Assembly: GCF_003590775.1 (NCBI RefSeq)
Contig: NZ_QYUM01000004.1
Span: 620,001-684,000 of the forward strand
DNA from: Sphingomonas cavernae
Lineage (GTDB): Bacteria > Pseudomonadota > Alphaproteobacteria > Sphingomonadales > Sphingomonadaceae
Direction: 5' to 3'
DNA: 64,000 nucleotides
Shown here: positions 1 to 64,000 of the stretch, in pieces
Numbering within the stretch: position 1 is the first letter of the stretch
Layout: every line of letters starts with the position of its first letter
Position numbers and translations under genes: made by a program
Notes under the pieces: model-generated
What the model saw: the letters and a program-made list of their open reading frames with translations, nothing else
What the model was told of the DNA's origin: nothing
Database searches by the model: none

Positions 1-1845
<1,845 letters not shown>

Positions 1846-1859
1846 TCACTGCCACATAT

Positions 1860-1889
1860 TTATTATCAGAGCGCGTTATAAAATTTCAA
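1860..1889 (-). promoter_or_regulatory. Candidate sigma70-type promoter for bkd genes
   Basis: On the minus strand TTGAAA and TAATAA are separated by 18 bases, about 65 bases upstream of the chosen E1 alpha start, in a locally AT-rich stretch. This is a sequence-only match and has no other support. Confidence 0.3.
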
Positions 1890-1941
1890 ACCCCGACTCC
1901 AGCATTGAATCGCGATAGTCCCGGTCCGGCCGCAAAAACCC

Positions 1942-1977
1942 AAAAAACAGGGGCCGCGGGTGATATCCCGCGACCCC
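1942..1977 (-). terminator. Rho-independent terminator of the autotransporter gene
   Basis: Read on the minus strand, a GC-rich hairpin (GGGGTCGCGGG / CCCGCGGCCCC, loop ATATCA) is followed by TG and a run of six T. It lies 25 bases after the autotransporter stop codon and before the bkd promoter, so it separates the two units. Confidence 0.8.
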
Positions 1978-2002
1978 AAATGTGTAGCACAGTTTGCAGG
2001 CT

Positions 2003-5000
2003 TCAGAAGCGCCAGGCGAAGTCGACCACCGCACGATCATCGCGCAGATCGCTGCGTGCGAAGCTGCTCTCGACCCCGGCGCCGAAGGTCACGGGACCGT
2101 TGTTGAGCCGCAGCCCGCCCTTGATTTCACCCCATGCCTTGTCGCGTCCTGCAAAGGGTAGCGCAAAGGCCAGCTCGGGAACCGCCGCGAAGCGTACATT
2201 GAAAGTGTCCGCGCCGCCGGCAAGCGCGTTGACCCAATCGACTCCGATCTCGGGCGTGAAGGTCCACGCACGGCTGCTGCCGAGCGAACCCGTCATCCGC
2301 ACGCCGAGCCGGCTCTCGATCCGGTCGATGTCGATATCGTCGACCATCAGCGCCAGCTCGCCGCCGCGTTCGCGGTAACCGCCCATGCTGTAGGAACGAT
2401 AGGCGAGTTGAGCACGCGGCGTGAGCATAATACCCGTGCCCGTGTCGACGTTCACGCCCAACTCTGCCTGGAGGTCGTAGGTCGTGGCGCTGGTGTCGCC
2501 GACGAGATTGCCCGTCGTGAACCCCACCGACGTATTGCGCTGCAGCCCGATGCGGGTGTGCGACACCGCCGCCAGCCCGCCCGCATAGGCGCCGCCACCG
2601 AGCCGATAGCTGCCATAGACGGCCGCCTGGTCGGTGATCGCCTCGGTCTCCGAACCGCTGAAGCGGCTGATGCCGTCGACATGGCCGAATGCGGTGCCCA
2701 ATATGAGCCGGTCATCGAGCGCCATCTCGAGCCCCATCGCCATGTGCCAGCTATCACGACCGCCATCGATCCCGGCTGTCGAGAAGGCCGATGCGCTACG
2801 ATCGAAACCGCCCGCGACGAAGCCGCTCATGTTCTCGGGCAGGCGGCCCATCTGTCGCGTCTGGGGCGCGAAGCTATTGGCGAAGCTCAACTGCGCCGCA
2901 GAGGAGCCCGACAGCGTCTGTCCGGGAACCGACATCACCACTTCGGGAGACCCGATCACGGTGAAGCGTCCACCGCCCGCCGCGCTGGTGCCCAGCATCG
3001 ATAGCCGTTCTCCGATCACATCGAGCACGATCGAGGACTGCTGCTCGTCGAGCAGGCTTGCCTCATCCGCCACGCGCGGCGAGAGTCCGCGGAAAGTGGC
3101 GGCAAGCATTTGCGGTTCCATAAGGTCCACAGCGCCGAACAATCCGTAGAGATTGTTGTACGATGCGCCGCGCAGCTTATCGAGCGCGTTGGCGAAGGCG
3201 AGCTCGGTGCCGCCGAAGCCGGCAAGGAAGTCCGAGAACTTGCCCGCCTGAAGCTTGAGCGTCACATCGTTACCGCCATAGGTCAGCACCGGCTTGAGCA
3301 CGCCAATACCGCCCACGACAGCGTCGAAGGTCCCGTCGACTCCGCCATCGGCCGAAATGATCTGGAAGCTGTCACCCTGTCTCGGCGCGGCACCAAGCAG
3401 CGTACGCATGAAGGCGGCAGTGCCGCCCAGCGAGATGATGCCGGTATTGGCTGCATCAGCGACGACCACGATCTTGTCGGTCTTCGGCCTGGACACATCG
3501 AAGATCGTCGTCGCCCCGGAAGACAGGATCACGTCACCCGCAATGGTGAGCGTGCCCGCGACGCCCGCGCTGCCGGGTATGACCGCTGCCTGGACGACGG
3601 TCAGCCAGGTCGGGTCGATCTTGCCGCCGCCGCTCAATATACCGCTGACGAACAGCGCCTCGCCCGTCGTCAGCGTGCCGTGCACCTCGCTCCAGCCGCT
3701 GAACTGCGTATAGTCGCCGAGCACCTTGAGCGAACCCGTCGGCCGGATGCTCAATGCCGCTGCGGAATCGAGCGTCATCCGGTCGATCGTGACCTGGCTG
3801 CCGAGCGTCGTGTAGCTCGGGCCCTTCAGTGTCACGTCGTAATAGCGCGCCTTGATTCCCTGCACGGGATTGGCGACGGCGTTGTTTGGCACAAAATTGG
3901 TGCTGCCGGGCCCTCCGGGGATGAAGATGCTGTTGGGATCGCCCTCGCCCGGGTCGACGCTCTCGTCGGCGAGGTCGACGCAGTCATCCAGGAAGCAGAT
4001 CTTGCCGAACTTGACCGTGTCGCCGCTCACGCCAAGCGCGGGCGTGCCCGGCAGCGCGTTGACCAACTGGCCGTTCACGTCGATCGCATAATTGGGATCC
4101 ATCGACTGAACCCAGTGATTGGGGTCGGTCCAGTTGCCGATCGCCTGCCGATTGGTCGCATAGACATAGCTGTTGTTGGCGACGATCTGATCCCAGAACA
4201 GAAACAGCGGCTGGTAGAAGCTGCTGGTGCCATAGGTGGAGAAGGGTTGCGGCCCGAAGAAGCGCGTCCCGCCCGAGAGCACACCAGCCACCACCGGACG
4301 GTCGTAACGCTGGTCAACGACCAGCGGCCCGCCTGAGTCTCCGCCCGCGGTGGTGCCTTCGCGCGGGAGCGCCGCACCGTCGAACAGGTCGAAATCGAAA
4401 TTGCCTGTCGCAGGGTCAAAGGCAGCCTGCCCTGCCGGACTGTCGAAATCGAGCTGATAAAGGCTCTGGGGCAAGCCACTTGGCGCACCGAAAAGGAACT
4501 CGTCCAAATCGTCGAGCGAACCGAGGACGGAGAGCATGTTCTCCGCCGCGCGGCGCCGGAAATCGATGCCCTGCGCAGGGTTCGCGCTCGTCCCGCGCGT
4601 GCCGTACCCGATGATCTGCGCATGCGTCTCTTCCGTCAGCGGCGTAAAGAGCAGCGTCCAGGTCGGGACATCGAAGGCCGGCGTATCCAGCGTGGCAAGC
4701 GCGACATCGGCTTCGAGGAAGCCCGTGGCGAGCGAGCGCGGATCGTACCAGACCTGCTCGGCGTTGAAGATCGCGCGCGACACATCGGTGGCATGCAGCG
4801 TCCCGCCGTCAAGGCCCAGCCAGCGGCGCGCTGCCGGGCGATTATTGTCCGAAAAACCGAAACTGATCGCGGTGCCGCCGGTGGCCGAGCCATAGCTGTC
4901 GGCCGCCTGATCGTTCACGCAGTGCGCCGCGAAGATCACCGTGCGCGGATTGATCAGCGTGCCGGTGCAAAGCCCGACAAATCCGCCGCCGGCGTCGATG

Positions 5001-5236
5001 ACCATCTGGCCGACCCCGGTCACGCCGCTATCGAGGATCCCCGCGGGCGGTGGAAGGTTGGGGGAAAGATCGTTGCGAATGATGATGTCGGGCGATCGCT
5101 GGGCGCTCTCGGGCCGCGGCGGATCCGATGCATTGGCGCTCTGCGCAAGCGCAGGATTGGCGACGGCGATGATTCCAAGCGCCGCTGCCCCCATGAGAAT
5201 GCGACGCAGAGAACGGACATTCGCTGAAGATGTCAT
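2003..5236 (-). CDS. Secreted trypsin-like serine protease autotransporter
   Basis: A 1077-residue type V secretion protein. Residues 1-31 form a Sec signal peptide ending ANPALA. A chymotrypsin-fold protease domain follows, with the full triad: His105 in IFAAHC, Asp177 in EADVALATLD and Ser301 in GGDSGGPLV. The middle (about 430-680) is a repetitive passenger region with beta-helix-type segments such as SAALSIRPTGSLKVLGDYTQ. The last 270 residues read as an outer-membrane beta barrel ending in the aromatic WRF typical of barrel proteins. It is monocistronic, with a terminator just downstream. The substrate is unknown. Chymotrypsin-like passengers of this type are usually either released proteases or self-processing surface proteins. 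Confidence 0.88.
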   Translation of the reverse strand: MTSSANVRSLRRILMGAAALGIIAVANPALAQSANASDPPRPESAQRSPDIIIRNDLSPNLPPPAGILDSGVTGVGQMVIDAGGGFVGLCTGTLINPRTVIFAAHCVNDQAADSYGSATGGTAISFGFSDNNRPAARRWLGLDGGTLHATDVSRAIFNAEQVWYDPRSLATGFLEADVALATLDTPAFDVPTWTLLFTPLTEETHAQIIGYGTRGTSANPAQGIDFRRRAAENMLSVLGSLDDLDEFLFGAPSGLPQSLYQLDFDSPAGQAAFDPATGNFDFDLFDGAALPREGTTAGGDSGGPLVVDQRYDRPVVAGVLSGGTRFFGPQPFSTYGTSSFYQPLFLFWDQIVANNSYVYATNRQAIGNWTDPNHWVQSMDPNYAIDVNGQLVNALPGTPALGVSGDTVKFGKICFLDDCVDLADESVDPGEGDPNSIFIPGGPGSTNFVPNNAVANPVQGIKARYYDVTLKGPSYTTLGSQVTIDRMTLDSAAALSIRPTGSLKVLGDYTQFSGWSEVHGTLTTGEALFVSGILSGGGKIDPTWLTVVQAAVIPGSAGVAGTLTIAGDVILSSGATTIFDVSRPKTDKIVVVADAANTGIISLGGTAAFMRTLLGAAPRQGDSFQIISADGGVDGTFDAVVGGIGVLKPVLTYGGNDVTLKLQAGKFSDFLAGFGGTELAFANALDKLRGASYNNLYGLFGAVDLMEPQMLAATFRGLSPRVADEASLLDEQQSSIVLDVIGERLSMLGTSAAGGGRFTVIGSPEVVMSVPGQTLSGSSAAQLSFANSFAPQTRQMGRLPENMSGFVAGGFDRSASAFSTAGIDGGRDSWHMAMGLEMALDDRLILGTAFGHVDGISRFSGSETEAITDQAAVYGSYRLGGGAYAGGLAAVSHTRIGLQRNTSVGFTTGNLVGDTSATTYDLQAELGVNVDTGTGIMLTPRAQLAYRSYSMGGYRERGGELALMVDDIDIDRIESRLGVRMTGSLGSSRAWTFTPEIGVDWVNALAGGADTFNVRFAAVPELAFALPFAGRDKAWGEIKGGLRLNNGPVTFGAGVESSFARSDLRDDRAVVDFAWRF

Positions 5237-5432
5237 GATAGTCTCCCAGATCGCGGCGAATGCGGCGTCCGGGCAGAGGAATATCCGCCGAACCGACTCG
5301 CCAGATGAACGGGAGATTAATCCAAGACGAGGCGTAAGATAGGGCCGCGGACTTGACGAAAATCAAGCAAGCCCTTGTTAAACAATGCGCATCCTTGCCA
5401 GGACGAGCGGAACGACAAGGCGCGCGCCGATT

Positions 5433-5448
5433 ATTTCGATATCGAAAT
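5433..5448. promoter_or_regulatory. 16-bp perfect palindrome
   Basis: ATTTCGATATCGAAAT reads the same on both strands. It lies about 200 bases upstream of the autotransporter start and 70 bases beyond the M3 peptidase stop. It could be an operator for the autotransporter, but no regulator next to it points to an owner. Confidence 0.35.
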
Positions 5449-5467
5449 GTTATTCATGAACGATTAC

Positions 5468-5505
5468 CCCGGGCCCCATGCGTATTCTTACGGATGGAGC
5501 CCGGG
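5468..5505. terminator. Long interrupted hairpin downstream of the M3 peptidase gene
   Basis: CCCGGGC and GCCCGGG pair at the base, CCAT/ATGG and CGTA/TACG continue the stem across two single mismatches, and the loop is TTCT. It begins 14 bases after the M3 stop on the minus strand. There is no T tract, so it may be a weak terminator or an mRNA-stabilising 3' end. Confidence 0.45.
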
Positions 5506-5518
5506 TGATCGCCTTGGA

Positions 5519-7684
5519 TCAATTCACGGGAAAACCACGCTTCTTGAGCAGCGCCTTCACATCGGGATCGCGTCCGCGAAACGCACGATAGGCCTCGGCG
5601 CGGTCGGTTTCGTTGCCCGTCGACAGCAGCACCTTGCGGAAGCGGTCGGCGGTCGCCTTGTCCCAGACATTGCCGGTCTCTTCGAACGCCGCCCAGGTGT
5701 CGGCATCCATCGTTTCGGACCACAGATAACTGTAATAGCCCGCCGAATAAGCGTCGGACGAGAACAGGTGATTGAACTGCGGCAGGCGGTGCCGCATCAC
5801 CATTTCCTTGGGCATGCCGATCTCGGCCAGCGTCGCCTTCTCGAACGCCTTGGGATCGGTGACGGGCGTGTCGCGATCGTGCAGCTTCATGTCGAGGATC
5901 GCCGAGGAGAGATATTCGACGGTCGCGAAACCCTGGTTGAAGGTCGAGGATTTCTCGATCTTGTCGACCAGCGCCTGCGGCATCGGCTCGCCCGTCTTGT
6001 AGTGCTTGGCATATTTGTCGAGCACATCGCGCGTCAGCAGCCAATTCTCGTTCACCTGGCTGGGATATTCGACAAAGTCGCGGGGCGTGCCGCCCAGCGC
6101 AGGATAATAGACATCCTGCAGGAAGCCGTGGATCGCGTGCCCGAACTCGTGGAAGAGCGTGGTCGCGTCGTCGAGGCTGATCAGCACCGGCTCGCCGGGG
6201 GCGCCCTTCACGAAATTATTGTTGTTCGACGCCAGCACATTGCGCGCGCCGCCAAGCCCCTGCTGGCTGCGATAGGTCGTCATCCACGCGCCCGAACGCT
6301 TGCCGTTGCGCGCAAAATTGTCGAGATAGAACAGCCCGACATTGGACCCGTCGCGCCGGTCGGTGACGACGAAGGTGCGGACATCGGGATTGAACACGGG
6401 CACTTCGCCGGTGTTCTCCTTGAAATCCAGATCGTAGAGACGGCCTGCCGCGTAGAAGGCGGCGCTCACCATGTTGTTTAGCTCGAGATAGGGTTTGATC
6501 TCGCCCTCATCGAGATCGTACTTCGCCTTCCTCACCTTCTCGGCATAGAAGCGATAGTCCCAAGGCTCGATCGTGATCTTGGCGCCCTCCCCCTTTCTGG
6601 CTTCGGCATCGGCGATAGCCTGCATGTCGGCGACCTCTTCCTTCACGCGCGCGACAGCGGCGGGCCAGACGCGCATCATGAGGTCCGTCGCGCGCGCGGG
6701 GTCCTTCGCCATGGTGTCGTCCATGCGGAACCAGGCGTGGTTCTTGAAACCGAGCAGCTTTGCTCGCTCTGCGCGCAGCTTCAGGATCGTCGCGATCGTC
6801 GCATTGGTGTCGCTGGCGTCGCCATTGTCGCCGCGCCCCACGAACGCGCGCCACACCTTCTCGCGCAGCGCACGGTTGGTGGCGTTGGACAGCACCGGCT
6901 GAACCGAGGAGCGCGTGTTCACCACAACCCATTTTCCGGGCAGCTTGCGTTCGTCCGCGGCCGCCTTCAGCGAGGCCACAAAACTGTCGGGAAGCCCCGC
7001 GAGATCAGCCTTGCTATCGATGACGATCCACTTTTCCTCGTCGGCCAGCACCTTGGAACTGAAGTCCGAAAAGGCGACCGAAAGCTGCTGGTTGATCTCG
7101 CTGACCTTGGCCTTTTGCGCTACGTCGAGCAGCGCGCCCTGGCGCACGAAGCTCTGATAGTCGCGCTCGACGATACGGATCTGCGCGGGCGTCAGGCCAA
7201 GCGACTGCCGCTTGTCATAGACCGCCTTGTGCCGCTGGAAGAGCTTCGGATCGAGGAACAGCTCATCATAGAAGGCCGCGATCTTCGGGCTCCATTCGCG
7301 GTCGATCGTCTGCACGTCTCCATTGGACTCATTGCTCTGTTGCACGCCCCAGAGCGAGAAGAGCCGGTCGATCGTGCCACCGGTAAGCTGCATCGCCTCG
7401 TTGACGTTCTTGAAGGTCGCGGGCGCCGGATTGTCGCGCACCGCGTGAACCTCCTTGCGCAGTTCGTCCATCGCCGCCGCGAACGCGCCGGGGAACAGGT
7501 CGGGCTTCATCTTGTCCCAGGGGGGCACGCCCTCGTAAGGGCCCGTCCATTTCTGAAGCATCGGATTGGATTCGGCCTTGGCGGCCTGGATGCGTTGTTC
7601 GGCGTCTTTGGCGAAGGCGGACGTCATGGGAATCGAAACCGCGATCAGCGAAGCGCCGGCGGCGAGCAGGGTGTGGATACGCAA
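5519..7684 (-). CDS. Secreted M3 family oligopeptidase (Dcp-like)
   Basis: Zinc metallopeptidase of the thimet/peptidyl-dipeptidase family, expected to cleave short peptides in the periplasm. The gluzincin motif HEFGHAIHGF sits near residue 512, with the third-ligand region FVEYPSQVNENW about 25 residues on, and the substrate-loop segment SAGYYSYLWSE near the C-terminus. The product has a signal peptide (LLAAGASLIAVSIPMTSAFA). I chose a TTG start at 7684 because GGAG lies six bases upstream and this gives a proper signal peptide. The frame stays open upstream to 7774, but that adds an Arg/His-rich stretch that would spoil export. The length of about 721 residues fits bacterial Dcp plus a leader. 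Confidence 0.88.
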   Translation of the reverse strand: MRIHTLLAAGASLIAVSIPMTSAFAKDAEQRIQAAKAESNPMLQKWTGPYEGVPPWDKMKPDLFPGAFAAAMDELRKEVHAVRDNPAPATFKNVNEAMQLTGGTIDRLFSLWGVQQSNESNGDVQTIDREWSPKIAAFYDELFLDPKLFQRHKAVYDKRQSLGLTPAQIRIVERDYQSFVRQGALLDVAQKAKVSEINQQLSVAFSDFSSKVLADEEKWIVIDSKADLAGLPDSFVASLKAAADERKLPGKWVVVNTRSSVQPVLSNATNRALREKVWRAFVGRGDNGDASDTNATIATILKLRAERAKLLGFKNHAWFRMDDTMAKDPARATDLMMRVWPAAVARVKEEVADMQAIADAEARKGEGAKITIEPWDYRFYAEKVRKAKYDLDEGEIKPYLELNNMVSAAFYAAGRLYDLDFKENTGEVPVFNPDVRTFVVTDRRDGSNVGLFYLDNFARNGKRSGAWMTTYRSQQGLGGARNVLASNNNNFVKGAPGEPVLISLDDATTLFHEFGHAIHGFLQDVYYPALGGTPRDFVEYPSQVNENWLLTRDVLDKYAKHYKTGEPMPQALVDKIEKSSTFNQGFATVEYLSSAILDMKLHDRDTPVTDPKAFEKATLAEIGMPKEMVMRHRLPQFNHLFSSDAYSAGYYSYLWSETMDADTWAAFEETGNVWDKATADRFRKVLLSTGNETDRAEAYRAFRGRDPDVKALLKKRGFPVN

Positions 7685-7794
7685 ATCATGTCTCCGGAAA
7701 ATCCGTTCGTGATGGCACGCGTTGCGGCCCCGAAACGGCAACGGCGGACCGGATTTCGACGAAAGCACAATCATTACCGACGAACGACATTTCG

Positions 7795-9192
7795 TTACAG
7801 CGCCGCCAGCACCTCGGCTGCAAACTGGGTAAGCGTATCGTCGCGCGCGCCCATGATGATGATGCGATCACCCGCCTCTGCCAGGGTCACCAGCCGCGCA
7901 CCCGCGGCAAAGCGTTCGGCGACATGCTCGGCCTGACGGCCCTGCGCCTTGACGCCCGCGATGATGTCGGCGGTTCCAATACTGCGGTCGGTCGTTCCGC
8001 CATAATAGACGGGGTCGGGCATGATCAGCACGTCGTCGGCCGCGAGATGCTCGGCAAAGGTCGCGATCAGTTCATCCTTCATCACCTTGAGCGGCCCGTA
8101 GCCGTGCGGCTGGAACAGTATGAGCAGTCGCCCGGGAAACGCGTGCAGCGTCGAGAGTGTCGCGGCGATCTTGTCGGGATTGTGCCCGAAATCATCGATC
8201 ACGGTTACGCCCTTGGCGCTCCCAACGATATCCATTCGTCGCGACAGGCCGGCAAAGCCCCCAATGGCCTCGGCCGCCTGCGCCAGTGAAACGCCGCATG
8301 CGCGCACGGCACCGAGCGCCGCAAGCGCGTTGGACACGTTGTGCCGTCCGGGCACGCCGAGCGAAACGCGTACGCTCGTGCCATCGGCCTTCTCGATCGC
8401 GGTGAAGGCGATGCCGTCGGGCGCCTCTACAAGGTCCTCGGCGCGCAGATAGGCGTTGCGACGATCGATGCCAAAGCTCAGGACGCGTTCCTCGGGCAGG
8501 ATCGCCGCCAGCTTCGCCACCTCTTCATTGTCGAGGTTGAGCACCGCGCATTCGGCCTTGCCGATGAAGTTGCCGAACAGGCTGCGCAGCTCCTCCATCG
8601 ACTTGTGGTCGAGCGAGATGTTGTTGAGCACCGCGATCCGCGGATCGAACAGCGCGATCGATCCGTCGCTCTCGTCGATCTCGCTCACGAAATAGCTGTC
8701 GTCGCCCACGAGCGCGCTCGCGAAGGGCGCGTCGTCGCGTGCGAAATTCTTCATCACCGCGCCATTCATCACGGTCGGCCTGCGGCCAATGGTGTGGAGG
8801 ATCCAGCCGATCATGCCCGTTACCGTCGACTTGCCGCTGGTGCCCGCGACGCCGATGCTTGTCGGCGCGGCGTTGAACAGTTCGGCGAGCAGATCGGCGC
8901 GGCGCAATTCCTTTGCGCTCAGCGAACGCGCCTTGATGACGTCGGGAATCGTATCCTCGACCGCGGCCGAGGTGACCAACGTCTGGAAGCCGCTCGTCAT
9001 CCCGCTGCCGTCCTGCGGGAAGAGTTCGATGCCCTGCGCACGCAGATAGTCGAATTTCGTCGCGATCCGCCCTTGGTCGAGCGCCCGGTCGGAGCCCTTC
9101 ACCTCTTGCCCCTGCGCGCGCACGATGCTCGCCAGCGGCAGCATCCCGCTGCCGCCGATACCGCAAAAGAAATAGCTTTTGGTCCTGTTCAT
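7795..9192 (-). CDS. mpl: Mur ligase family protein, probable UDP-MurNAc:murein-peptide ligase (Mpl-like)
   Basis: A 465-residue cytoplasmic ATP-dependent amide ligase of the MurC/Mpl type. The N-terminal Rossmann loop FCGIGGSGM binds the UDP sugar, GTSGKST at 117-123 is the ATP loop, EIDESDGS is the central-domain acidic motif, and DDFGHNPDKIAAT begins the C-terminal domain. MurC itself is normally in the division cluster. Here the gene stands alone, divergent to an LD-carboxypeptidase across only 47 bases. That pairing favours the recycling ligase Mpl, which attaches the salvaged tripeptide to UDP-MurNAc. The alternative is a MurC paralogue used in biosynthesis. Confidence 0.78.
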   Translation of the reverse strand: MNRTKSYFFCGIGGSGMLPLASIVRAQGQEVKGSDRALDQGRIATKFDYLRAQGIELFPQDGSGMTSGFQTLVTSAAVEDTIPDVIKARSLSAKELRRADLLAELFNAAPTSIGVAGTSGKSTVTGMIGWILHTIGRRPTVMNGAVMKNFARDDAPFASALVGDDSYFVSEIDESDGSIALFDPRIAVLNNISLDHKSMEELRSLFGNFIGKAECAVLNLDNEEVAKLAAILPEERVLSFGIDRRNAYLRAEDLVEAPDGIAFTAIEKADGTSVRVSLGVPGRHNVSNALAALGAVRACGVSLAQAAEAIGGFAGLSRRMDIVGSAKGVTVIDDFGHNPDKIAATLSTLHAFPGRLLILFQPHGYGPLKVMKDELIATFAEHLAADDVLIMPDPVYYGGTTDRSIGTADIIAGVKAQGRQAEHVAERFAAGARLVTLAEAGDRIIIMGARDDTLTQFAAEVLAAL

Positions 9193-9239
9193 GGCGGCGG
9201 GCTATTGACGGTTTTGACGCAATCGGCAAGCCGGGCGGG

Positions 9240-10079
9240 ATGAGTGCCATGAAAACCACGCGGATCGGCGTTGTCGCGCCAAGCTGCCCTATCGACGGCG
9301 ATGTGGTCGACCGCGTCACCGCGCGGGCACAGGCGCTCTACGGCGAATCTGCACCCGAGATTCGCTTCCATCCGCAATGCTTCCTGACCCATGGGCATTT
9401 CGCCGGAGATGACGAAGCACGCGCGAAAGCCCTGGTCGAATACGCCTCTGATCCCGAGATCGACGCGATCTGGTTCGCGCGCGGGGGCTATGGCTCATGC
9501 CGCGTCGTCGAAACCACGCTCCCCCGGCTGGGCGACGCCGCACGCGCCAAACAGTGGCTCGGCTATTCGGACGCGGGCAGCCTGCTCGGCGCACTTTATG
9601 CCGCCGGCTTCGCCAATGTCGCGCACGGCCCGATGCCCGCCGATATCCGCCGCGACGGCGGCGAAGCCGCGGTCGATCGCGCGCTTGACTGGCTTGTCGA
9701 ACGTTCCACCGATGCACTCGAGCCCAATGCCGCCAGGGAACGCGCGGTCGCGTTCAACATGACGATCCTCAGCAATTTGATCGGCACGCCCTTCCAACCC
9801 GACCTCACCGATCATGTGCTGATGCTCGAGGAGGTGTCCGAGCATCATTACCGGATCGACCGCACGCTGTTTCACATCACCAGCGATCCGGCGATCCGCC
9901 GCGTCGCGGGCATCCGGCTTGGACGCGTCAGCGACGTGATCGAGAATGACCGGTCCTTCGGTTACGAGGTCGACGAGATCGTCGCGCACTGGTGCGCGGT
10001 TTCCGGAATCCCCCTGCTCGGCACCGCCAATATCGGCCATGACGTTGAAAACAGGGTGGTTCCCTTCGGCGGCGCGTGA
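9240..10079 (+). CDS. ldcA: LD-carboxypeptidase (S66 family)
   Basis: Cytoplasmic serine peptidase of family S66, which trims the terminal D-Ala from murein tetrapeptides or hydrolyses microcin C-like conjugates (MccF). The nucleophile is Ser86 in FARGGYGSCRVV. The acidic residues around LEEVSEHHYRIDR and the His in NIGHD supply the rest of the Ser-Glu-His triad. It is divergent from the Mpl-like gene, which uses the tripeptide this enzyme would make. A second in-frame ATG lies three codons into the gene. MccF-type function cannot be excluded from sequence alone. Confidence 0.85.
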   Translation: MSAMKTTRIGVVAPSCPIDGDVVDRVTARAQALYGESAPEIRFHPQCFLTHGHFAGDDEARAKALVEYASDPEIDAIWFARGGYGSCRVVETTLPRLGDAARAKQWLGYSDAGSLLGALYAAGFANVAHGPMPADIRRDGGEAAVDRALDWLVERSTDALEPNAARERAVAFNMTILSNLIGTPFQPDLTDHVLMLEEVSEHHYRIDRTLFHITSDPAIRRVAGIRLGRVSDVIENDRSFGYEVDEIVAHWCAVSGIPLLGTANIGHDVENRVVPFGGA

Positions 10080-10131
10080 TCTGCCTTGGCGGTGGCAATT
10101 TTCGTCGCAAGCCGTTATCGGCTGATCGCTT

Positions 10132-11313
10132 ATGGACGTCACCGATCTCCGCATCGCGCTGTTCAGCGGCAACTATAACTATGTCCGGGACGGCGCCAAC
10201 CAGGCGCTCAACCGCCTTGTCGGCTATCTGCTGCGCCAGGGCGCGCATGTTCGGGTCTATTCGCCGACCGTCGAAGAGCCTGCCTTTGAGCCCATGGGCG
10301 ATCTGGTCAGCATCCCCTCGATCGCGATTCCCGGCCGCGCGGAATATCGCGCGCCGTTGATGATTCCACCGTCGATCAAGCGCGACATCAAGCGCTTTGG
10401 CCCCAACATCTTCCACGTCGCGAGCCCCGAGATGCTCGGCCACCGTGCGGTAACGCTGGCGCACAAGTGGAACAAGCCCGTGGTCGCCTCGGTGCATACG
10501 CGCTTCGAAACCTATCTGCGCTATTACGGCCTCGCCTTCATGGAACCGCTCGCACTCGCGATGCTGCGCCGCTTCTACCGCCGCTGCGATGCGATTTTCG
10601 CGCCGTCGGATTCGATGGCGCAGCTTCTGCGCGACCAGCGCATGAACTATCATGTCGGCATCTGGTCGCGCGGCATTGATCAGGAAATCTTCAATCCCAA
10701 TCGGCGCGATATGGCGTGGCGTCGCGAATTGGGCATTGCGGATGACGAGGTCGCGATCGGCTTTGTCGGCCGGCTCGTCATGGAAAAGGGGCTCGACGTC
10801 TTTTCGGATGCGATCGACGCGCTGAGGACGCGCGGGGTGAAACATCGCGTACTCATCGTGGGCGAAGGCCCGGCGCGCCCATGGTTTGCGGACCGGCTGC
10901 CCTCAGGCATCTTCGCAGGCTTTCAGGCGGGTCCCGATCTGGGCCGCGCGGTCGCCTCGATGGACATGCTGTTCAACCCATCGGTCACCGAAACCTTCGG
11001 CAATGTCACGCTCGAAGCGATGGCCACGGGCCTGCCCGTTGTCGCCGCGCGCGCAACAGGCAGCGAAAGCCTCGTTACCGACGGGATCACCGGCCGCCTT
11101 GTCCGTCCCGGTGCGATCAAGGACTTTGCCGACGCACTCCAATATTATTGCGAGAACGACACCGTCCGTGCCGCCGCGGGCAAGGCTGGCCAGCAGGTAA
11201 GCGATCGCTATGGCTGGGACGCCGTGAACCAGGCGCTGGTCGAAGGCTATCTGCGTGTCATCCGCCAGCGCGAGGCAGGCAGCAGCCCGCCCCGCCCCAG
11301 CCCGGTCCCCTGA
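10132..11313 (+). CDS. GT4 family glycosyltransferase
   Basis: A 393-residue GT-B fold retaining glycosyltransferase. The N-terminal acceptor domain starts RIALFSGNYNYVRDGANQ, the middle GFVGRLVMEKGLDVF opens the nucleotide-sugar domain, and the EX7E motif is present as TETFGNVTLEAMATG. Proteins of this kind make glycolipids or surface glycans on the cytoplasmic side of the membrane. The sugar donor and acceptor are unknown. It starts 52 bases after ldcA, so the two may be cotranscribed. Its stop abuts the stop of the convergent DUF2218 gene with no gap (TGATCA). Confidence 0.82.
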   Translation: MDVTDLRIALFSGNYNYVRDGANQALNRLVGYLLRQGAHVRVYSPTVEEPAFEPMGDLVSIPSIAIPGRAEYRAPLMIPPSIKRDIKRFGPNIFHVASPEMLGHRAVTLAHKWNKPVVASVHTRFETYLRYYGLAFMEPLALAMLRRFYRRCDAIFAPSDSMAQLLRDQRMNYHVGIWSRGIDQEIFNPNRRDMAWRRELGIADDEVAIGFVGRLVMEKGLDVFSDAIDALRTRGVKHRVLIVGEGPARPWFADRLPSGIFAGFQAGPDLGRAVASMDMLFNPSVTETFGNVTLEAMATGLPVVAARATGSESLVTDGITGRLVRPGAIKDFADALQYYCENDTVRAAAGKAGQQVSDRYGWDAVNQALVEGYLRVIRQREAGSSPPRPSPVP

Positions 11314-11604
11314 TCAGCTTCTTTGCCAGTCAAAGGCCAGTGGCGCTTCGCGAAAGGCGAAGCGATCGAGATGGTCGGCAACCACCTGCTGCATGCGTCC
11401 GAGATCACCGTCCGCAGGGACGCTGACCTCGACACGTAAATGTTCGGGTTCCGCGGTCATCGTCGCCACCGCGCCGGTGGGGAAGTTCACCGTTCCGACT
11501 TCGGGAGTGAACTCCACAGGCATCTTGTGTGCCCAGTGCTTGCAGAGCTGCTGGAGATAGCGACTGCCATTGGTGGTGGGAACGCGGGCCGTGCTTGCCG
11601 TCAT
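11314..11604 (-). CDS. DUF2218 domain protein
   Basis: A 96-residue soluble protein recognisable as DUF2218 from its order of segments: RYLQQLCKHWAHK, a middle region ending MTAEPEHLRVEV, and a C-terminal DHLDRFAFREAPLAFDW. Its function is not established. Members often sit beside siderophore or metal-related genes or PadR regulators. It follows the PadR gene with a TAATG stop-start overlap, so translation is coupled and the two proteins are probably made together under PadR control. Confidence 0.8.
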   Translation of the reverse strand: MTASTARVPTTNGSRYLQQLCKHWAHKMPVEFTPEVGTVNFPTGAVATMTAEPEHLRVEVSVPADGDLGRMQQVVADHLDRFAFREAPLAFDWQRS

Positions 11605-12182
11605 TATTTCAGCCTTTCGATCTTCTGCGCCGCCTCATCGATGAGCGCGGCCACCTGGTGGAGCAGATCGATATCCACTTCCTCCTCGGCAAGCCGGTTC
11701 TGGAGCACGCTCTTGAGATTGCCCATCGCGCGCCGAACTGGCGCCGCCTCGGTCCGCGCACGCATCGCGCCCATCTCGGCAAGCCTGGCGAACAGCGCAT
11801 CGACCTCTTCGCGGCGCTCGTTCAGATGGTCCTCGCCAGCCTTGGTGATCGAGAACAGCTTCTTCGCGCCTTCGGATTTCTCCTCGTCGATCAGGCCCAT
11901 ATCCTCGAGCAGCGTCAGCGTGGGATAGATCACGCCCGGGCTCGGCGCATAGGCGCCGCCCGTCCGTTCCTCGATCTCGCGGATCAGGTCATAGCCGTGC
12001 CGCGGCTGCTCGCTGATCAGCTTAAGCAGGACCAGTCGAAGCTCGCCGCCGTCGAACACGCGCCGTCGACCGCGTCCACCGCCACGCTGTTCGCCCCAGC
12101 CATGACGGCCCCAGCCGCCTTGCCCGTGCATCGCATGAAATCCGCGCGGCCCGCAGCCGCGCCCGTTAAAAGTAAAAAACAT
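11604..12182 (-). CDS. PadR family transcriptional regulator
   Basis: Winged-helix repressor of the PadR family. The DNA-binding part is ELRLVLLKLISEQPRHGYDL through GVIYPTLTLLEDMGLI, and a C-terminal helical dimerisation region follows. The N-terminus is a Gly/Arg/His-rich tail (GGWGRHGWGEQRGGGRGRRR) of the kind seen in YqjI-type metal-responsive PadR proteins. I start at the ATG at 12182. The frame remains open upstream to 12239, but that would cover the probable operator. It is the first gene of a two-gene unit with DUF2218. The histidine-rich tail suggests metal sensing, which is an inference. Confidence 0.85.
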   Translation of the reverse strand: MFFTFNGRGCGPRGFHAMHGQGGWGRHGWGEQRGGGRGRRRVFDGGELRLVLLKLISEQPRHGYDLIREIEERTGGAYAPSPGVIYPTLTLLEDMGLIDEEKSEGAKKLFSITKAGEDHLNERREEVDALFARLAEMGAMRARTEAAPVRRAMGNLKSVLQNRLAEEEVDIDLLHQVAALIDEAAQKIERLK

Positions 12183-12218
12183 GAGAGAAGTTACCTTTCC
12201 GTGAGTCTCTGTGCGTCT

Positions 12219-12230
12219 AAGATATATCTT
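12219..12230. promoter_or_regulatory. Palindrome AAGATATATCTT, candidate PadR operator
   Basis: A perfect 12-bp palindrome lies 37 bases upstream of the PadR start, between padR and the divergent rarA. YqjI-type PadR regulators bind AT-rich inverted repeats in their own promoters, so autoregulation is the simplest reading. Confidence 0.5.
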
Positions 12231-12289
12231 GAAACACACTTAACAAGAGGCTGATGCATTTTTTTTCGAGGGCCCTATCTAGGGTGCCC

Positions 12290-13597
12290 ATGGCCGATCT
12301 CTTCGCCCCCGCCCCTTCCGAGACCGCAGATGCGGCAAGCGTGCCGCTTGCCGATCGCCTGCGTCCACAACGGCTCGAGGATGTCGTCGGTCAGGAACAT
12401 CTGACCGGCCCCGAAGGCGCGATCGGCCGGATGGTCGCGGCGGGACGGCTCTCCTCGATGATCCTCTGGGGGCCCCCGGGCACCGGCAAGACTACGATCG
12501 CCCGGCTGCTGGCCGATGCCGTGGGCCTGCGCTTCGTCGCGATCTCGGCAGTCTTCTCGGGTGTCGCCGACCTCAAAAAGGCCTTTGCCGAGGCGCGCGA
12601 GCATGCGCGCATGGGGCATCGTACGCTGCTGTTCGTTGACGAGATCCATCGCTTCAACCGCGCACAGCAGGACGGCTTTCTTCCCTATGTGGAGGATGGA
12701 ACGGTGACGCTGGTCGGCGCCACCACCGAAAATCCCAGTTTCGAGCTCAACGCCGCGCTTCTCAGCCGCGCGCAGGTGCTGATCCTCAACCGTCTCGACG
12801 GCGCTGCGCTCGAAACGCTGCTCGCACGCGCCGAGGAACTTGAGGACCGCGAAATTCCTCTTACTGCCGACGCACGCGCCGCGATGATCGCAAGCGCCGA
12901 CGGCGACGGCCGCTTTGTGCTCAACCAGGTCGAAACGCTGTTCTCGGTCCAGATCGACGAGCCGCTCGATCCCGCGGGGCTCGCCGCCTTCCTCCATCGC
13001 CGCGTTGCGGTCTATGACAAGGATCGCGAGGGCCACTACAACCTGATCTCCGCACTGCACAAATCACTGCGCGGCTCCGATCCGCAGGCGGCGCTCTACT
13101 ATCTCGCGCGAATGCTCACCGCGGGCGAGGAGCCGCTTTACGTGCTGCGCCGGCTCGTCCGCTTCGCCTCGGAGGACATCGGCCTTGCCGATCCGCAGGC
13201 GCTCGTCCAGTGCCTTGCCGCCAAGGACGCATACGAGTTCCTTGGGTCTCCCGAGGGAGAACTCGCGATTGCGCAGGCGTGCCTCTATCTCGCCACGGCG
13301 CCCAAATCGAACGCGGCATACAAGGCGCAAAAGGCGGCATGGAAGTCGGCGCGCGACACCGGATCGCTGATGCCACCCAAAAACATCCTCAACGCGCCCA
13401 CCAAGCTCATGAAGCAGATCGGTTATGGCAAGGATTATGCCTATGATCATGACGCCGACGAGGGCTTTTCGGGCGACAATTACTGGCCCGAGGAAATGCG
13501 GCCGCAGACCTATTACGAGCCGGTGGACCGCGGTTTCGAGAAGCGGATCGGGGAACGATTGGCCTATTGGGAGGAATTGCGTGCAAAGAAGCGTTAG
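12290..13597 (+). CDS. rarA: Replication-associated recombination protein A (AAA+ ATPase)
   Basis: Clamp-loader-like AAA+ ATPase (RarA/MgsA) that acts at stalled replication forks. Walker A is GPPGTGKTT at about 61-69, Walker B is LLFVDEIHRFN at about 113-123, sensor 1 is ATTENPSFELN, and the C-terminal tetramerisation region carries the conserved GSDPQAALYYLARM and YAYDHDADEGFSGDNYWPEEM. I use the ATG at 12290. An upstream in-frame ATG at 12254 adds 12 unrelated residues. The 3' end overlaps the start of the serine hydrolase gene by 17 bases. Confidence 0.93.
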   Translation: MADLFAPAPSETADAASVPLADRLRPQRLEDVVGQEHLTGPEGAIGRMVAAGRLSSMILWGPPGTGKTTIARLLADAVGLRFVAISAVFSGVADLKKAFAEAREHARMGHRTLLFVDEIHRFNRAQQDGFLPYVEDGTVTLVGATTENPSFELNAALLSRAQVLILNRLDGAALETLLARAEELEDREIPLTADARAAMIASADGDGRFVLNQVETLFSVQIDEPLDPAGLAAFLHRRVAVYDKDREGHYNLISALHKSLRGSDPQAALYYLARMLTAGEEPLYVLRRLVRFASEDIGLADPQALVQCLAAKDAYEFLGSPEGELAIAQACLYLATAPKSNAAYKAQKAAWKSARDTGSLMPPKNILNAPTKLMKQIGYGKDYAYDHDADEGFSGDNYWPEEMRPQTYYEPVDRGFEKRIGERLAYWEELRAKKR

Positions 13598-14939
13598 TGT
13601 TGCCCTCGCCCTTCTGATCGCCGCGCCCGCCGCGGCCCAACCCAAGGAACCGACCACTTACGACCGCGCGATCGCCGCGGGGTACAAGGCGCTGACCTTG
13701 TGCAGCGGCATGTTCAACGGCGGTAGAACACAGGCGCAGATCGAGGCGCTGGAGCTCAAGGGCATTTATCCGCAATATGATGCGCTCCTGCCGACGCTGA
13801 AGGCAGAGGTTTCGGAACTTGGCGTCGCCGTCGGTTTTGACGCCATGCTGCCTCCGCGCTTTGCGGGCTGGGCGCCGGGAAGAGGCTGCACCATCGCCCC
13901 GATTGGCAGCACGCCCCCAGCGCATCTCGTAACCCTTCGCGAAATGCCCCCGAGCGAGAAGGCCGTCGAACCGCGCTGGCCTCAAGGCGATGCCGGTATC
14001 ACGGTACGAACCCCCGCCAGACTAGCGGCCGTCGCCCAGCGCGCGTTTGATGAAAAGAGCTATGGCACCGGCACGACGACGGGGCTAGTCGTCGTCCGCA
14101 ATGGCAGGATCATTGCTGAAAACTATGCCGACGGTTTTGGACCGAAGGTCTCGCAGCGCACCTGGTCGGTTGCAAAGAGCCTGACAGGAACCCTGATCGG
14201 CGCAGCCGTCCAAAGGGGCCTGCTATCAGCCGACCAGAAGAGCGGCGTTCCCGAGTGGCAGACCGATGGCGATCCACGCCGGAACATCACGATCGACCAG
14301 CTTCTGCGCATGGCGAGCGGGCTGCACAGCGAGACTGCCGGCAACCGCACCGATGCTCTCTATTTCGGCGGGACGACGGTGACGCAGGAAGTGACCGCAT
14401 GGCCGCTCGACGCAATGCCGGGCACGCGCTTCCGCTATGCGAACAACGACATCGTTCTTGTCATGCGGGCGCTTCGGGCGAAAGCTGGCGACGAAGTCTA
14501 TGCGACCTTTCCGCAAACGGAATTGTTCGACAAGATCGGCATGACCCGCACCGTCGCCGAAACCGACTGGCAGGGCAATTTCATCCTTTCCAGTCAGGTC
14601 TGGTCCACCGCGCGCGACCTTGCGCGTTTCGGACTGCTCTATCTCAATGACGGCGTCTGGAACGACGAGCGCATCCTGCCCGAAGGGTGGGTGAAGTACG
14701 TAACCACGCCGTCCGGCCCACAGCCCGAGGGCGAGTTCGGCTATGGCGCCACCTTCTGGCTGATGAGCAAATCGCCCGGCGTCCCGGCCGACACGTTCGC
14801 CGCCTTCGGCAATCGCGGGCAATATGTCGTGATCGTTCCCAGCCGCAAGGTCGTGATCGTGCGTCGCGGCGAGGATCCGGCAGGGGCGCGCTTTGACATC
14901 GCGCAGTTCACCGCAGACGTGCTGGCGGCGCTCGAATGA
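13581..14939 (+). CDS. Secreted beta-lactamase-family serine hydrolase
   Basis: Penicillin-binding-protein-like serine hydrolase of the class C/esterase EstB type. It has a signal peptide (VSVALALLIAAPAAA). The nucleophile motif is SVAK at 196-199, the second motif is YANND (Y-x-N), and a C-terminal RGQYVVIVP segment takes the place of KTG. The GTG start at 13581 is chosen because GAGGA lies just upstream and it opens directly into the signal peptide. The frame continues upstream inside rarA, but that part is a shadow. The substrate is unknown: esterase, amidase or D-amino peptidase are all possible. It overlaps rarA and the next gene (ATGA), so it belongs to a compact operon. Confidence 0.83.
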   Translation: MQRSVSVALALLIAAPAAAQPKEPTTYDRAIAAGYKALTLCSGMFNGGRTQAQIEALELKGIYPQYDALLPTLKAEVSELGVAVGFDAMLPPRFAGWAPGRGCTIAPIGSTPPAHLVTLREMPPSEKAVEPRWPQGDAGITVRTPARLAAVAQRAFDEKSYGTGTTTGLVVVRNGRIIAENYADGFGPKVSQRTWSVAKSLTGTLIGAAVQRGLLSADQKSGVPEWQTDGDPRRNITIDQLLRMASGLHSETAGNRTDALYFGGTTVTQEVTAWPLDAMPGTRFRYANNDIVLVMRALRAKAGDEVYATFPQTELFDKIGMTRTVAETDWQGNFILSSQVWSTARDLARFGLLYLNDGVWNDERILPEGWVKYVTTPSGPQPEGEFGYGATFWLMSKSPGVPADTFAAFGNRGQYVVIVPSRKVVIVRRGEDPAGARFDIAQFTADVLAALE

Positions 14940-15277
14940 AGGACTGGGACGAGGTCGTCGCCGTTGCGTGCGCGCTTCCCGATGTGGAGATGGCGTCCTT
15001 TTACGGCGCGCTTTGTCCCAAGGTGAACGGCAAGGCCTTTGTCTCGCCCGGTCGCGAACAGGGCAGCTTCTGCCTGCTCGTCAGCATGGATGAGAAGTTG
15101 CTGCTGATGGAAACCGATCCGGCGACCTTCTGGGAAACCGATCACTATCGCAATTATCCCGCCATCCTCGTCCGCTTCGGAACCGACGCGCATGAGCGCA
15201 TCCGGACCTATATCCAGCGCGCCTGGTGGGACCGCGCCAAAAAGGTGCAGCGTCAGGCATTCGGGGACCGCCCTTGA
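14936..15277 (+). CDS. MmcQ/YjbR family protein, first copy
   Basis: A 113-residue protein of the YjbR double-wing fold. Typical pieces are VACALPDVEMASFYG at the N-terminus, the central AFVSPGREQGSFCLLVSMDEK, and the C-terminal RIRTYIQRAWWDRAKK. The family is described as DNA-binding-like but has no settled function. Its ATG overlaps the serine hydrolase stop, and its own stop overlaps the next gene, which is a diverged paralogue. The two look like a tandem duplication. Confidence 0.8.
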   Translation: MKDWDEVVAVACALPDVEMASFYGALCPKVNGKAFVSPGREQGSFCLLVSMDEKLLLMETDPATFWETDHYRNYPAILVRFGTDAHERIRTYIQRAWWDRAKKVQRQAFGDRP

Positions 15278-15624
15278 GCTTCGAGTGGGACGCAGCGATT
15301 GCGTTTGCAATGACGCTGCCCGGCGTGACCATGGGCACGGGTGCCAGGGGATCGATCAGCCCACAGGTGCGCGGTCAGCAGATTGTCTCGCAGGGCCGCG
15401 CACCCGGCACCTATGTGCTGCGCGCCACCCGCGAGGAGATCGAGATACTCAAGCAGACCGATCCCGCCTGTTTCTGGCAGACGCCGCAATATGAAGGCTG
15501 GCCCTGTGTGCTCGTCAACGCCGGCGCTGCCGATCCTGAACGGATGCGGATTCTGATCGAACGCGCCTGGTGGGATCGCGCCTCGAACAATCAGCGGGCG
15601 GAGCGCGGTGGCGAACGTCCCTGA
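15274..15624 (+). CDS. MmcQ/YjbR family protein, second copy
   Basis: A diverged tandem paralogue of the preceding gene, with the same order: AIAFAMTLPGVTMG, a core ending LKQTDPACFWQTPQY, and RMRILIERAWWDRASN near the end. I choose the TTG at 15274 because it overlaps the previous stop (TTGA) and yields a protein of family length. An in-frame ATG at 15226 lies inside the first copy and adds an unrelated stretch. Its 3' end overlaps the next gene by 17 bases. Confidence 0.72.
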   Translation: MSFEWDAAIAFAMTLPGVTMGTGARGSISPQVRGQQIVSQGRAPGTYVLRATREEIEILKQTDPACFWQTPQYEGWPCVLVNAGAADPERMRILIERAWWDRASNNQRAERGGERP

Positions 15625-16474
15625 CCATTTCACGCGCTTTGCGGCCATAGACTGGTCGGGCGCCAAGGGCAGCGCGCATAGGGGCATCGCTCTGGCGCAT
15701 TGCGAGGCGGGCGACGCCGCGCCCGTGCTGATCGATCCGCCGGGCCGCGCCTGGTCGCGCGAGCGCATAGCCGAATGGATCGAGGCGCGTGCCGATGAGC
15801 CGCTTCTGATCGGCTTCGACTTCAGCTTCGCACCGCCACGCATCGCGCGCGGCAGCTACCTGCCCGGCGACACGGTGCCCCAAACCGCCAAGCGCTTCTG
15901 GGACTATGTCGATGCGCGCTGCGACGACGCCGATCTGGGGGCCGCGAGCTTTCTCGAGTCGCATCATCGCCGCCATTTCTATTTCGGCGCCGCCGACGGT
16001 CGAAAGGCCGACTATATGCATCTGCGCACCTGCGAAGCGCATTATAATGCAGGCGGCGGCGGCAAGCCCTCGACCGTCTATGACGCGATCGGCGCTGCCC
16101 AGGTGGCCAAGGCCAGCTTCGCGGGCATGCGCACGCTGGCACGCCTCAGCCGCACCCTGCCCGTCTGGCCGTTCGATCCTGCGCCCGCGCGTGGCGCGCT
16201 CGTTGTCGAGATCTACACCGCGATAGCCGCGCGGGCCGCCGGGCTGGGCAAGGGGCTGAGCAAAATCCGCACGCCCGACGCGCTCGACGCCGCGCTGGCA
16301 AGCTTCGGCTCCGCGCCCCATATCCCGCTTGCCCGCTACGACGATCATGCGACCGACGCGATCCTCGCCGCAGCGTGGCTGCGCGTCAGCGCGAAGAACC
16401 CGGCGCTGTGGCAGCCGACGCCACTCAATCAAGAGATCGCGCGTTCGGAGGGCTGGACCTTTGGCGTGGTTTGA
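15608..16474 (+). CDS. Predicted RNase H-like fold protein (DUF429-like)
   Basis: A 288-residue protein of unknown function. The opening FAAIDWSGAKGSAHRGIAL resembles the first beta strand with catalytic Asp of RNase H-fold nucleases, LLIGFDFSFAPP supplies a second acidic strand, LVVEIYTAIAAR carries a Glu, and DDHATDAILAAAWLR ends with the typical C-terminal Asp helix. These are the hallmarks of DUF429-type predicted nucleases, though overall similarity is only suggestive. The GTG start at 15608 has GGAG four bases upstream. It is the last gene of a coupled operon and ends 18 bases before the tRNA. Confidence 0.6.
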   Translation: MANVPDHFTRFAAIDWSGAKGSAHRGIALAHCEAGDAAPVLIDPPGRAWSRERIAEWIEARADEPLLIGFDFSFAPPRIARGSYLPGDTVPQTAKRFWDYVDARCDDADLGAASFLESHHRRHFYFGAADGRKADYMHLRTCEAHYNAGGGGKPSTVYDAIGAAQVAKASFAGMRTLARLSRTLPVWPFDPAPARGALVVEIYTAIAARAAGLGKGLSKIRTPDALDAALASFGSAPHIPLARYDDHATDAILAAAWLRVSAKNPALWQPTPLNQEIARSEGWTFGVV

Positions 16475-16492
16475 AGCATTGGAGCGATCCGG

Positions 16493-16567
16493 GCCGGATT
16501 AGCACAGTGGTAGTGCAGCGGTTTTGTAAACCGAAGGTCGGGGGTTCGAATCCCTCATCCGGCACCA
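16493..16567 (+). tRNA. tRNA-Thr(TGT), left copy
   Basis: Complete cloverleaf with CCA encoded. The acceptor stem is GCCGGAT/ATCCGGC (7 of 7 pairs), the D stem is GCAC/GTGC, the anticodon loop TTTGTAA gives anticodon TGT, and the T arm is GGGGG-TTCGAAT-CCCTC. It is the left boundary of the genomic island, with an integrase remnant starting about 95 bases downstream. Confidence 0.95.
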
Positions 16568-16571
16568 CCCC
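16508..16571 (+). repeat. Island attachment-site direct repeat, left (attL-like)
   Basis: Sixty-four bases, running from the D loop of the tRNA to four bases past CCA, are identical to 30633-30696 in the same orientation. Integrases of tRNA-targeting islands recombine at such 3' tRNA segments. Confidence 0.8.
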
Positions 16572-16574
16572 TCT

Positions 16575-16595
16575 CCAAGGCGCTTAGAACCTTGG
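16575..16595 (+). terminator. Short hairpin after the left tRNA
   Basis: CCAAGG and CCTTGG form a 6-bp stem around a 9-base loop immediately beyond the attachment repeat. No T tract follows, so termination is only possible. Confidence 0.3.
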
Positions 16596-16661
16596 AACAC
16601 ACTGGAAAAACAAGGCTTTCTACGGTCGCCTGCTACAATCGTAGCAGCGAAGGAACGATCA

Positions 16662-17120
16662 ATGTGCAGATACCTCCACGGCCCTCGGGACAATGGCATG
16701 TACTATTTCCGCAGGCCGACCCCAGAGGCGCTGAGGCCGATCATCGACAAGCGGGAGTTCTTCTTCTCCCTCAGGACTAAGGACAAGGACGCAGCCAAGC
16801 GCCTGTTACCGTATCATGAGATTGAGACGCAGCGGGAACTGGATGCAGTTCAGGCCGAGCTTGCTGTCCGAGAGGTCGCTGCCCTTCCCGTAGCCACACC
16901 CTCTCCGGCGCAGCTAGACGCCGAGCGGGCGCAAGCCGATTGGGAGGAGGAGAACGCCGCCTTTTGGGTGCAGTTCACTCAGGAGCAAGAGGCGCAAAAG
17001 GCGCGGCAGGCAGCCCGCCAACCGCACAAGGAAGCGTGGGAAAGAAGGGCGCGCGGTTCCACAGCGGAGATGCGCCCCGGCGATGCCGCCATTGTCGATC
17101 TACTGAGGGAGGCGCGTAGG
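16662..17120 (+). pseudogene. Truncated tyrosine-type integrase (N-terminal part)
   Basis: The protein begins MCRYLHGPRDNGMYYFRRP, the N-terminal arm of phage/island integrases (DUF6538-like region), and continues into an acidic alpha-helical SAM-like region (RALADVEE-type, here DAERAQADWEEENAAFWVQ). The catalytic domain with Arg-His-Arg-Tyr is missing. Around 17120 recognisable coding ends where the opposite-strand gene begins. Its position beside the tRNA 3' end and its orientation are those expected of an island integrase. The island therefore cannot move with its own enzyme. Confidence 0.75.
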
Positions 17121-17595
17121 GATAGCCATCCGGGAATGTTACCTCCAAGCGGCCGGTGGGATAACGCCTTACCGATAACTGCCCAAACTCTGCGGCGATG
17201 AACTTACCTTCCCGCTCCGCCTTCTTGCGGGCAAGCAGGTCTAAGTGTCCGTCCTTGCTGCGCGAGACGATAGGCGACACTCCCGCCTTCACGCGCTCGA
17301 AGTTCTCGCCGCCGCGCCTCAGGTGACAGCCGTAGCAGGACCGATCGCGGGTCCGCTTCTTGAAGCTGCCGCACTTGGCGCAGGGGCGCTCCAAGGCGAT
17401 GTAGAAGGGCACGCCGTCGAGAAAGGCCGAGAACCGATCGGCGCTCGACACACGCACTCTCAGCGCCTCCAGAAAGCCATGGTCGGCTTGGCAGAGCCGC
17501 CGCTGACGGGCGTCCAGCTTGTCGGCGCGCGGCTGGCGATGATGGAGGGTAAAGCGAGCGTCCGCCCGAGGCCCGACGCGCCTATTTTGTCCCAT
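17121..17595 (-). CDS. Hypothetical zinc-ribbon protein, C-terminus fused to integrase antisense
   Basis: Not recognised by family. The ATG at 17595 opens a basic protein with a four-cysteine motif (PCAKCG then SCYGCHLRR), which suggests a small zinc ribbon, followed by a Lys/Arg/Glu helix (LARKKAEREGKF) and a beta-rich end LEVTFPDGYP. The frame stays open to 16975, but the last 48 residues are antisense to the integrase remnant, so the native C-terminus was probably lost in the same deletion. A perfect 7-bp hairpin (CTTCTAC/GTAGAAG) lies just upstream at 17606-17622. Such small ribbon proteins are common on phages and islands. Confidence 0.45.
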
Positions 17596-17643
17596 TTCTA
17601 TGTCTCTTCTACGAAGTAGAAGAAGAGAGGTTGCCCGCTACCA

Positions 17644-18075
17644 TCATGGCTCGCAGTGCATCGACCTGTAGCTTGCGTCGCCGAACAGTCCTACGCGCTC
17701 GATCTCCCCGTTAGTCGCCCAGCGCGCCGAACCATAGGTGGTGACATGCCGGGCTTGGCGCGCGCGCCAGAGCGAACCGGTAATGGCGGCGGCACAACCG
17801 AGAAAGCCACTGGCGCCGGCGAGTGTCCCCGCCTTGTCGAAGACATGCGGCGCGTACGCCTCGTAATGATACCACCACGGAAAGATCGCCCACGGCCGAT
17901 AGACCGGCAGTTCGCCAAGCGCGAACCAGGGAGGGCCGAGCTTTGCCTGATAGCCAAGCATCGCGGCCGTCCATTGGGTCGCCGTCCACACGCCGACGAT
18001 AACGATGCCGAAGATGACGAGGATCTGACCTATCAGCAGCTTGGTGGGCGTCAACACGGCTCTCCCGCCAGACAC
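17644..18075 (-). pseudogene. Conjugal coupling protein TraG/VirD4, N-terminal fragment
   Basis: About 140 residues matching the N-terminus of the VirD4/TraG type IV coupling protein: a first membrane segment (IGQILVIFGIVIVGVWTA), a periplasmic loop with PWFALGELPVYRPW and PWWYHYEAYAP, a second membrane segment (LAGASGFLGCAAAITGSLW), then the cytoplasmic ARHVTTYGSARWA. The Walker A and B ATPase domains of the usual 600-plus residue protein are absent. The remnant shows that the island was once conjugative. It is on the same strand as the relaxase remnant 9.6 kb to the right. Confidence 0.82.
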
Positions 18076-18185
18076 CGGATGCGTCCAGGTTCAAGCCGCG
18101 ATCATCAGGCCGGCGCCCCGAACCTCATATGGCGGTCTTGAGGCGCCAAGGCGCGCCATGAAGCAGCTCGCTACCTGAGCGGGAG

Positions 18186-19175
18186 CTATGTGTTTGGTCC
18201 CGCGGAGTGGTGATACGGATCGATTTTGAATCGATCGGGCTCTTCTGTCCAGATGCGAGCGACGTATTCGAAGGGGGTTAGGCCACGTAGCGTCTTGAGC
18301 CGGCGGGCGTGATTGTAGGCATCGATGAAGAGCCGGAGATGCTGTCGGAGCTGGTCGTGGCTGTCGTAATGGTAGCGCTTGACGGTGGCGTCCTTGATCG
18401 TCCGGTTCATCCGTTCGACCTGCCCGTTGGTCCACGGATGGTTCGGCTTGGTCAGCCGGTGCTCGATCTCGTGACGCCAGCAAGCGCGATCGAAGGGGTG
18501 GCCGCGCCAGCGGGCGGTCGGGCCATCGCGGTTCTTCGGCAGGTCGGCAAACTGGATGCCGTTATCGGTCAGCACCGTGTGGATGTCGTAGGGTACGGCC
18601 TCGACCAGTTCGTCGAGGAAAGCGGCGGCCGTAACTGTGTTCGCCTTGTCCGCCAGCCTGGCAAAGGCGAGCTTCGAGGTGCGATCGATCGCAACGAAGA
18701 GGTAAAGCTTGCCCTCCTCGGTGCGGACCTCGGCAATGTCGATGTGGAAGTAACCGATCGGGTAGGCATTGAACTTCTTCTTCGCCGGCCCTTCGACTTC
18801 GCTCAGGAGAGCCTTGTCGCCCTCGATCTCCGGCAGCCGGCTGATGCCATGGCGCTGCAGGCAGCGGTGGAGTGCTGAACGGGTGAGGTGCGGGATCGTC
18901 GGCTGCAAGCCGTAAAGGCAGTCGTCGAGCGGCAGCAGCGTGTGGCGCCGGAACGCCACAATCATCGCCTCTTCTTTTATCGTCAGTACAGTGGAATGAA
19001 TGGCCTTCGGCCCCATCGGCGCGTCCGCAACGCTCGTCCGCTTGCGCCACTTCTGGACCGTGGTCGGGCTGATGCCGTGACGCTTGGCCAGCGCCCTCAC
19101 GCTCTCTTCACTCCGCTGTATCGCTCGACGGACCGCCTCAGTCGTTCGGGCGCTGCCGTGTAAAATCTGCCCCAT
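18186..19175 (-). CDS. IS481 family transposase
   Basis: A 329-residue DDE transposase. The N-terminal helix-turn-helix (SVRALAKRHGISPTTVQKW) precedes the rve catalytic core with Asp in YFHIDIAEVR, Asp in VLTDNGIQF and Glu in NGQVERMNRTIKD. The reading frame has no stop inside the element. It leaves through the left inverted repeat and ends at a TAG supplied by the flanking CTA. The transposase looks intact. Confidence 0.93.
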   Translation of the reverse strand: MGQILHGSARTTEAVRRAIQRSEESVRALAKRHGISPTTVQKWRKRTSVADAPMGPKAIHSTVLTIKEEAMIVAFRRHTLLPLDDCLYGLQPTIPHLTRSALHRCLQRHGISRLPEIEGDKALLSEVEGPAKKKFNAYPIGYFHIDIAEVRTEEGKLYLFVAIDRTSKLAFARLADKANTVTAAAFLDELVEAVPYDIHTVLTDNGIQFADLPKNRDGPTARWRGHPFDRACWRHEIEHRLTKPNHPWTNGQVERMNRTIKDATVKRYHYDSHDQLRQHLRLFIDAYNHARRLKTLRGLTPFEYVARIWTEEPDRFKIDPYHHSAGPNT

Positions 19176-19231
19176 AGCTCCTCCCGCCAGATAGGATGAT
19201 TATCCGTATCACCACTCCGCGGGACCAAACA
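18191..19231 (-). mobile_element. IS481-family insertion sequence (1041 bp)
   Basis: Perfect terminal inverted repeats of about 30 bases begin TGTTTGGTCCCGCGGAGTGG at 18191 and, on the other strand, at 19231. The right flank is CTAG and the left flank CTAT, close to the CTAG target preference known for IS481 elements. No clean target duplication is seen. Confidence 0.9.
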
Positions 19232-19900
19232 CCTAGCGTCCATGCCGGTCGTTCGACCGCTCTGCCGAATGTCTACAAGCGATCGTTCCTCTGGGTATCG
19301 CCAGCCAACCGAGATTGTTCGAAATGTCGGTTGCCGACAGTCTGGAATTGAGGGCCATCGAGGAAGCGGTCGTTCATTCAGGTCGACAATCAACGCCGCG
19401 GTTTTGTCCGCTTCGTCGACGATCCGGACAGTCAGCAATGGGACAGCGATCGAGGTAAGCCGACGTTCGTTCAGGTCGGATGCGCACGTCACCCTCCGTC
19501 GGATGTCCAGAAAGTCCGGTTTTGCGAGGAAATTTACCAAGCCGGACGTTGGACGCGTTTGGCCTCAAACTGCGGCGGCAGCAAACATCGGCTCATTTTC
19601 TGAAGAGGTGGATAAGGATATCGTCGTCAAAGAAACTACCTCGCTTTCACGACGAAATAAAGCCTCTGGCCTTCAACCAGGTTACGAACTCAAGATTCGC
19701 ATCTGTGCTTGCGATCCTCGGCGTAATGCCGCCGCATCATCAAGCCTCCATCCCAACGGGAAGCCTGAATCACGCTGACCCGCAAATCTCAAGCCGGTTT
19801 ATGAGTTCGCGCCCTAGTCCCGCGGTTCTTCTGACGAAGCGGCTGTCTGTGAGCCGAGAGCAGACATCTCACAATTCGACTGTGAAGCCTCCAAATCACT
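19232..19900. other. 669-bp non-coding stretch
   Basis: Short open frames on both strands show no protein-like composition. Fragments of the type CGTTCRTTCAGGTCG recur near 19371 and 19465, as in decayed sphingomonad intergenic DNA. I see no gene, RNA or clear signal. Confidence 0.5.
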
Positions 19901-21199
19901 CTACGGAGTCACCACATTAGCTAGCCCACTACCGCGCGAGGATGCGATTTCGTGACGACTCGCAACCGTTGCCGGTAAAGCTTGCTCATCTAAGGCCCTT
20001 ACGGCTTGCAGAACTACAGATGTGGATTGGACACCTTTCAGACTTAATTTTATGCGCTTTGCTTCGTCCTCGTAATTTGCGCCCATTTTTTTCACTCCTT
20101 CTAAAATTTGCTCGGCATCTGGTCTTCTAATGTCGAAGACGTAATCCTGCTGTTGAAAGAGGGCCGCAAGGTCAGTATATTTGCTGGCCCACCCGAGTAT
20201 GACTGCAGGGACACCACTTCGGTAAGCGAACACCACAGAGTGATAGCGCGATGCGACTACAAACTTAAATCGAGCAATGATATCTATAAGCTCTGGACTT
20301 GAATATTCTCCAGAAATTAGGCGCACCTTTTGGCTATTATTTACTCTTTTAAGGACTTGCTTAACAAGATCTGTGTCGGCGGTGGCCGTGTTAAGAATGT
20401 ACACCTGCTCATCACTCTCGAGCAATTGCTCAAGCATTCTCGCATACAGGTCGATGACTGCAGAAGCGTCACCAATTCTAAACACGTTTTTATTTATGAT
20501 GAAACCAACGGAGTTTTGTTTCGGATAAATCTTTTCGTTGTCCTTATATTCCGCACAGATTTGGCAGGTTTTTGGAAAAATCTTTTCTCTAATCACCATG
20601 TCAGCCGATAATTCAACATTACGCAGCCCAAGAGACGTAAGACATTCATACCCTTCGCGCTCGCGCGCGTATATCTTTATGGGGTACGACAACTCTTTCT
20701 TCACATCATCAGTAAAGTCAGAGTCATCTTTCTCTCCCCAGTCAAATGGACCGAAGCTTTGCGGCATCAATATTATCTTCTTGTCATAGCGCCTAGCTAT
20801 TCTAATTGTATCGAGTAATATCCTGCCGCTTTTCTTGGGCCATCCGGAGCCAAGCGTGTAGCCACTTGCGTCAAAGATAGCATCCGCTTTTAGCAATGCA
20901 TTTCTCATCTTCGGAATTTTATTGTGCCATTTACCGCTTTTTCTCAGACGGGCGACAAAGTGCGTTAATATAGGCACTAGAAACGGCACTTTGTGCAACC
21001 CATATTTGAGAACATTACGCGTATAGTCGTCATATGGAAATAGCGGAAACGTATATTGCTCGGGAGAGTCATATCTGTCCGCGAAACCAATTACTTCACA
21101 CTCGCCGTAGATGGATTTCAGGGAATAGCTAAGGGAAAGAAACATTGCCTGAGAGCCTTTGTTTCTCATCTGGATTCCGGTAATGATGAACACTTTCAT
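19901..21199 (-). CDS. Polysaccharide pyruvyl transferase family protein
   Basis: A 432-residue protein that begins MKVFIITGIQMRNKGSQAMF, the signature of the pyruvyl transferase family (CsaB/WcaK type), which adds ketal pyruvate to surface glycans from phosphoenolpyruvate. The family's second half is seen as IKIYAREREGYECLTSLG and FVVASRYHSVVFAYRSGVP, including the conserved RYHS histidine. The base composition is much more AT-rich than neighbours and rich in rare-looking codons, indicating recent transfer. It overlaps the upstream sulfotransferase by four bases (ATGA). The acceptor glycan is unknown. Confidence 0.85.
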   Translation of the reverse strand: MKVFIITGIQMRNKGSQAMFLSLSYSLKSIYGECEVIGFADRYDSPEQYTFPLFPYDDYTRNVLKYGLHKVPFLVPILTHFVARLRKSGKWHNKIPKMRNALLKADAIFDASGYTLGSGWPKKSGRILLDTIRIARRYDKKIILMPQSFGPFDWGEKDDSDFTDDVKKELSYPIKIYAREREGYECLTSLGLRNVELSADMVIREKIFPKTCQICAEYKDNEKIYPKQNSVGFIINKNVFRIGDASAVIDLYARMLEQLLESDEQVYILNTATADTDLVKQVLKRVNNSQKVRLISGEYSSPELIDIIARFKFVVASRYHSVVFAYRSGVPAVILGWASKYTDLAALFQQQDYVFDIRRPDAEQILEGVKKMGANYEDEAKRIKLSLKGVQSTSVVLQAVRALDEQALPATVASRHEIASSRGSGLANVVTP

Positions 21200-22098
21200 A
21201 ATGCCTGACCTCCCCCTTGATAATTGATCCGTTTCGGCACGTCAGTAAAAGTCGTTTCTTGCTTCATCGGTCCCGTCGATTCGTACCAGCGGCTCAGCGA
21301 CTGACCACTCATCTGCTCTAGTGCTTCAATAGAGGGAGCGTAATAATCGTTCAGGCGCTTTCGCAGCTCGTCTGTTAGCAATGGATACTGGGGCTTGCGT
21401 GCAATTAACTTACGAATGGCCTCGAACGCGAAGGTGCCTCGTAGGGGGCGGGCAATCGGTTTCATCCAAGCAAGGCGCTTGCTCAATCCGGCGGGCACTA
21501 CCGGCACCGTCTTGTCCTTCACCTTTTCTTGTCCATCTGGTGCGAGAGGGCGTGGCGGCAAGCCCAGGTGAGCCCGGGCCCGTGACATCTGCGTTTCAGG
21601 GTCGTCCAACACGCCCTCGAAAAACAGGATAAGAAGTGCCTCGCGTCCAAAGATGTCGATATAAGACTGCAGGTGCGACGCGAAATTGCCGGCGACCAGG
21701 AACCGCAAATTCTCCCCCAATGAGGGATCGAGGTAGTTCCCTATATCCCCTCCCACCTCGCCACGTCTGAAAAGCATGCAGTAGTCAGAATATGCCCGCT
21801 CCACGGGGTTGCGTAGCTGTACGATTAGTTTCGCATGGGGCAGGTGTCGGTGGAGGCGGACCGCTGCTTCGGGCTCGTAGAGATAAGAATTGGATTTCTC
21901 GCCAACGGTTCTACCGAACCCCTCCTCGGTGAACTGCGAGAGATACCAATCTTCTCCTCGGCTGTAATTCCTGGAGAAAAAGTGCAGCTCCGGATCAGGC
22001 ATGTAAACTGCCGGGTCCGACTGTAGCTGTGTCTGAAGCCAGGTGGTCGCCGACTTCGCGGCCCCAATAATGATGAAGTCGATGTTATCAAATTGCAT
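21196..22098 (-). CDS. PAPS-dependent sulfotransferase
   Basis: Sulfotransferase of the heparan/NodH-like superfamily, which transfers sulfate from PAPS to a carbohydrate or lipid. The 5'-phosphosulfate loop is IIIGAAKSATTWL and the 3'-phosphate site is LIVQLRNPVERAYSDYCM. The C-terminal LNDYYAPSIEALEQMSG is also typical. I use the ATG at 22098 (GGAGG 12 bases upstream) because the catalytic fold begins at once. Longer in-frame starts at 22227 and 22266 add a basic tail. It is coupled to the pyruvyl transferase, so the pair probably decorates one exported polysaccharide with acidic groups. Confidence 0.85.
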   Translation of the reverse strand: MQFDNIDFIIIGAAKSATTWLQTQLQSDPAVYMPDPELHFFSRNYSRGEDWYLSQFTEEGFGRTVGEKSNSYLYEPEAAVRLHRHLPHAKLIVQLRNPVERAYSDYCMLFRRGEVGGDIGNYLDPSLGENLRFLVAGNFASHLQSYIDIFGREALLILFFEGVLDDPETQMSRARAHLGLPPRPLAPDGQEKVKDKTVPVVPAGLSKRLAWMKPIARPLRGTFAFEAIRKLIARKPQYPLLTDELRKRLNDYYAPSIEALEQMSGQSLSRWYESTGPMKQETTFTDVPKRINYQGGGQAL

Positions 22099-22787
22099 TG
22101 GATTCTCGCGCCTCCGCTTAATGCGCGGGTACAGGGAGCGGTGTACATCGATGATACCGCGCAAATGGGACTCGGGTTTGTAGGTGGAGATGGCTCCGCC
22201 AATCGCGACAGGGTTTGAACCAGACATTTCCCGCCGGACATTCGAACGGGACTTGCCGACGCTCACAGCTCTGTCGAAGCGGCCGCGTTTGTCGCGCTGT
22301 GCATACCCGACGTTTTTTATCGATGATCGCCGAATAGCGACGCATACAAGCCTCCCAAACCGCTTGGGACAACATAGGTAAGCGGCGCTCCAAATAAGAA
22401 ATGTTCTTTCGGCTTAGATCCGATGCGTTCGTCAAGGGTCTTTCACCCGCCAGAACAGACACGCGCGAGATCGCAAAAAGCAGGCAACTTTGTCAGCGAG
22501 GCTATGTGGCAAATCCCATAAGCGGCCAGTCCGCTTGCCACGACTAAATTGACGTTCCTGCGTCCTGCGCGTCGCCTGAAAGCAGTCGTGCCTTCCAATC
22601 TGAATGAGTGGCACTTTTCGGGAGCCGACAAACGCCCCTCGAACGTCGGAAATGTGGGCGGTTGCTGCCAATCAGCGACGTCGCTTCCAACGTCCGCTAT
22701 TTTATTTCGCCCTGTCGCCCGAACGAGGACCGAGCGACAAAGGAAAAACATACCAACCAGGTTGAACGGATTCTCGCAAAGCCAGCT
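22099..22787. other. Intergenic island DNA
   Basis: Apart from the possible N-terminal extension of the sulfotransferase (to 22266), I see no gene here. It contains one copy of the 28-bp repeat described separately. Short open frames do not resemble proteins. Confidence 0.45.
22675..22702 (+). repeat. 28-bp direct repeat, copy A
   Basis: Twenty-eight bases starting GCGACGTCGCTTCCAACG are identical to 24470-24497 in the same orientation, and similarity continues weakly for about 20 bases upstream (TGTGGGCG). The two copies flank the TetR/MBL pair. Confidence 0.7.
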
Positions 22788-23366
22788 TCAGGATATGCGT
22801 GCCGAACAAATGGCCTCCACCATGGCGGCGGCGGCATCAGCCTGCTCGAGCGAAGCCTCCTGCACGAGCGTTCGCCAGGTGTGAAAGCTCAGCGCCAGGA
22901 GGAGCAGTGCATGGTCACGGGCATCGAGCTCGGCACCCAGGATTTCACGATAGGCCGCCATTGCCGGCCAGAACCGCAGTTCGTTGATTTCTCGCGTCGG
23001 CGCGTGATGTTCGCTGTCACGCAGCGTGCAGGCGAGGACCGCGGCATTGCGCGCGTACCAGCCATAAATCGCGCCAAGACCGGTGCGAACGCGTTCGCGC
23101 GGATCTTGTATCGCGCGCCACGGCTCGGGGTTCGGCAGCGGATCCCGCTCGAGCACATGCCCCGAGCAAGCGAGCAGCACGCTCCACTCGTCCGGAAAAT
23201 GCGCATAAAGCGTATGGCGCTGGACGCCGGCGCGTTCGGCCAACATGCTGACCGTTGTGCGCGCGGGACCGACCGTGCTGTGCAGTTCGACGGCCGCCTC
23301 GACGATGCGCCGTCGCGTCTCGGCTTGCTGTTCGGCGCGGCGTTTCAAGGTGTAGCTTCGGGCCAT
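22788..23366 (-). CDS. TetR family transcriptional regulator
   Basis: TetR-type repressor. The N-terminal HTH is complete (RRRIVEAAVELHSTVGPART, then MLAERAGVQRHTLYAHFPDE), followed by a helical ligand domain. I start at the ATG at 23366 just before the basic arm. An upstream ATG at 23393 adds nine residues. It is divergent from an MBL-fold hydrolase, the usual layout when a TetR protein controls its neighbour. A short inverted repeat TGCAC-N6-GTGCA (23377-23392) near its start could be the operator. Confidence 0.85.
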   Translation of the reverse strand: MARSYTLKRRAEQQAETRRRIVEAAVELHSTVGPARTTVSMLAERAGVQRHTLYAHFPDEWSVLLACSGHVLERDPLPNPEPWRAIQDPRERVRTGLGAIYGWYARNAAVLACTLRDSEHHAPTREINELRFWPAMAAYREILGAELDARDHALLLLALSFHTWRTLVQEASLEQADAAAAMVEAICSARIS

Positions 23367-23465
23367 ATAATTCCAGTGCACATCATCGTGCATTCATAAT
23401 TGACTCACTCCTTCAATTTGAATACACAGCATTGCATTGTCAAACTTGAGGACGGGGAAACGTCC

Positions 23466-24206
23466 ATGGAAACCAGGATCGACGAGATCGCCAACGCCAT
23501 CTTCCGGTTCTCGACATTCGTGCCGGAGATCGAGGCGCCGGCCGGTCTCACCTTCAACCAGTTCCTCGTGCTGGGAGATGAGCCGCTTCTGTTTCATACC
23601 GGGCCACGACGGCTCTTTCCGCTCGTGCGAGACGCGGTGAGCCGCCTCATGCCAGTAGAAAGGCTCCGGTGGATTACGTTCGGCCATTATGAAGCGGACG
23701 AATGCGGATCGATGAATGAATGGCTCGCCGTCGCACCACGGGCGGAGGTGGCGCATGGGATGACCGGCTGCAATGTATCCCTGATTGACATGGCCGATCG
23801 CACACCGCGTGTGCTTGCGGATGGCGAAATCATCGACCTCGGTTCCAGGCGGGTGCGCTATCTCGACACGCCGCATGTACCGCACGGATGGGAAGCTGGG
23901 CTGATCTTCGAGGAGACAACCGACACGCTGCTATGTGGCGATCTCTTTACCCAATATGGCAATGGCCCGGCCTTGACCGAAGGCGACATCGTCGGGCCCG
24001 CCATAGCGGCCGAGGACACGGCCTGCTTTTCGGCGCTGAATCCCGGCATGGGCGCGACGATCCGCCGACTTGCCGCGCTGACACCGAGAACGCTGGCGCT
24101 GATGCACGGACCGTCGTTTGCGGGCGACTCGCCCGCGGCTCTCGCGGCCCTCGCTGACGATTATGACCGCCGCGTCCGCCTCGCCGCGCAAGAGGTCGGC
24201 TTGTGA
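23466..24206 (+). CDS. MBL-fold metallo-hydrolase (flavodiiron-type beta-lactamase domain)
   Basis: Metallo-beta-lactamase fold protein whose metal motif is HYEADECGS. This resembles the HxExD motif of flavodiiron proteins and related ODP-type hydrolases more than the HxHxDH of glyoxalase II. Further ligands are in TPHVPHGWEAGL and LLCGDLFTQYG, with a late His in LMHGPSF. No flavodoxin domain follows, so it is a stand-alone MBL domain. The ATG at 23466 is preceded by GGGGAAA. An in-frame ATG at 23400 would run over the promoter. The substrate is unknown. It is probably regulated by the divergent TetR protein. Confidence 0.75.
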   Translation: METRIDEIANAIFRFSTFVPEIEAPAGLTFNQFLVLGDEPLLFHTGPRRLFPLVRDAVSRLMPVERLRWITFGHYEADECGSMNEWLAVAPRAEVAHGMTGCNVSLIDMADRTPRVLADGEIIDLGSRRVRYLDTPHVPHGWEAGLIFEETTDTLLCGDLFTQYGNGPALTEGDIVGPAIAAEDTACFSALNPGMGATIRRLAALTPRTLALMHGPSFAGDSPAALAALADDYDRRVRLAAQEVGL

Positions 24207-24508
24207 CGCTCCCACCTGCTGATCAGGTGCAATGCTCTCGGCGAGATCATCCATCTTCACATATAGGGGCGATATAAGGGCGCGCTGGCTTCCTCCCAGG
24301 CTCTCTCGACGGACTCGCCTGAACGTCTCGTTTAGAGCGTGCTACGTATAGGCAGACGGTTTGCAATCGGCCGATCCGTCTCGCAGTCCTACCCTGAATG
24401 ACCGTCGGCTTTGGCGGCGAGAATATGCGCCCGGCATGGCCGGCATTGTGGGCGCTAACCGCCATTAGCGCGACGTCGCTTCCAACGTCCGCTATTTCAC
24501 CGACCGAA
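24207..24508. other. Intergenic stretch before the AbiE operon
   Basis: No protein-like frame is seen. It holds copy B of the 28-bp repeat close to the AbiE operator and nothing else I can name. Confidence 0.4.
24470..24497 (+). repeat. 28-bp direct repeat, copy B
   Basis: Identical to 22675-22702 in the same orientation. It ends 12 bases before the first AbiE inverted repeat. Confidence 0.7.
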
Positions 24509-24556
24509 AGCAACCGATGTCCGAAATATGACCACAAATTTCGGACATCGGTTGCT
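24509..24556. promoter_or_regulatory. AbiEi operator, distal inverted repeat
   Basis: Two perfect 19-base arms (AGCAACCGATGTCCGAAAT and its complement at 24538-24556) are separated by 10 bases. AbiEi antitoxins are known to bind paired inverted repeats in the abiE promoter and repress it, and this fits that arrangement. Confidence 0.75.
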
Positions 24557-24557
24557 C

Positions 24558-24591
24558 TTTGTCCGAAAAACATATACAAATTTCGGACAAA
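24558..24591. promoter_or_regulatory. AbiEi operator, proximal inverted repeat with -10 element
   Basis: TTTGTCCGAAA and TTTCGGACAAA (11-base perfect arms) share the TGTCCGAAA core of the distal repeat. TATACA lies between the arms and TTGCTC lies 15 bases upstream of it. The right arm ends on the A of the abiEi ATG, so the start codon is only 12 bases from the -10 box. The mRNA would be leaderless or nearly so. Confidence 0.7.
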
Positions 24592-25244
24592 TGAACGAGT
24601 CGACCGACCTGAAGAGCCGCGTCCTCGAGCGGATCGCCGCCGGTGCGCCACGAAGCGTATGGACGGCGGCGGACTTTCTCGACCTCGCCACGCGCGCCGC
24701 CGTCGACAAGGTGCTCCAGCGTTTTGTCGCGGCCAGCACGCTCCGCCGACTCGACAGAGGCCTATACGACAAGCCGGCCTTCAACCGCCTCACCAAGGCG
24801 CCCAATCCCCCCGATCCACGCCAAGTGGTCGAGGCGATCACCCGCCGCGACCAGATTCGGGTTCTGGTCGACGGCATGACCGCCGCCAACGATCTTGGTC
24901 TCACCAATGCGGTTCCAGCAAAGATCGTCGTCCACACCGACGCCCGACTGAAGCCGGTCCATCTCGGCAATCTCGACATCAGCTTCCGGCCTACGGCCGC
25001 CAGCAAGCTCTTTTGGGCTGGTCGCCCGGCGATGCGAATCGTGCAGGCGCTTCACTGGCTGCGCGACGCCACGACAGACGTCGAGGAGAACCAAGTCATC
25101 CGCTACAGGCTCCAGCAGCTTCTCCGGCGCGAGCCGGACGGCGCACGGCTGCGCAAGGACCTGCGCGACGGAATGTCGACATTGCCGGCCTGGATGCAGG
25201 ACTATCTGAGAAGCATCCTCACCGACGAGCCCAAAGCCGCATGA
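24591..25244 (+). CDS. abiEi: AbiEi-type antitoxin (DUF6088)
   Basis: A 217-residue type IV antitoxin. The N-terminal winged-helix part (SRVLERIAAGAPRSVWTAADF, then RFVAASTLRRLDRGLYD) is followed by the conserved IRVLVDGMTAANDLGLTNAVPAK block and a helical C-terminus. Known AbiEi proteins repress their own operon and counteract the AbiEii nucleotidyltransferase. The ATG at 24591 is chosen because the preceding bases are the operator. An upstream in-frame start would translate the inverted repeats. No Shine-Dalgarno sequence is visible. The gene overlaps the toxin start (ATGA). Confidence 0.85.
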   Translation: MNESTDLKSRVLERIAAGAPRSVWTAADFLDLATRAAVDKVLQRFVAASTLRRLDRGLYDKPAFNRLTKAPNPPDPRQVVEAITRRDQIRVLVDGMTAANDLGLTNAVPAKIVVHTDARLKPVHLGNLDISFRPTAASKLFWAGRPAMRIVQALHWLRDATTDVEENQVIRYRLQQLLRREPDGARLRKDLRDGMSTLPAWMQDYLRSILTDEPKAA

Positions 25245-26321
25245 ATCTGAACTATGATGTGATCCTGTCCGCCGATCAGGACACGCGGGCGGGTCTCTTC
25301 ACCGCGACCGCGCTGCGCCTCGGCACAACTCCGCAAAATGCCGAAAAGGACTTCTGGGTCTGCTGGACGCTGGACTCGCTCTTCAACGGCCTTCCGGACG
25401 GGCCAAGGCTGCTGTTCAAGGGTGGCACCTCGCTATCCAAGGGCTTCGGGCTGATCCGTCGCTTCTCTGAAGATATCGATGTCACGGTGTTCCGCGACGA
25501 CCTCGGCAAAGCCGCGAGCGTCGAGAGCTGCAGGCGCTGAGTCGCAAGAAGCGCGACGCCGCACTCGACGCGATCAAGGCGGCGTGCGAAGCCTATATCA
25601 ACGGGCCGCTTCTGGAGCAGCTGTCCTCGATCGCCGCCGCCACCGCTGAACGGACCGGCTTGCCCGCCGACCGATTCCGCATCGCGCCGCACGACGCAGA
25701 CAGCCAGACGCTGCTGGTTCATTATCCAACCGCGACGCCCACCGACGGCTATATCGACAAAGCGTGAAGATCGAGTCCGGCGCCAAATCCGCACTCGATC
25801 CCAATGCGGTCCACAGCATCCGCCCCTATGTTGACGAAGACGCTCCCGATCTGGACCTGATCGTTCCGAACGTCACGATCGTCGATGCGGAGCGCACCTT
25901 CTGGGACAAGGTCGTGATCCTGCACGGGTTGCGCCGTTGGTTCGATATCCGCGGTGAGCTGCGCGGCAACGGGCACCGCGTGTCCCGTCATTATTACGAC
26001 GTTCACATGCTCCTGGCATCCGCCGCTGGCGAGAAGGCTTTGACCAACCCAGCGCTGGGTGCCGACTGCGTCGCGCACGCGCGCATGTTCTTCAACAGGC
26101 CCGACTTCGACCTTGCGTCTGCGGAAGCCCCCAGCTTCGCACTGTGCCCCGAGGGCGTCATATATGATGATCTCCGGCGCGACTACGCAGCCATGAGTGC
26201 CATGATCTTCGGCGCCGCGCCCGATTTCGACGCGGTGATCGAAAGTGTCGCAATGTTGCAGTCGAGGCTAAATGCCGAACACGTGCAAGACCGGGACACA
26301 CGGCTGACAGAGGACGGCTGA
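25241..26321 (+). pseudogene. AbiEii-type nucleotidyltransferase toxin, two frameshifts
   Basis: The N-terminal frame contains the nucleotidyltransferase signature LLFKGGTSLSKG and FSEDIDVTV but stops at 25540. Coding resumes in a second frame from about 25520 (ALSRKKRDAALDAIKAACEA) to a stop near 25768, then in a third frame (KIESGAKSALDPNAVHS) to 26321. Each break is explained by loss of a single G (GAGGAG to GAGAG near 25520, GCGGTG to GCGTG near 25755). The C-terminal ERTFWDKVVILHG block is preserved. The toxin should be inactive unless the two deletions are assembly errors. Confidence 0.85.
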
Positions 26322-26442
26322 TCCGCGAGAGATCCCTGGGGCCGCCCGGAGGCGGTTGGCTCGCCGAGCTTGTCAGCAGCATCCTTCGACCACCTCACGA
26401 AATACTCGGCCCACTGCGCTGCCGTCCGATCGTCCAGCTTAT
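26322..26442 (-). pseudogene. Small coding-like remnant cut by the IS30 element
   Basis: On the minus strand the stretch reads HKLDDRTAAQWAEYFVRW, then KDAADKLGEPTASG, before losing sense. This looks like the middle of an amphipathic protein whose N-terminus was removed by the insertion. I do not recognise the family. Confidence 0.3.
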
Positions 26443-27670
26443 GCGGTGGGTTCAACGGGTGGTCGCAACACTTCAGTTTTTAACGAGATGGAGTGGAGCG
26501 ATGAAGCAGCGACGGCGGATTTACTACTCGGCGGAACAGCGGGCCGAAATCTGGGATCGCTGGCGGCGCGGTGAGTCGATGAGTTCGATCGGACGGCGGT
26601 TCGAGCGGGAGTCTTCGTCGATCTTCTCGGTGCTGTCGCCATCCGGCGGCATCCGTCCACCGGAACGAAAACGCCCCAGCCAGGCGTTGCGACTGAGCGA
26701 GCGCGAGGAGATTTCCAGAGGGCTCGGAGTAGGCTTGTCGCTGCGGACCATTGCTATCCGGCTTGGTCGAGCGCCCTCGACCATCAGCCGGGAGGTCGGC
26801 CGCAACGGGGGCACGGAATGCTACCGGGCCGTGGCATCGGATCAGGCGGCATGGGATCGTGCGCGACGCCCGAAGCCATGCAAGCTGGCTTGCCATGCCT
26901 CCCTGCGCCGAACAGTATCAGCCAAACTGTGCCGCAAGTGGTCGCCAGAGCAGATCGCAGGCTGGCTCAAACGCAGGTTTCCGGACGAAGAGCAGCATCG
27001 GGTGTCACACGAAACGATCTACAAAAGCCTGTTCATTCAAGCCCGTGGTGTCCTGAAGAAGGAGCTTCTTGAGTATCTCAGGGCCAAACGCACGATCCGC
27101 CGTTCGCGCCATGCCAGTCTGAAACGGGACGGGCTTGGCCAGGTAAAGAACGCCATATCGATCAGTGACCGGCCGGCGTCGGTCGAAGATCGCGCCGTGC
27201 CCGGACATTGGGAAGGCGATCTGCTTGCTGGATCACGCAATAGCTACATCGCCACGCTCGTCGAGCGCCAGTCGCGCTATGTGATCCTGGTCAAGGTTGC
27301 GAATAAAGACACCGGCAGTGTCGTCTCGGCCTTGATCAAACAGGCACGCAAATTACCGCGCGAGCTATATCAATCATTGACCTGGGACCGTGGCAAGGAG
27401 CTTGCCGACCATCAGCGCTTCACCCTGGCCACCGACGTCGACGTGTATTTTTGCGATCCGAGAAGCCCATGGCAGCGCGGCACCAACGAAAACACCAACC
27501 GCCTGCTGCGTCAGTATCTGCCCAAGGGTACGGATCTATCCATCTTCAGCCAGGCCAAGCTGAGCGCCGTGGCGCGTCAGCTCAACGAAAGACCGAGAAA
27601 GACATTGCTCTTTAAGACGCCGGCTGAAAAGTTCGAGGAGTGTGTTGCGCTGACCCGTTGAACCCACCGC
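26443..27670 (+). mobile_element. IS30-family insertion sequence (about 1.23 kb)
   Basis: Imperfect inverted repeats GCGGTGGGTTCAACGGGT...CGCAACAC are found at 26443 on the plus strand and from 27670 on the minus strand. They enclose one transposase gene. No obvious target duplication is present, so flanks may have been rearranged after insertion. Confidence 0.88.
26501..27661 (+). CDS. IS30 family transposase
   Basis: A 386-residue transposase with the IS30 two-part N-terminus (AEIWDRWRRGESMSSIGRRF, and SLRTIAIRLGRAPSTISREV) and a DDE core: Asp in GHWEGDLLAG, Asp in LTWDRGKELADH and Glu in GTNENTNRLLRQYLP. The ATG at 26501 is chosen as the family start. An in-frame ATG at 26441 lies in the inverted repeat. 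It appears intact and could still be active. Confidence 0.93.
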   Translation: MKQRRRIYYSAEQRAEIWDRWRRGESMSSIGRRFERESSSIFSVLSPSGGIRPPERKRPSQALRLSEREEISRGLGVGLSLRTIAIRLGRAPSTISREVGRNGGTECYRAVASDQAAWDRARRPKPCKLACHASLRRTVSAKLCRKWSPEQIAGWLKRRFPDEEQHRVSHETIYKSLFIQARGVLKKELLEYLRAKRTIRRSRHASLKRDGLGQVKNAISISDRPASVEDRAVPGHWEGDLLAGSRNSYIATLVERQSRYVILVKVANKDTGSVVSALIKQARKLPRELYQSLTWDRGKELADHQRFTLATDVDVYFCDPRSPWQRGTNENTNRLLRQYLPKGTDLSIFSQAKLSAVARQLNERPRKTLLFKTPAEKFEECVALTR

Positions 27671-29120
27671 CCTCACCGCGCATGATACCCGAGACGTTCT
27701 TACCGAGATGCCGATCGAGCACCGGTCTCCAGGGTACAAGCGTGAACTCCCTCGACTTCTCGATCAGCGCGACGCGCCCGCCCATGGTATCAACGGGCCG
27801 GCGATAGATGCCGTTGATGTGGTCGCCGTCCGATGCCTCGGTAAACGCCATGCCCAACTCGCGCGAGAGTTGGGTGGCCGTTCGCAACAGATCACGGCGC
27901 CGGAGCGCGTCAATCATGTCCGCGCGATATGCGGTCTGCCCGCCCATTTCCTCGGCCAGCCCTTGGGCGATCAGCCACTGGCGCCGCCGCGCCTGCGCGT
28001 CTCGCGCATCAGCCCCGAATCCAGCATCGCGCAAGGGGACCGGATCGGCGGCGACTAACTCACGGTCGAGCCAGGTCGCGGCGTCGGCCTCGATGAGCTT
28101 GGCCAGCGGCTGCGACGACAGCGCCTCGACCATCACCGGCCGGTCCGCCGCCCGCGCAGCCTCATAGGCGACCGCGCGCTCGAGATGATCGGGTGCGATG
28201 ATCCAGGTACCATCGGCCTCGCGTGTCACCCCGCTGGTCAGCCGACGCATGGCCTCCAGCCGGCGGACATGGGTCTCGGCAAAGGCTTCGGTGGCCGCCG
28301 CGTCATATTCGAGATGCGCGTCGATATCGTAGCGCCCGCCATTGGCGGCGGCGACAGCGGCGACGGTGTGATCGGCTTCGCGCACGCCCGTCGCGACCGG
28401 GGCGATCCGTACGAACGCGCCACCCGTGAACGTGTCGACATTCTCGCCCCCGATCTCGACATAATGCGTGCGCCCATCGGTCGCCTCGACGAGCAGATAA
28501 TGGCGATCGTTGAGCTCGTCAGACAGGCCCCGTTCGATCACACGGCCCACCAGTGGCCTCGTGCCCGGCGCAGCGGGGTCATAGATCGCCTGGTCGGCGA
28601 GTGCCGGCGCAAGGCAGGCGATCGTGAACACGGTTTCGCGCTGGCGCTGCGGCGATTGCGGCAGGACCGAAGAAATGGCAAGCGCAGCCGAAGCGCCGCA
28701 AATGCCTACCAATCCCGCGGAAAGAACCGATCTCGCCGTGGAAAGGCCGAACAGGCGCGCCAGCGCGGCCCCGCCCAGCACCGTGACCGCCACCGCGCCA
28801 ACCGCGATCAGGGCGACCGTCCAGCCAAGCCCGGACACCTGCTCAAAGGAAAGCCGGACGCCGATCAGCGCGACGCCGGCACGCAAAAGCGAGCGCGCGC
28901 CCATATCGACGCCCGCCGCGCCCCATTCATGCAACTTCCAGCGGCGCGCCAGCATCCCGGCGATCAGCGCCGCGAGCACGGCGGGGATTGCCGCAACGCG
29001 CATCATGCCGATCGCCGCTAGCGAAATCGCCACGCATATTGCCACGCCCGCCACGAGTTCGGGCAATCGCCCACGACCGATGGCCCGGGAGCCAACGATG
29101 CGTGCCGCCGGGCCGGTCAT
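27612..29120 (-). CDS. Chimeric frame: YeiH-type exporter N-terminus fused to relaxase (DUF3363) C-terminus
   Basis: One uninterrupted frame joins two unrelated proteins. Residues 1-170 are the N-terminal half of a YeiH-family putative sulfate exporter, with membrane segments ELVAGVAICVAISLAAIG and VALIAVGAVAVTVLGGAAL and the GLVGICGASAALAISSVLPQ motif. From about residue 171 (near 28610) it becomes the C-terminal third of a VirD2-like relaxase with DUF3363: ATWLDRELV, RRQWLIAQGLAEE, INGIYRRPVDTMGGRVALI, LVPWRPVLDRHLGK. The last 20-odd residues come from the IS30 end. The start at 29120 overlaps the DUF6356 stop (ATGA). Neither function is likely to survive. A deletion must have joined a chromosomal-type gene to the conjugation module. 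Confidence 0.82.
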   Translation of the reverse strand: MTGPAARIVGSRAIGRGRLPELVAGVAICVAISLAAIGMMRVAAIPAVLAALIAGMLARRWKLHEWGAAGVDMGARSLLRAGVALIGVRLSFEQVSGLGWTVALIAVGAVAVTVLGGAALARLFGLSTARSVLSAGLVGICGASAALAISSVLPQSPQRQRETVFTIACLAPALADQAIYDPAAPGTRPLVGRVIERGLSDELNDRHYLLVEATDGRTHYVEIGGENVDTFTGGAFVRIAPVATGVREADHTVAAVAAANGGRYDIDAHLEYDAAATEAFAETHVRRLEAMRRLTSGVTREADGTWIIAPDHLERAVAYEAARAADRPVMVEALSSQPLAKLIEADAATWLDRELVAADPVPLRDAGFGADARDAQARRRQWLIAQGLAEEMGGQTAYRADMIDALRRRDLLRTATQLSRELGMAFTEASDGDHINGIYRRPVDTMGGRVALIEKSREFTLVPWRPVLDRHLGKNVSGIMRGEGGGFNGSAQHTPRTFQPAS

Positions 29121-29344
29121 TCCGCGAACGGCCGCTGCTTCGTCCGATTCACGACCATGCGATCGTGCAACTTGCGGATGATGCCGCTGCCCGTGCGTAC
29201 GCAAAGCGCGGGGATGATCGCATGCACCAAGCAGGCGAGCGATCCGACGAACATCGTCGCGGAAAAGCGGACCGATTCACCGAAATGCTGGAAATAGGAT
29301 TCCCCGACATCGGCGGGATGATCCGTGAACAGTTTCTGCAGCAT
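29117..29344 (-). CDS. DUF6356 family small membrane protein
   Basis: A 75-residue protein with the conserved opening MLQKLFTDHPADVGESYFQH and one hydrophobic stretch (SATMFVGSLACLVHAIIPALC). It matches the DUF6356 pattern common in sphingomonads. The ATG at 29344 is taken as start because the family begins there. A longer frame reaches 29425. It overlaps the YeiH-type start, so the exporter was once translated with it. Its function is unknown. Confidence 0.7.
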   Translation of the reverse strand: MLQKLFTDHPADVGESYFQHFGESVRFSATMFVGSLACLVHAIIPALCVRTGSGIIRKLHDRMVVNRTKQRPFAE

Positions 29345-29471
29345 CGTTTTGCTCCTCTCTCGCGTTACCGATTTTGCGACGGCTCCCGCAGAAAAGGCTT
29401 TCCTTCTTGCTGCAATAATCGACATTCAGGATGATAATTTTCTTCAACAACTGCATTTGAGAGGAAATTTA

Positions 29472-29850
29472 GTGCTCGATTCGTTTGATCGAAAGATTCT
29501 GACGGCAATCCACTCAAATGCCACACTGTCGCTCGCCGCGCTGTCGGAAATGACGGGACTTTCGCAGTCCCCCTGCTGGGCTTGGCGTCACCGTCTTCGT
29601 CAGCGTCCGGACAAGCCAGCATGACGAGCAATGGCTGAGCGATTTCGCGAGGGCGGTTTCCGATATCCCTGAAGTGGTCGAGTTTTATCGCATGAGCGGA
29701 GAGGTCGACTATCTGCTCAAGATCGTCTGCGCGGACATTGCGGACTATGACCGAATCTACCGCAAGCTCATTCGCAGCGCGAAACTGTCCGACGTGAGCT
29801 CGTCATTCGCGATGGAGCAGATCAAATATACGACTGCGCTACCCTTATAA
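29472..29850 (+). pseudogene. Lrp/AsnC family regulator with internal deletion
   Basis: The GTG at 29472 opens a normal Lrp helix-turn-helix (LDSFDRKILTAIHSNATLSL, AALSEMTGLSQSPCW). Near 29576 the frame shifts, and about 25-30 residues linking HTH and sensor domain are missing. Coding resumes as LGVTVFVSVRTSQHDEQWL, continues through YRMSGEVDYLLKIVCADI, and ends TTALPL at 29850. The product of the first frame would lack the effector domain. It is divergent from DUF6356-YeiH and was probably its regulator. Confidence 0.8.
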
Positions 29851-30079
29851 GGGGGCCACGCGGGCCTTCCGGCATCTTGCGCGCCCGGGGCTGCGAACAG
29901 CGAATATGTCGGTTGCCATTGGCTTTCGGACGGCCGTCAAATTCCACCCGGCGCCGCGCCCGCTTAATCATCGATCCACCAGGAACGGCGTTCGATCGGG
30001 GAACTGCGATGCATATATCGGCGCCCACACCCTGTTCCACCATCTCGTCATTTCGGACGGTGTTTTCCATGGTTTCCGG

Positions 30080-30232
30080 GTCGACGTGGGGCTGTTTGAT
30101 GTCAAGCGCGTTGAGGTGCTGCGGGGGCCGCAGGGCACACTCTATGGTGCGAGCACTATGGGGAGGGCTGGTCAAATATGTCAGCAGGCAACCCGACCTC
30201 GCGAACTTCGGTGGCACCGCGCAGGCGCGCCT
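30080..30232 (+). pseudogene. TonB-dependent receptor plug-domain fragment
   Basis: About 50 residues only: LFDVKRVEVLRGPQGTLYGA in one frame, then GLVKYVSRQPDLANFGGTAQ in another after a shift near 30160. This is the hallmark of the TonB receptor plug. Nothing of the barrel remains. Confidence 0.75.
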
Positions 30233-30235
30233 GCG

Positions 30236-30427
30236 CTCGAGCACTGGCAGTATGACAGCTTCGTCACGCGCTTCGAGGACAAGTCGGTCGAACGCGCCTA
30301 TGTCACCTTCGGCCTCAACGCCGACGGCAAGGTCGAACGCGTGACGATGAAGGCCGTCTCGCCATTGGCCGACTTCAGCTACGATTATCAGGACCTGATG
30401 TTCACGCCTGTCGGGGGTGCACAATGA
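30236..30427 (+). pseudogene. C-terminal fragment of a DUF3471-type serine hydrolase
   Basis: LEHWQYDSFVTRFEDKSVE through MKAVSPLADFSYDYQDLMF is the end of the DUF3471 domain that follows beta-lactamase-type serine hydrolases. The catalytic domain is absent, and the frame is joined directly to the receptor fragment. This is debris from at least two deletions. Confidence 0.6.
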
Positions 30428-30616
30428 AGCGCCCTCGATGATCCTTCCATCTGGCGGACGCTCCGTCTGAGGCGAATGCGCAGCATGAACGCAGCGCCTC
30501 CCGGATCAAAGGTTAGGGCTTGTGTCATGATTTGTGACCATTTTTTCGATTGACGCCTTCAGCAGAACACATTTAAGGCTTGGAAAGTCGCAGAATTCTG
30601 CAGCTTTGGGGGCTGT

Positions 30617-30692
30617 GCCGGTTTAGCTCAGTTGGTAGTGCAGCGGTTTTGTAAACCGAAGGTCGGGGGTTCGAATCCCTCATCCGGCACCA
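30617..30692 (+). tRNA. tRNA-Thr(TGT)-like gene, right copy
   Basis: It has the same anticodon loop (TTTGTAA), T arm and 3' end as the left copy, but the 5' part reads GCCGGTTTAGCTCAGTTGG. This leaves a T-T mismatch in the acceptor stem (GCCGGTT against ATCCGGC) and another in the D stem (GCTC/GTGC). It looks like the 5' part of one tRNA-Thr joined to the 3' part of another, so its function is doubtful. Confidence 0.8.
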
Positions 30693-30696
30693 CCCC
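30633..30696 (+). repeat. Island attachment-site direct repeat, right (attR-like)
   Basis: Identical over 64 bases to 16508-16571, same orientation. Similarity stops three bases after the CCA C-run (CCCC then divergent), which marks the outer edge of the island on this side. Confidence 0.8.
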
Positions 30697-30713
30697 GAAT
30701 CCTCATGATTCGG
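30695..30713. terminator. Hairpin between right tRNA and GH27 gene
   Basis: CCGAATC and GATTCGG form a perfect 7-bp stem with a 5-base loop. It lies 48 bases after the GH27 stop on the minus strand and directly after the tRNA on the plus strand, so it may terminate either. Confidence 0.4.
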
Positions 30714-30760
30714 CGCCCTAAGCTTTGACCACGAAAAATATTCGCAGCGCGAAGCTTCGA

Positions 30761-32275
30761 TCAATGCCTTCCAGAAAGGCGCAACATTACCGAACCGTGC
30801 GCCGGGACCGCGAAATCGAGCATATTTGTGTCGACGTCGGTGCCCCTCCAAAGGTCACGCCCGCCGAGCAGCGAGCGAAATCCGGCATCACCCGGCGCGA
30901 CGGAAATGCTGCGCCCGGTCGTCCCACGGTTGAACAATGCGACCGCGACCGAACCATCCGAAAGCGGTTTCGCCCAGATTTCGGCATCGCCATCCTTACT
31001 CACCACTCTGCCCTGGGCGCCTTTGACATCCTGATCGACCGCGATGACCTCGCGGCGCGACAATATCGCCCTGGTCGCTTCATCCATGGTCCGCAGGTCG
31101 TGCCCCATCAGCAGCGGTGCCGCCGACATCGCCCAGAGCGTCATATGCGTCCGGTATTCGGTTTCGGTCATGCCGCCATTGCCCACTTCGAGCATGTCGG
31201 GATCGTTCCAGCCGCCGGGGCCGGCGTTGCCAAATTTTGGATTACGGTCGAACCCGATATCGGACATTTTCGCGAAATCGTCGGTGATGTCGCCCGTCGT
31301 TCGCCAGAGATGGCCGCCGACGTCCCGGCCCCATTCCGACACCTCAACGCGGCCATATTGACACAGGCTGTAGACGATATCGCGTCCCGTAGCCTTCAGC
31401 GCCGCGCCCATCTGCTGATAGGCGCGCTGCACCTCGTCACGGCTCGAATAGAACCATTCGCCCGAGCACAGATCATATTTCAGATAGTCCATGCCCCATT
31501 CGGCGAAGGTCCTGGCGTCCTGCTCGACATGGCCATAGCTGCCGATATAGCCCGCGCACGTCATCGGTCCCGGCGAGCTGTAGATGCCGATCTTGAGGCC
31601 GCGCGCATGCACATAATCGGCAAGCGCCTTCATATCGGGAAATTTCTCGTTGGGCCGGATCGCGCCGTCCGGGCCCCGCGTCCCCTGCCAGCCATCGTCG
31701 ATGTTGACATAGACATAGCCCGCATCCCGAAGCCCCGAGGAGACCATGGCATCCGCGATTTCACGGACCGTCTTGTCATCAATCCGTTCAGCGAACTTGT
31801 TCCAGCTACTCCAGCCCATGGGCGGTGTTGCAGCGAGGCCGTCGGCCGCCACGGGCGCCAGCGGCGGCAACTGGACAGGCTTGAAACGGCGGGCTTTCGC
31901 TTCGCCTTTTGTGCCGCGCCGCCCGGTCTGTTCGACATGCGCATACCAGATGTCACCCGTGAGCGTGACGCGGCCGTCGCTGACGGTCGCGGTCCAGCGC
32001 CGGGTCGGATTGGCCTTGTCGTTGAGATTGCGCATGTCGAACGCGATCGTGTCGCCGCGGCGCTCGATGTTCTGCATTTCCATGGCGCCGTACCAGCGCG
32101 TGGTGAGGATGCCCGAGAGCTTCCGGTTGCGTTGCGTCAACTCCATCATTTGCACGCCGGGATAGGACAGGCTGGTGTCGAAAACCCAGATGCCGGCGGT
32201 AGCGTCCTTCGCCTGTGCGGGCTGGAAGGCGACAAGCGCGAGCGCAGCAAACAGGGACAGGAGACGTAAAAGCAT
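30761..32275 (-). CDS. GH27 family alpha-galactosidase, secreted
   Basis: Secreted retaining glycoside hydrolase that releases alpha-D-galactose. A signal peptide (LLSLFAALALVAFQPAQA) and a roughly 130-residue beta-rich N-terminal region precede the barrel. The barrel starts TPPMGWSSWNKF, has the nucleophile Asp268 in YLKYDLC and the acid/base Asp329 in RTTGDI, and ends in a beta-sandwich. I choose the ATG at 32275 (GGGAG nine bases upstream, direct signal peptide). An ATG at 32314 overlapping the GH43 stop (ATGA) is the alternative. It is the last gene of the receptor-GH43-GH27 operon. Alpha-galactose is found on galactomannans and, notably, on serine in extensins. Confidence 0.9.
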   Translation of the reverse strand: MLLRLLSLFAALALVAFQPAQAKDATAGIWVFDTSLSYPGVQMMELTQRNRKLSGILTTRWYGAMEMQNIERRGDTIAFDMRNLNDKANPTRRWTATVSDGRVTLTGDIWYAHVEQTGRRGTKGEAKARRFKPVQLPPLAPVAADGLAATPPMGWSSWNKFAERIDDKTVREIADAMVSSGLRDAGYVYVNIDDGWQGTRGPDGAIRPNEKFPDMKALADYVHARGLKIGIYSSPGPMTCAGYIGSYGHVEQDARTFAEWGMDYLKYDLCSGEWFYSSRDEVQRAYQQMGAALKATGRDIVYSLCQYGRVEVSEWGRDVGGHLWRTTGDITDDFAKMSDIGFDRNPKFGNAGPGGWNDPDMLEVGNGGMTETEYRTHMTLWAMSAAPLLMGHDLRTMDEATRAILSRREVIAVDQDVKGAQGRVVSKDGDAEIWAKPLSDGSVAVALFNRGTTGRSISVAPGDAGFRSLLGGRDLWRGTDVDTNMLDFAVPAHGSVMLRLSGRH

Positions 32276-32310
32276 AAGAAGGGGCTCCCTGATCAGAAAG
32301 AAGGGGATCG

Positions 32311-33921
32311 TCATTGGTGTTCCGTTTTCGGGTCGTCGCACGCGGCGGCCGCGTCGCGCACCGATCCGCGGACGATCGCGGTGGCGCGAGGTGCCAGAAC
32401 CTCCCACTCCTGCACCGCGACGGCCGCATGGCGGCCATTTGCGGAAGAGGCGTCGAAGACCGCGCGAATGCACCGCGTGGTGACCGGGCCGAAACGGGTT
32501 TCCGCGAATTTGCCGGGGATCGTGCCATAAGCGCTTGCGCGCGGAACGGGCTTCCAGCGGCCGTCTGCCCAATAAAGGATCCGCCAGCGCGCGGGCGGCG
32601 CCACACCTTCGCCCGATCCGGTGGGATGGTCGCTCCAGAAATGGATCCGCGAACCATTCAGCGTCACAGGCTTGTCCCAACGATATTCGATCCATTGCCG
32701 GGGCGGATTGGCGGTTGTCCGGCTCCAGCTTCCCCACATGTCCGGAGGCAGCGGATTGGCCCGAACGATGCCGTCGTTGAGCGACTTGATCCAATATTGC
32801 ACCGGTACCGGCATGTTGGAGGCGAAGGCGGACCCCATCGGTGCGACATTGCGCTGCGGCCCCGGCGCAGGAACGGGCGCGCGCGTCGGGAGAAGCTTGC
32901 GGATGCGCGCGGGCGTGACGCTGTCATCCCATTCCAGACGGTCGATCGCGACGCTGCGACGGAAATGTCCGCCACCCCGCGCGTCCGCATTATGGTAGGC
33001 AAGATACCATTGGCCTTTATATTCGACCGCGCCTGCATGTGAGGTCGTCGAGGATACCGGGTCGAGGATCACGCCACGATAGGTCCAGGGACCGAGCGGC
33101 GACGGCGCGGTGCCATAGGCGATGCACGCGTGATAGAGCGTCGGGGTGCAGTCCGAATCCGGCCCGGCCCGGTTGCCGGCGTAAAGCATGTAATAGACGC
33201 CCTTGCGCTTCATGAACCAGGGCGCCTCGAAGAAGCCGTCGAGGCTTTCGACCGAGATGACGCTGCCCTTGGGCGTGATCATGTCGGATGCGAGCTCGAC
33301 GCCCCTGAGCCGACCGAAAGTACCCCAATAGAGATAGACGCGACCGTCGTCGTCAACGAGCACCGTCGGATCGATATTCTGGATGGTGTTGGGAACGGGC
33401 AGCTTTTGCGAGACGATCGGGCCCGACGGATGCGCATCCCTCCACGGCCCGCGCGGGTCGTCCGCCACCGCGACACCGATCGCGAAGCGGTCGCGGGCGT
33501 CGCTTTTGGCCTCGAGCACCGGTGCATAAAAATAAATGCGGCCGTCGCCACCCCTGATCATCTGCCCCGCATAGGCGCGTCCCGGTTCGGCCCAGGCGAA
33601 GACGTTTTCGGGCCGTGCGATCGCGGGATAGTGCACCCAGCGGGCCGAAGCTGGATCTCGTGTGGCAAGCAACTGCCACTCGTTCATGATGAAATCGTTG
33701 ACATCGACCGGGGCCTCGTCGCGGCCGGCGAGGATGTAGAGCGTGTCGTCGAGCACCAGTGGTGCCGGGTCAGTCGAATAATAGCTGCCGTCGGACAGGA
33801 CGGGGTTGGCGGGCGCAACGATCGCGTTGCCGTGCGAAGCCTGCGCTGTCCCCACGACGGGCGTCGCGAGCGCCAGCACGGCAACACCCGAAGCCAACTC
33901 TCTCAATCCGTGCCGGATCAT
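32311..33921 (-). CDS. GH43 family glycoside hydrolase with C-terminal sugar-binding domain, secreted
   Basis: Five-bladed propeller inverting enzyme, typically alpha-L-arabinofuranosidase or beta-xylosidase. A signal peptide (SGVAVLALATPVVGTAQA) is followed by catalytic Asp51 in YYSTDPAPL, Asp184 in IQNIDPTVLV and Glu232 in FFEAPWFM. The last 170 residues (from QYWIKSLNDG) form a beta-sandwich like F5/8 or CBM domains. The ATG at 33921 is chosen because it opens the signal peptide. A longer frame reaches 34020 and would overlap little of known family. It sits 43 bases after the TonB receptor gene and overlaps GH27. Removal of alpha-linked arabinofuranose is the most likely role. Confidence 0.87.
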   Translation of the reverse strand: MIRHGLRELASGVAVLALATPVVGTAQASHGNAIVAPANPVLSDGSYYSTDPAPLVLDDTLYILAGRDEAPVDVNDFIMNEWQLLATRDPASARWVHYPAIARPENVFAWAEPGRAYAGQMIRGGDGRIYFYAPVLEAKSDARDRFAIGVAVADDPRGPWRDAHPSGPIVSQKLPVPNTIQNIDPTVLVDDDGRVYLYWGTFGRLRGVELASDMITPKGSVISVESLDGFFEAPWFMKRKGVYYMLYAGNRAGPDSDCTPTLYHACIAYGTAPSPLGPWTYRGVILDPVSSTTSHAGAVEYKGQWYLAYHNADARGGGHFRRSVAIDRLEWDDSVTPARIRKLLPTRAPVPAPGPQRNVAPMGSAFASNMPVPVQYWIKSLNDGIVRANPLPPDMWGSWSRTTANPPRQWIEYRWDKPVTLNGSRIHFWSDHPTGSGEGVAPPARWRILYWADGRWKPVPRASAYGTIPGKFAETRFGPVTTRCIRAVFDASSANGRHAAVAVQEWEVLAPRATAIVRGSVRDAAAACDDPKTEHQ

Positions 33922-34044
33922 CCGGGCACGGACCGGATGATCGCCTGACGGCTTTCGCCATTGAAGGTCAAGCGCCCCCCTTCCCGAATAAAATCGGCAA
34001 AACGCTGCCGGTGCGCCCAAGGACGCACCGGCACAGGGAGAGGC

Positions 34045-37002
34045 TCAGAACTTTGCCGTCAGGCCGACGAAGATCATCCGGCCCAGCGGGTCGTAGACGC
34101 CCGGATAGGTGTTGCCGTTGCCAAAGGAGCTGAGCAGCCCCTGTGCAATCGCCGGCGGATCTTTGTCGAAGATGTTGTTGACGCCGGCGCGCAGCGTGAA
34201 GTTCTCGATCACGTCCACCGTCGCGGCCAGATCGAAGTAGCTGTACGCACCGATCTTGCTGTTGATGACGAACGGCGTACCCGCCAGATACTCGTTGTCG
34301 GTGTTGCTGGAGAGCTTGGTCGAGCCGAAATAGCGCCAATTGAGCGACAGCGACGCGTTCGACCAGGGCATCTGCCACGTCGTGCGGAACTGGTGGCGCC
34401 AGGTCGGCGTCGGCTGGCCGCAGGTGGGGCCGAACAGGCCCGCGCAATCATAGGTGCCGAGCCCCGGAAGCGGCTGGACCACATGCTTGTCGAGCCAGGT
34501 GCCGACGAGCTCGAAGTTGAGCTTGCCGCCTTCGTTCAACCCTAGCGTGTCGAGATCGAAGGCATAGCTCGCGTTCACGTCGACGCCCGAGGTCTTGAGA
34601 TAGCCGGTGTTGAGCGTGGTCGCGACGATATAGCCGTCGGTGCCGAAGATGACGCCCGTAGTCGGATCGCGGTGGAACAGGTCGCAGAAGAACGGATTGC
34701 CCGTCTGGACACACTGGTTGATCGTCAGGAACGGATCGACCGTGCCGATATAGTTGTTCACCTTGATGTTGTAGTAATCGAGCGAGAACGACAGGTTCGG
34801 GATCGCCCGCGGCGTCAGGATCACACCCGCGGTATAGGTGTCGGCTTCCTCGGGCTTGAGCAGCGGGTTGCCGCCGCCCTGCGTCACGCAGGTTTCGGCC
34901 GGGCATTCGGGAATGCGACCGTACTGCGCCTGGGTGACGCCGGTAAGCGCACAGCGATCGAACGAGGCGGTCGGGGTCGGGCCCGAGCAAGGATCCTGCC
35001 CCTGGACGTTGCCAAGCCCGCGCGACGCGAACAGCTCGCTGACGTTTGGCGCGCGGATCGCGTGGTTATAGCTTGCCCGGAAGCGGACGTCGCGCGACGG
35101 CGCATAATCGAGTTCGGCCTTGTACGTGGTCGCGCCATAGCTCGTCACGGTGCCGTCGAGGCTGTCATTGGTATAGTCCGAATAACGCAGGCCCGCATTG
35201 ATGCTGAGCGAATGCGCGAACGGCATATCGGACAGGATCGGCAGCTCGAGTTCGCCGTAGATCTCGCGGACCTTGATCTTGCCCTTGGATTCGAGCGTGC
35301 CCTTTTGCTGCGCCAGCTCGTCGGCCCGGAAGTCGAGCGTTTCGATGCGCTGCTCGACGCCGATTGCGAAGCCCACCGCCTGCAACGCCCAGGGACTCTG
35401 GACACCATAGGCGCTCAGCTCGCCGCTCACGTTCGCGCTCAGCACGGTCAGCTTCTGCTCGCCTCGCGTGAAGGTGGGCGCGTAGATATAGTCGTAGACC
35501 GCGGGATCGATATTGCCAAAGCCGAAGACGTCCATCGGGACGCAGTCGGGATCGGTGCCATCAATCACCGATTTGCAGGTTGCGACGCCGTTGACGTTAA
35601 CCACCTGGAGCGCGTTCTTCGCCTTGGCCGGCGAAATGTCGTTCTGATAGTTCTCGTTGAAGATCATGATCGAGCGCAGCGCGCCAACATCATAGCTGAT
35701 CCCCGGCGCGATCTCACCGCGGACGCCGCCCTGGAAACGGTAGTCGGTGTGGCGCAGGTCGTCGCGTCGCGGCGCGCTGCCATCACCGGTCATGCGATAG
35801 CCGATAAAGGTGTCGCGGCTCGTGTCGGTGCCGGCTGCAGCCCCACAGAGCAGACCCGCCTGCTGCGCGCTCATGAAGGGATTGTCGCAGTTGATCGAAT
35901 AGACCTGACCCTGGAAGAGCGCCGAGGGCGCCGCCTGGGAGAAGGTGTGATCGTCCATGAACATGAAGCTGCCGTACAGCTCCGCTGCCTTGGACAGCTC
36001 GTAGTGCGCGAAGGCCCCCGCGGTATAGCGGCGGTCCGAACGCTGCATATAGTTGGTCGGCGCGTAGTTGTAGCGGAACGAGCTGTTGTAGGGCACCCAG
36101 GTCTTCGCGCCGTCCTTGGTGTTGTTATAGGTCACCGGCGCGCCCGTGGTCGGATCGGCCAGCACCGTGAACAGGCCATATTCGTTGTTGCTCGAACCGC
36201 CGCAGACGAAGCCGGTCCTGTCCGCATTGGGATCCAGCGCGCAAGCCGAATAGTCGCGCGATCCCTGGAGGATCGGGTTGACGCGGCGATAGCCGCCATA
36301 GACGGTGATGTTGCCACGATCGTCTGCGAAGTTGGTGCCCGCCGCGAAGTTCACGTCGAACTTCTCGCCATCGGTCACTGAGCTCGGCGCCGTCTGATAG
36401 CCATTGCTGCGGACCAGATCGCGCAGCGACTTGTTGTCGTTGTTGTGCTGGTAAAAGCTGAACTGCGCATCGGCGCGGACGCCCTCCAGATTCTTGCGCA
36501 GGATGAAGTTGACGACGCCCGAGATAGCGTCGGAGCCGTAGACCGCCGACGCGCCGCCCGTCACGACATCGACGCGCTCGACCAGCGAAGACGGCACGAA
36601 GTTCACGTCGATCGCCTGGGTCGGCAGCATGCGCTGACCGTCGATCAGCACGAGCACGCGGTTCGAACCGAGGTCGCGCAGGTTGATGTTGGCAGTGCCG
36701 TCCGAGCCGTTGGAGACGTTCTCGTTGGCGTCGGGGGTGAATTGCGGGAGCTTGTTGAGCACGCTCTCGACCGTGGTCGCGCCCTGGTAGCGGAACTCGG
36801 CGTCGCTCACGACGGTGATCGGGCTGTTGCTCTCCAGATTGGGACGGCGGATGCGCGTTCCGGTGACGACGATGGCGTCGCCTTCCGACGCCGCCGCGTC
36901 CTCGGCGGGCGCGGCGTCCTGCGCGAATGCCGGTGGCGCGAGCAATGCAATGGCGATTGCGGCGGCGCTGCTCCCCAGGCCGCTGCGGTGGATTCTGATC
37001 AT
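34045..37002 (-). CDS. TonB-dependent outer-membrane receptor
   Basis: A 985-residue receptor. The signal peptide (AAAIAIALLAPPAFA) is followed by the plug (IRRPNLESNSPITVVSDAEF, INLRDLGSNRVLVLIDGQRM, VVTGGASAVYGSDAISG) and the 22-strand barrel ending in IFVGLTAKF. The ATG at 37002 has GGAGG six bases upstream, and open frame further upstream is promoter DNA. It heads an operon with GH43 and GH27, the normal sphingomonad layout for importing oligosaccharides released outside. The likely ligand is an arabinose- or galactose-containing oligosaccharide or glycopeptide. Upstream half-sites resemble the operator shared by the hydroxyproline genes. Confidence 0.92.
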   Translation of the reverse strand: MIRIHRSGLGSSAAAIAIALLAPPAFAQDAAPAEDAAASEGDAIVVTGTRIRRPNLESNSPITVVSDAEFRYQGATTVESVLNKLPQFTPDANENVSNGSDGTANINLRDLGSNRVLVLIDGQRMLPTQAIDVNFVPSSLVERVDVVTGGASAVYGSDAISGVVNFILRKNLEGVRADAQFSFYQHNNDNKSLRDLVRSNGYQTAPSSVTDGEKFDVNFAAGTNFADDRGNITVYGGYRRVNPILQGSRDYSACALDPNADRTGFVCGGSSNNEYGLFTVLADPTTGAPVTYNNTKDGAKTWVPYNSSFRYNYAPTNYMQRSDRRYTAGAFAHYELSKAAELYGSFMFMDDHTFSQAAPSALFQGQVYSINCDNPFMSAQQAGLLCGAAAGTDTSRDTFIGYRMTGDGSAPRRDDLRHTDYRFQGGVRGEIAPGISYDVGALRSIMIFNENYQNDISPAKAKNALQVVNVNGVATCKSVIDGTDPDCVPMDVFGFGNIDPAVYDYIYAPTFTRGEQKLTVLSANVSGELSAYGVQSPWALQAVGFAIGVEQRIETLDFRADELAQQKGTLESKGKIKVREIYGELELPILSDMPFAHSLSINAGLRYSDYTNDSLDGTVTSYGATTYKAELDYAPSRDVRFRASYNHAIRAPNVSELFASRGLGNVQGQDPCSGPTPTASFDRCALTGVTQAQYGRIPECPAETCVTQGGGNPLLKPEEADTYTAGVILTPRAIPNLSFSLDYYNIKVNNYIGTVDPFLTINQCVQTGNPFFCDLFHRDPTTGVIFGTDGYIVATTLNTGYLKTSGVDVNASYAFDLDTLGLNEGGKLNFELVGTWLDKHVVQPLPGLGTYDCAGLFGPTCGQPTPTWRHQFRTTWQMPWSNASLSLNWRYFGSTKLSSNTDNEYLAGTPFVINSKIGAYSYFDLAATVDVIENFTLRAGVNNIFDKDPPAIAQGLLSSFGNGNTYPGVYDPLGRMIFVGLTAKF

Positions 37003-37059
37003 CGAAGACCTCCCTGTCTTTCTTGCGGCCGTTGTCGACCCGACAGGATGAAACATGTC

Positions 37060-37105
37060 TGACAAATAGATGTCAAATATTTTATACGATTTTATGATAT
37101 ACGAA
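37060..37105 (-). promoter_or_regulatory. Promoter region of the receptor operon with ATCGTATA half-sites
   Basis: On the minus strand, TTCGTATATC and AATCGTATA are directly repeated 15 bases apart (37082-37105), and the second shares nine bases with the 17-bp operator at 48357. Closer to the gene, TTGACA lies within the inverted repeat TGACA-N6-TGTCA (37060-37075). The link to GntR control is an inference. Confidence 0.45.
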
Positions 37106-37217
37106 TGAAAAACCTGATATTCTGCGCCCCTTGGGACAGCGACGGACGCCGCGCGTCGCACCGGTCACCGAATCATGTCCGAGAAAACGCCTGCGGGGCG
37201 AAGAATCGCCGATCGTG

Positions 37218-38930
37218 TCAGCCGGCCGGGCTTGCGCGCCCGTCCGCCAGCCAGGCATCGACGCGGTGCTCGACGATCGAAAGCGGCATGGGACCATCCG
37301 CGATCAGCAGATCGTGAAAGGCGCGATTATCGAAGCCTTCACCCAGCGCCGCCTGCGCGCGACGGCGTAGCGCTGTGAAGCGAACTTCGCCGACCTTGTA
37401 CGCGAGCGCCTGCGCCGGCCACCCGATGTAGCGCTGCGTCTCACCTTTAGCGACGCTCTCGGGGAGTGCCGTGTTTTCGCGCAGGCATCGCTCCGCCGCG
37501 TCGGCACTCCAGCCTTTCCAGTGGATGCCGACGTCCATCACCAATCGGCAGGCGCGCCACATCTCGAACGACAGGCGCCCGAAATCGTCATAGGGTGTCT
37601 CGTACATCCCCATCTCCACGCCCAGCTTTTCCGAATAGAGCGCCCAGCCTTCGACAAAGGCCGTGATGTCGTCGCGACGGCGAAAGGCCGGCAAGTCCTG
37701 CCGCTCCTGGCCCAGAGCGATCTGGAGATGGTGGCCTGGCACACCTTCATGCATCATCCAGGCCGTCAGGCCGAATAGCGGATCGCGGTACGAAGCCCTT
37801 CCGACCGCAACGGCACCCGCTACACCCTTTTCCGGATCGCCCAGATAATAGGCGCCCGACGACGCCTCCATCTCGGGCGGCTTCACATAGATGCCCCAGG
37901 GAAGCCGCGGCAGCTTCCCGAACCAGCGCGGCAGCGCATAATCGAGCCGCTTCCCGATCGCCGCGGCCTTTTCGATATAGGTCTTGAGATCGGGCGCGTA
38001 GAATTTTGGATCGCTGCGTACATAGGCGAGGAATTCAGCAAAGCTGCCGGTGAAGCCCGTCGCGCGCATCGCGGTTTCCATCTCCGCGCGGATGCGCTTC
38101 ACCTCGGCTTCGCCGAGCGCAAAGATCTGGTCGGGGGTCATGTCGGTCGTGGTCGAGCGTCGCGCCGTATAGGCATAATAGGCCTTGCCGCCGGGCAAGC
38201 CCGATGCGCCGAGCGTATTGCGCGCCGCCGGAAGATACTCGCGCTCGAAAAAGACGAGCAGAGTCCCTTGCGCGGGTTTCACGGCTTGCGCGACGACGGC
38301 ACGGCCCTCGGCGATCAGCGCCGCGCGTCGATCGGCCGGAATGCCGGGCGGCATCGCGGCCAGCGGCTTGAGCAACGGGCTTTCGTCGATCGGTTGCGCA
38401 ACCGCCATCTTCAGGATGGCGAGCACGCCCTCGGCAGTCGGTCGCGGCTGAGTGAAACCGGTCGCGATTCCGCGGCGCATATTGGCGATCTGCGCATCGT
38501 ACCAGCCGGGAAGCTCGCCCAGGCGCGCGATCCACGCGCGGGCATCGGCTTCGGTGCGGACCACGGTATTGCCCGCGGCATAATTCGCAGCGTTGAAGAA
38601 GCCATCGCCGGCGTCGAACGGAATGCGCTCCTCATCGAAGCGCGCGCCCTCGATCATAATGTCCAGCCGCCAGTCGAGCAGCGTCCGGGTCAGCGCCTGT
38701 TCGGGCGTGAGGGCTTGCCCGTCGAGCCCGGCCAGCCTCTTCTCCAGAGCGCGATATGCCGCGTTGCGTGCCTTCACTGCCCTGGGGCTGATATCGGGCC
38801 AACCGGTCTCAGCCTCGGCGGGATTGGCAAGCGCCTCATAATCTTTGACGACAGCATCGAGCGTGTCCGCCAGCGCAGGCGCGTGGATGAGACCCGCGGC
38901 AAGCGCGAGCGCAAGCGTTGCAGTTCGCAC
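37218..38930 (-). CDS. DUF885 family secreted metallopeptidase, first copy
   Basis: Putative zinc peptidase of about 570 residues with a signal peptide (ATLALALAAGLIHAPALA). The metal motif is MMHEGVPGHHLQ, the second Glu motif is AFVEGWALYSEKLG, and the C-terminal half has EMGMYETPYDDFGRLS, all typical of DUF885. The GTG at 38930 follows the permease stop by two bases and directly opens the signal peptide. The frame upstream is antisense-like. As last gene of the hydroxyproline operon, it probably releases proline- or hydroxyproline-rich peptides in the periplasm. Its specificity is not known. Confidence 0.85.
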   Translation of the reverse strand: MRTATLALALAAGLIHAPALADTLDAVVKDYEALANPAEAETGWPDISPRAVKARNAAYRALEKRLAGLDGQALTPEQALTRTLLDWRLDIMIEGARFDEERIPFDAGDGFFNAANYAAGNTVVRTEADARAWIARLGELPGWYDAQIANMRRGIATGFTQPRPTAEGVLAILKMAVAQPIDESPLLKPLAAMPPGIPADRRAALIAEGRAVVAQAVKPAQGTLLVFFEREYLPAARNTLGASGLPGGKAYYAYTARRSTTTDMTPDQIFALGEAEVKRIRAEMETAMRATGFTGSFAEFLAYVRSDPKFYAPDLKTYIEKAAAIGKRLDYALPRWFGKLPRLPWGIYVKPPEMEASSGAYYLGDPEKGVAGAVAVGRASYRDPLFGLTAWMMHEGVPGHHLQIALGQERQDLPAFRRRDDITAFVEGWALYSEKLGVEMGMYETPYDDFGRLSFEMWRACRLVMDVGIHWKGWSADAAERCLRENTALPESVAKGETQRYIGWPAQALAYKVGEVRFTALRRRAQAALGEGFDNRAFHDLLIADGPMPLSIVEHRVDAWLADGRASPAG

Positions 38931-38932
38931 CG

Positions 38933-40360
38933 TCAGATCGCTTCGGGCGCTGCTGCAACCTGCGTCCGGCTGCGCAGCCGGCCATAGGCGAAATAGATGG
39001 CGAGCCCGATCACGTTCCAGAGCAGGAAGCGCCCGATGGTGAGCGAGGGCAGACTGAAGAGCAAATAGAGGCAACCAGCGATGGCCAGCGCACCGACGAG
39101 CATCGGTTTGGGGCAACTGAAAACGCGCTTCAGATCGGGCCGGCTACGACGCAGCAGCATCATCGATCCGGCGGTCGCGATGAAGGCAAGCAGCGTGCCC
39201 GCATTGGCGAGCTCGGCGATCTCGTCGAGGCGGAAAAAGCCCGCGACCGCGGCCACGAACACGCCCGTGATCGCGGTGATGCGCACCGGCGTTCCGGTGC
39301 GCGGCGAAACCGCGCTGAGCCAGCGTGGCAGCAAGCCATCACGCGCCATCACGAAAAAGATGCGGCTCTGACCGTACATCATGACGAGGATCACCGAGGG
39401 CAGCGCGATCAGCGCCGCGAGCGCCACCACCCAAGCCATTGCAGGATGGCCCAAAGTGCGAAGGATGAAGGCGAGCGGTTCGGAGGATTGGGCGACCGCG
39501 ACATGGTTGACCGCGCCAACCGCGCTTACGGCCACGGCCATATAGATCAGCGTGCACACAGCCATCGAACCGATGATGCCGATGGTGAGGTCGCGTCCCG
39601 GATTCTTGGCTTCTTCGGCCGAGGTCGCGACCGCGTCGAAGCCGTAAAAGGCGAAGAATACGATGGCGGCCGCGGCCATCACGCCGCGTGTCTCGCCACC
39701 CTCGACATGGCTGAGAAAGCCGTAGGGCATGAAGGGCGTCATGTTGGCGCTGTCGAAGGCGGGCAGCGCGATTGCGGCAAAGGCGGCGAGCGCAGTCAGC
39801 TTGATGATTACCAGGACGATGTTGAAGGTCGCGCTCTCGCGCGTGCCGACGATCAACGCACCCGCGACGGTGAGCGCGACGAGGACCGCGGGCAGATTGA
39901 CGAAACCACCTGCATGGGGTCCGCCGATTATCTCGGGTGGCAGCGTTATGCCCGCCGAGTGAAGCCAACCGACCAGATAGGCGCCCCAGCCGACCGCAAC
40001 CGTGCTGCAGGCGAGTGAATATTCGAGGATCAGGCTCCAGCCAACCACCCAGGCAAGAGTCTCGCCCAGCACGGCGTAGCTATAGGTGTAGGCACCGCCC
40101 GCGGTGGGCATCAGCGTAGCCATTTCGGCATAGGCCAGCGCCGCACACGCACAGACTGCGCCAGCAATCGCAAAGGCAAGGATCACCGCTGGCCCCGCAC
40201 GGTCGGCGCCAACACCGGTCAGCGTATAGATGCCGGTGCCGACAATGGCACCCACGCCGAGCGCGATCAGATGCGGCCAACTCAGGGTCTTGGCGAGGCG
40301 ACGTCCCTCTTCGTGGACGGTGACGCTCTCAAACGGCTTGCGCGGCCCCCAAAACCCCAT
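38933..40360 (-). CDS. APC superfamily amino acid permease
   Basis: Inner-membrane amino acid/cation symporter of 475 residues with about 12 membrane segments. The first helix carries the substrate-binding motif GVGAIVGTGIYTLTGVGA, and the helix-6 region reads FFAFYGFDAVATSAEEAKNPGRD, both classic for the cationic amino acid/APC branch. It lies between the GntR gene and a DUF885 peptidase in the hydroxyproline operon, so uptake of hydroxyproline or proline is the most economical proposal, although the family mostly imports other amino acids. Confidence 0.85.
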   Translation of the reverse strand: MGFWGPRKPFESVTVHEEGRRLAKTLSWPHLIALGVGAIVGTGIYTLTGVGADRAGPAVILAFAIAGAVCACAALAYAEMATLMPTAGGAYTYSYAVLGETLAWVVGWSLILEYSLACSTVAVGWGAYLVGWLHSAGITLPPEIIGGPHAGGFVNLPAVLVALTVAGALIVGTRESATFNIVLVIIKLTALAAFAAIALPAFDSANMTPFMPYGFLSHVEGGETRGVMAAAAIVFFAFYGFDAVATSAEEAKNPGRDLTIGIIGSMAVCTLIYMAVAVSAVGAVNHVAVAQSSEPLAFILRTLGHPAMAWVVALAALIALPSVILVMMYGQSRIFFVMARDGLLPRWLSAVSPRTGTPVRITAITGVFVAAVAGFFRLDEIAELANAGTLLAFIATAGSMMLLRRSRPDLKRVFSCPKPMLVGALAIAGCLYLLFSLPSLTIGRFLLWNVIGLAIYFAYGRLRSRTQVAAAPEAI

Positions 40361-40370
40361 AGTCGACTCC

Positions 40371-41024
40371 CTATTTATCGTCTTGTTTGAATTGCTTGCG
40401 AAGATCGTTCAGCGTGCCGCCGATATGCTGCTCGGTCAGCTCGCCGACGCGCGCGGAGTCCCCCGCCATCCATGCGGCGAGCATCAGCTCGTGCTCTTCA
40501 TTGGCGCGCGTGTCGCGTCCCATTGGTTCCAGATGCTTGCGCACATAACGCTCCGCCATGATGTGCAGCCGCTCGACGATCTGGAAGGTCAGCGGCTGTC
40601 GCGCGGGACGCACAAGCGCGAGGTGAAAGGCGCGGTTCAACCGGCCGACATCATCAGTGCTCTTGTCTATCGCGCGATCGAGCGCATCGAGCGCAAGCCG
40701 CGCATATTCACGATCGGCATCGCCTGCGCGCGCCGCCGCTGCGGCCACGATTTCGGGCTCGATCTTGAGGCGCAGCGCATAAACCTCCTCGGCCTCCTCG
40801 CCGCTCAGCGGCCGTACGAAGAAGCCGCGATTGGGCTGCGACACAAGCAGCCCCTCCTGCTCGAGCCGCGCCAGCGCCTCGCGCAGCGGTATCTTGCTTA
40901 CGCCCAGTTCGTTTGCCAGCGCATCCTGCCGGATGGCGACACTCACCGGAACCGATCCCGACACGATCCGGTCGCGCACGAGCTCGAAAATCTGTTCGGA
41001 AAGATTGCGTACGATCAGGTCCAT
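40371..41024 (-). CDS. GntR family (FadR/FCD) transcriptional regulator
   Basis: A 217-residue regulator. The N-terminal winged helix (DALANELGVSKIPLREALAR) is followed by an FCD effector domain with the metal-binding residues expected in LNRAFHLAL, EEHELMLAA and TEQHIGG. FCD regulators control sugar-acid, amino-acid and hydroxyproline catabolism (HypR in rhizobia is one). It is embedded in the hydroxyproline operon. FCD proteins often bind sites with a GTATAC core, and such sites occur at 43043 and 48357, making it the best candidate regulator. Probable ligand: hydroxyproline or a pathway intermediate. Confidence 0.88.
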   Translation of the reverse strand: MDLIVRNLSEQIFELVRDRIVSGSVPVSVAIRQDALANELGVSKIPLREALARLEQEGLLVSQPNRGFFVRPLSGEEAEEVYALRLKIEPEIVAAAAARAGDADREYARLALDALDRAIDKSTDDVGRLNRAFHLALVRPARQPLTFQIVERLHIMAERYVRKHLEPMGRDTRANEEHELMLAAWMAGDSARVGELTEQHIGGTLNDLRKQFKQDDK

Positions 41025-41098
41025 CGGATCCCCGTTTCAATGATGGATAGGGGTGCCGTGATCGACGAGCTTGGCGGGCGTGGCAACAAATCTCTTCC

Positions 41099-42097
41099 TT
41101 AAACCACCTGAAACCCGTTCCAGAACGCGTCCTCGCGGTCGATCCAGATCGTGTTGAAGCCCGTGGCGATCGCCGAGCCCTCCACCGAGGGGATGATCGC
41201 CGCCTGGCCGCCGATCTCGGTTGCCGCCTCGACCCTGCCGATAAAGCGGCTGCCGATATAGCTTTCATGGACGAAGCGGTCGCCGGGCTTGAGCCGTCCG
41301 CGCGCGGTCAACTGCGCCATGCGCGCCGACGTGCCGGTGCCGCAGGGTGAACGGTCGATCGCGCGATCGCCATAGAAGACCGCGTTGCGCGCATCGGCAC
41401 CTTCGCCCTTGGGCAGGTCGGCCCAAAGCACATGGCTGACGCCGCGAATGGTGGGATCGAGCGGATGCACCGGCTCGAATTTTTCGCGGACGAGCTGGCG
41501 GACCTTGCCGCTCAGTTCGACGATCCGGGCCGCGCCAAGATCGTCCAGCCCCTTATATGGGCCCTGCGGCTCGATGATCGCGTAGAAATTGCCGCCATAG
41601 GAAACGTCAAGCGTCAGCGGCCCGAAATCAGGTACATCGATCGTGATGTCGCGCGCGGCCAGATAGCCGGGCACGTTGGTGATCTTCACAGCGGTGACGC
41701 GCTTGCCTTCGGTACGATACGCGATATCGATCACACCCGCGGGCACTTCGCAGCGCAGCTTTCCGGGTTCGCGCGGCTGGATCAGCCCGTTTTCGAGGCC
41801 GAAGGTGACGATACCGATCGTTCCGTGCCCGCACATCGGCAGGCATCCGCTCGTCTCGATGAACAGGATACCGACATCGGCATCCTCCTGCGTCGGCGGA
41901 TAGAGAAAACCGCCCGACATCATGTCGTGCCCGCGCGGCTCGAAGCAGAGCCCGGTGCGGATCCAGTCGAAGCGGGCCAGGAAATCCTGGCGCCGCTCGG
42001 ACATGGATGCGCCGTGCAGCAGCGGCGCTCCGCCCGCCACAAGGCGGACGGGATTGCCCGCCGTGTGACCATCGACGCAGAAGAAGGTGTGCCGCAT
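41099..42097 (-). CDS. 4-hydroxyproline 2-epimerase (proline racemase family)
   Basis: Cofactor-independent epimerase that inverts C-alpha of trans-4-hydroxy-L-proline to give cis-4-hydroxy-D-proline. Both catalytic cysteines are present: Cys89 in PMCGHGTIG and Cys252 in SPCGTGTSARMA. That excludes the trans-3-hydroxyproline dehydratase variant, which lacks the second or first Cys. VDGHTAGNPVRLV near the start matches hydroxyproline rather than proline racemases. The ATG at 42097 is chosen at the family start, four bases after the deaminase stop. The frame upstream is a shadow. It is the first enzyme of the pathway. Confidence 0.9.
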   Translation of the reverse strand: MRHTFFCVDGHTAGNPVRLVAGGAPLLHGASMSERRQDFLARFDWIRTGLCFEPRGHDMMSGGFLYPPTQEDADVGILFIETSGCLPMCGHGTIGIVTFGLENGLIQPREPGKLRCEVPAGVIDIAYRTEGKRVTAVKITNVPGYLAARDITIDVPDFGPLTLDVSYGGNFYAIIEPQGPYKGLDDLGAARIVELSGKVRQLVREKFEPVHPLDPTIRGVSHVLWADLPKGEGADARNAVFYGDRAIDRSPCGTGTSARMAQLTARGRLKPGDRFVHESYIGSRFIGRVEAATEIGGQAAIIPSVEGSAIATGFNTIWIDREDAFWNGFQVV

Positions 42098-42101
42098 CGG
42101 C

Positions 42102-43013
42102 TCAGGCAGCCGCCGCCACAAGGGTCGGACGCGTCGCCGCAGCCTGCTCGACCATGCGGGTAACGTCGGCGCGACGCGCACCCGCAAGCGGCAGGCGCGG
42201 GAGACGAACACGCTCCGAACCGCGGCCCATGATCTGCTCGGCGAGCTTGATCGACTGGACGAGGTCATGCTCGGCATCGAGGTGAAGCAAGGGCATGAAC
42301 CAGCGATAAATGGCGCGCGCCGTCTCGAGATCACCGCGCTTCATGGCCGCCACGAGCTGCACCGATTCCTGCGGGAAGGCGTTCGTCAGGCCCGAGACCC
42401 AGCCACGCGCGCCGAGCAGCAGCCCTTCGAGCGCCACGTCGTCAAGCCCCGCAAACAGCGCGTAGCGATCGCCCAGCGCGTTGATCAGATCGGTGAAGCG
42501 ACGCGGATCGGGCGCCGATTCCTTGACCGCGACGATGTTCTCGACATCGCTGATCGCATTCAGCACATCGACGGTGATGTTCACGCGGTAGGCGGGCGGA
42601 TTGTTGTACAGCATGATCGGCAGGCTGGTGGCCGCAGCGACGGTGCGGAAATGATGAACCAGCTCGGCCTCGGTCGGAACATAGACCATTGCGGGCAGCA
42701 GCATCAGGCCATCTGCGCCCGCGGCTTCCGCATCGCGCGCATACTCGCTGGCGCGCGTGCCGTCATATTCGGACACGCCCGTGATCACAGGCACGCGGCC
42801 CGCCACCACCTCGCAAATCGCCTTCAGCAGCGTGCGCTTCTCCTCGGGCAGCAGCGAGTTGTTCTCGCCCACGGTGCCCATCGCGATGATTCCGTCAACA
42901 CCGTCCTTGATGAGATCGTCGACCACTCGCTGCGATTCGGCGACGTCGATCGACAGATCTTCCTTGAATTGCGTGGTTGCAGCCGGAAATACGCCCTGCC
43001 ACTCGATTTTCAT
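42102..43013 (-). CDS. 1-pyrroline-4-hydroxy-2-carboxylate deaminase (DapA family)
   Basis: A 303-residue Schiff-base TIM barrel of the dihydrodipicolinate synthase/N-acetylneuraminate lyase family. Lys164 in VAVKES forms the imine, Tyr136 in MLYNNPP completes the catalytic set, and the substrate loop is GTVGEN instead of the lyase GTTGE. Between the epimerase and the D-hydroxyproline oxidase, the fitting role is deamination and dehydration of pyrroline-4-hydroxy-2-carboxylate to alpha-ketoglutarate semialdehyde. It is the first gene of the leftward operon, right beside the operator at 43043. A plain DapA role is unlikely in this context. Confidence 0.85.
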   Translation of the reverse strand: MKIEWQGVFPAATTQFKEDLSIDVAESQRVVDDLIKDGVDGIIAMGTVGENNSLLPEEKRTLLKAICEVVAGRVPVITGVSEYDGTRASEYARDAEAAGADGLMLLPAMVYVPTEAELVHHFRTVAAATSLPIMLYNNPPAYRVNITVDVLNAISDVENIVAVKESAPDPRRFTDLINALGDRYALFAGLDDVALEGLLLGARGWVSGLTNAFPQESVQLVAAMKRGDLETARAIYRWFMPLLHLDAEHDLVQSIKLAEQIMGRGSERVRLPRLPLAGARRADVTRMVEQAAATRPTLVAAAA

Positions 43014-43042
43014 CCGTTGTTTCCCTAGCTCTTGTCTTGAAC

Positions 43043-43059
43043 GTTATACGGTATACGAT
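43043..43059. promoter_or_regulatory. 17-bp operator candidate between the divergent hydroxyproline units
   Basis: GTTATACGGTATACGAT contains the GTATAC core favoured by FCD-type GntR proteins. Its exact reverse complement occurs at 48357-48373 in another divergent promoter. It lies 30 bases from the deaminase start and 32 from the oxidase start, where it could control both directions. Confidence 0.75.
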
Positions 43060-43090
43060 ACTGGCAACAACGATGCAATGGAAGAGTGCA

Positions 43091-44332
43091 ATGTCAAAAA
43101 CGGCGGTGGTCATTGGCGGTGGGATAGTGGGGCTCTGCAGCGCTCTGGCCCTGCAAGACCGCGGCTTTCGCGTGACGGTGATCGAGGCCGACCGCGAGGG
43201 CCGCGCCGCTTCATGGGGCAATGCGGGGCATGTCGCCATCGAGCAGGTCGAGCCTCTGGCTTCATGGTCGATGATCCGTTCGGCACCGCGCAGACTGTTT
43301 TCCGCAGGCGGAGCACTCGCGCTGCCGATTCGCGACGCCCCGCGCTGGCTTCCCTTCGCAAAGGGCATGGTCCGCGCGGCAGGCCGGTTTGAGGCGGGGC
43401 GCGCCGCGCTCGACAGTCTGTTGGCGCGGACCATGCCAGCATGGCGCGGTCTCGTCGCGATGCTCGGCGAAAGCGCGCTGCTCAAGGAAACCGGCCATTT
43501 CGTGCTCTGGGAAAGCGAAGCGAGCGCAGCGGCGGGGCTCAAGGCATGGGGAAGCGCCGATATCGGCACCGCGCGCTTCCGGCCGATCGACGAGGACGAG
43601 CGCGCGCAGTTCGAGACTTTGCTCGCACGTCGACCGGCGGGCGGGATCCGCTTTGAAAATACAGGACAGGTCGCCGATCTCAGCAAGCTGGCCGACACGC
43701 TGTCGCAGGCGCTGCAGGCGGCCAGGGGCGAGATTCGCCATGCGCGCGTTTCCGCACTGACCATCGAGGATGGCTCGGCGCGGGCCATATTGGAAGGCGA
43801 CGAACGGCTGGACGCCGATGTCATGGTGGTTGCAGCGGGTGCTCGCTCGGGCGAGCTGATGCGTTCCATCGGCACGCATGCGCCGATCATTGCCGAGCGT
43901 GGCTATCATCTCCACGCTCCGTCCGCCGACTGGCCCGAATTGCCTCCTGTCGTGTTCGAGGACCGATCGATGATCGTCACGCGCTTTGACAACGGTCTGC
44001 GTGCGGCGAGCTTCGTAGAGCTCGGTGACATCGACAGCCCCCCGGATCCGCGCAAATGGAAGCGCCTGCGTGCGCATATCGACGCGCTTGGCTTACCAAT
44101 CGGCAGCGATGCGGTGAAATGGATGGGCGCCCGCCCTACCCTGCCCGACTATCTGCCCGCGATCGGACGCAGCGAGCGCGCAAGCAACCTGATATACGCG
44201 TTCGGACACCAGCATCTGGGCCTGACGCTTGCGCCTATTACCGCACAGATCATAGGCGCGCTCGCAACCAACACCGCGGCGCCGGTCGCTCTCGCGCCCT
44301 ATGATATCGAACGTTTCGCCAAAGGAAGATGA
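43091..44332 (+). CDS. FAD-dependent D-hydroxyproline (D-amino acid) oxidase/dehydrogenase
   Basis: DadA-type flavoprotein of 413 residues. The N-terminal dinucleotide fold is VVIGGGIVGLCSALAL, and the C-terminal part includes KWMGARPTLPDYLPAIG followed by FGHQHLGLTLAP, both diagnostic of DadA/hydroxyproline dehydrogenases. It would oxidise cis-4-hydroxy-D-proline to pyrroline-4-hydroxy-2-carboxylate. The ATG at 43091 has GGAAGAG upstream. Longer in-frame starts pass through the operator. It is divergent from the deaminase-epimerase operon and followed five bases later by the M24 peptidase. Confidence 0.88.
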   Translation: MSKTAVVIGGGIVGLCSALALQDRGFRVTVIEADREGRAASWGNAGHVAIEQVEPLASWSMIRSAPRRLFSAGGALALPIRDAPRWLPFAKGMVRAAGRFEAGRAALDSLLARTMPAWRGLVAMLGESALLKETGHFVLWESEASAAAGLKAWGSADIGTARFRPIDEDERAQFETLLARRPAGGIRFENTGQVADLSKLADTLSQALQAARGEIRHARVSALTIEDGSARAILEGDERLDADVMVVAAGARSGELMRSIGTHAPIIAERGYHLHAPSADWPELPPVVFEDRSMIVTRFDNGLRAASFVELGDIDSPPDPRKWKRLRAHIDALGLPIGSDAVKWMGARPTLPDYLPAIGRSERASNLIYAFGHQHLGLTLAPITAQIIGALATNTAAPVALAPYDIERFAKGR

Positions 44333-44336
44333 TGCC

Positions 44337-45524
44337 ATGACCATCGGAGGATCCAACGTCGAGGCCGAGCTCGCAACGCTACTGCCCCTCGCCAACGCCG
44401 CGCCCTCGATTACGCTCGATGAACGGCTCGCGCGGATCGAACGCGCGCGCAGGCTGACGCGCGATGCGGGTGCCGACGCGCTGATCGTCGGCGCGGGCGC
44501 CAGCCTCAACTATTTCGCGGGCGTGAGCTGGGGCGCAAGCGAGCGGCTTGTCGCGCTTCTCATCCCCGTCACTGGCGATCCTGTGATGATCTGCCCCGCC
44601 TTCGAGCTCGGCTCGCTCTCTGCGGAAACCGTGATCGACGCCGAATTCCGGCTGTGGGAGGAGCATGAAAGTCCTTATGCGCTTGTCGCCGATGCGCTGT
44701 CGGCGCTGGGCGCCACGATGCTCGCGGTCGATCCGGCGATGGCGTTCGACAAGGTCAAGCGGCTAGGCGATACCGCGCGCGGCGTCACGCTCGTCGATGC
44801 GAGCCCGGTCATCGACGGCTGTCGCATGTGCAAGTCGCCTGCCGAGCTCGCGCTGATGAAGCAGGCCAAGGCGATGACGCTCGCGGTACACAAGGCCACC
44901 GCGCGCATCCTCGCGCCCGGCATTACCACCACTGAGGTGCGTCGCTTCATCGATCAGGCGCATCGCAGGCTGGGTGCGGCGGGCAGCAGCTTCTGCATCG
45001 TCCAGTTCGGCCACGCTACCGCCTATCCGCATGGTATTCCCGGCGAGCAGGCGCTGGCCGAAAACGACCTCGTGCTGATCGACACCGGCTGCACTGTGCA
45101 GGGTTACCATTCCGATATCACGCGCACATATGTCTTCGGAACAGCGACCGACGAGCAGCGCCGCATCTGGGATCTGGAGCATGCTGCGCAAGCGGCGGCG
45201 TTTGAGGCTGTGCGTCCGGGCCTGCCGTGCGAGGCGGTCGACGCTGCAGCGCGTGATCTCGTCACGCGTGCGGGGCTTGGCCCCGATTACAAACTGCCCG
45301 GCATTCCGCACCGCACGGGGCACGGCATCGGCCTTTCGATCCACGAGCCCGCCTATCTGGTGCGCGGCGACAGGACGCCACTGGCGCCGGGCATGTGCTT
45401 TTCCAACGAGCCGATGATCGTGGTGCCGGAAAAGTTCGGCATCCGCCTGGAAGATCATTTCTACGTGACCGAAAACGGCGCGGAATGGTTCACCCCGCCG
45501 CAGCCGGCGATCGACGCCCTATAA
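44337..45524 (+). CDS. M24 family Xaa-Pro peptidase (prolidase-like)
   Basis: Cytoplasmic dinuclear metallopeptidase that cleaves Xaa-Pro or Xaa-Hyp bonds. The N-terminal creatinase domain is followed by the pita-bread fold with all five ligands: LIDTGC (Asp), HSDITRTY (Asp), RTGHGIGL (His), SNEPMI (Glu) and RLEDHF (Glu). The ATG at 44337 follows the oxidase gene by four bases with AAAGGAAG upstream. No signal peptide is seen. Paired with hydroxyproline catabolism, it would free hydroxyproline from imported dipeptides. A convergent terminator follows. Confidence 0.88.
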   Translation: MTIGGSNVEAELATLLPLANAAPSITLDERLARIERARRLTRDAGADALIVGAGASLNYFAGVSWGASERLVALLIPVTGDPVMICPAFELGSLSAETVIDAEFRLWEEHESPYALVADALSALGATMLAVDPAMAFDKVKRLGDTARGVTLVDASPVIDGCRMCKSPAELALMKQAKAMTLAVHKATARILAPGITTTEVRRFIDQAHRRLGAAGSSFCIVQFGHATAYPHGIPGEQALAENDLVLIDTGCTVQGYHSDITRTYVFGTATDEQRRIWDLEHAAQAAAFEAVRPGLPCEAVDAAARDLVTRAGLGPDYKLPGIPHRTGHGIGLSIHEPAYLVRGDRTPLAPGMCFSNEPMIVVPEKFGIRLEDHFYVTENGAEWFTPPQPAIDAL

Positions 45525-45528
45525 GATC

Positions 45529-45546
45529 CTCCCCGGAAACGGGGAG
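45529..45546. terminator. GAAA-tetraloop hairpin between convergent genes
   Basis: CTCCCCG and CGGGGAG pair perfectly around a GAAA loop, exactly in the 25-base gap between the M24 and Ldh-family stops. It can serve both strands, though neither side has a strong T run. Confidence 0.6.
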
Positions 45547-45549
45547 AAT

Positions 45550-46572
45550 TCAGGCGTCCAGCAATCTCTCCAGATCCTCGTAGAGCGCACGGGGAATCTG
45601 GACTCCTTCGACCAGGCTCCTCGCCCGCGCCTCGAAGCGGCGCTGCGAGGGCAGGCGCGCGCCCTGCCCTGTCATCCCATCGAACAATGCCTCGGCGCGT
45701 TGCATATGCTCGGCCGCGGCAGCGCCAAGGAATCCAGCCGGATCGATCCCGATCACCAGTTCGCCGCCAAAGGGCGAGGCTTTGGCGCCGTCGTCATGCG
45801 CCAGCGATTCGGCGCTGGTCATATCGCCAATCAGCGGCCCCGCGAGCAGCTCGACCATCGCCGAGAGCGCCGATCCCTTGTGCCCGCCAAAGGTCAGCAT
45901 CGCGCCCGCCAACGCCGCCTCGGCGTCGGTGGTGGCATTGCCTTCAGCGTCGATTCCCCAGCCTTCGGGGATCGACTTGCCCGCGCGACGATGCAACTCG
46001 ATCTCACCGCGCGCGACAGCGGTGGTCGCGAAGTCGAATACGAAGGGATGTTCGCCCGGCCGCGGCCAACCAAAGGCGATCGGGTTGGTGCCGAAAAGCG
46101 GCTTGATACCGCCTGCCGGCGCAACCCAGGCATGACTCGGCGTGAAGGCAAGCGCAACCAGCCCATGCGCAGTCACCGCCTCGATCTCGGGCCAGAGCGC
46201 CGAGAAATGGACGCAATTGTTGATCGCCATCGCCGCGATACCCAGCCGCCGCGCCCTTGAGACCAGACGCGGCAGGCCAAGCTCGAACGCGGCCTGCGCA
46301 TAGCCGCCTTTGGCGTCGACGCGCACCAGCGCCGCCGCCGCATCCGCCATGCTGGGCTCGGCATCGGGCACGACCTTGCCCGCCTTGAGCGTATGGACGC
46401 AGACGAGCAATCGATAGAGGCCGTGCGAAGCGCAGCCATCGCGTTCACCCGCGACCATCGTCTCGGCCACGGCATCGACATGCGGCGCCTTCAGGCCGTG
46501 TCGTGCCAGAACGGCGCGCGCGAAGTCGCGCGCTTCATCCAGCGACATGCGCACGAAAGCGTCACTCATCAT
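45550..46572 (-). CDS. Ldh/malate dehydrogenase (YlbC) family NAD(P)H oxidoreductase, probable cyclic imine reductase
   Basis: A 340-residue member of the non-Rossmann Ldh2/YlbC/DpkA family. Typical pieces are GERDGCASHGLYRLL, NNCVHFSALWPE (catalytic His) and FGTNPIAFGWPRPG with the DFATTAVARGE cofactor segment. DpkA-type members reduce pyrroline-2-carboxylate to L-proline, a role that fits an operon where D-proline or 3-hydroxyproline could give pyrroline-2-carboxylate. Lactate or ureidoglycolate activity cannot be excluded. Its start overlaps the preceding DUF885 gene by 11 bases, so the two are coupled. Confidence 0.8.
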   Translation of the reverse strand: MMSDAFVRMSLDEARDFARAVLARHGLKAPHVDAVAETMVAGERDGCASHGLYRLLVCVHTLKAGKVVPDAEPSMADAAAALVRVDAKGGYAQAAFELGLPRLVSRARRLGIAAMAINNCVHFSALWPEIEAVTAHGLVALAFTPSHAWVAPAGGIKPLFGTNPIAFGWPRPGEHPFVFDFATTAVARGEIELHRRAGKSIPEGWGIDAEGNATTDAEAALAGAMLTFGGHKGSALSAMVELLAGPLIGDMTSAESLAHDDGAKASPFGGELVIGIDPAGFLGAAAAEHMQRAEALFDGMTGQGARLPSQRRFEARARSLVEGVQIPRALYEDLERLLDA

Positions 46573-48325
46573 CGGGATACGGCCCCTTGCCGCCCTCTGC
46601 GATGAAGCGATCGACGCGCGCGTGAAGCACCGGCAGCGGTACCGAACCTAGCTGGAGCACGGTGTCGTGGAAGGCGCGGATGTCGAACCTGGCGCCGAGC
46701 GCCTTCTCAGCCTTGGCGCGCGCTTCGATGATCGCAAGCTCGCCCAGATAATAGGACAGCGCCTGCCCCGGCCAGGCGATGTAGCGATCGACCTCGGTGG
46801 TGATCTCGTGCTTCGCCAATGCGGTGTTGTCGAGCATATATTGCTGCGCCTGTTCGCGCGTCCAGCCCATGGTGTGGACGCCCGTGTCGACCACAAGCCG
46901 CGTCGCGCGCCACATTTGATAGCTCAGCATGCCGAAACGGTCATAGGGTGTCTCGTACATGCCCATCTCGACACCCAGCTTCTCGGCATAGAGCGCCCAG
47001 CCCTCGCCAAAGGCCGAGATATAGGTCTGCTGCCGAAATTCGGGCTGATCCTTGTTCTCGCCGGCAAGCGGCATCTGGAAGGCATGGCCCGGCGCGGATT
47101 CGTGCAACGTCAGCGCCGCCAGTGAATAAAGCGGACGCGCAGGCAGGTTCCAGGTGTTGACGAGGTAGATGCCCGGACCGCCGCGGCCGCCCGTGTAGTA
47201 GGGCGCGATATCGTCAGGCACGGGCTTGATCGCGAAGCGCTGGCGCGGAAGCCGTCCGAACCAGTCAGCGACCTTCCCGTCGAACTGCTTGGCGATATAC
47301 GCCGCGCGCATCAGCAGTTCCTGCGGCGTCTTGGCATAGAATTGCGGATCGGTCCGCAGAAAGGTCAGGAAGGCGGGCAGATCGCCCTTGAAGTTCGTCT
47401 CCTGCATCACTTCGAGCATCTCTGCGCGGATCTTGGCGACCTCGTTGAGACCGATCTGATGGATCTCGGCCGGGCTAAGGTCGAGCGTGGTGAACTCGCG
47501 GATGCGCGACTGGTAATAGGCCTTGCCATCGGGCAGGTCCCAGGCGGCGAGCGACTTTTGTGCGCCGGGGATATATTCCTTGCGCAGGAAGGTGATCAGC
47601 GTCTGGTGCGCGGGGATCACATGATCGCGCAGCGCCGCAAGCCCCGCCGCGCGCAGTTCGGCCTGGGTGGCTGCCGGGATGCTCGCGGGCATCTTTTTGA
47701 AGGGCGCGTAGAAGGGATTGTCTTCGGTCGCGCCGGGCTTCAGCACTGAATCCACCGTCGCGTCGCGGCCCTGCAGCGTTATCTGCGGCGGGGTGAACCC
47801 GCGCTTCAGGCCAGCGCGCATATTCTCGATATTCTGCGTGAAATAGCGCGGCAGTTCGGAAAGCTGCGAGACATAGTTGCGGTAATCGGCTTCCTTCAGG
47901 AAGCTGCGCTGCGCGGTGCCCGCAACGTTGCCCCAGAAGCTGGTGTCCGAATTGAGCGGGCGCTCATATTCGCGGAACTGCTGCTCCGCGACGAGCGAAT
48001 CGATCTGATATTTGTAGATCTGATAATTGACCTGATCCTCAGGCGAGAGCCCGGCCGCATCGATCGCTGCCAGCTCGCGCTGCACATCCTGCCAATAGGC
48101 GAGCCGCTTTTGCTGCGCAGCAAGGCTGACATCGGGCAGGTGCGCGCTGATCTCGCGCCCGCTATCCTCATCGTCCGCGAACTGCTGCTTCCGCCAGCTC
48201 CATTCAGCGGTATAAAGCGCCTTGAACTGCGCGCCACCGGCTTCCGCGGCACTCGCGGTTCCCGAAAACGCGGCTGCCGCCCCGATCAATGCTGCGGTTA
48301 TCATGGCGCGCGTGCGGAACTTCAT
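46562..48325 (-). CDS. DUF885 family secreted metallopeptidase, second copy
   Basis: A 587-residue putative zinc peptidase with signal peptide MITAALIGAAAAFSGTASA. The metal motif is TLHESAPGHAFQM and the second Glu motif is AFGEGWALYAEKLG. The C-terminal half repeats the EMGMYETPYDRFGMLS segment of the first copy, so the two are paralogues with moderate divergence. The ATG at 48325 is chosen at the signal peptide. The same frame stays open to 50599, but that stretch is antisense to the GH127 gene. It starts 32 bases from the shared operator and is divergent from GH127. Likely role: trimming deglycosylated proline-rich peptides. Confidence 0.87.
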   Translation of the reverse strand: MKFRTRAMITAALIGAAAAFSGTASAAEAGGAQFKALYTAEWSWRKQQFADDEDSGREISAHLPDVSLAAQQKRLAYWQDVQRELAAIDAAGLSPEDQVNYQIYKYQIDSLVAEQQFREYERPLNSDTSFWGNVAGTAQRSFLKEADYRNYVSQLSELPRYFTQNIENMRAGLKRGFTPPQITLQGRDATVDSVLKPGATEDNPFYAPFKKMPASIPAATQAELRAAGLAALRDHVIPAHQTLITFLRKEYIPGAQKSLAAWDLPDGKAYYQSRIREFTTLDLSPAEIHQIGLNEVAKIRAEMLEVMQETNFKGDLPAFLTFLRTDPQFYAKTPQELLMRAAYIAKQFDGKVADWFGRLPRQRFAIKPVPDDIAPYYTGGRGGPGIYLVNTWNLPARPLYSLAALTLHESAPGHAFQMPLAGENKDQPEFRQQTYISAFGEGWALYAEKLGVEMGMYETPYDRFGMLSYQMWRATRLVVDTGVHTMGWTREQAQQYMLDNTALAKHEITTEVDRYIAWPGQALSYYLGELAIIEARAKAEKALGARFDIRAFHDTVLQLGSVPLPVLHARVDRFIAEGGKGPYPDDE

Positions 48326-48345
48326 AATTGCCCTTCTCCAGCCTG

Positions 48346-48373
48346 TTGCCAAAGCAATCGTATACCGTATAAC
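48346..48373 (+). promoter_or_regulatory. GH127 promoter with embedded 17-bp operator
   Basis: TTGCCA and TATAAC are 16 bases apart, 46 bases upstream of the GH127 ATG. The 17 bases 48357-48373 (ATCGTATACCGTATAAC), which cover the -10 box, are the exact complement of 43043-43059. A repressor bound here would block transcription directly. Confidence 0.72.
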
Positions 48374-48418
48374 TTGCTCATGCAACTGTCCGACAAATGT
48401 CTTGAGGGAGGGACGAGA

Positions 48419-50803
48419 ATGACCCAGCATGGGCCCTGCGCGAGCCGCCGCGAAATGCTCTACGGCGTGGCCATCAGCGCAATGATCGCAAGCACGCCCG
48501 CTGTAGCGCGCGCCGCTACCACTGCAACCGCCCTGCCCGCCAAGGCCAAGGCATTGCCGCTGGGTGATATCCGCCTGCTGCCCTCGCACTTCCTCGACGC
48601 AGTCGAAGCCAATCGCGGCTACCTGATGTCGCTCGAACCCGATCGGCTGCTGCACAATTATCACAAGTTCGCGGGGCTCCAGACCAAGGGCGCGATCTAT
48701 GGCGGCTGGGAAAGCGACACGATCGCGGGCGAGGCGCTGGGTCATTATCTGAGCGCACTCGCGCTGCTCCATGCGCAGACCGGTGACGCCGAGTCCAGGC
48801 AGCGCATCGACTACATCATCGACGAGCTGGCGCGCTGCCAGACGGCGCATGGCGACGGCTATGTCGCGGGCTTCATGCGCAAGCGCAAGGATGGCACCGT
48901 CGTCGACGGCAAGGAGATCTTCCCCGAGATCATGCGCGGCGAGATCCGCTCGGCGGGCTTCGATCTCAATGGCTGCTGGGTGCCCTTCTACAACTGGCAC
49001 AAGCTCTTCGCGGGCCTGATGGACGCGCAGGCGCTGACGGGCAACCGCAAGGCCGTGCCGATCGCGGTCGCGCTGGGCGGCTATGTCGAAAAGGTCTTCG
49101 CCGCGCTCGATGACGCGCAGACCCAGACCGTGCTCGATTGCGAACATGGCGGGATCAACGAAAGCTTCGCCGAGCTCTATGCGCGCACCAATGACAAGCG
49201 CTGGCTGGCGCTCAGCGAGCGGCTCTATCACCACAAGGTGCTCGACCCGATGGTGGCGAAGCGCGACGAGCTCGCCAACATCCACGCCAACACCCAGGTA
49301 CCCAAGCTGATTGGTCTGGCGCGCCTTTACGAACTGACGGGCAATCCCGAGCGCGCGATCGCCGCGCGTTTCTTCTGGGAGCGCGTGACGGGCCATCACA
49401 GCTATGTGATCGGCGGCAATGCCGACCGCGAATATTTCTTCGGCCCCGACCGGATCGCCGACCACATCACCGAGCAGACCTGCGAATCCTGCAACACCTA
49501 CAATATGCTCAAGCTCACGCGGCACCTGTTCGCCTGGGCGCCCGAGGGTGCGTTGTTCGACTATTATGAGCGCGCACACCTGAACCACATCCTCGCGCAC
49601 CAGAACCCCAAGACGGGCATGTTCACCTACATGATGCCGCTGATGTCGGGCACCAAGCGCGAATGGTCCGATCCCTTCGACAGCTTCTGGTGCTGCGTCT
49701 GCTCGGGCATGGAAAGCCATGCCAAGCACGGCGATTCCATCTGGTGGGAAGGCGACGACACGCTGTTCGTCAACCTCTTCATCCCGTCGCGCGCCGAGTG
49801 GAAGGCGCAGCGCGCGAGCTTCGAGATTCAGACGCGCTACCCCTATGAAGGCCGCGTCGACCTGAAGGTCGCAACGCTCAAGGGCTCGGGCCGTTTCGCG
49901 GTCGCGCTGCGCATCCCCGGCTGGGCGAAGCAGTCGGCGATCCAGGTCAACGGCAAGCCGGTGACCGCGATCACGGGCAATGGCTATGCCGTCGTGCGCC
50001 GCCGCTGGAAGGCGGGCGATGTCGTCACGCTCGACCTGCCGCTCGACCTGCGCCTCGAGGCGACGCCGGGCAATGACGGCGTCGTCGCGGTGTTGCGCGG
50101 CCCGATGGTGCTCGCCGCCGATCTCGGCGCCGCCGAAACGCCCTTCGATGCCGCGGCGCCGGCGCTGGTGGGCAGCGACATCGTCGCGGGCTTCCAGCCC
50201 GTGGCGCTGACCGAGGCAACCTATCGTTCGCAGGGTATCGGTCGTCCGGGCGACATGAGCTTCGGTCCCTTCTATCGAAACTATGAGCGCCGCAGCGCCG
50301 TCTATTTCCGCCGCTTCACCGATGCCGAATGGGCGAAGGCCGAGGTCGCCTATGCCGCCGAACAGGCGCGCCTGAAGGATCTTGCCGCGCGTTCGGTCGA
50401 CGTGATGCATCTGGGCGAAATGCAGCCCGAACGCGACCACGCCCTGACATCGGACATCTCCTACCCCGTCGTCTATCGCGGCCGCAACGGACGTGATGCG
50501 CGGACGGGGGGCTTCTTCGAGTTCACGATGAAGGTGAAGCCCGGCCCGCTGATGCTGCAGGCAACCTATTGGGGCGAGGAGCGCAAGCGCCTGTTCCACA
50601 TTCTGGTCGATGGCAAGCGTGTGGCGTCACAAACGCTTAATGCCGAAAAGCCCGGTGAATTCTTCGACGTGGAGTATGCGATTCCCGACGCGCTGACCAA
50701 GGGCAAGAAACAGGTCAAGATCCGCTTCGAGCCCGAGCCCGGCAATACCGCTGGGCCCGTGTTCGGCGTCACGATCTTCACGCCCAAGACGACCAAAGCC
50801 TGA
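48419..50803 (+). CDS. GH127/GH146 family beta-L-arabinofuranosidase, secreted
   Basis: A 794-residue (alpha/alpha)6 enzyme that removes beta-L-arabinofuranose, the sugar attached to hydroxyproline in plant extensins. The Zn-cysteine active site is visible: Glu356 and Cys358 in TCESCNTYNML, and Cys425-Cys426 in FWCCVCSGMESH, equivalent to the zinc ligands and nucleophilic Cys of HypBA1. Glu338 in NADREYFFG is a candidate acid/base. A beta-sandwich C-terminal half ends the protein. The N-terminus has a twin-arginine signal (ASRREML then hydrophobic). The ATG at 48419 has GGAGG seven bases upstream. It is divergent from a DUF885 peptidase across the shared operator. Confidence 0.9.
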   Translation: MTQHGPCASRREMLYGVAISAMIASTPAVARAATTATALPAKAKALPLGDIRLLPSHFLDAVEANRGYLMSLEPDRLLHNYHKFAGLQTKGAIYGGWESDTIAGEALGHYLSALALLHAQTGDAESRQRIDYIIDELARCQTAHGDGYVAGFMRKRKDGTVVDGKEIFPEIMRGEIRSAGFDLNGCWVPFYNWHKLFAGLMDAQALTGNRKAVPIAVALGGYVEKVFAALDDAQTQTVLDCEHGGINESFAELYARTNDKRWLALSERLYHHKVLDPMVAKRDELANIHANTQVPKLIGLARLYELTGNPERAIAARFFWERVTGHHSYVIGGNADREYFFGPDRIADHITEQTCESCNTYNMLKLTRHLFAWAPEGALFDYYERAHLNHILAHQNPKTGMFTYMMPLMSGTKREWSDPFDSFWCCVCSGMESHAKHGDSIWWEGDDTLFVNLFIPSRAEWKAQRASFEIQTRYPYEGRVDLKVATLKGSGRFAVALRIPGWAKQSAIQVNGKPVTAITGNGYAVVRRRWKAGDVVTLDLPLDLRLEATPGNDGVVAVLRGPMVLAADLGAAETPFDAAAPALVGSDIVAGFQPVALTEATYRSQGIGRPGDMSFGPFYRNYERRSAVYFRRFTDAEWAKAEVAYAAEQARLKDLAARSVDVMHLGEMQPERDHALTSDISYPVVYRGRNGRDARTGGFFEFTMKVKPGPLMLQATYWGEERKRLFHILVDGKRVASQTLNAEKPGEFFDVEYAIPDALTKGKKQVKIRFEPEPGNTAGPVFGVTIFTPKTTKA

Positions 50804-50809
50804 CACGCG

Positions 50810-50833
50810 GGGCCCCCGGCAGTGCCGGGGCCC
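50810..50833 (+). terminator. GC-rich hairpin after GH127
   Basis: GGGCCCCCGGCA and TGCCGGGGCCC pair with one bulged C, six bases after the stop codon. There is no T run, but position and strength suggest the operon end. Confidence 0.5.
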
Positions 50834-51002
50834 TACGCCCTCAAGGCGACCGTTTAATCCGATTGTGCGCCCTAAACGCCGCTCGTCAGTACGACTTCAA
50901 GGAACTGTCAGCGTGTCCGGCCGGACATGCTGACAGGGGGCTTCGTCAAATTTCGACCCAGAGGCGGACATCCGTCGGTAGAGGCTGGTGGCGCCCTTCA
51001 TT

Positions 51003-51122
51003 CCCCTCCCTGCAAGGGAGGGGTTAGGGGTGGGTATCGCCGTCAGGCGATCAAAACACGGAGGTATGAAGGGGCTCGCTTCGCTCGCCACCCACCCCCG
51101 GCCCCTCCCTTCTAGGGAGGGG
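51003..51122. repeat. Inverted repeat element with two CCCCTCCCT/AGGGAGGGG hairpins
   Basis: Each end is a 9-bp perfect hairpin (51003-51023 and 51102-51122), and the whole 34-base arms are complementary to each other (left ...GGGGTGGGT, right ACCCACCCCC...). It lies between convergent genes and looks like an intergenic palindromic repeat element of the kind dispersed in sphingomonad genomes. The rest of 50834-51181 shows no gene. Confidence 0.7.
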
Positions 51123-51181
51123 AGCAATTTGAGCTTTCCACGACTTTCCAGACATGTCGCAAGCGCCTCAGCTCATGAGCA

Positions 51182-51207
51182 AAGGCCCCGACACAAGCCG
51201 GGGCCTT
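51182..51207 (-). terminator. Terminator of the DUF5695-type gene
   Basis: AAGGCCCCG and CGGGGCCTT form a 9-bp stem three bases after the stop of the leftward gene. Minus-strand reading ends in TTTGC. Confidence 0.65.
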
Positions 51208-51210
51208 CCC

Positions 51211-54027
51211 TCATTCAGGAAGCAGTTCGACCTGCACGGCCTTGCTGCCGAGCGTCACCGCATAGCCGCCACGTTCCGGGCTTGCGCCTGCCCCGGGCCG
51301 ATAGCGCTTCATCCCCTTCGCCGTGGTCTCCACATTGAGCCAGGCGCGTGGCGTATGCGCGTCGGCGGGTGCCAGCGTGAGGCGGACGCGCTTCGTCTTC
51401 GGGTCATAGTCGACGCGCTCGAACCGTCCGGCGTCGAGCGTCAGCCAGAGGCCCGCGGGCGCGACGAATATGCGTGAGCGGAAGCTGTCCTTCGGAACGA
51501 TGCTGACTTGGCTGCCCTTGGACGTCACCTCACCGCCAAAGCCGATCCAACCGAAGGTCGGATGATCGACCAGATAGGACGCTGTCTCCCAGACATGGCC
51601 GAAAAAGCCCATGCCGTAATCACCGTTATAGGCATCGAAGCGCATCATATCGGGGAAGGAATGAAAGGCGGCGGAGCCGAAGCCGTCCTGATCGATATTG
51701 GTCGTGGTCCCCATCAACCCGCCATAGGCGACGCGCAGCAGATGGATGTCCTTGGGATCGCGGCGATAGCTGTCGAACAGCGGGATCGCGTTGTTGGCCG
51801 ATCCATAATGATGGAGCTGGCGCTCGATCCGCTTCACCTTGCCCGCATATTGGAAATCCCAATAGCGGCGCGCGCTGCCATTATAGCCCCAGTGCGGAAT
51901 CGTCGGATCATAGCCCAGGATAACCTCGCGCGTCAGATCGGCTTTCTCATGATCGCCGAAATAGCGCATCCAGGCATAAACTTCCTCCTGCCCTGTCGAA
52001 TCCCAGGGCATTTCGCTGCCGAAGGGATAGGCCTCGCCCCGCCACCGCTCGGCCCGACCCTGCATCATTGCTTCGAGCGAGCGCGCCTCGGCATCGAGTC
52101 CCTCGCGCTTCAGATCGTCGAGGATGTCGACGAAGACGTCGCCCTCCATCTGGCCATATTGCGCATAGTGCGGCGCGAGCCGGACCATCGCCATCGAGGT
52201 TTCATAGGCGCGGTTCAGATACCAGCGCCAGTCGTGCGCCTTCACCAGCCCCTCATGATAGCGCGCGAGCCGGTAGAGCACCCATTGCGCGGCGGCGACA
52301 TGGACATAGTTGAACGAGCGGCCGACCGAATCCGAACCCTTCTTGGCCCATGCCGACCAGGCCTTCCAGTCGATCGCGGGATCATAGGCGAAGTCGGGCT
52401 TTGCCTTCGGGTCATAGAAGAAAAGGCTCTTGCGGACGCCGAACTTGTCCTTGCCCTCATTCACCTGAAGCCGCCCGTCGAGCGTTTCGGTGACGAAGCG
52501 CTCGAACTTCGCGACCTCGCCCGCGTCGGGCTGGCCGAGCTGCTTCATGATGCCGGCAAGCCAGGCGCCCGCCCCGCCCTCGTCGCTCAGCCCCGCCATC
52601 CAGACGCGGTCTTCCTGCAGCACGATTTTATTGGTGTCGCGGTCATAGCTCATCAGCGAGGGTGAGCGGCCAAAGGGGTCGGCGGGGTTGTCGTACCAGT
52701 GCTTGTCGAACAGGAAGCGGCCGAGATCGGCGACCGCCGCGCCGCTGGGCTTGGTCACGAAATAATGGACCGCCTGAACGCTGCCATCGGCATAGGTGAC
52801 GTCGATGCGCGCACGGCCCCAGGCATTGCCCTTTAGCCGATATCGCGCCCAGCCCTTGGCCGAACCCGCGCGCGTTACGTCGATCGCGCCCGCAGGACTG
52901 ACGGTGATACCCTTCACCGCAGACGCCGATTTCAGGAAGAGGTCACCTGCAAGGTCGGTCGGCAGAACATAACCGGGGACGCCCACCGCGACCGGGCGCC
53001 CTTCGGCAGCGAGCGTTTCCTCGATCTTGCGGATTGCGGGCGCCGTCGCGAAGCGCACGCCGATCTCGCGGCTTTCACCCGGTGCGAGGGTGAAGCTGGT
53101 GGACGCATTCCACTGCTCGGCGCCCTTCCAGTCGGTCTCGGCAAAGCCCTTGCTCGCGACCATCCACTGGTGAAAGCCTTCGAAGGTGATGCCGCGCTTG
53201 GTGGGATCGTTGAACGGCTTGGGGTTGCCGTCCGCATTCTTCTGGTCGAGGATCGGCTTCCAGGCTTCGAGCGGCGTGCGGCCCTCGGGGAGCACGAGCA
53301 GCGCCGGCCCCTTGCCGTTGAGGCGCGTCACCTGAACATAGCCGGCATCGCGGCCGATATAGGGATCGGCGAAGCTCGCCTTGACGTGCGCTTCCTCGAG
53401 CGAGCGATCGGTAATGATGTTGTTGAACACCATCGGAATGCCGAGACCGCCTATCTCGATCGCCCGATCGCCGGGATTGATCAGGCGAAAGCGCAGGGCG
53501 AGCTTGCCCTTCTCCGTGATCCAGCGCCGCTCGACACGAAGTCCGGGTTGCGCGCCGAGATCGTCGCTCAGATCGGCGGCCGCAAGAATGTTGCCGCCCG
53601 CGGGAAGCGCGCGGACCGGGGTGCGCCGCGCTGCCGTCGAATAGTCGCGCCATGCCGCTTCCCCGGCGAGGCGGACGCGCAGGTCGATGTCGCCGACATT
53701 GTAATAGCCGTCGCCAAGCCGCTGCGCCGCGCGGTCGGACGGCGCGAAGTCGACGCCATCGCCTCCCTTGGGCGCCAGTGAGATCAGCGTTTGCGACACC
53801 GGATCGAGCGAGAGCGTGAATTCCGCGGTTTCGAAACGCATAGGCGACGCGGATTGAGAATCAGTCTGGCCAGCGGGCGCCGCATTGCCCTGCACAAGTG
53901 GTGCGGCCGCCAGCAGTCCAAGAGGCGCCATCATCACCGCAAGCCGGTATTGACCACGATAATTTCGTCTTTCCATGCCGCGCTGTTCCCCTGCTTCGAC
54001 GGACCGAAAAGCCGGAAATTCCGACAT
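51211..54027 (-). CDS. Large secreted DUF5695-type protein, candidate glycosidase
   Basis: About 938 residues with a signal segment (LAVMMAPLGLLAAAPLVQG). An N-terminal beta-sandwich region (FTLSLDPVSQTLISLAPKGG onward) is followed by an all-helical central domain with repeated aromatic and acidic residues (LFDKHWYDNPADPFG, AAQWVLYRLARYHEG, PFGSEMPWDSTGQEEVYAW) and a beta-rich end. This beta-sandwich plus (alpha/alpha)6-like layout is that of many glycoside hydrolases, and I place it in DUF5695, which has no agreed activity. The ATG at 54027 has GGAG eight bases upstream. A second candidate is at 53976. It is convergent with GH127 and has its own GTATAC palindrome upstream. Confidence 0.72.
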   Translation of the reverse strand: MSEFPAFRSVEAGEQRGMERRNYRGQYRLAVMMAPLGLLAAAPLVQGNAAPAGQTDSQSASPMRFETAEFTLSLDPVSQTLISLAPKGGDGVDFAPSDRAAQRLGDGYYNVGDIDLRVRLAGEAAWRDYSTAARRTPVRALPAGGNILAAADLSDDLGAQPGLRVERRWITEKGKLALRFRLINPGDRAIEIGGLGIPMVFNNIITDRSLEEAHVKASFADPYIGRDAGYVQVTRLNGKGPALLVLPEGRTPLEAWKPILDQKNADGNPKPFNDPTKRGITFEGFHQWMVASKGFAETDWKGAEQWNASTSFTLAPGESREIGVRFATAPAIRKIEETLAAEGRPVAVGVPGYVLPTDLAGDLFLKSASAVKGITVSPAGAIDVTRAGSAKGWARYRLKGNAWGRARIDVTYADGSVQAVHYFVTKPSGAAVADLGRFLFDKHWYDNPADPFGRSPSLMSYDRDTNKIVLQEDRVWMAGLSDEGGAGAWLAGIMKQLGQPDAGEVAKFERFVTETLDGRLQVNEGKDKFGVRKSLFFYDPKAKPDFAYDPAIDWKAWSAWAKKGSDSVGRSFNYVHVAAAQWVLYRLARYHEGLVKAHDWRWYLNRAYETSMAMVRLAPHYAQYGQMEGDVFVDILDDLKREGLDAEARSLEAMMQGRAERWRGEAYPFGSEMPWDSTGQEEVYAWMRYFGDHEKADLTREVILGYDPTIPHWGYNGSARRYWDFQYAGKVKRIERQLHHYGSANNAIPLFDSYRRDPKDIHLLRVAYGGLMGTTTNIDQDGFGSAAFHSFPDMMRFDAYNGDYGMGFFGHVWETASYLVDHPTFGWIGFGGEVTSKGSQVSIVPKDSFRSRIFVAPAGLWLTLDAGRFERVDYDPKTKRVRLTLAPADAHTPRAWLNVETTAKGMKRYRPGAGASPERGGYAVTLGSKAVQVELLPE

Positions 54028-54334
54028 CTCGATTACTCCGACAAAAGTATACTTTCTACCATATGTCAACGGCCGCGTTCGAACCGGACAGGATCTGTCG
54101 CGAAGTTCGACACGAGCGGGAACAAGAGGCCGCGCTTGTGAGGATTGTTGGCTCGTCGTCGTTGATGCGCGGCGCCGGGAACCAGCGGCGCTGCGTGACA
54201 TTCTGCGTTGCCGCGCTGCAGACAATGCGTTCGGCTAGGCGTAGCGTCGATGGACGCTCATCCGCGCAATGTATTCCTGACGTTCGTCAGATCGCAGCCC
54301 GGATGGATGGCCCGGGCGACACGGCGGCGATCGG
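54028..54334. other. Promoter region and intergenic DNA
   Basis: It contains a TTGACA (minus strand, 54064-54069) and the AAAGTATACTTT palindrome near 54044. The remainder shows no gene. Confidence 0.4.
54044..54055. promoter_or_regulatory. Palindrome AAAGTATACTTT upstream of the DUF5695-type gene
   Basis: A perfect 12-bp palindrome with the same GTATAC core as the operators at 43043 and 48357, placed 17 bases upstream of the start codon. Flanks differ from the 17-bp sites, so shared control is uncertain. Confidence 0.4.
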
Positions 54335-54784
54335 TCACCAGGGCCGTTTGCTCGGCTGCACGACAGGCCCGGCTGCGCCGTAGGGACGCCATGGCTCGCA
54401 GACCCTTGCTTCTCCCGCCTTGAAAAAGAACTGGCTGCAAACCAGCCAGCCCTTGAGCGGCCTGAGCGGCAGGAGGCAGGTGATCACCAGGAAGGGGAGT
54501 GATGTCAGCAAATGCAGCCAGAATGGCGGCTGGGCCATGATCTCGAGCATCAACGCGAATACGACCGCAGGAACGCAGCCAAAGCAGATTACGAAGAAGG
54601 CAGGTCCATCGGCGGGATCCGCAAAACCGTAGCTCAGGCCGCAGTGATCGCAATTGTCGGCAAGACGCAGGAGCCCCGCGAACAGCTTTCCCTTGCCGCA
54701 TCGGGGACAGCGCCCGTGTACGCCCGTGCGGACGGGATCCAGCTTGGGCCAGACAGAGTCATCGTCGGGAATGGTGCTTTGCAT
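54335..54784 (-). CDS. DUF983 family membrane protein
   Basis: A 149-residue protein with an N-terminal zinc-ribbon-like pair of CxxC motifs (GRCPRCGKGKLF and DNCDHCGLSYGF) and two membrane segments (FFVICFGCVPAVVFALML and LLTSLPFLVITCLLPL). This is the DUF983 pattern. The function is unknown, and in alphaproteobacteria members often sit near cytochrome oxidase assembly genes, which are absent here. It is divergent from the MocR gene. Confidence 0.85.
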   Translation of the reverse strand: MQSTIPDDDSVWPKLDPVRTGVHGRCPRCGKGKLFAGLLRLADNCDHCGLSYGFADPADGPAFFVICFGCVPAVVFALMLEIMAQPPFWLHLLTSLPFLVITCLLPLRPLKGWLVCSQFFFKAGEARVCEPWRPYGAAGPVVQPSKRPW

Positions 54785-54830
54785 GTCCTTCGCGCCTCTT
54801 TGCGATAGCGCTCGTCATATAGTCATTTTG

Positions 54831-54853
54831 TATGTATGTTTGTACCATACATA
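54831..54853. promoter_or_regulatory. MocR operator: TATGTATG-N7-CATACATA
   Basis: A perfect inverted repeat with 8-base arms ends one base before the MocR start codon and lies between the divergent MocR and DUF983 genes. GntR-type HTH proteins bind such sites, so autoregulation is very likely. Confidence 0.7.
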
Positions 54854-54854
54854 A

Positions 54855-56243
54855 ATGGCTTCCAGATCCATGCAAACTTGGTTACCCACGCTCGACGGCA
54901 CACGCGGCCCGAAATATCTCGCCATTGCCGATGCCATCGATCAGGCGGTCAGAACCGGCGTGCTGCGAGCGGGCGAGCGTCTCCCACCCCAGCGCGAGCT
55001 GGCCAAGGCGCTGGGCGTGGATCTTACGACCGTCACAAGAGCTTATGCACTTGTCCGCGAAGCAGGCGTGATCGAGGCATCCGGCCGTCTGGGCAGTTAT
55101 GTGCGCAACAGCGCGGCCAATCTGATTGCCGAATCTGTGTCTGACAGCGGCATGATCATGCCGCCCCAGCCACCTTTCGCGCTTCTACCGGAGGCGATGC
55201 GGACAGGATTGACGAGACTGCTGCGCGCAGGCGGTCAATCGCCGCTGCTCCAATATCAGCCAGCAGGCGGCAACATTCATGATCGCAAGGCCGCTGCCGC
55301 CGCTCTGACCGCGCGGGGCATTGCTTCAAGCGAGGATGAAGTCGTGATTGCTGCCGGCGGGCAAAACGCACTGCACGCCATTCTGAGCACGGCGTCCAAA
55401 TCGGGCGATATCATTTGTGCGGGAAGTTGCACCTATCCGGGATTGCTCGCGCTTGCGAACTCCCTTGGCCTTCGTCTCGTCCCGCTGCCGTGCGATCATG
55501 AAGGCGTCGATCCACAGGCGCTGGCCAATGCGGCGCGCGCGGGGGCACGAGCGCTGTACGTGGTTCCCACGAACGACAACCCGACCACCGCCACAATGGG
55601 CAAGGGTCGACGCAGGGCTATCGCTGCAGCGGCGCAAGAACACGGACTGATGATCATCGAAGACGATGCATATGGTCAGCTTCCTTCCAGGCCATTTCCC
55701 GCGCTGGCATCGTTCGCGCCCGAGCGCACCTGGCACATCGCCAGCATGTCGAAAATCATTTCTCCGGTCCTGCGGATCGCTCATGTTCGGGCGCCGTCCG
55801 GCCAGGATGCATGGAATCTGGCGGCTTTTATTCACGAAACCGCAGTCATGGGGCCGCCGCTCAACGCCGCGCTCGTCACTTCATGGTTGAAGGATGGAAC
55901 GTTCGGCGATCTGGTGGGCGCCGTCCGGCAAGAGGGCATCGCGCGCCAGCGCATCGTCGCGCGCGTGCTGGACGGCATGGACTATGCGACGCACGCGGAG
56001 GGTTACCACATCTGGCTGAAGCTGGCTGACGGCCTTTCCGCAGCCGAGCTTGCATCGATGGTTCGCCTGGCAGGCCTGTCCATCGTTCCCGGGGAAGCAT
56101 TTGCCGTCGACAGGGCGGCCGCTCCTTCGGCGGTGAGAATTTCCATTGGCGGCGCGCTCGACCATGAGCGCCTGAGAATAGCGTTGGAACGACTACGAAT
56201 CTTGCTCCCAGCGCAAGCCACTCGTCGATCACTTCTGGTATGA
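54855..56243 (+). CDS. MocR-type regulator (GntR HTH fused to PLP aminotransferase domain)
   Basis: A 462-residue fusion. Residues 20-90 are a GntR winged helix (ERLPPQRELAKALGVDLTTV, TRAYALVREAGVIEASGRLG). The rest is a fold-type I aminotransferase-like domain with NDNPTTATMG, the Asp-containing IIEDDAYGQLP, and the PLP lysine in SMSKIISPVLRIAH. MocR proteins usually use PLP as a sensor and control B6, GABA or amino-acid genes. The adjacent target could be its own gene or the divergent DUF983. The start codon touches its own operator, so the transcript may have a very short leader. Confidence 0.9.
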   Translation: MASRSMQTWLPTLDGTRGPKYLAIADAIDQAVRTGVLRAGERLPPQRELAKALGVDLTTVTRAYALVREAGVIEASGRLGSYVRNSAANLIAESVSDSGMIMPPQPPFALLPEAMRTGLTRLLRAGGQSPLLQYQPAGGNIHDRKAAAAALTARGIASSEDEVVIAAGGQNALHAILSTASKSGDIICAGSCTYPGLLALANSLGLRLVPLPCDHEGVDPQALANAARAGARALYVVPTNDNPTTATMGKGRRRAIAAAAQEHGLMIIEDDAYGQLPSRPFPALASFAPERTWHIASMSKIISPVLRIAHVRAPSGQDAWNLAAFIHETAVMGPPLNAALVTSWLKDGTFGDLVGAVRQEGIARQRIVARVLDGMDYATHAEGYHIWLKLADGLSAAELASMVRLAGLSIVPGEAFAVDRAAAPSAVRISIGGALDHERLRIALERLRILLPAQATRRSLLV

Positions 56244-56362
56244 GGCCAACGGAAACCTTGATCTGAGTTGAGCGACCACACAGCTATTTGCGAGTCGTTC
56301 GCGCGGAACATCCGGCTCTCCGCTTCGCTTCTGAACATTGAAGCCAAGATCAGGAGGACATG

Positions 56363-56875
56363 ATGCCCACCGGAGAGTTCACCGACGCCATCGCACTTTT
56401 GAAGGCGGATCACCGCAAGGTGGAGGGCTTGTTCGAACAGTTCGAAAAGGCAAGCGGCGCGGACCGAAAGCAAGCGCTTGTGCGGCAGATATGCACCGAA
56501 CTGAAGATCCACACCATGATCGAGGAAGAGATTCTCTACCCGGTTTTCCGCGGCAAGATTTCCGACGACACGCTGGACGAAGCCTATGTCGAGCACGACG
56601 GCGCCAAGGTTCTGATCAACGACCTCGAGGCATCCGCCCCGACGGATGATTTTTATGACGCGAAGGTGTCGGTGCTGTCGGAAGAGATCAAACATCACGT
56701 TCACGAAGAGGAGATGCCATCGGACGGAATGTTCGCCCAATGCCGCAGAACCGGAGTCGACCTCGTGGCGTTGCGTGACCAGATGATGGCGCGAAAGCAG
56801 CAACTTCAGGCCCAGGCCGAAAATGGCGGCCTTCCTGCTGCGCAGCCGATCGCAATGAAGCTGGTTCCGGCATAG
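56363..56875 (+). CDS. Hemerythrin HHE-domain protein
   Basis: A 170-residue four-helix bundle with the carboxylate-bridged di-iron ligands in order: LLKADHRKVEGLF, KIHTMIEEEILYPVF, VEHDGAKVLI and IKHHVHEEEMPSDG. Such proteins bind oxygen or NO or act in iron and stress responses. Of two adjacent ATGs the second (56363) is better spaced from AGGAGG. A partial EcfG-type promoter (GGAAC at 56305, then GCTT 17 bases on) lies upstream, consistent with stress control but not a full match. The C-terminal 40 residues are Gln/Ala-rich and disordered. Confidence 0.88.
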   Translation: MPTGEFTDAIALLKADHRKVEGLFEQFEKASGADRKQALVRQICTELKIHTMIEEEILYPVFRGKISDDTLDEAYVEHDGAKVLINDLEASAPTDDFYDAKVSVLSEEIKHHVHEEEMPSDGMFAQCRRTGVDLVALRDQMMARKQQLQAQAENGGLPAAQPIAMKLVPA

Positions 56876-56948
56876 ATGACGGGCGAGCCAATACCGCAAC
56901 CATTGGCCTTCTGGATTGTTGCTTTACCAGAACAACCAGAGCCTGGTC

Positions 56949-57752
56949 ATGAACGACGGACAAGGCGAAGACACGCCATGGTGGGTGCTCAGGCGCGGTG
57001 ACGGTCCGGTCGTCGCGACGGCCATCCATGACGGTCACGGCCTGCGCAACGAGACGCGGTACGCGATGCTATTGCCGGAAGCCGATCGGCTGCGGGAAGA
57101 GGATCCCTTTACCGGTCGGTCGATATCGGACGTGCCCGTCCACGTCATTGCCGGTCGCTCGCGCTTCGAAGTCGATCTCAACCGCGCGAGGCATGAGGCT
57201 GTCTATCGCACGACCGAACAGTCCTGGGGGCTGAAGATCTGGGCTGAGGAACCCGACGAGGCACTGGTGCGGCGCTCGCTTGCGATCCACGACCGCTTCT
57301 ATGCCATGATGCGGCAACTGCTCGGCGAACTCGAAGCCGATTTCGGGCGGTTCGTGCTTCTCGACGTCCACAGCTATAATCATCGTCGCACCGGGCCTGA
57401 CGGCGATCCCGCGCCGCAGGCGGAGACGCCCGAAATCAATATCGGGACATTCTCGATGCCGCGTGCGCGATGGGCATGGCTGCTCGATCCGCTCATTGAC
57501 GCGATGCGCGCTTTTGATTTCGGCGGGCGCACTTTAGACGTGCGCGAGAACATCGCATTTCAGGGCAAGGGCGAGCTTGCCCGCTTCGTGCATGGCAATT
57601 TTCCGGAGTCGGGCTGCGCCATCGCGCTCGAGTTCAAGAAATTTTACATGGACGAGTGGACGGGCAAGCCCGATCCCCAGGCGCTCGGCCATATGCGTGC
57701 GTTCATCAACCACGTCGCCGCGACCTGCAGGGAACTTCTTGATGGCCGCTAG
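56949..57752 (+). CDS. N-formylglutamate amidohydrolase-like zinc hydrolase
   Basis: About 267 residues of the N-formylglutamate deformylase family. The metal and catalytic region includes ATAIHDGHGLRNETR, VDLNRARHEAVY, FVLLDVHSYNHRR and GCAIALEFKKFYMDEWTG. There is no histidine-degradation operon nearby. Instead, the gene is followed, with a 11-base overlap, by a DUF1704 peptidase-like gene and an ATP-grasp gene. That conserved trio suggests hydrolysis of a different N-acyl or peptide substrate. The start could be the TTG at 56916. No strong ribosome site marks either. Confidence 0.8.
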   Translation: MNDGQGEDTPWWVLRRGDGPVVATAIHDGHGLRNETRYAMLLPEADRLREEDPFTGRSISDVPVHVIAGRSRFEVDLNRARHEAVYRTTEQSWGLKIWAEEPDEALVRRSLAIHDRFYAMMRQLLGELEADFGRFVLLDVHSYNHRRTGPDGDPAPQAETPEINIGTFSMPRARWAWLLDPLIDAMRAFDFGGRTLDVRENIAFQGKGELARFVHGNFPESGCAIALEFKKFYMDEWTGKPDPQALGHMRAFINHVAATCRELLDGR

Positions 57753-59604
57753 TGCGTTGCCCCTGCGCATGACGAGCGATATCAGCAAGAATACTGATGC
57801 TGACGCATTTCGCGTGCCCCTTGCGAACGGTGGCACGGCGCACATTGATCGGCCCCTGCCCTTTCTCATGCTCTGCCGTGTGAATGGTCGCGATCCGAAC
57901 AGCCTTGCAGGACTCGTGGCGAGCCTCAGTCCGGCCTATGTGTTGTGGAGCGGCGAAAGCGATGCCGAAGCGCTTGCCATCATTGCCGCAATTAGCGCGA
58001 GGCAGCGCAAGCGAGACGCCCCGCTGCTGCTTGTGTCGCTTTACGACCTGCCGCGCGATCCCGTGCTTGATGAAGCAGCACCGAGGCTCGAACGCTTCAC
58101 CTGTCGGCTGAGCGCGTCGGAAGATCCGGCGGCGCAGGCGGCCTCGGAATGCCTGACGGAAGCGCTCACGGCAATTACGGCGGATCTTCGCACATGTGCG
58201 GTCGAGCATGTGTCAAAAGCGTGGTTCGAGCCGGGCGTCGAACCGATGGTGGACAATGCTTCCCACATCTCTCACCTCTCGCTTGGACTTCCCCAAAACT
58301 ATCGCGTGCCCGGCAAGACCGCAGTCTACCCGCAGCTCCTCCATGACTTGTCGGTCAGCGTGTTCGACGCGCTATTGCAGGCATTCCGGATATTCATCGC
58401 GCGCTCGGGCAAGGATGCGCCCAAATCCCATCGTTCGCTTGGCCGAAGCACATTCGTCACCGCGGCGCGTTCGATCGATCGCAAATTGCTGCGCGTTGCC
58501 ACCTCCTACGATTTTCTTCTCGGCATCTCGCCCGTGAACACTGTCGAGGCCTTCGAGCAATTCAAGGCTTCCCGCTTCGAAGCCAGTCCGGTCTTCCGCT
58601 ATCGACCCCTTCCCGTCGACCCGGACCTTGCCAAGCGCGCGCTCTATGCGATCGACCTGAGGCGCGCCGAGGATCCCGTGCTCGAAACCTTGTTCGCCGA
58701 GAAACGGCACGAACTCGATCAACAGCTTACCATGCTCCACCACCGGAACACGCCGACCTTTCGCTATGCTTCGCTGATGCTTTACGGGCCAGTCGAACCC
58801 GAATTGCTCGCGGCGGCGCAGGAAATCCTCGACCGCCCCGTCACGGATCGGGACGAGAAGCCCGAAATGGTGGACGCGGCGACGATCCGCGAAACTGCCA
58901 GGTCGCTCATACGCCGCTACCGAGAGTCCGACCCTCGCTTCATCGCGCGGACGAGCATACGCGACGATCTGGCGCCCGGCCTCATGGTCACCGGCCGAAA
59001 TCTGCTGATCTCGAGCGCCACGAGAATGCGCCGGGCGAGACTGGATGCGCTCCTGCAGCACGAAGTGAGCGTGCATTTGCTGACCTGCGTCAACGGCGAC
59101 GCACAGGGACTGAAGATCTTCCGAACGGGCCTCGCCGGCTACGAAGGCATCCAGGAGGGATTGGGAGTGTTCGCCGAAGCGGTATCCAACGGCCTGACGC
59201 GCGCCCGGCTCAGATTGCTCGCGGCCCGGGTTGTCGTGGTGCATGCGATGCTGGGAGGGGCAGGCTTCGTTGATTGCTTCCGATTACTGGCCGAAGAAAA
59301 CGGTATCAAACAGGCGCCTGCGTTCAACATTGTGGCACGTGTCTTTCGCTCCGGCGGGCTCACCAAGGACGCGATCTATCTGCGCGGATTCAAGGAGGTA
59401 CTGGGTCTGCTCGCCTCGGGGCAGAATCTGGCGCCCTTCTGGGTCGGCAAGATCGCCGCGCGCCACATTCCCGTCGTTGAGGAACTGGCGTTGCGCGGTG
59501 TCCTGAAAAGTCCGCGCACAATTCCTGAATTCCTTTCGCGCGACGGCGCGACGGAACGCATCGACCAATTGCGAAATCTTTCCTCGGTTGCCCACCTGAT
59601 ATGA
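57742..59604 (+). CDS. DUF1704 (QEGLA-motif, MATCAP-like) metallopeptidase
   Basis: A 620-residue protein annotated in other genomes as flavohemoglobin expression-modulating QEGLA protein. The atypical zinc motif HEVSVH is at 440-445, with the QEGLG motif at 471-475 supplying the third ligand Glu. This HExxxH arrangement is shared with MATCAP, the animal tubulin tyrosine carboxypeptidase of the same domain family, so a C-terminal peptidase activity is plausible. The first 280 residues form a separate alpha/beta-looking domain. It overlaps the upstream amidohydrolase (11 bases) and the downstream ATP-grasp gene (ATGA), which means one translationally coupled unit. Confidence 0.83.
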   Translation: MAASALPLRMTSDISKNTDADAFRVPLANGGTAHIDRPLPFLMLCRVNGRDPNSLAGLVASLSPAYVLWSGESDAEALAIIAAISARQRKRDAPLLLVSLYDLPRDPVLDEAAPRLERFTCRLSASEDPAAQAASECLTEALTAITADLRTCAVEHVSKAWFEPGVEPMVDNASHISHLSLGLPQNYRVPGKTAVYPQLLHDLSVSVFDALLQAFRIFIARSGKDAPKSHRSLGRSTFVTAARSIDRKLLRVATSYDFLLGISPVNTVEAFEQFKASRFEASPVFRYRPLPVDPDLAKRALYAIDLRRAEDPVLETLFAEKRHELDQQLTMLHHRNTPTFRYASLMLYGPVEPELLAAAQEILDRPVTDRDEKPEMVDAATIRETARSLIRRYRESDPRFIARTSIRDDLAPGLMVTGRNLLISSATRMRRARLDALLQHEVSVHLLTCVNGDAQGLKIFRTGLAGYEGIQEGLGVFAEAVSNGLTRARLRLLAARVVVVHAMLGGAGFVDCFRLLAEENGIKQAPAFNIVARVFRSGGLTKDAIYLRGFKEVLGLLASGQNLAPFWVGKIAARHIPVVEELALRGVLKSPRTIPEFLSRDGATERIDQLRNLSSVAHLI

Positions 59605-60665
59605 ATGGAAACGCACCCATGCTCATCGCCTTCTTCGTCAACGACATGGACCGCGAACATGCAGGCTTCACGACGACTGTGCTGGCGCACGAGGCCACCC
59701 GGCGCGGTCACCGTGTCTGCTATGTGACGCCTGGAGACTTCATGCTCAATCCGCAGGATGAGCTGCATGTCCATGCGCGCTTTGCGCCACAGAAAAAGGC
59801 GCGCACGGCGGCGGAGTTCTTCAAGAACATGCAGGCGGTCGATCATGACGCGGTCACGATCGACGTGCGCGAGATCGACGTGTTGATGCTCCGCAGCGAC
59901 CCCTCGCTCGACGCGCAGGCCAGGCCCTGGTCCGAAGATGTGGGCATCATATTCGGCCGGGCTGCGGCTGAGCGCGGCGTGCTGGTGTTGAATGACCCCG
60001 ACAGCCTGTCGCTTGCGATCAACAAGCTCTACTTCCAGTCATTCCCCGAAGCTGTCCGCGCAGACACGCTGATCACCAAATTCGCAAGCGACGTGAAGGC
60101 GTTTGCCAAGGATCACGGCGGCAAGATCATTCTGAAGCCGCTTCAGGGTTCGGGCGGCCAGAGCGTGTTCCTTGTCGGATCGGAAAATGCCTCGAACATG
60201 AACCAGATGATCGAGGCGATCACGCGCGACGGCTATATCATCGCCCAGGCCTATGTGCCGGCCGCGGCCAAAGGCGATATCCGGCTCTTCCTGATGAACG
60301 GCCGCCCGCTGCAGATCGGCAAGAAGTTCGCGGCGCTCCGGCGCGTCAGCTCCAAGGACGATATTCGCAGCAACATTCATGCGGGCGGCAAGGCGGAAGC
60401 GGTCGATATTACCGACAAGGAATTGCGGGTCGCCGAACTCATTCGACCCAAGCTCATGGCCGACGGCATGTTCCTTGTCGGCATCGACATTGTGGGCGAC
60501 AAGATTCTCGAGGTGAATGTCTTCAGCCCCGGCAACCTGCAAAGCTGCAGCAAGCTTGCGGGAGTCAATTTCGCGACGCCGATCATCGCTGCCATCGAAC
60601 GCAAGATCGAAATCGCGGCCGAATTCGCGGGTGCCTTCGACAACCGCGCACTGGCGGTGATGTAG
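59601..60665 (+). CDS. Glutathione synthetase-like ATP-grasp ligase
   Basis: A 354-residue ATP-grasp enzyme related to GshB and RimK. The glycine-rich ATP loop is ILKPLQGSGGQSVFLV, the hinge YIIAQAYVPAAAKGDIRLFL follows, and Mg-binding residues are in FLVGIDIVGDKILEVNVFSPG. The N-terminal substrate domain differs from true GshB (AFFVNDMDREHAGFTTTVLA). With the amidohydrolase and DUF1704 peptidase it probably makes, while they break, an amide-linked small molecule or peptide tail. Canonical gshB would be elsewhere in the genome, which cannot be checked here. Confidence 0.82.
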   Translation: MNGNAPMLIAFFVNDMDREHAGFTTTVLAHEATRRGHRVCYVTPGDFMLNPQDELHVHARFAPQKKARTAAEFFKNMQAVDHDAVTIDVREIDVLMLRSDPSLDAQARPWSEDVGIIFGRAAAERGVLVLNDPDSLSLAINKLYFQSFPEAVRADTLITKFASDVKAFAKDHGGKIILKPLQGSGGQSVFLVGSENASNMNQMIEAITRDGYIIAQAYVPAAAKGDIRLFLMNGRPLQIGKKFAALRRVSSKDDIRSNIHAGGKAEAVDITDKELRVAELIRPKLMADGMFLVGIDIVGDKILEVNVFSPGNLQSCSKLAGVNFATPIIAAIERKIEIAAEFAGAFDNRALAVM

Positions 60666-60719
60666 CGCCCGCCGATCGCTCTCTTCCCACAAGCGACGGC
60701 GACGGGCAGTTACGGCGCC

Positions 60720-60745
60720 GGAACAGATCCGACGAGTCAGGCGTT
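60720..60745 (+). promoter_or_regulatory. EcfG-type general stress promoter
   Basis: GGAAC and CGTT are separated by exactly 17 bases, matching the alphaproteobacterial EcfG/SigT consensus. It lies 26 bases upstream of the DUF2171 ATG. Confidence 0.7.
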
Positions 60746-60770
60746 TCACTCTCCTGGACAGGAGGATCGC

Positions 60771-61124
60771 ATGGCCGATCTCAAGCCTGCTCGCGGAATG
60801 CAGGTCTTAACCGCCGATGGTGAACTCATCGGCACCGTCGAAAACGGGTCGCCCGAAGGGCTGGTCATCAAGAGATTGGGCTCTGCCGAGGGCGAGCTTC
60901 AGACCATACCCCATGACTGGGTGGATTCCGTCGACCGACAGGTTCGACTAAACCGGACGGGTGGCGAAGCCGCCGCTGGCTTGAAAGCAAAGGCCTTCGA
61001 GCGCGAGGCTCATCCCGGCCGCGGCAAGCAAGATGGCCGGACGGGATTCAGAATCGGCCCCGCGATTTGGCTGATCCTGGTCCTGGTGGTCATCGCGATC
61101 GCCCTGCTGATCCTGATGCGATAG
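60771..61124 (+). CDS. DUF2171 protein with C-terminal membrane anchor
   Basis: A 117-residue protein. An N-terminal PRC-barrel-like DUF2171 domain (MQVLTADGELIGTVENG, then TIPHDWVDSVDRQVRLNR) is joined by a Gly/Arg linker to one membrane helix (AIWLILVLVVIAIALLIL). Genes of this type are often members of the general stress regulon, and the upstream EcfG promoter agrees. AGGAGG lies just before the ATG. No enzymatic role is expected. Confidence 0.8.
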   Translation: MADLKPARGMQVLTADGELIGTVENGSPEGLVIKRLGSAEGELQTIPHDWVDSVDRQVRLNRTGGEAAAGLKAKAFEREAHPGRGKQDGRTGFRIGPAIWLILVLVVIAIALLILMR

Positions 61125-61170
61125 TCCGGCACCATTCCCAATATCGTCGCCCTGTGGCACCCATTGCATC

Positions 61171-61815
61171 ATGACATCCAGCACGGCACCCGTCCGCCCA
61201 ACGCTCTACGGCGCACCCGGCTGGGGGTCGACGCTCGTCGAGGCGATGCTCTCGGTCGCCGAAGTCCAGTATGACTTCGTCGATGTCGAGGGGTTTGACG
61301 AACCCGGCCCGATGCGCGACCGGATATTGGCGCTCAACCCGCTGGCACAGATTCCCGTGCTTGTGCTGGAGGATGGCGCGGTCATGACCGAAAGCGCTGC
61401 GATCACGCTCTGGCTGTCGGAGCGCTTTCCCGAGGCCGGCCTCGCGCCCCCGCCGGGATCGCCCGACCGCGCGCGGTTCCTGCGCTATCTCGTCTGGCTG
61501 GTCGCCAATGTCTACGCGACATTCACCTATGCCGACTATCCCGAGCGCTGGGCTCCCGGCGATGCCGATACGCTGCGCGACAGCGTGATCGACTATCGCA
61601 AGCGGCTGTGGCGATTTTTCGAAGGCGAGGCGCAGGCGCCCTGGGTGCTCGGCGAGACGATGAGCGCGCTCGACATCTATGTCGCGGTCATGGTCCGCTG
61701 GCGGCCCTGCAGGCCGTGGTTCGAACAGAACGCGCCGGGACTGATTGCGATCGCCGACCGCGCCGCCGCGCACCCGGCTGTTGCATCAGTGATCGCACGC
61801 AACTTTCCGGACTAG
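61171..61815 (+). CDS. Glutathione S-transferase family protein
   Basis: A 214-residue cytosolic GST. The thioredoxin-like N-terminal domain carries LYGAPGWGSTLVEAML with the usual active-site Ser region, NPLAQIPVLVLEDG (cis-Pro) and MTESAAITLWLSERFP. The C-terminal helical domain has LGETMSALDIYVAVMVRW. The substrate is unknown. The 3' end overlaps the end of the convergent LysR gene by four bases (CTAG). Confidence 0.88.
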   Translation: MTSSTAPVRPTLYGAPGWGSTLVEAMLSVAEVQYDFVDVEGFDEPGPMRDRILALNPLAQIPVLVLEDGAVMTESAAITLWLSERFPEAGLAPPPGSPDRARFLRYLVWLVANVYATFTYADYPERWAPGDADTLRDSVIDYRKRLWRFFEGEAQAPWVLGETMSALDIYVAVMVRWRPCRPWFEQNAPGLIAIADRAAAHPAVASVIARNFPD

Positions 61816-62681
61816 CCGCAAGCCGTCGCCATCAGCCATTCGCGGAACTGCAGCATCGCGGGGCTTGGCGCCCGCGTCTTGAGTCGCGTCAGCCAATAGC
61901 TGCCCGTTACCACCTCGACCGCAAGCGGACGGACGAGACTGGCTTCACCCATCTGGCGCGCGAACATGTCGGCGGGGAGCAGCGCCACCCCTGCCCCCGC
62001 CTCGGCCGCAAGCGCCATGGCGAGCGAGGAATCGAACACCGGTCCACGGATCGCCGGCGCGGATGCGCCTGCTGCGGCGAACCACAGCGACCACTCGTCG
62101 GCGCGATAGGAGCGCAGGAGCGTCTCGCGCGCCAGATCTGCGGGGGATGCGATCCGTGCGGCAATCGCGGGACTGCACAGCGGCGCGAACGGCGCGTCGA
62201 ACAACTTGTCGGCATCGGTGCCGTGCCACGCGCCGTCACCGAAGCGGATCGCGAAGTCGAGCCCCTCACCCGCAAGGTCGACACGATTATTGTTGGTGAG
62301 CAGACGCAGATCGATCCCGGGATTGGCGCTGCGGAACGCCGCCAGCCGCGGCATCAGCCAGCCCACCGCAAAGGTGCCCACCACCCCCAGCGTCACCACT
62401 TCCTGGAAACGGCCGTCGGCAAAACGCTCCAGCATCTCGCCGATGCGCCCGAAGGACTCGGCGACCGCGGGCAACAATGCCGCGCCCTCGTCGGTCAGCG
62501 CCAGACCGCGCGGCAGGCGACGGAACAGCGCCGCGCCGAGCAGTTCCTCGAGCCGCTTCACCTGATGGCTGACCGCCGCCTGCGTCACGCACAATTCGAG
62601 CCCCGCGCGCGTGAAGCTCAAATGTCGCGCCGAAGCCTCGAAGGCGCGCAGGGCGTTGAGCGGCAATTGCGGTCTCTCCAT
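61812..62681 (-). CDS. LysR family regulator, GcvA/AmpR-like
   Basis: A 289-residue LysR protein. The HTH is LRAFEASARHLSFTRAGLEL with CVTQAAVSHQVKRLEELLG, and the effector domain (VTLGVVGTFAVGWLMPRL) is of the GcvA/AmpR branch. It is divergent from a class A beta-lactamase with 98 bases between, the standard AmpR layout. A box ATTCAGCTAAT at 62694 contains the CTAAT element used by GcvA-type regulators. The ATG at 62681 is preferred over 62693. Induction by cell-wall fragments is a reasonable hypothesis. Confidence 0.88.
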   Translation of the reverse strand: MERPQLPLNALRAFEASARHLSFTRAGLELCVTQAAVSHQVKRLEELLGAALFRRLPRGLALTDEGAALLPAVAESFGRIGEMLERFADGRFQEVVTLGVVGTFAVGWLMPRLAAFRSANPGIDLRLLTNNNRVDLAGEGLDFAIRFGDGAWHGTDADKLFDAPFAPLCSPAIAARIASPADLARETLLRSYRADEWSLWFAAAGASAPAIRGPVFDSSLAMALAAEAGAGVALLPADMFARQMGEASLVRPLAVEVVTGSYWLTRLKTRAPSPAMLQFREWLMATACG

Positions 62682-62693
62682 GATAAAACCCAA

Positions 62694-62704
62694 ATTCAGC
62701 TAAT
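62694..62704. promoter_or_regulatory. Candidate LysR box ATTCAGCTAAT
   Basis: A short interrupted palindrome (ATT/AAT arms, CTAAT core) sits 13 bases upstream of the LysR start and 76 upstream of the beta-lactamase. It is supported only by resemblance to GcvA/AmpR sites. Confidence 0.35.
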
Positions 62705-62779
62705 GGCTCGACCGACATATCATCGTTTGTCCGCAACACACTATGCCGACATGATCGCGCTAGAAAGGGAGACGAAACC

Positions 62780-63694
62780 ATGATTGAAAGACGGCAGGCA
62801 ATGCTGACCCTTGGCAGCGCACTGATCGTGACCACGTTGGCCGGAGTTCCTGGACTGTCGGCAAAGTCCCGAAATAGCGTAAATTTATTTGATGACCCGT
62901 TCGCACGCAGGATCGCGGCGCTCGAAGCCGCAAATGGCGGTCGGCTGGGTGTCGCGGTGCTGGACACGAGTTCGGGCGCGCGCTTCTCGCATCGCGGCGA
63001 TGAACGGTTCCCAATGTGCAGCACCTTTAAATTTCTATTGGCGGCAGCGACGCTCGCACGCGTCGATCGCGGCCAGGAGAAGTTCGATCGCCGGATCAGA
63101 TACGCCGCCGACCAGATCGTGACGCACTCGCCCGTCACCAGCGAGCATGTCGGCGCGCCCGGCCTGACGGTGGGCGAGCTCTGCGCGGCGACGATGACGA
63201 CCAGCGACAATACCGCCGCGAACCTGTTGCTCACCGCGCTCGGCGGGCCAACTGCCTTCAACGCCTTCGCGCGAAACCTGGGCGATCGCTACACCCGGAT
63301 CGACCGTATCGAACCCTGGCTCAACGAAGCGATGCCGGGCGATCTGCGCGACACGACGACCCCGGCCGCGATGCTCGGCAACCTCCGCCGCCTGCTGACC
63401 CGCTCCACGCTGACACCGGGCTCGCGCGATATTCTCATCGGCTGGCTTGTGGCCAATCAGACCGGCGGCACGCGCCTGCGCGCGGGCGTGCCAGCCGACT
63501 GGCGCGTGGGCGACAAGACGGGCGCCGGCGAGCGCGGCACCGTCAACGACATCGGCATCCTCTGGCCCGCAGGCCGCGCGCCGATCCTGGTCGCGAGCTA
63601 TCTGACCGCCAGCCCCCTCCCCTTCGAGACCAACAGCGCCGTCCACGCCGACGTCGCCCGCGCGATTGCGCAAGCGGTCAGCGCGGCAGGCTGA
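62780..63694 (+). CDS. bla: Class A beta-lactamase
   Basis: A 304-residue periplasmic serine beta-lactamase. All four motifs are intact: STFK at 81-84, SDN at 142-144, EPWLN (deacylating Glu) at 178-182 and KTG at 246-248. The N-terminus has a signal segment LTLGSALIVTTLAGVPGLSA. A Cys precedes the active Ser (MCSTFK), as in KPC and SME carbapenemases, but the partner Cys after KTG is missing (KTGAGERG), so that disulfide cannot form. GGGAG lies eight bases before the ATG. It is divergent from a LysR regulator, which suggests inducible expression. The spectrum is not predictable by eye. Confidence 0.93.
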   Translation: MIERRQAMLTLGSALIVTTLAGVPGLSAKSRNSVNLFDDPFARRIAALEAANGGRLGVAVLDTSSGARFSHRGDERFPMCSTFKFLLAAATLARVDRGQEKFDRRIRYAADQIVTHSPVTSEHVGAPGLTVGELCAATMTTSDNTAANLLLTALGGPTAFNAFARNLGDRYTRIDRIEPWLNEAMPGDLRDTTTPAAMLGNLRRLLTRSTLTPGSRDILIGWLVANQTGGTRLRAGVPADWRVGDKTGAGERGTVNDIGILWPAGRAPILVASYLTASPLPFETNSAVHADVARAIAQAVSAAG

Positions 63695-63698
63695 CCCG

Positions 63699-64000
63699 TT
63701 AAAGCGGCAATTCGGTGGTCGCCTTGATCTCGGACAACGCGACCACCGAGTTCACCTCCTGCACCCCGGGCACGCGCGACAGTTTCTCGAAGAAGAAGCG
63801 CTCATAGGCATTGATGTCCTCGGCCACGATGCGCAGCAGGAAGTCGACCGGCCCCATCAGCACGAAACATTCGAGCACCTCGGGAAAGCCGCGGATTGCC
63901 GTCGAAAATTCGTCGAGATGCGTGCGGCCGTGCGCGGAGAGCTTCACCTGCGCGAAGATCTGCGCGTTAAGCCCGATCTTCTTGCGGTCGAGCAGCGCGA
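63699..64000 (-). CDS. Lrp/AsnC family regulator (partial, C-terminal part)
   Basis: The frame enters from the right edge and ends at 63699. The visible part is the end of the DNA-binding region (LLDRKKIGLNAQIFAQVKL) and the ligand domain with GFPEVLECFVLMGPVDFLLR, VAEDINAYERFFFEKL, and a terminal VVALSEIKATTELPL. Leucine-responsive regulators of this size are about 150 residues, so roughly one third is outside the window. It ends four bases from the beta-lactamase stop, convergent. Confidence 0.9.
   Translation of the reverse strand, partial: ALLDRKKIGLNAQIFAQVKLSAHGRTHLDEFSTAIRGFPEVLECFVLMGPVDFLLRIVAEDINAYERFFFEKLSRVPGVQEVNSVVALSEIKATTELPL

Follow-up and report, generated by a model that had tools for sequence, protein, structure and literature searches.

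The region at positions 30761–54027 of the window (the whole 64-kb stretch of DNA that was analysed) carries 14 genes in six putative transcripts, which are headed by four operator-bearing promoters. Pfam scans found, over the cut-offs, all of the gene families that the original prediction had listed there: GH27, GH43, GH127/146, a TonB receptor, an epimerase, a D-amino acid oxidase (DAO), a DapA-type protein, an APC permease, an FCD-type GntR protein, an Xaa-Pro peptidase, and two DUF885 proteins. Two members beyond that list, an Ldh_2 dehydrogenase and a DUF5695 protein, were also found. The features are as follows (PWM, position weight matrix).

30761..32275, minus strand: GH27, alpha-galactosidase-like, with a signal-peptide-like N-terminus (PF16499, 1.6e-68)
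32311..33921, minus strand: GH43, beta-xylosidase/alpha-L-arabinofuranosidase-like (PF04616, 1.4e-31; 3qee Gly43N)
34045..37002, minus strand: TonB-dependent receptor (PF07715, PF00593)
37072..37107, no strand assigned: operator-like sites before the TonB receptor, 22.1 and 15.2 bits (PWM scan of the window)
37218..38930, minus strand: DUF885 protein a, putative secreted metallopeptidase, HExxPGH motif (PF05960, 7.5e-144; translation)
38933..40360, minus strand: APC-family amino-acid permease (PF13520, 9.6e-58)
40371..41024, minus strand: FCD-type GntR regulator, HypR-like (PF00392, PF07729)
41099..42097, minus strand: 4-hydroxyproline 2-epimerase (HypE), assigned to step 1 (PF05544, 1e-118; NF010578; both Cys motifs)
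42102..43013, minus strand: DapA-type deaminase (HypD-like), putative step 3 (PF00701, 7.9e-58)
43041..43061, plus strand: operator-like site in the dapA/DAO divergent promoter, 25.7 bits, including GTTATACGGTATACGAT (PWM scan)
43091..44332, plus strand: FAD D-amino-acid dehydrogenase (HypO-like; DAO), putative step 2 (PF01266, 6.1e-49)
44337..45524, plus strand: M24 Xaa-Pro peptidase, no signal peptide seen (PF00557, 2.4e-61; PF01321, creatinase_N, 3.8e-20)
45550..46572, minus strand: Ldh_2 dehydrogenase (PF02615, 9.6e-96)
46562..48325, minus strand: DUF885 protein b, putative secreted metallopeptidase (PF05960, 1.4e-161; 3o0y lipoprotein, 254 bits)
48355..48375, minus strand: operator-like site in the DUF885b/GH127 divergent promoter, 25.6 bits, its 17-mer identical to that at 43043 (PWM scan)
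48419..50803, plus strand: GH127/GH146 beta-L-arabinofuranosidase-like enzyme, twin-arginine-like signal (PF07944, 1.7e-124; PF20736; DUF6805)
51211..54027, minus strand: DUF5695 protein, signal-peptide-like N-terminus (PF18951, 1269 bits; predicted fold of lyase BACCELL_00875)
54044..54064, plus strand: weaker operator-like site before DUF5695, 14.3 bits (PWM scan)

The TonB receptor leads a putative TBDT-GH43-GH27 transcript, in which GH27 starts at 32275 or at 32314; in the latter case it overlaps GH43. The closest solved chains to GH27 are the alpha-galactosidases 6f4c and 1uas. In GH43, Asp51, Asp184, and Glu232, which we take to be the catalytic residues, are the same in all 10 sequences aligned. 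No SusD family was found among the locus proteins scanned with Pfam, and thus the SusC/SusD pair that marks a Bacteroidetes-type PUL is not seen here.

The translated epimerase has, as predicted, both of the motifs described for the catalytic Cys residues of HypE, MCGH and DRSPCGTG (PMC4364671). It scores 545 bits against NF010578, the NCBIfam equivalog named "4-hydroxyproline epimerase", whose cut-off is 376, and falls below the cut-offs of the models for proline racemase (NF010576, 296 vs 556), for dehydratases (NF045511, 273 vs 540; NF047722, 195 vs 550), and for two other epimerases (NF052296, 207 vs 450; NF010577, 180 vs 442). The identity of a proline racemase was rejected on these scores, although the nearest solved chains are so named, and the enzyme is assigned computationally to the 4-hydroxyproline 2-epimerase class. 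The DapA-type protein scores under the cut-off of the dapA equivalog, and the top NCBIfam model of the DAO-family protein is D-amino acid dehydrogenase, also under that model's cut-off. No aldehyde dehydrogenase for step 4 turned up in the scanned proteins of the window; a homologue with 64% identity to the one encoded in relatives' loci lies at G000:C2:113799-115277, near which no operator was found (top operator-like score, 8.9).

The glycosidase at 48419 has the expected GH127 Pfam domain, and its presumed HypBA1-type identity was not retained: among solved chains, it matches 5opj (GH146 BT0349) with 462 bits and 3wkw (HypBA1) with 60 bits, so that it is probably GH146-like. Its Cys355, Cys358, Cys425, and Cys426, together with Glu352 and Glu356, are invariant in 12 of 12 aligned sequences and may be the zinc-binding and catalytic residues.

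The co-occurrence of this enzyme with HypE, for which a genome search had been proposed, was examined in 249 genomes of the family: HypE is present in all 20 that have this GH127 clade, as against 13 of the 229 others (p = 3.6e-21), and counted by genus the values are 14/14 and 2/82. The neighbourhood is also kept in relatives, GH127 and HypE lying within 11 kb of each other in 18 of the 20 carriers; these counts are not independent because the genomes are related by descent, although gene order and orientation differ among the linked regions. The clade was delimited at 60% identity, a line set after a gap between 61% and 52% had been seen; six family genomes with a GH127 of only 41–50% fall outside it, one of which (G032) has HypE. 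The 13 of 33 HypE carriers without such a glycosidase indicate that the hydroxyproline half can exist on its own. DUF885b (at least 45% identity) occurs in 17 of the 18 linked regions and in 1 of the 11 HypE-only regions examined (of 13; the fragmented G100 and G161 were left out), and a GntR copy of at least 50% identity is found in 16 of the 18.

The two halves are also joined by a common operator, whose consensus, the palindrome ATCATATACCGTATACGATAT, was learned solely from the hydroxyproline promoters of relatives. A first PWM was built from 27 relatives' dapA promoters, with the window and G003 left out. In the 64-kb window, sites scoring at least 13 were found only at the four promoters of dapA/DAO, DUF885b/GH127, the TonB receptor, and DUF5695, the best score elsewhere being 9.8. 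A stretch of 17 bp is identical between the dapA/DAO and DUF885b/GH127 promoters, and the 16-bp core has two occurrences in the whole genome (4.24 Mb) when up to two mismatches are allowed. Searches with loose patterns gave no clear excess over shuffled sequences (7 vs a mean of 4.05; 4 vs 2.63), unlike the 17-mer and the PWM, which did stand out. Above the 99th percentile of the controls lay 28 of 31 dapA upstream regions, 27 of which had trained the PWM. Among 21 further genomes with a close HypE, 20 carry sites of 21–31 bits roughly 1 kb ahead of HypE, the place of the dapA promoter in the window, and the remaining one has 13.5 bits.

A second PWM was trained solely on 10 genomes that have no linked glycosidase. 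By this matrix, 16 of the 18 linked GH127 promoters scored above the 99th percentile of the controls, 346 distant promoters, of which 5 reach 12 bits (this 12-bit line, like the 60%-identity line, was chosen after inspection of the data). In G229, one of the two missed, GH127 follows DAO, and a 35-bit site is present in the DAO promoter. Five other GH127 copies were scored: four are below the percentile (three of 48–50% identity, and the 74%-identical copy of G086), and one, in G183 and on another contig, is above it. The G086 copy, on a different contig from HypE, has no operator, and the hyp promoter of that genome does; in G007, HypE is present and the operator absent. When sites of at least 18 bits were assigned to genes, DAO (22), DapA (21), and GH127 (19) led, GH127 being the commonest target after the hyp genes.

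These data bear on whether pectin/arabinan glycosidases and a hydroxyproline cluster are merely two unrelated modules, neighbours by chance. BT0349, the nearest solved relative of the GH127 protein, is an arabinan/RG-I enzyme (PMC10850190), as such a reading would expect. However, the linkage in 18 of 20 carriers despite a varied gene order, and the sharing of one operator by the two halves in both Alpha- and Gammaproteobacteria, disfavour it so strongly that we rejected it.

The operator was also found in Caulobacter, Asticcacaulis, Shewanella, Alteromonas, and Steroidobacteraceae. Steroidobacteraceae have it in the promoters of TonB, hyp, DUF885, and GntR genes, and Shewanella fodinae and Alteromonas confluentis in those of TonB and GH127 genes. 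Loci of named genomes were scored for the operator in 78 of 79 cases, L106 having too little upstream DNA. Twenty-two of them have an operator and no hydroxyproline gene within 10 kb; a close HypE exists elsewhere in 20 of these, 10–28 kb off on the same contig in 12 and on another contig in 8, as compared with 2 of 25 loci without the operator. L114 (G252) was counted under "another contig", with GH127 on C2 and HypE on C3; C3 also has an additional GH127 copy, which contains a stop and is 27 kb away from HypE. Shewanella mangrovi and Sphingomonas endophytica NS334 both have the operator and no HypE match. The 19 Duganella loci have no nearby hydroxyproline genes of this type, and 0 of the 18 scored reach 12 bits (best, 11.9); likewise, 3 of the 10 Asticcacaulis loci have neither such genes nearby nor a site reaching 12 bits.

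The protein that recognizes the site is predicted to be the GntR/FCD regulator, a putative repressor of all six transcripts. Its gene is included in the hyp operon of the window, and in two Steroidobacteraceae loci the site is directly upstream of GntR. GntR-like proteins, moreover, mostly bind twofold symmetric sites (PMC6608401). It is improbable that another regulator, for example an arabinose sensor, owns the operator and governs both halves: hyp promoters carry the site even in genomes without the glycosidase. Some operator-bearing GH127 loci do lack a GntR homologue of 50% identity in their 10-kb flanks, which would suit that explanation.

We therefore read the locus, with a probability of roughly 75%, as a HypR-type (GntR/FCD) regulon for using plant or green-algal hydroxyproline-rich glycoproteins. 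A conserved palindromic site and a GntR/FCD regulator encoded with the hyp genes, the two marks by which a HypR regulon may be recognized in sequence, are both seen. The claim of one regulated locus joining the deglycosylation of such glycoproteins to hydroxyproline catabolism is supported by the linkage in 18 family genomes, the co-occurrence (20/20 vs 13/229), and the operator on both halves. In the proposed course, glycopeptides would enter the periplasm via the TonB receptor; the GH146-type (GH127 Pfam), GH43, and GH27 glycosidases and DUF5695 would strip the glycans; and the two DUF885 proteins would cleave the hydroxyproline-rich peptide. The APC permease may import hydroxyproline or small peptides, from which the M24 peptidase would liberate hydroxyproline. 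HypE, the D-hydroxyproline dehydrogenase, and the DapA-type deaminase would convert it into alpha-ketoglutarate semialdehyde, to be oxidised by the aldehyde dehydrogenase encoded on C2. Hydroxyproline, D-hydroxyproline, or a later intermediate may free the GntR repressor from the operator common to the six transcripts; if so, the amino acid would induce the glycosidases.

The closest known systems are the HypR regulons described for Shewanella and further Proteobacteria (PMC5343134) and for Streptomyces coelicolor (PMC6608401). As far as the consulted parts of these papers go, they combine a GntR regulator with hyp genes, in some lineages with a TonB receptor, proline peptidases, and a HypS-type dehydrogenase (to which the Ldh_2 dehydrogenase is comparable), and extend upstream to polymer breakdown, all as here. 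The polymer enzymes differ: collagenases there, glycosidases and DUF885 peptidases here. The motif CTNTGC(A/C)ATGTCAC, the only published one compared, is that of Streptomyces (PMC6608401) and is unlike the present consensus. Since such regulons have been published for collagen, the principle is not new; what distinguishes the present locus is probably the extension to plant or algal glycoproteins, a version that appears in none of the matches listed in our literature searches. General scavenging of proline/hydroxyproline peptides of the collagen type, with the glycosidases minor, would fit those collagenases and the S10, DPP IV, gamma-glutamyltransferase, and POT proteins (peptidases and a peptide transporter) in relatives' loci. 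It is nevertheless unlikely, given the rank of GH127 among the operator targets and the lack of any M9 collagenase among the proteins scanned.

On the glycan side, the HypBA1/HypBA2/HypAA systems of Bifidobacterium longum and Xanthomonas euvesicatoria use GH127/GH146 and GH43, families common to the locus, for hydroxyproline-linked arabinose (PMC6085000, PMC10850190, PMC7263609), and the Xanthomonas genes adjoin a prolyl oligopeptidase gene, a pseudogene there. Those systems include a GH121 beta-L-arabinobiosidase and yield arabinose; unlike the present locus, hydroxyproline catabolism goes unmentioned in the parts consulted (PMC6085000, PMC10850190). An in silico scheme for Latescibacteria likewise proposes GH127 for extensin, with neither a regulon nor a link to the catabolism of hydroxyproline in the text available to us (PMC4454575), in contrast to the locus.

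The substrate may not be extensin. In Foldseek, the predicted structure of DUF5695 (model m20bc057dcc70) matches 5no8 (E = 9e-23, TMt = 0.78), which with 5nok represents the polysaccharide lyase BACCELL_00875. We take this enzyme to be an arabinogalactan protein (AGP)-specific rhamnosyl-glucuronate lyase acting on AGP caps, and its family to be PL27. The likeness is one of overall predicted fold, at 14% identity: one sequence search against the PDB gave a weak match without a passing stretch, a second gave nothing convincing, and no PL27-type sequence or profile match to 5nok/5no8 was found. Furthermore, GH43 and GH27 (at least 50% identity) occur in 2 and 5 of the 18 linked regions and are not constant partners; together with the lyase fold, this told against the claim that the locus covers each extensin linkage type. 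The same regulon might therefore serve mainly AGPs, or algal hydroxyproline-rich glycoproteins, rather than extensin arabinosides, a serious possibility that we hold at somewhat under even odds. GH146 members are variously active on arabinan, AGP, and hydroxyproline-arabinosides; the characterised Bll3HypBA1 belongs to an AGP cluster, whereas two others cleave Araf-beta-Hyp (PMC10850190). The absence of galactanase and glucuronidase families among the locus proteins scanned with Pfam, and of a sequence relation between DUF5695 and the lyase, weigh against AGPs.

Within the preferred reading of a HypR-type regulon, a more specific version is about as probable as its opposite: a two-class hydroxyproline regulon in which the core amino acid, not a sugar, induces deglycosylation, and one operator opens plant/algal glycoproteins as a carbon and nitrogen source. 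DUF5695 would then be an undescribed family removing hydroxyproline glycans, and DUF885b a peptidase for hydroxyproline-rich (glyco)peptides; for DUF885 with "peptidase", no paper on the use of such glycoproteins was found, as judged by titles and the beginnings of abstracts. Among wall and root proteins, extensins and AGPs are abundant. How hydroxyproline-rich glycoproteins are degraded, and by which microbes, is documented to a limited extent (PMC4454575), and the conserved regulon supplies a candidate gene list and a testable inducer. It also ties two families without known function, DUF5695 and DUF885, to a substrate class and predicts that hydroxyproline induces sugar-removing enzymes, in contrast to sugar-sensing polysaccharide loci. 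That Shewanella and Alteromonas, many members of which are aquatic, carry the regulon would suit AGPs or algal glycoproteins. The records of carrier bacteria list isolates or samples from leaf, root, and pond.

All of the protein families that the original prediction had claimed for the locus in the window (G000:C4:620001-684000, part of a 4.24-Mb genome in five contigs) were borne out by Pfam scans of its ORFs. The genes can be arranged into six putative transcripts, whose limits were inferred from gene spacing after the choice of start codons:

37002 to 30761, minus strand: TonB receptor (TBDT)-GH43-GH27
43013 to 37218, minus strand: dapA-hypE-gntR-APC-DUF885a, gaps of 2 to 74 bases
43091 to 45524, plus strand: DAO-M24
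48325 to 45550, minus strand: DUF885b-Ldh_2, genes overlapping
48419 to 50803, plus strand: GH127
54027 to 51211, minus strand: DUF5695

Judged by eye from the translations, the glycosidases and the DUF885 and DUF5695 proteins have signal-peptide-like N-termini, and such a start was not seen in M24. HypE, the epimerase of step 1, scores above the cut-off of the NCBIfam model NF010578 (545 bits vs 376). As a proline racemase or a trans-3-hydroxyproline dehydratase it fails both kinds of NCBIfam model. In the same collection, the DapA-type protein scores below the dapA equivalog cut-off, and the models closest to DAO are D-amino acid dehydrogenases, again with a score under cut-off. A step-4 aldehyde dehydrogenase was not seen in the window; G000:C2:113799-115277 encodes a 64% homologue of the one present in relatives' loci.

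The 17-mer GTTATACGGTATACGAT occurs at 43043-43059 and 48357-48373 (two matches in 0 of 100 shuffles), and its 16-base core, with up to two mismatches, is found in the whole genome only at these two sites. A weight matrix trained on the dapA promoters of 27 relatives, among them neither the window nor G003, its near sister, gave the following operator-like sites:

dapA|DAO divergent promoter: 25.7 bits
DUF885b|GH127 divergent promoter: 25.6 bits
TBDT promoter: 22.1 and 15.2 bits
DUF5695 promoter: 14.3 bits

Otherwise, matches of at least 10.6 bits in the window only overlap these promoter sites, and the best score elsewhere is 9.8.

The co-occurrence of GH127 with HypE, which the original prediction had proposed to look for, is pronounced in the family. 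Among 249 genomes, HypE is found in 33 and a GH127 match in 26 (both at E 1e-60 or better), with a copy of at least 60% identity in 20 of the 26. All of these 20 genomes carry HypE, vs 13 of the 229 others (Fisher p 3.6e-21; by genera 14/14 vs 2/82, p 5e-15; both counted by hand). Six genomes have only a GH127 of 41-50%, and one of them (G032) has HypE. The neighbourhood is likewise retained: GH127 and HypE lie 2.1 to 10.7 kb apart in 18 of the 20 genomes, with varying gene order and orientation, and on different contigs in G086 and G183. DUF885b tracks the glycosidase, being present in 17 of the 18 linked regions vs one of 11 examined regions with HypE and without GH127. Relatives' loci also hold S10 and DPP IV peptidases, a gamma-glutamyltransferase, a POT peptide transporter, an amidohydrolase and an aldehyde dehydrogenase.

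Since the first control promoters included neighbours of locus genes and thus contained true-looking sites, 346 new controls were taken, each separated by 5 kb or more from all homologues of locus genes. With the first matrix, 5 of these 346 and 39 of 4600 Markov shuffles reached 12 bits. With a second matrix, built from 10 genomes without linked GH127, 16 of the 18 linked GH127 promoters exceed the 99th control percentile, eight of them exceeding every control; the two below it are those of G225 (11.0 vs 12.0) and G229 (9.0; GH127 behind DAO). Among five other GH127 copies, the one in G183, a genome with HypE on a different contig, lies above the percentile, and those in G086 (74% identity), G060, G094 and G184 (48-50%) lie below it. 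In G086, the region G086:C33:125001-145000, on a contig apart from HypE, holds DUF5695, the 74% GH127, a 48% GntR, a TonB receptor and GH27. This glycosidase half, with its own GntR and without a strong operator-type site, may possibly reflect a switch of regulator.

Beyond the family, a contig scan that used 12 aligned GH127 proteins as the query returned 445 relatives, from which 79 loci were kept; the named relatives with the locus are mostly Sphingomonadaceae and Caulobacteraceae. At least one of HypE, DapA and DAO lies within flanks of up to 10 kb in 31 of the 79 loci. GH127 has an operator of 12 bits or more in 28 of the 31 vs 22 of the 47 others scored. The three exceptions are Steroidobacteraceae, in which GH127 immediately follows DAO and a site stands at the dapA|DAO promoter. 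Sites also occur there at the promoters of DUF885b (three loci), TBDT (two) and GntR (two); in the third locus the flank stops at TBDT, with a site before that end. In the Steroidobacteraceae loci L086-L088, DapA is 79-80% identical, DAO is present with an operator, and a HypE-family protein adjoining DUF5695 in the flanks, only 35% identical, is a candidate HypE.

If the locus is a regulon, HypE is expected elsewhere in the genome for the 22 operator-bearing loci without nearby hydroxyproline genes. It was found, at 65% identity or more, for 20 of the 22 (once as an 87-residue piece) vs 2 of 25 operator-free loci (p 5e-9). Of the 20, 12 lie on the GH127 contig, 10-28 kb off, and eight on other contigs. 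Among these 12 are those of Shewanella fodinae, at a distance of 28 kb, and Alteromonas confluentis, at 12 kb; each of the two genomes has a site (30.0 and 30.6 bits, respectively) roughly 1 kb upstream of HypE, the position of the dapA promoter in the window. Shewanella mangrovi and Sphingomonas endophytica NS334 carry the operator at GH127 and gave no HypE match in the genome search. Near the 19 Duganella loci, hydroxyproline genes of the locus type were not found; the 18 that were scored all stay below 12 bits, 11.9 being the best, and the closest protein to HypE in the 18 genomes searched is a 35-37% relative. A Sphingomonas-like copy of the locus in a record titled Bacillus sp. 2B10 (L132) probably reflects a mislabelled or mixed assembly.

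The closest solved chain to the GH127 protein is BT0349, a GH146 enzyme. According to PMC10850190, the GH146 enzyme XeHypBA1 cuts mainly Araf-beta-Hyp, Bll4HypBA1 targets Araf-beta-Hyp on the backbone, and Bll3HypBA1 targets arabinogalactan protein (AGP) and arabinan. Because the family spans all of these activities, membership as judged from sequence is compatible with hydroxyproline-linked arabinose as the target and does not prove it.

For DUF5695, 39 near-full-length homologues were gathered from the retrieved loci, and an AlphaFold2 model from 28 sequences reached a mean pLDDT of 78.5 and a pTM of 0.83. The model resembles BACCELL_00875, a polysaccharide lyase (5no8), with E 9e-23, 14% identity and a TM by target of 0.78; a profile search gave no sequence relation between them. 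This lyase reportedly removes rhamnose caps from AGP, and the predicted fold would favour AGP no less than extensin.

These results strengthen the main inference of the original prediction, that glycosidases and hydroxyproline catabolism are joined in one regulated locus, and the observation of the locus itself is confirmed. The system would work like a HypR regulon, and it probably is one. PMC5343134 describes HypR regulons of Alteromonadales that include collagenases, a TonB receptor and proline peptidases. The Ldh_2 protein is reminiscent of HypS, a 'malate dehydrogenase' of published HypR regulons (PMC5343134). Streptomyces HypR was shown experimentally to repress a hyp operon and a collagenase gene; its motif differs from the operator of the locus (PMC6608401). 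Glycosidases of hydroxyproline-linked glycans are treated in PMC6085000 and PMC10850190, with PMC4454575 as an in silico case. The available parts of these five papers do not describe such glycosidases joined with hydroxyproline catabolism, and the join was not found in the wider literature covered (titles and beginnings of abstracts among the matches listed, from few subscription journals). Ahead of the hydroxyproline genes, the locus would have a front end for glycoproteins of plants or algae, with extensin as a candidate target; within that coverage, no such extension of a HypR-like regulon was found described.

Two tRNA-Thr (tgt) genes, at 16493-16567 and 30617-30692, share 64 identical 3' bases. 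The region of approximately 14 kb between them contains IS/integrase, sulfotransferase and pyruvyltransferase genes and one for a DUF3363 protein, and is low in GC at 20-22 kb (48.5%); it is probably an island ending just beside the locus. A short ORF at 29906-30427, which combines a fragment of a TonB plug with a DUF3471 domain, is perhaps a gene remnant at the edge of the island. Elsewhere in the window, 57577-60665 encodes a MATCAP-type protein (tubulin tyrosine carboxypeptidase family) followed by a glutathione-synthetase-like ATP-grasp gene, and 2003-5236 encodes an autotransporter of 1077 aa with a trypsin-like match.
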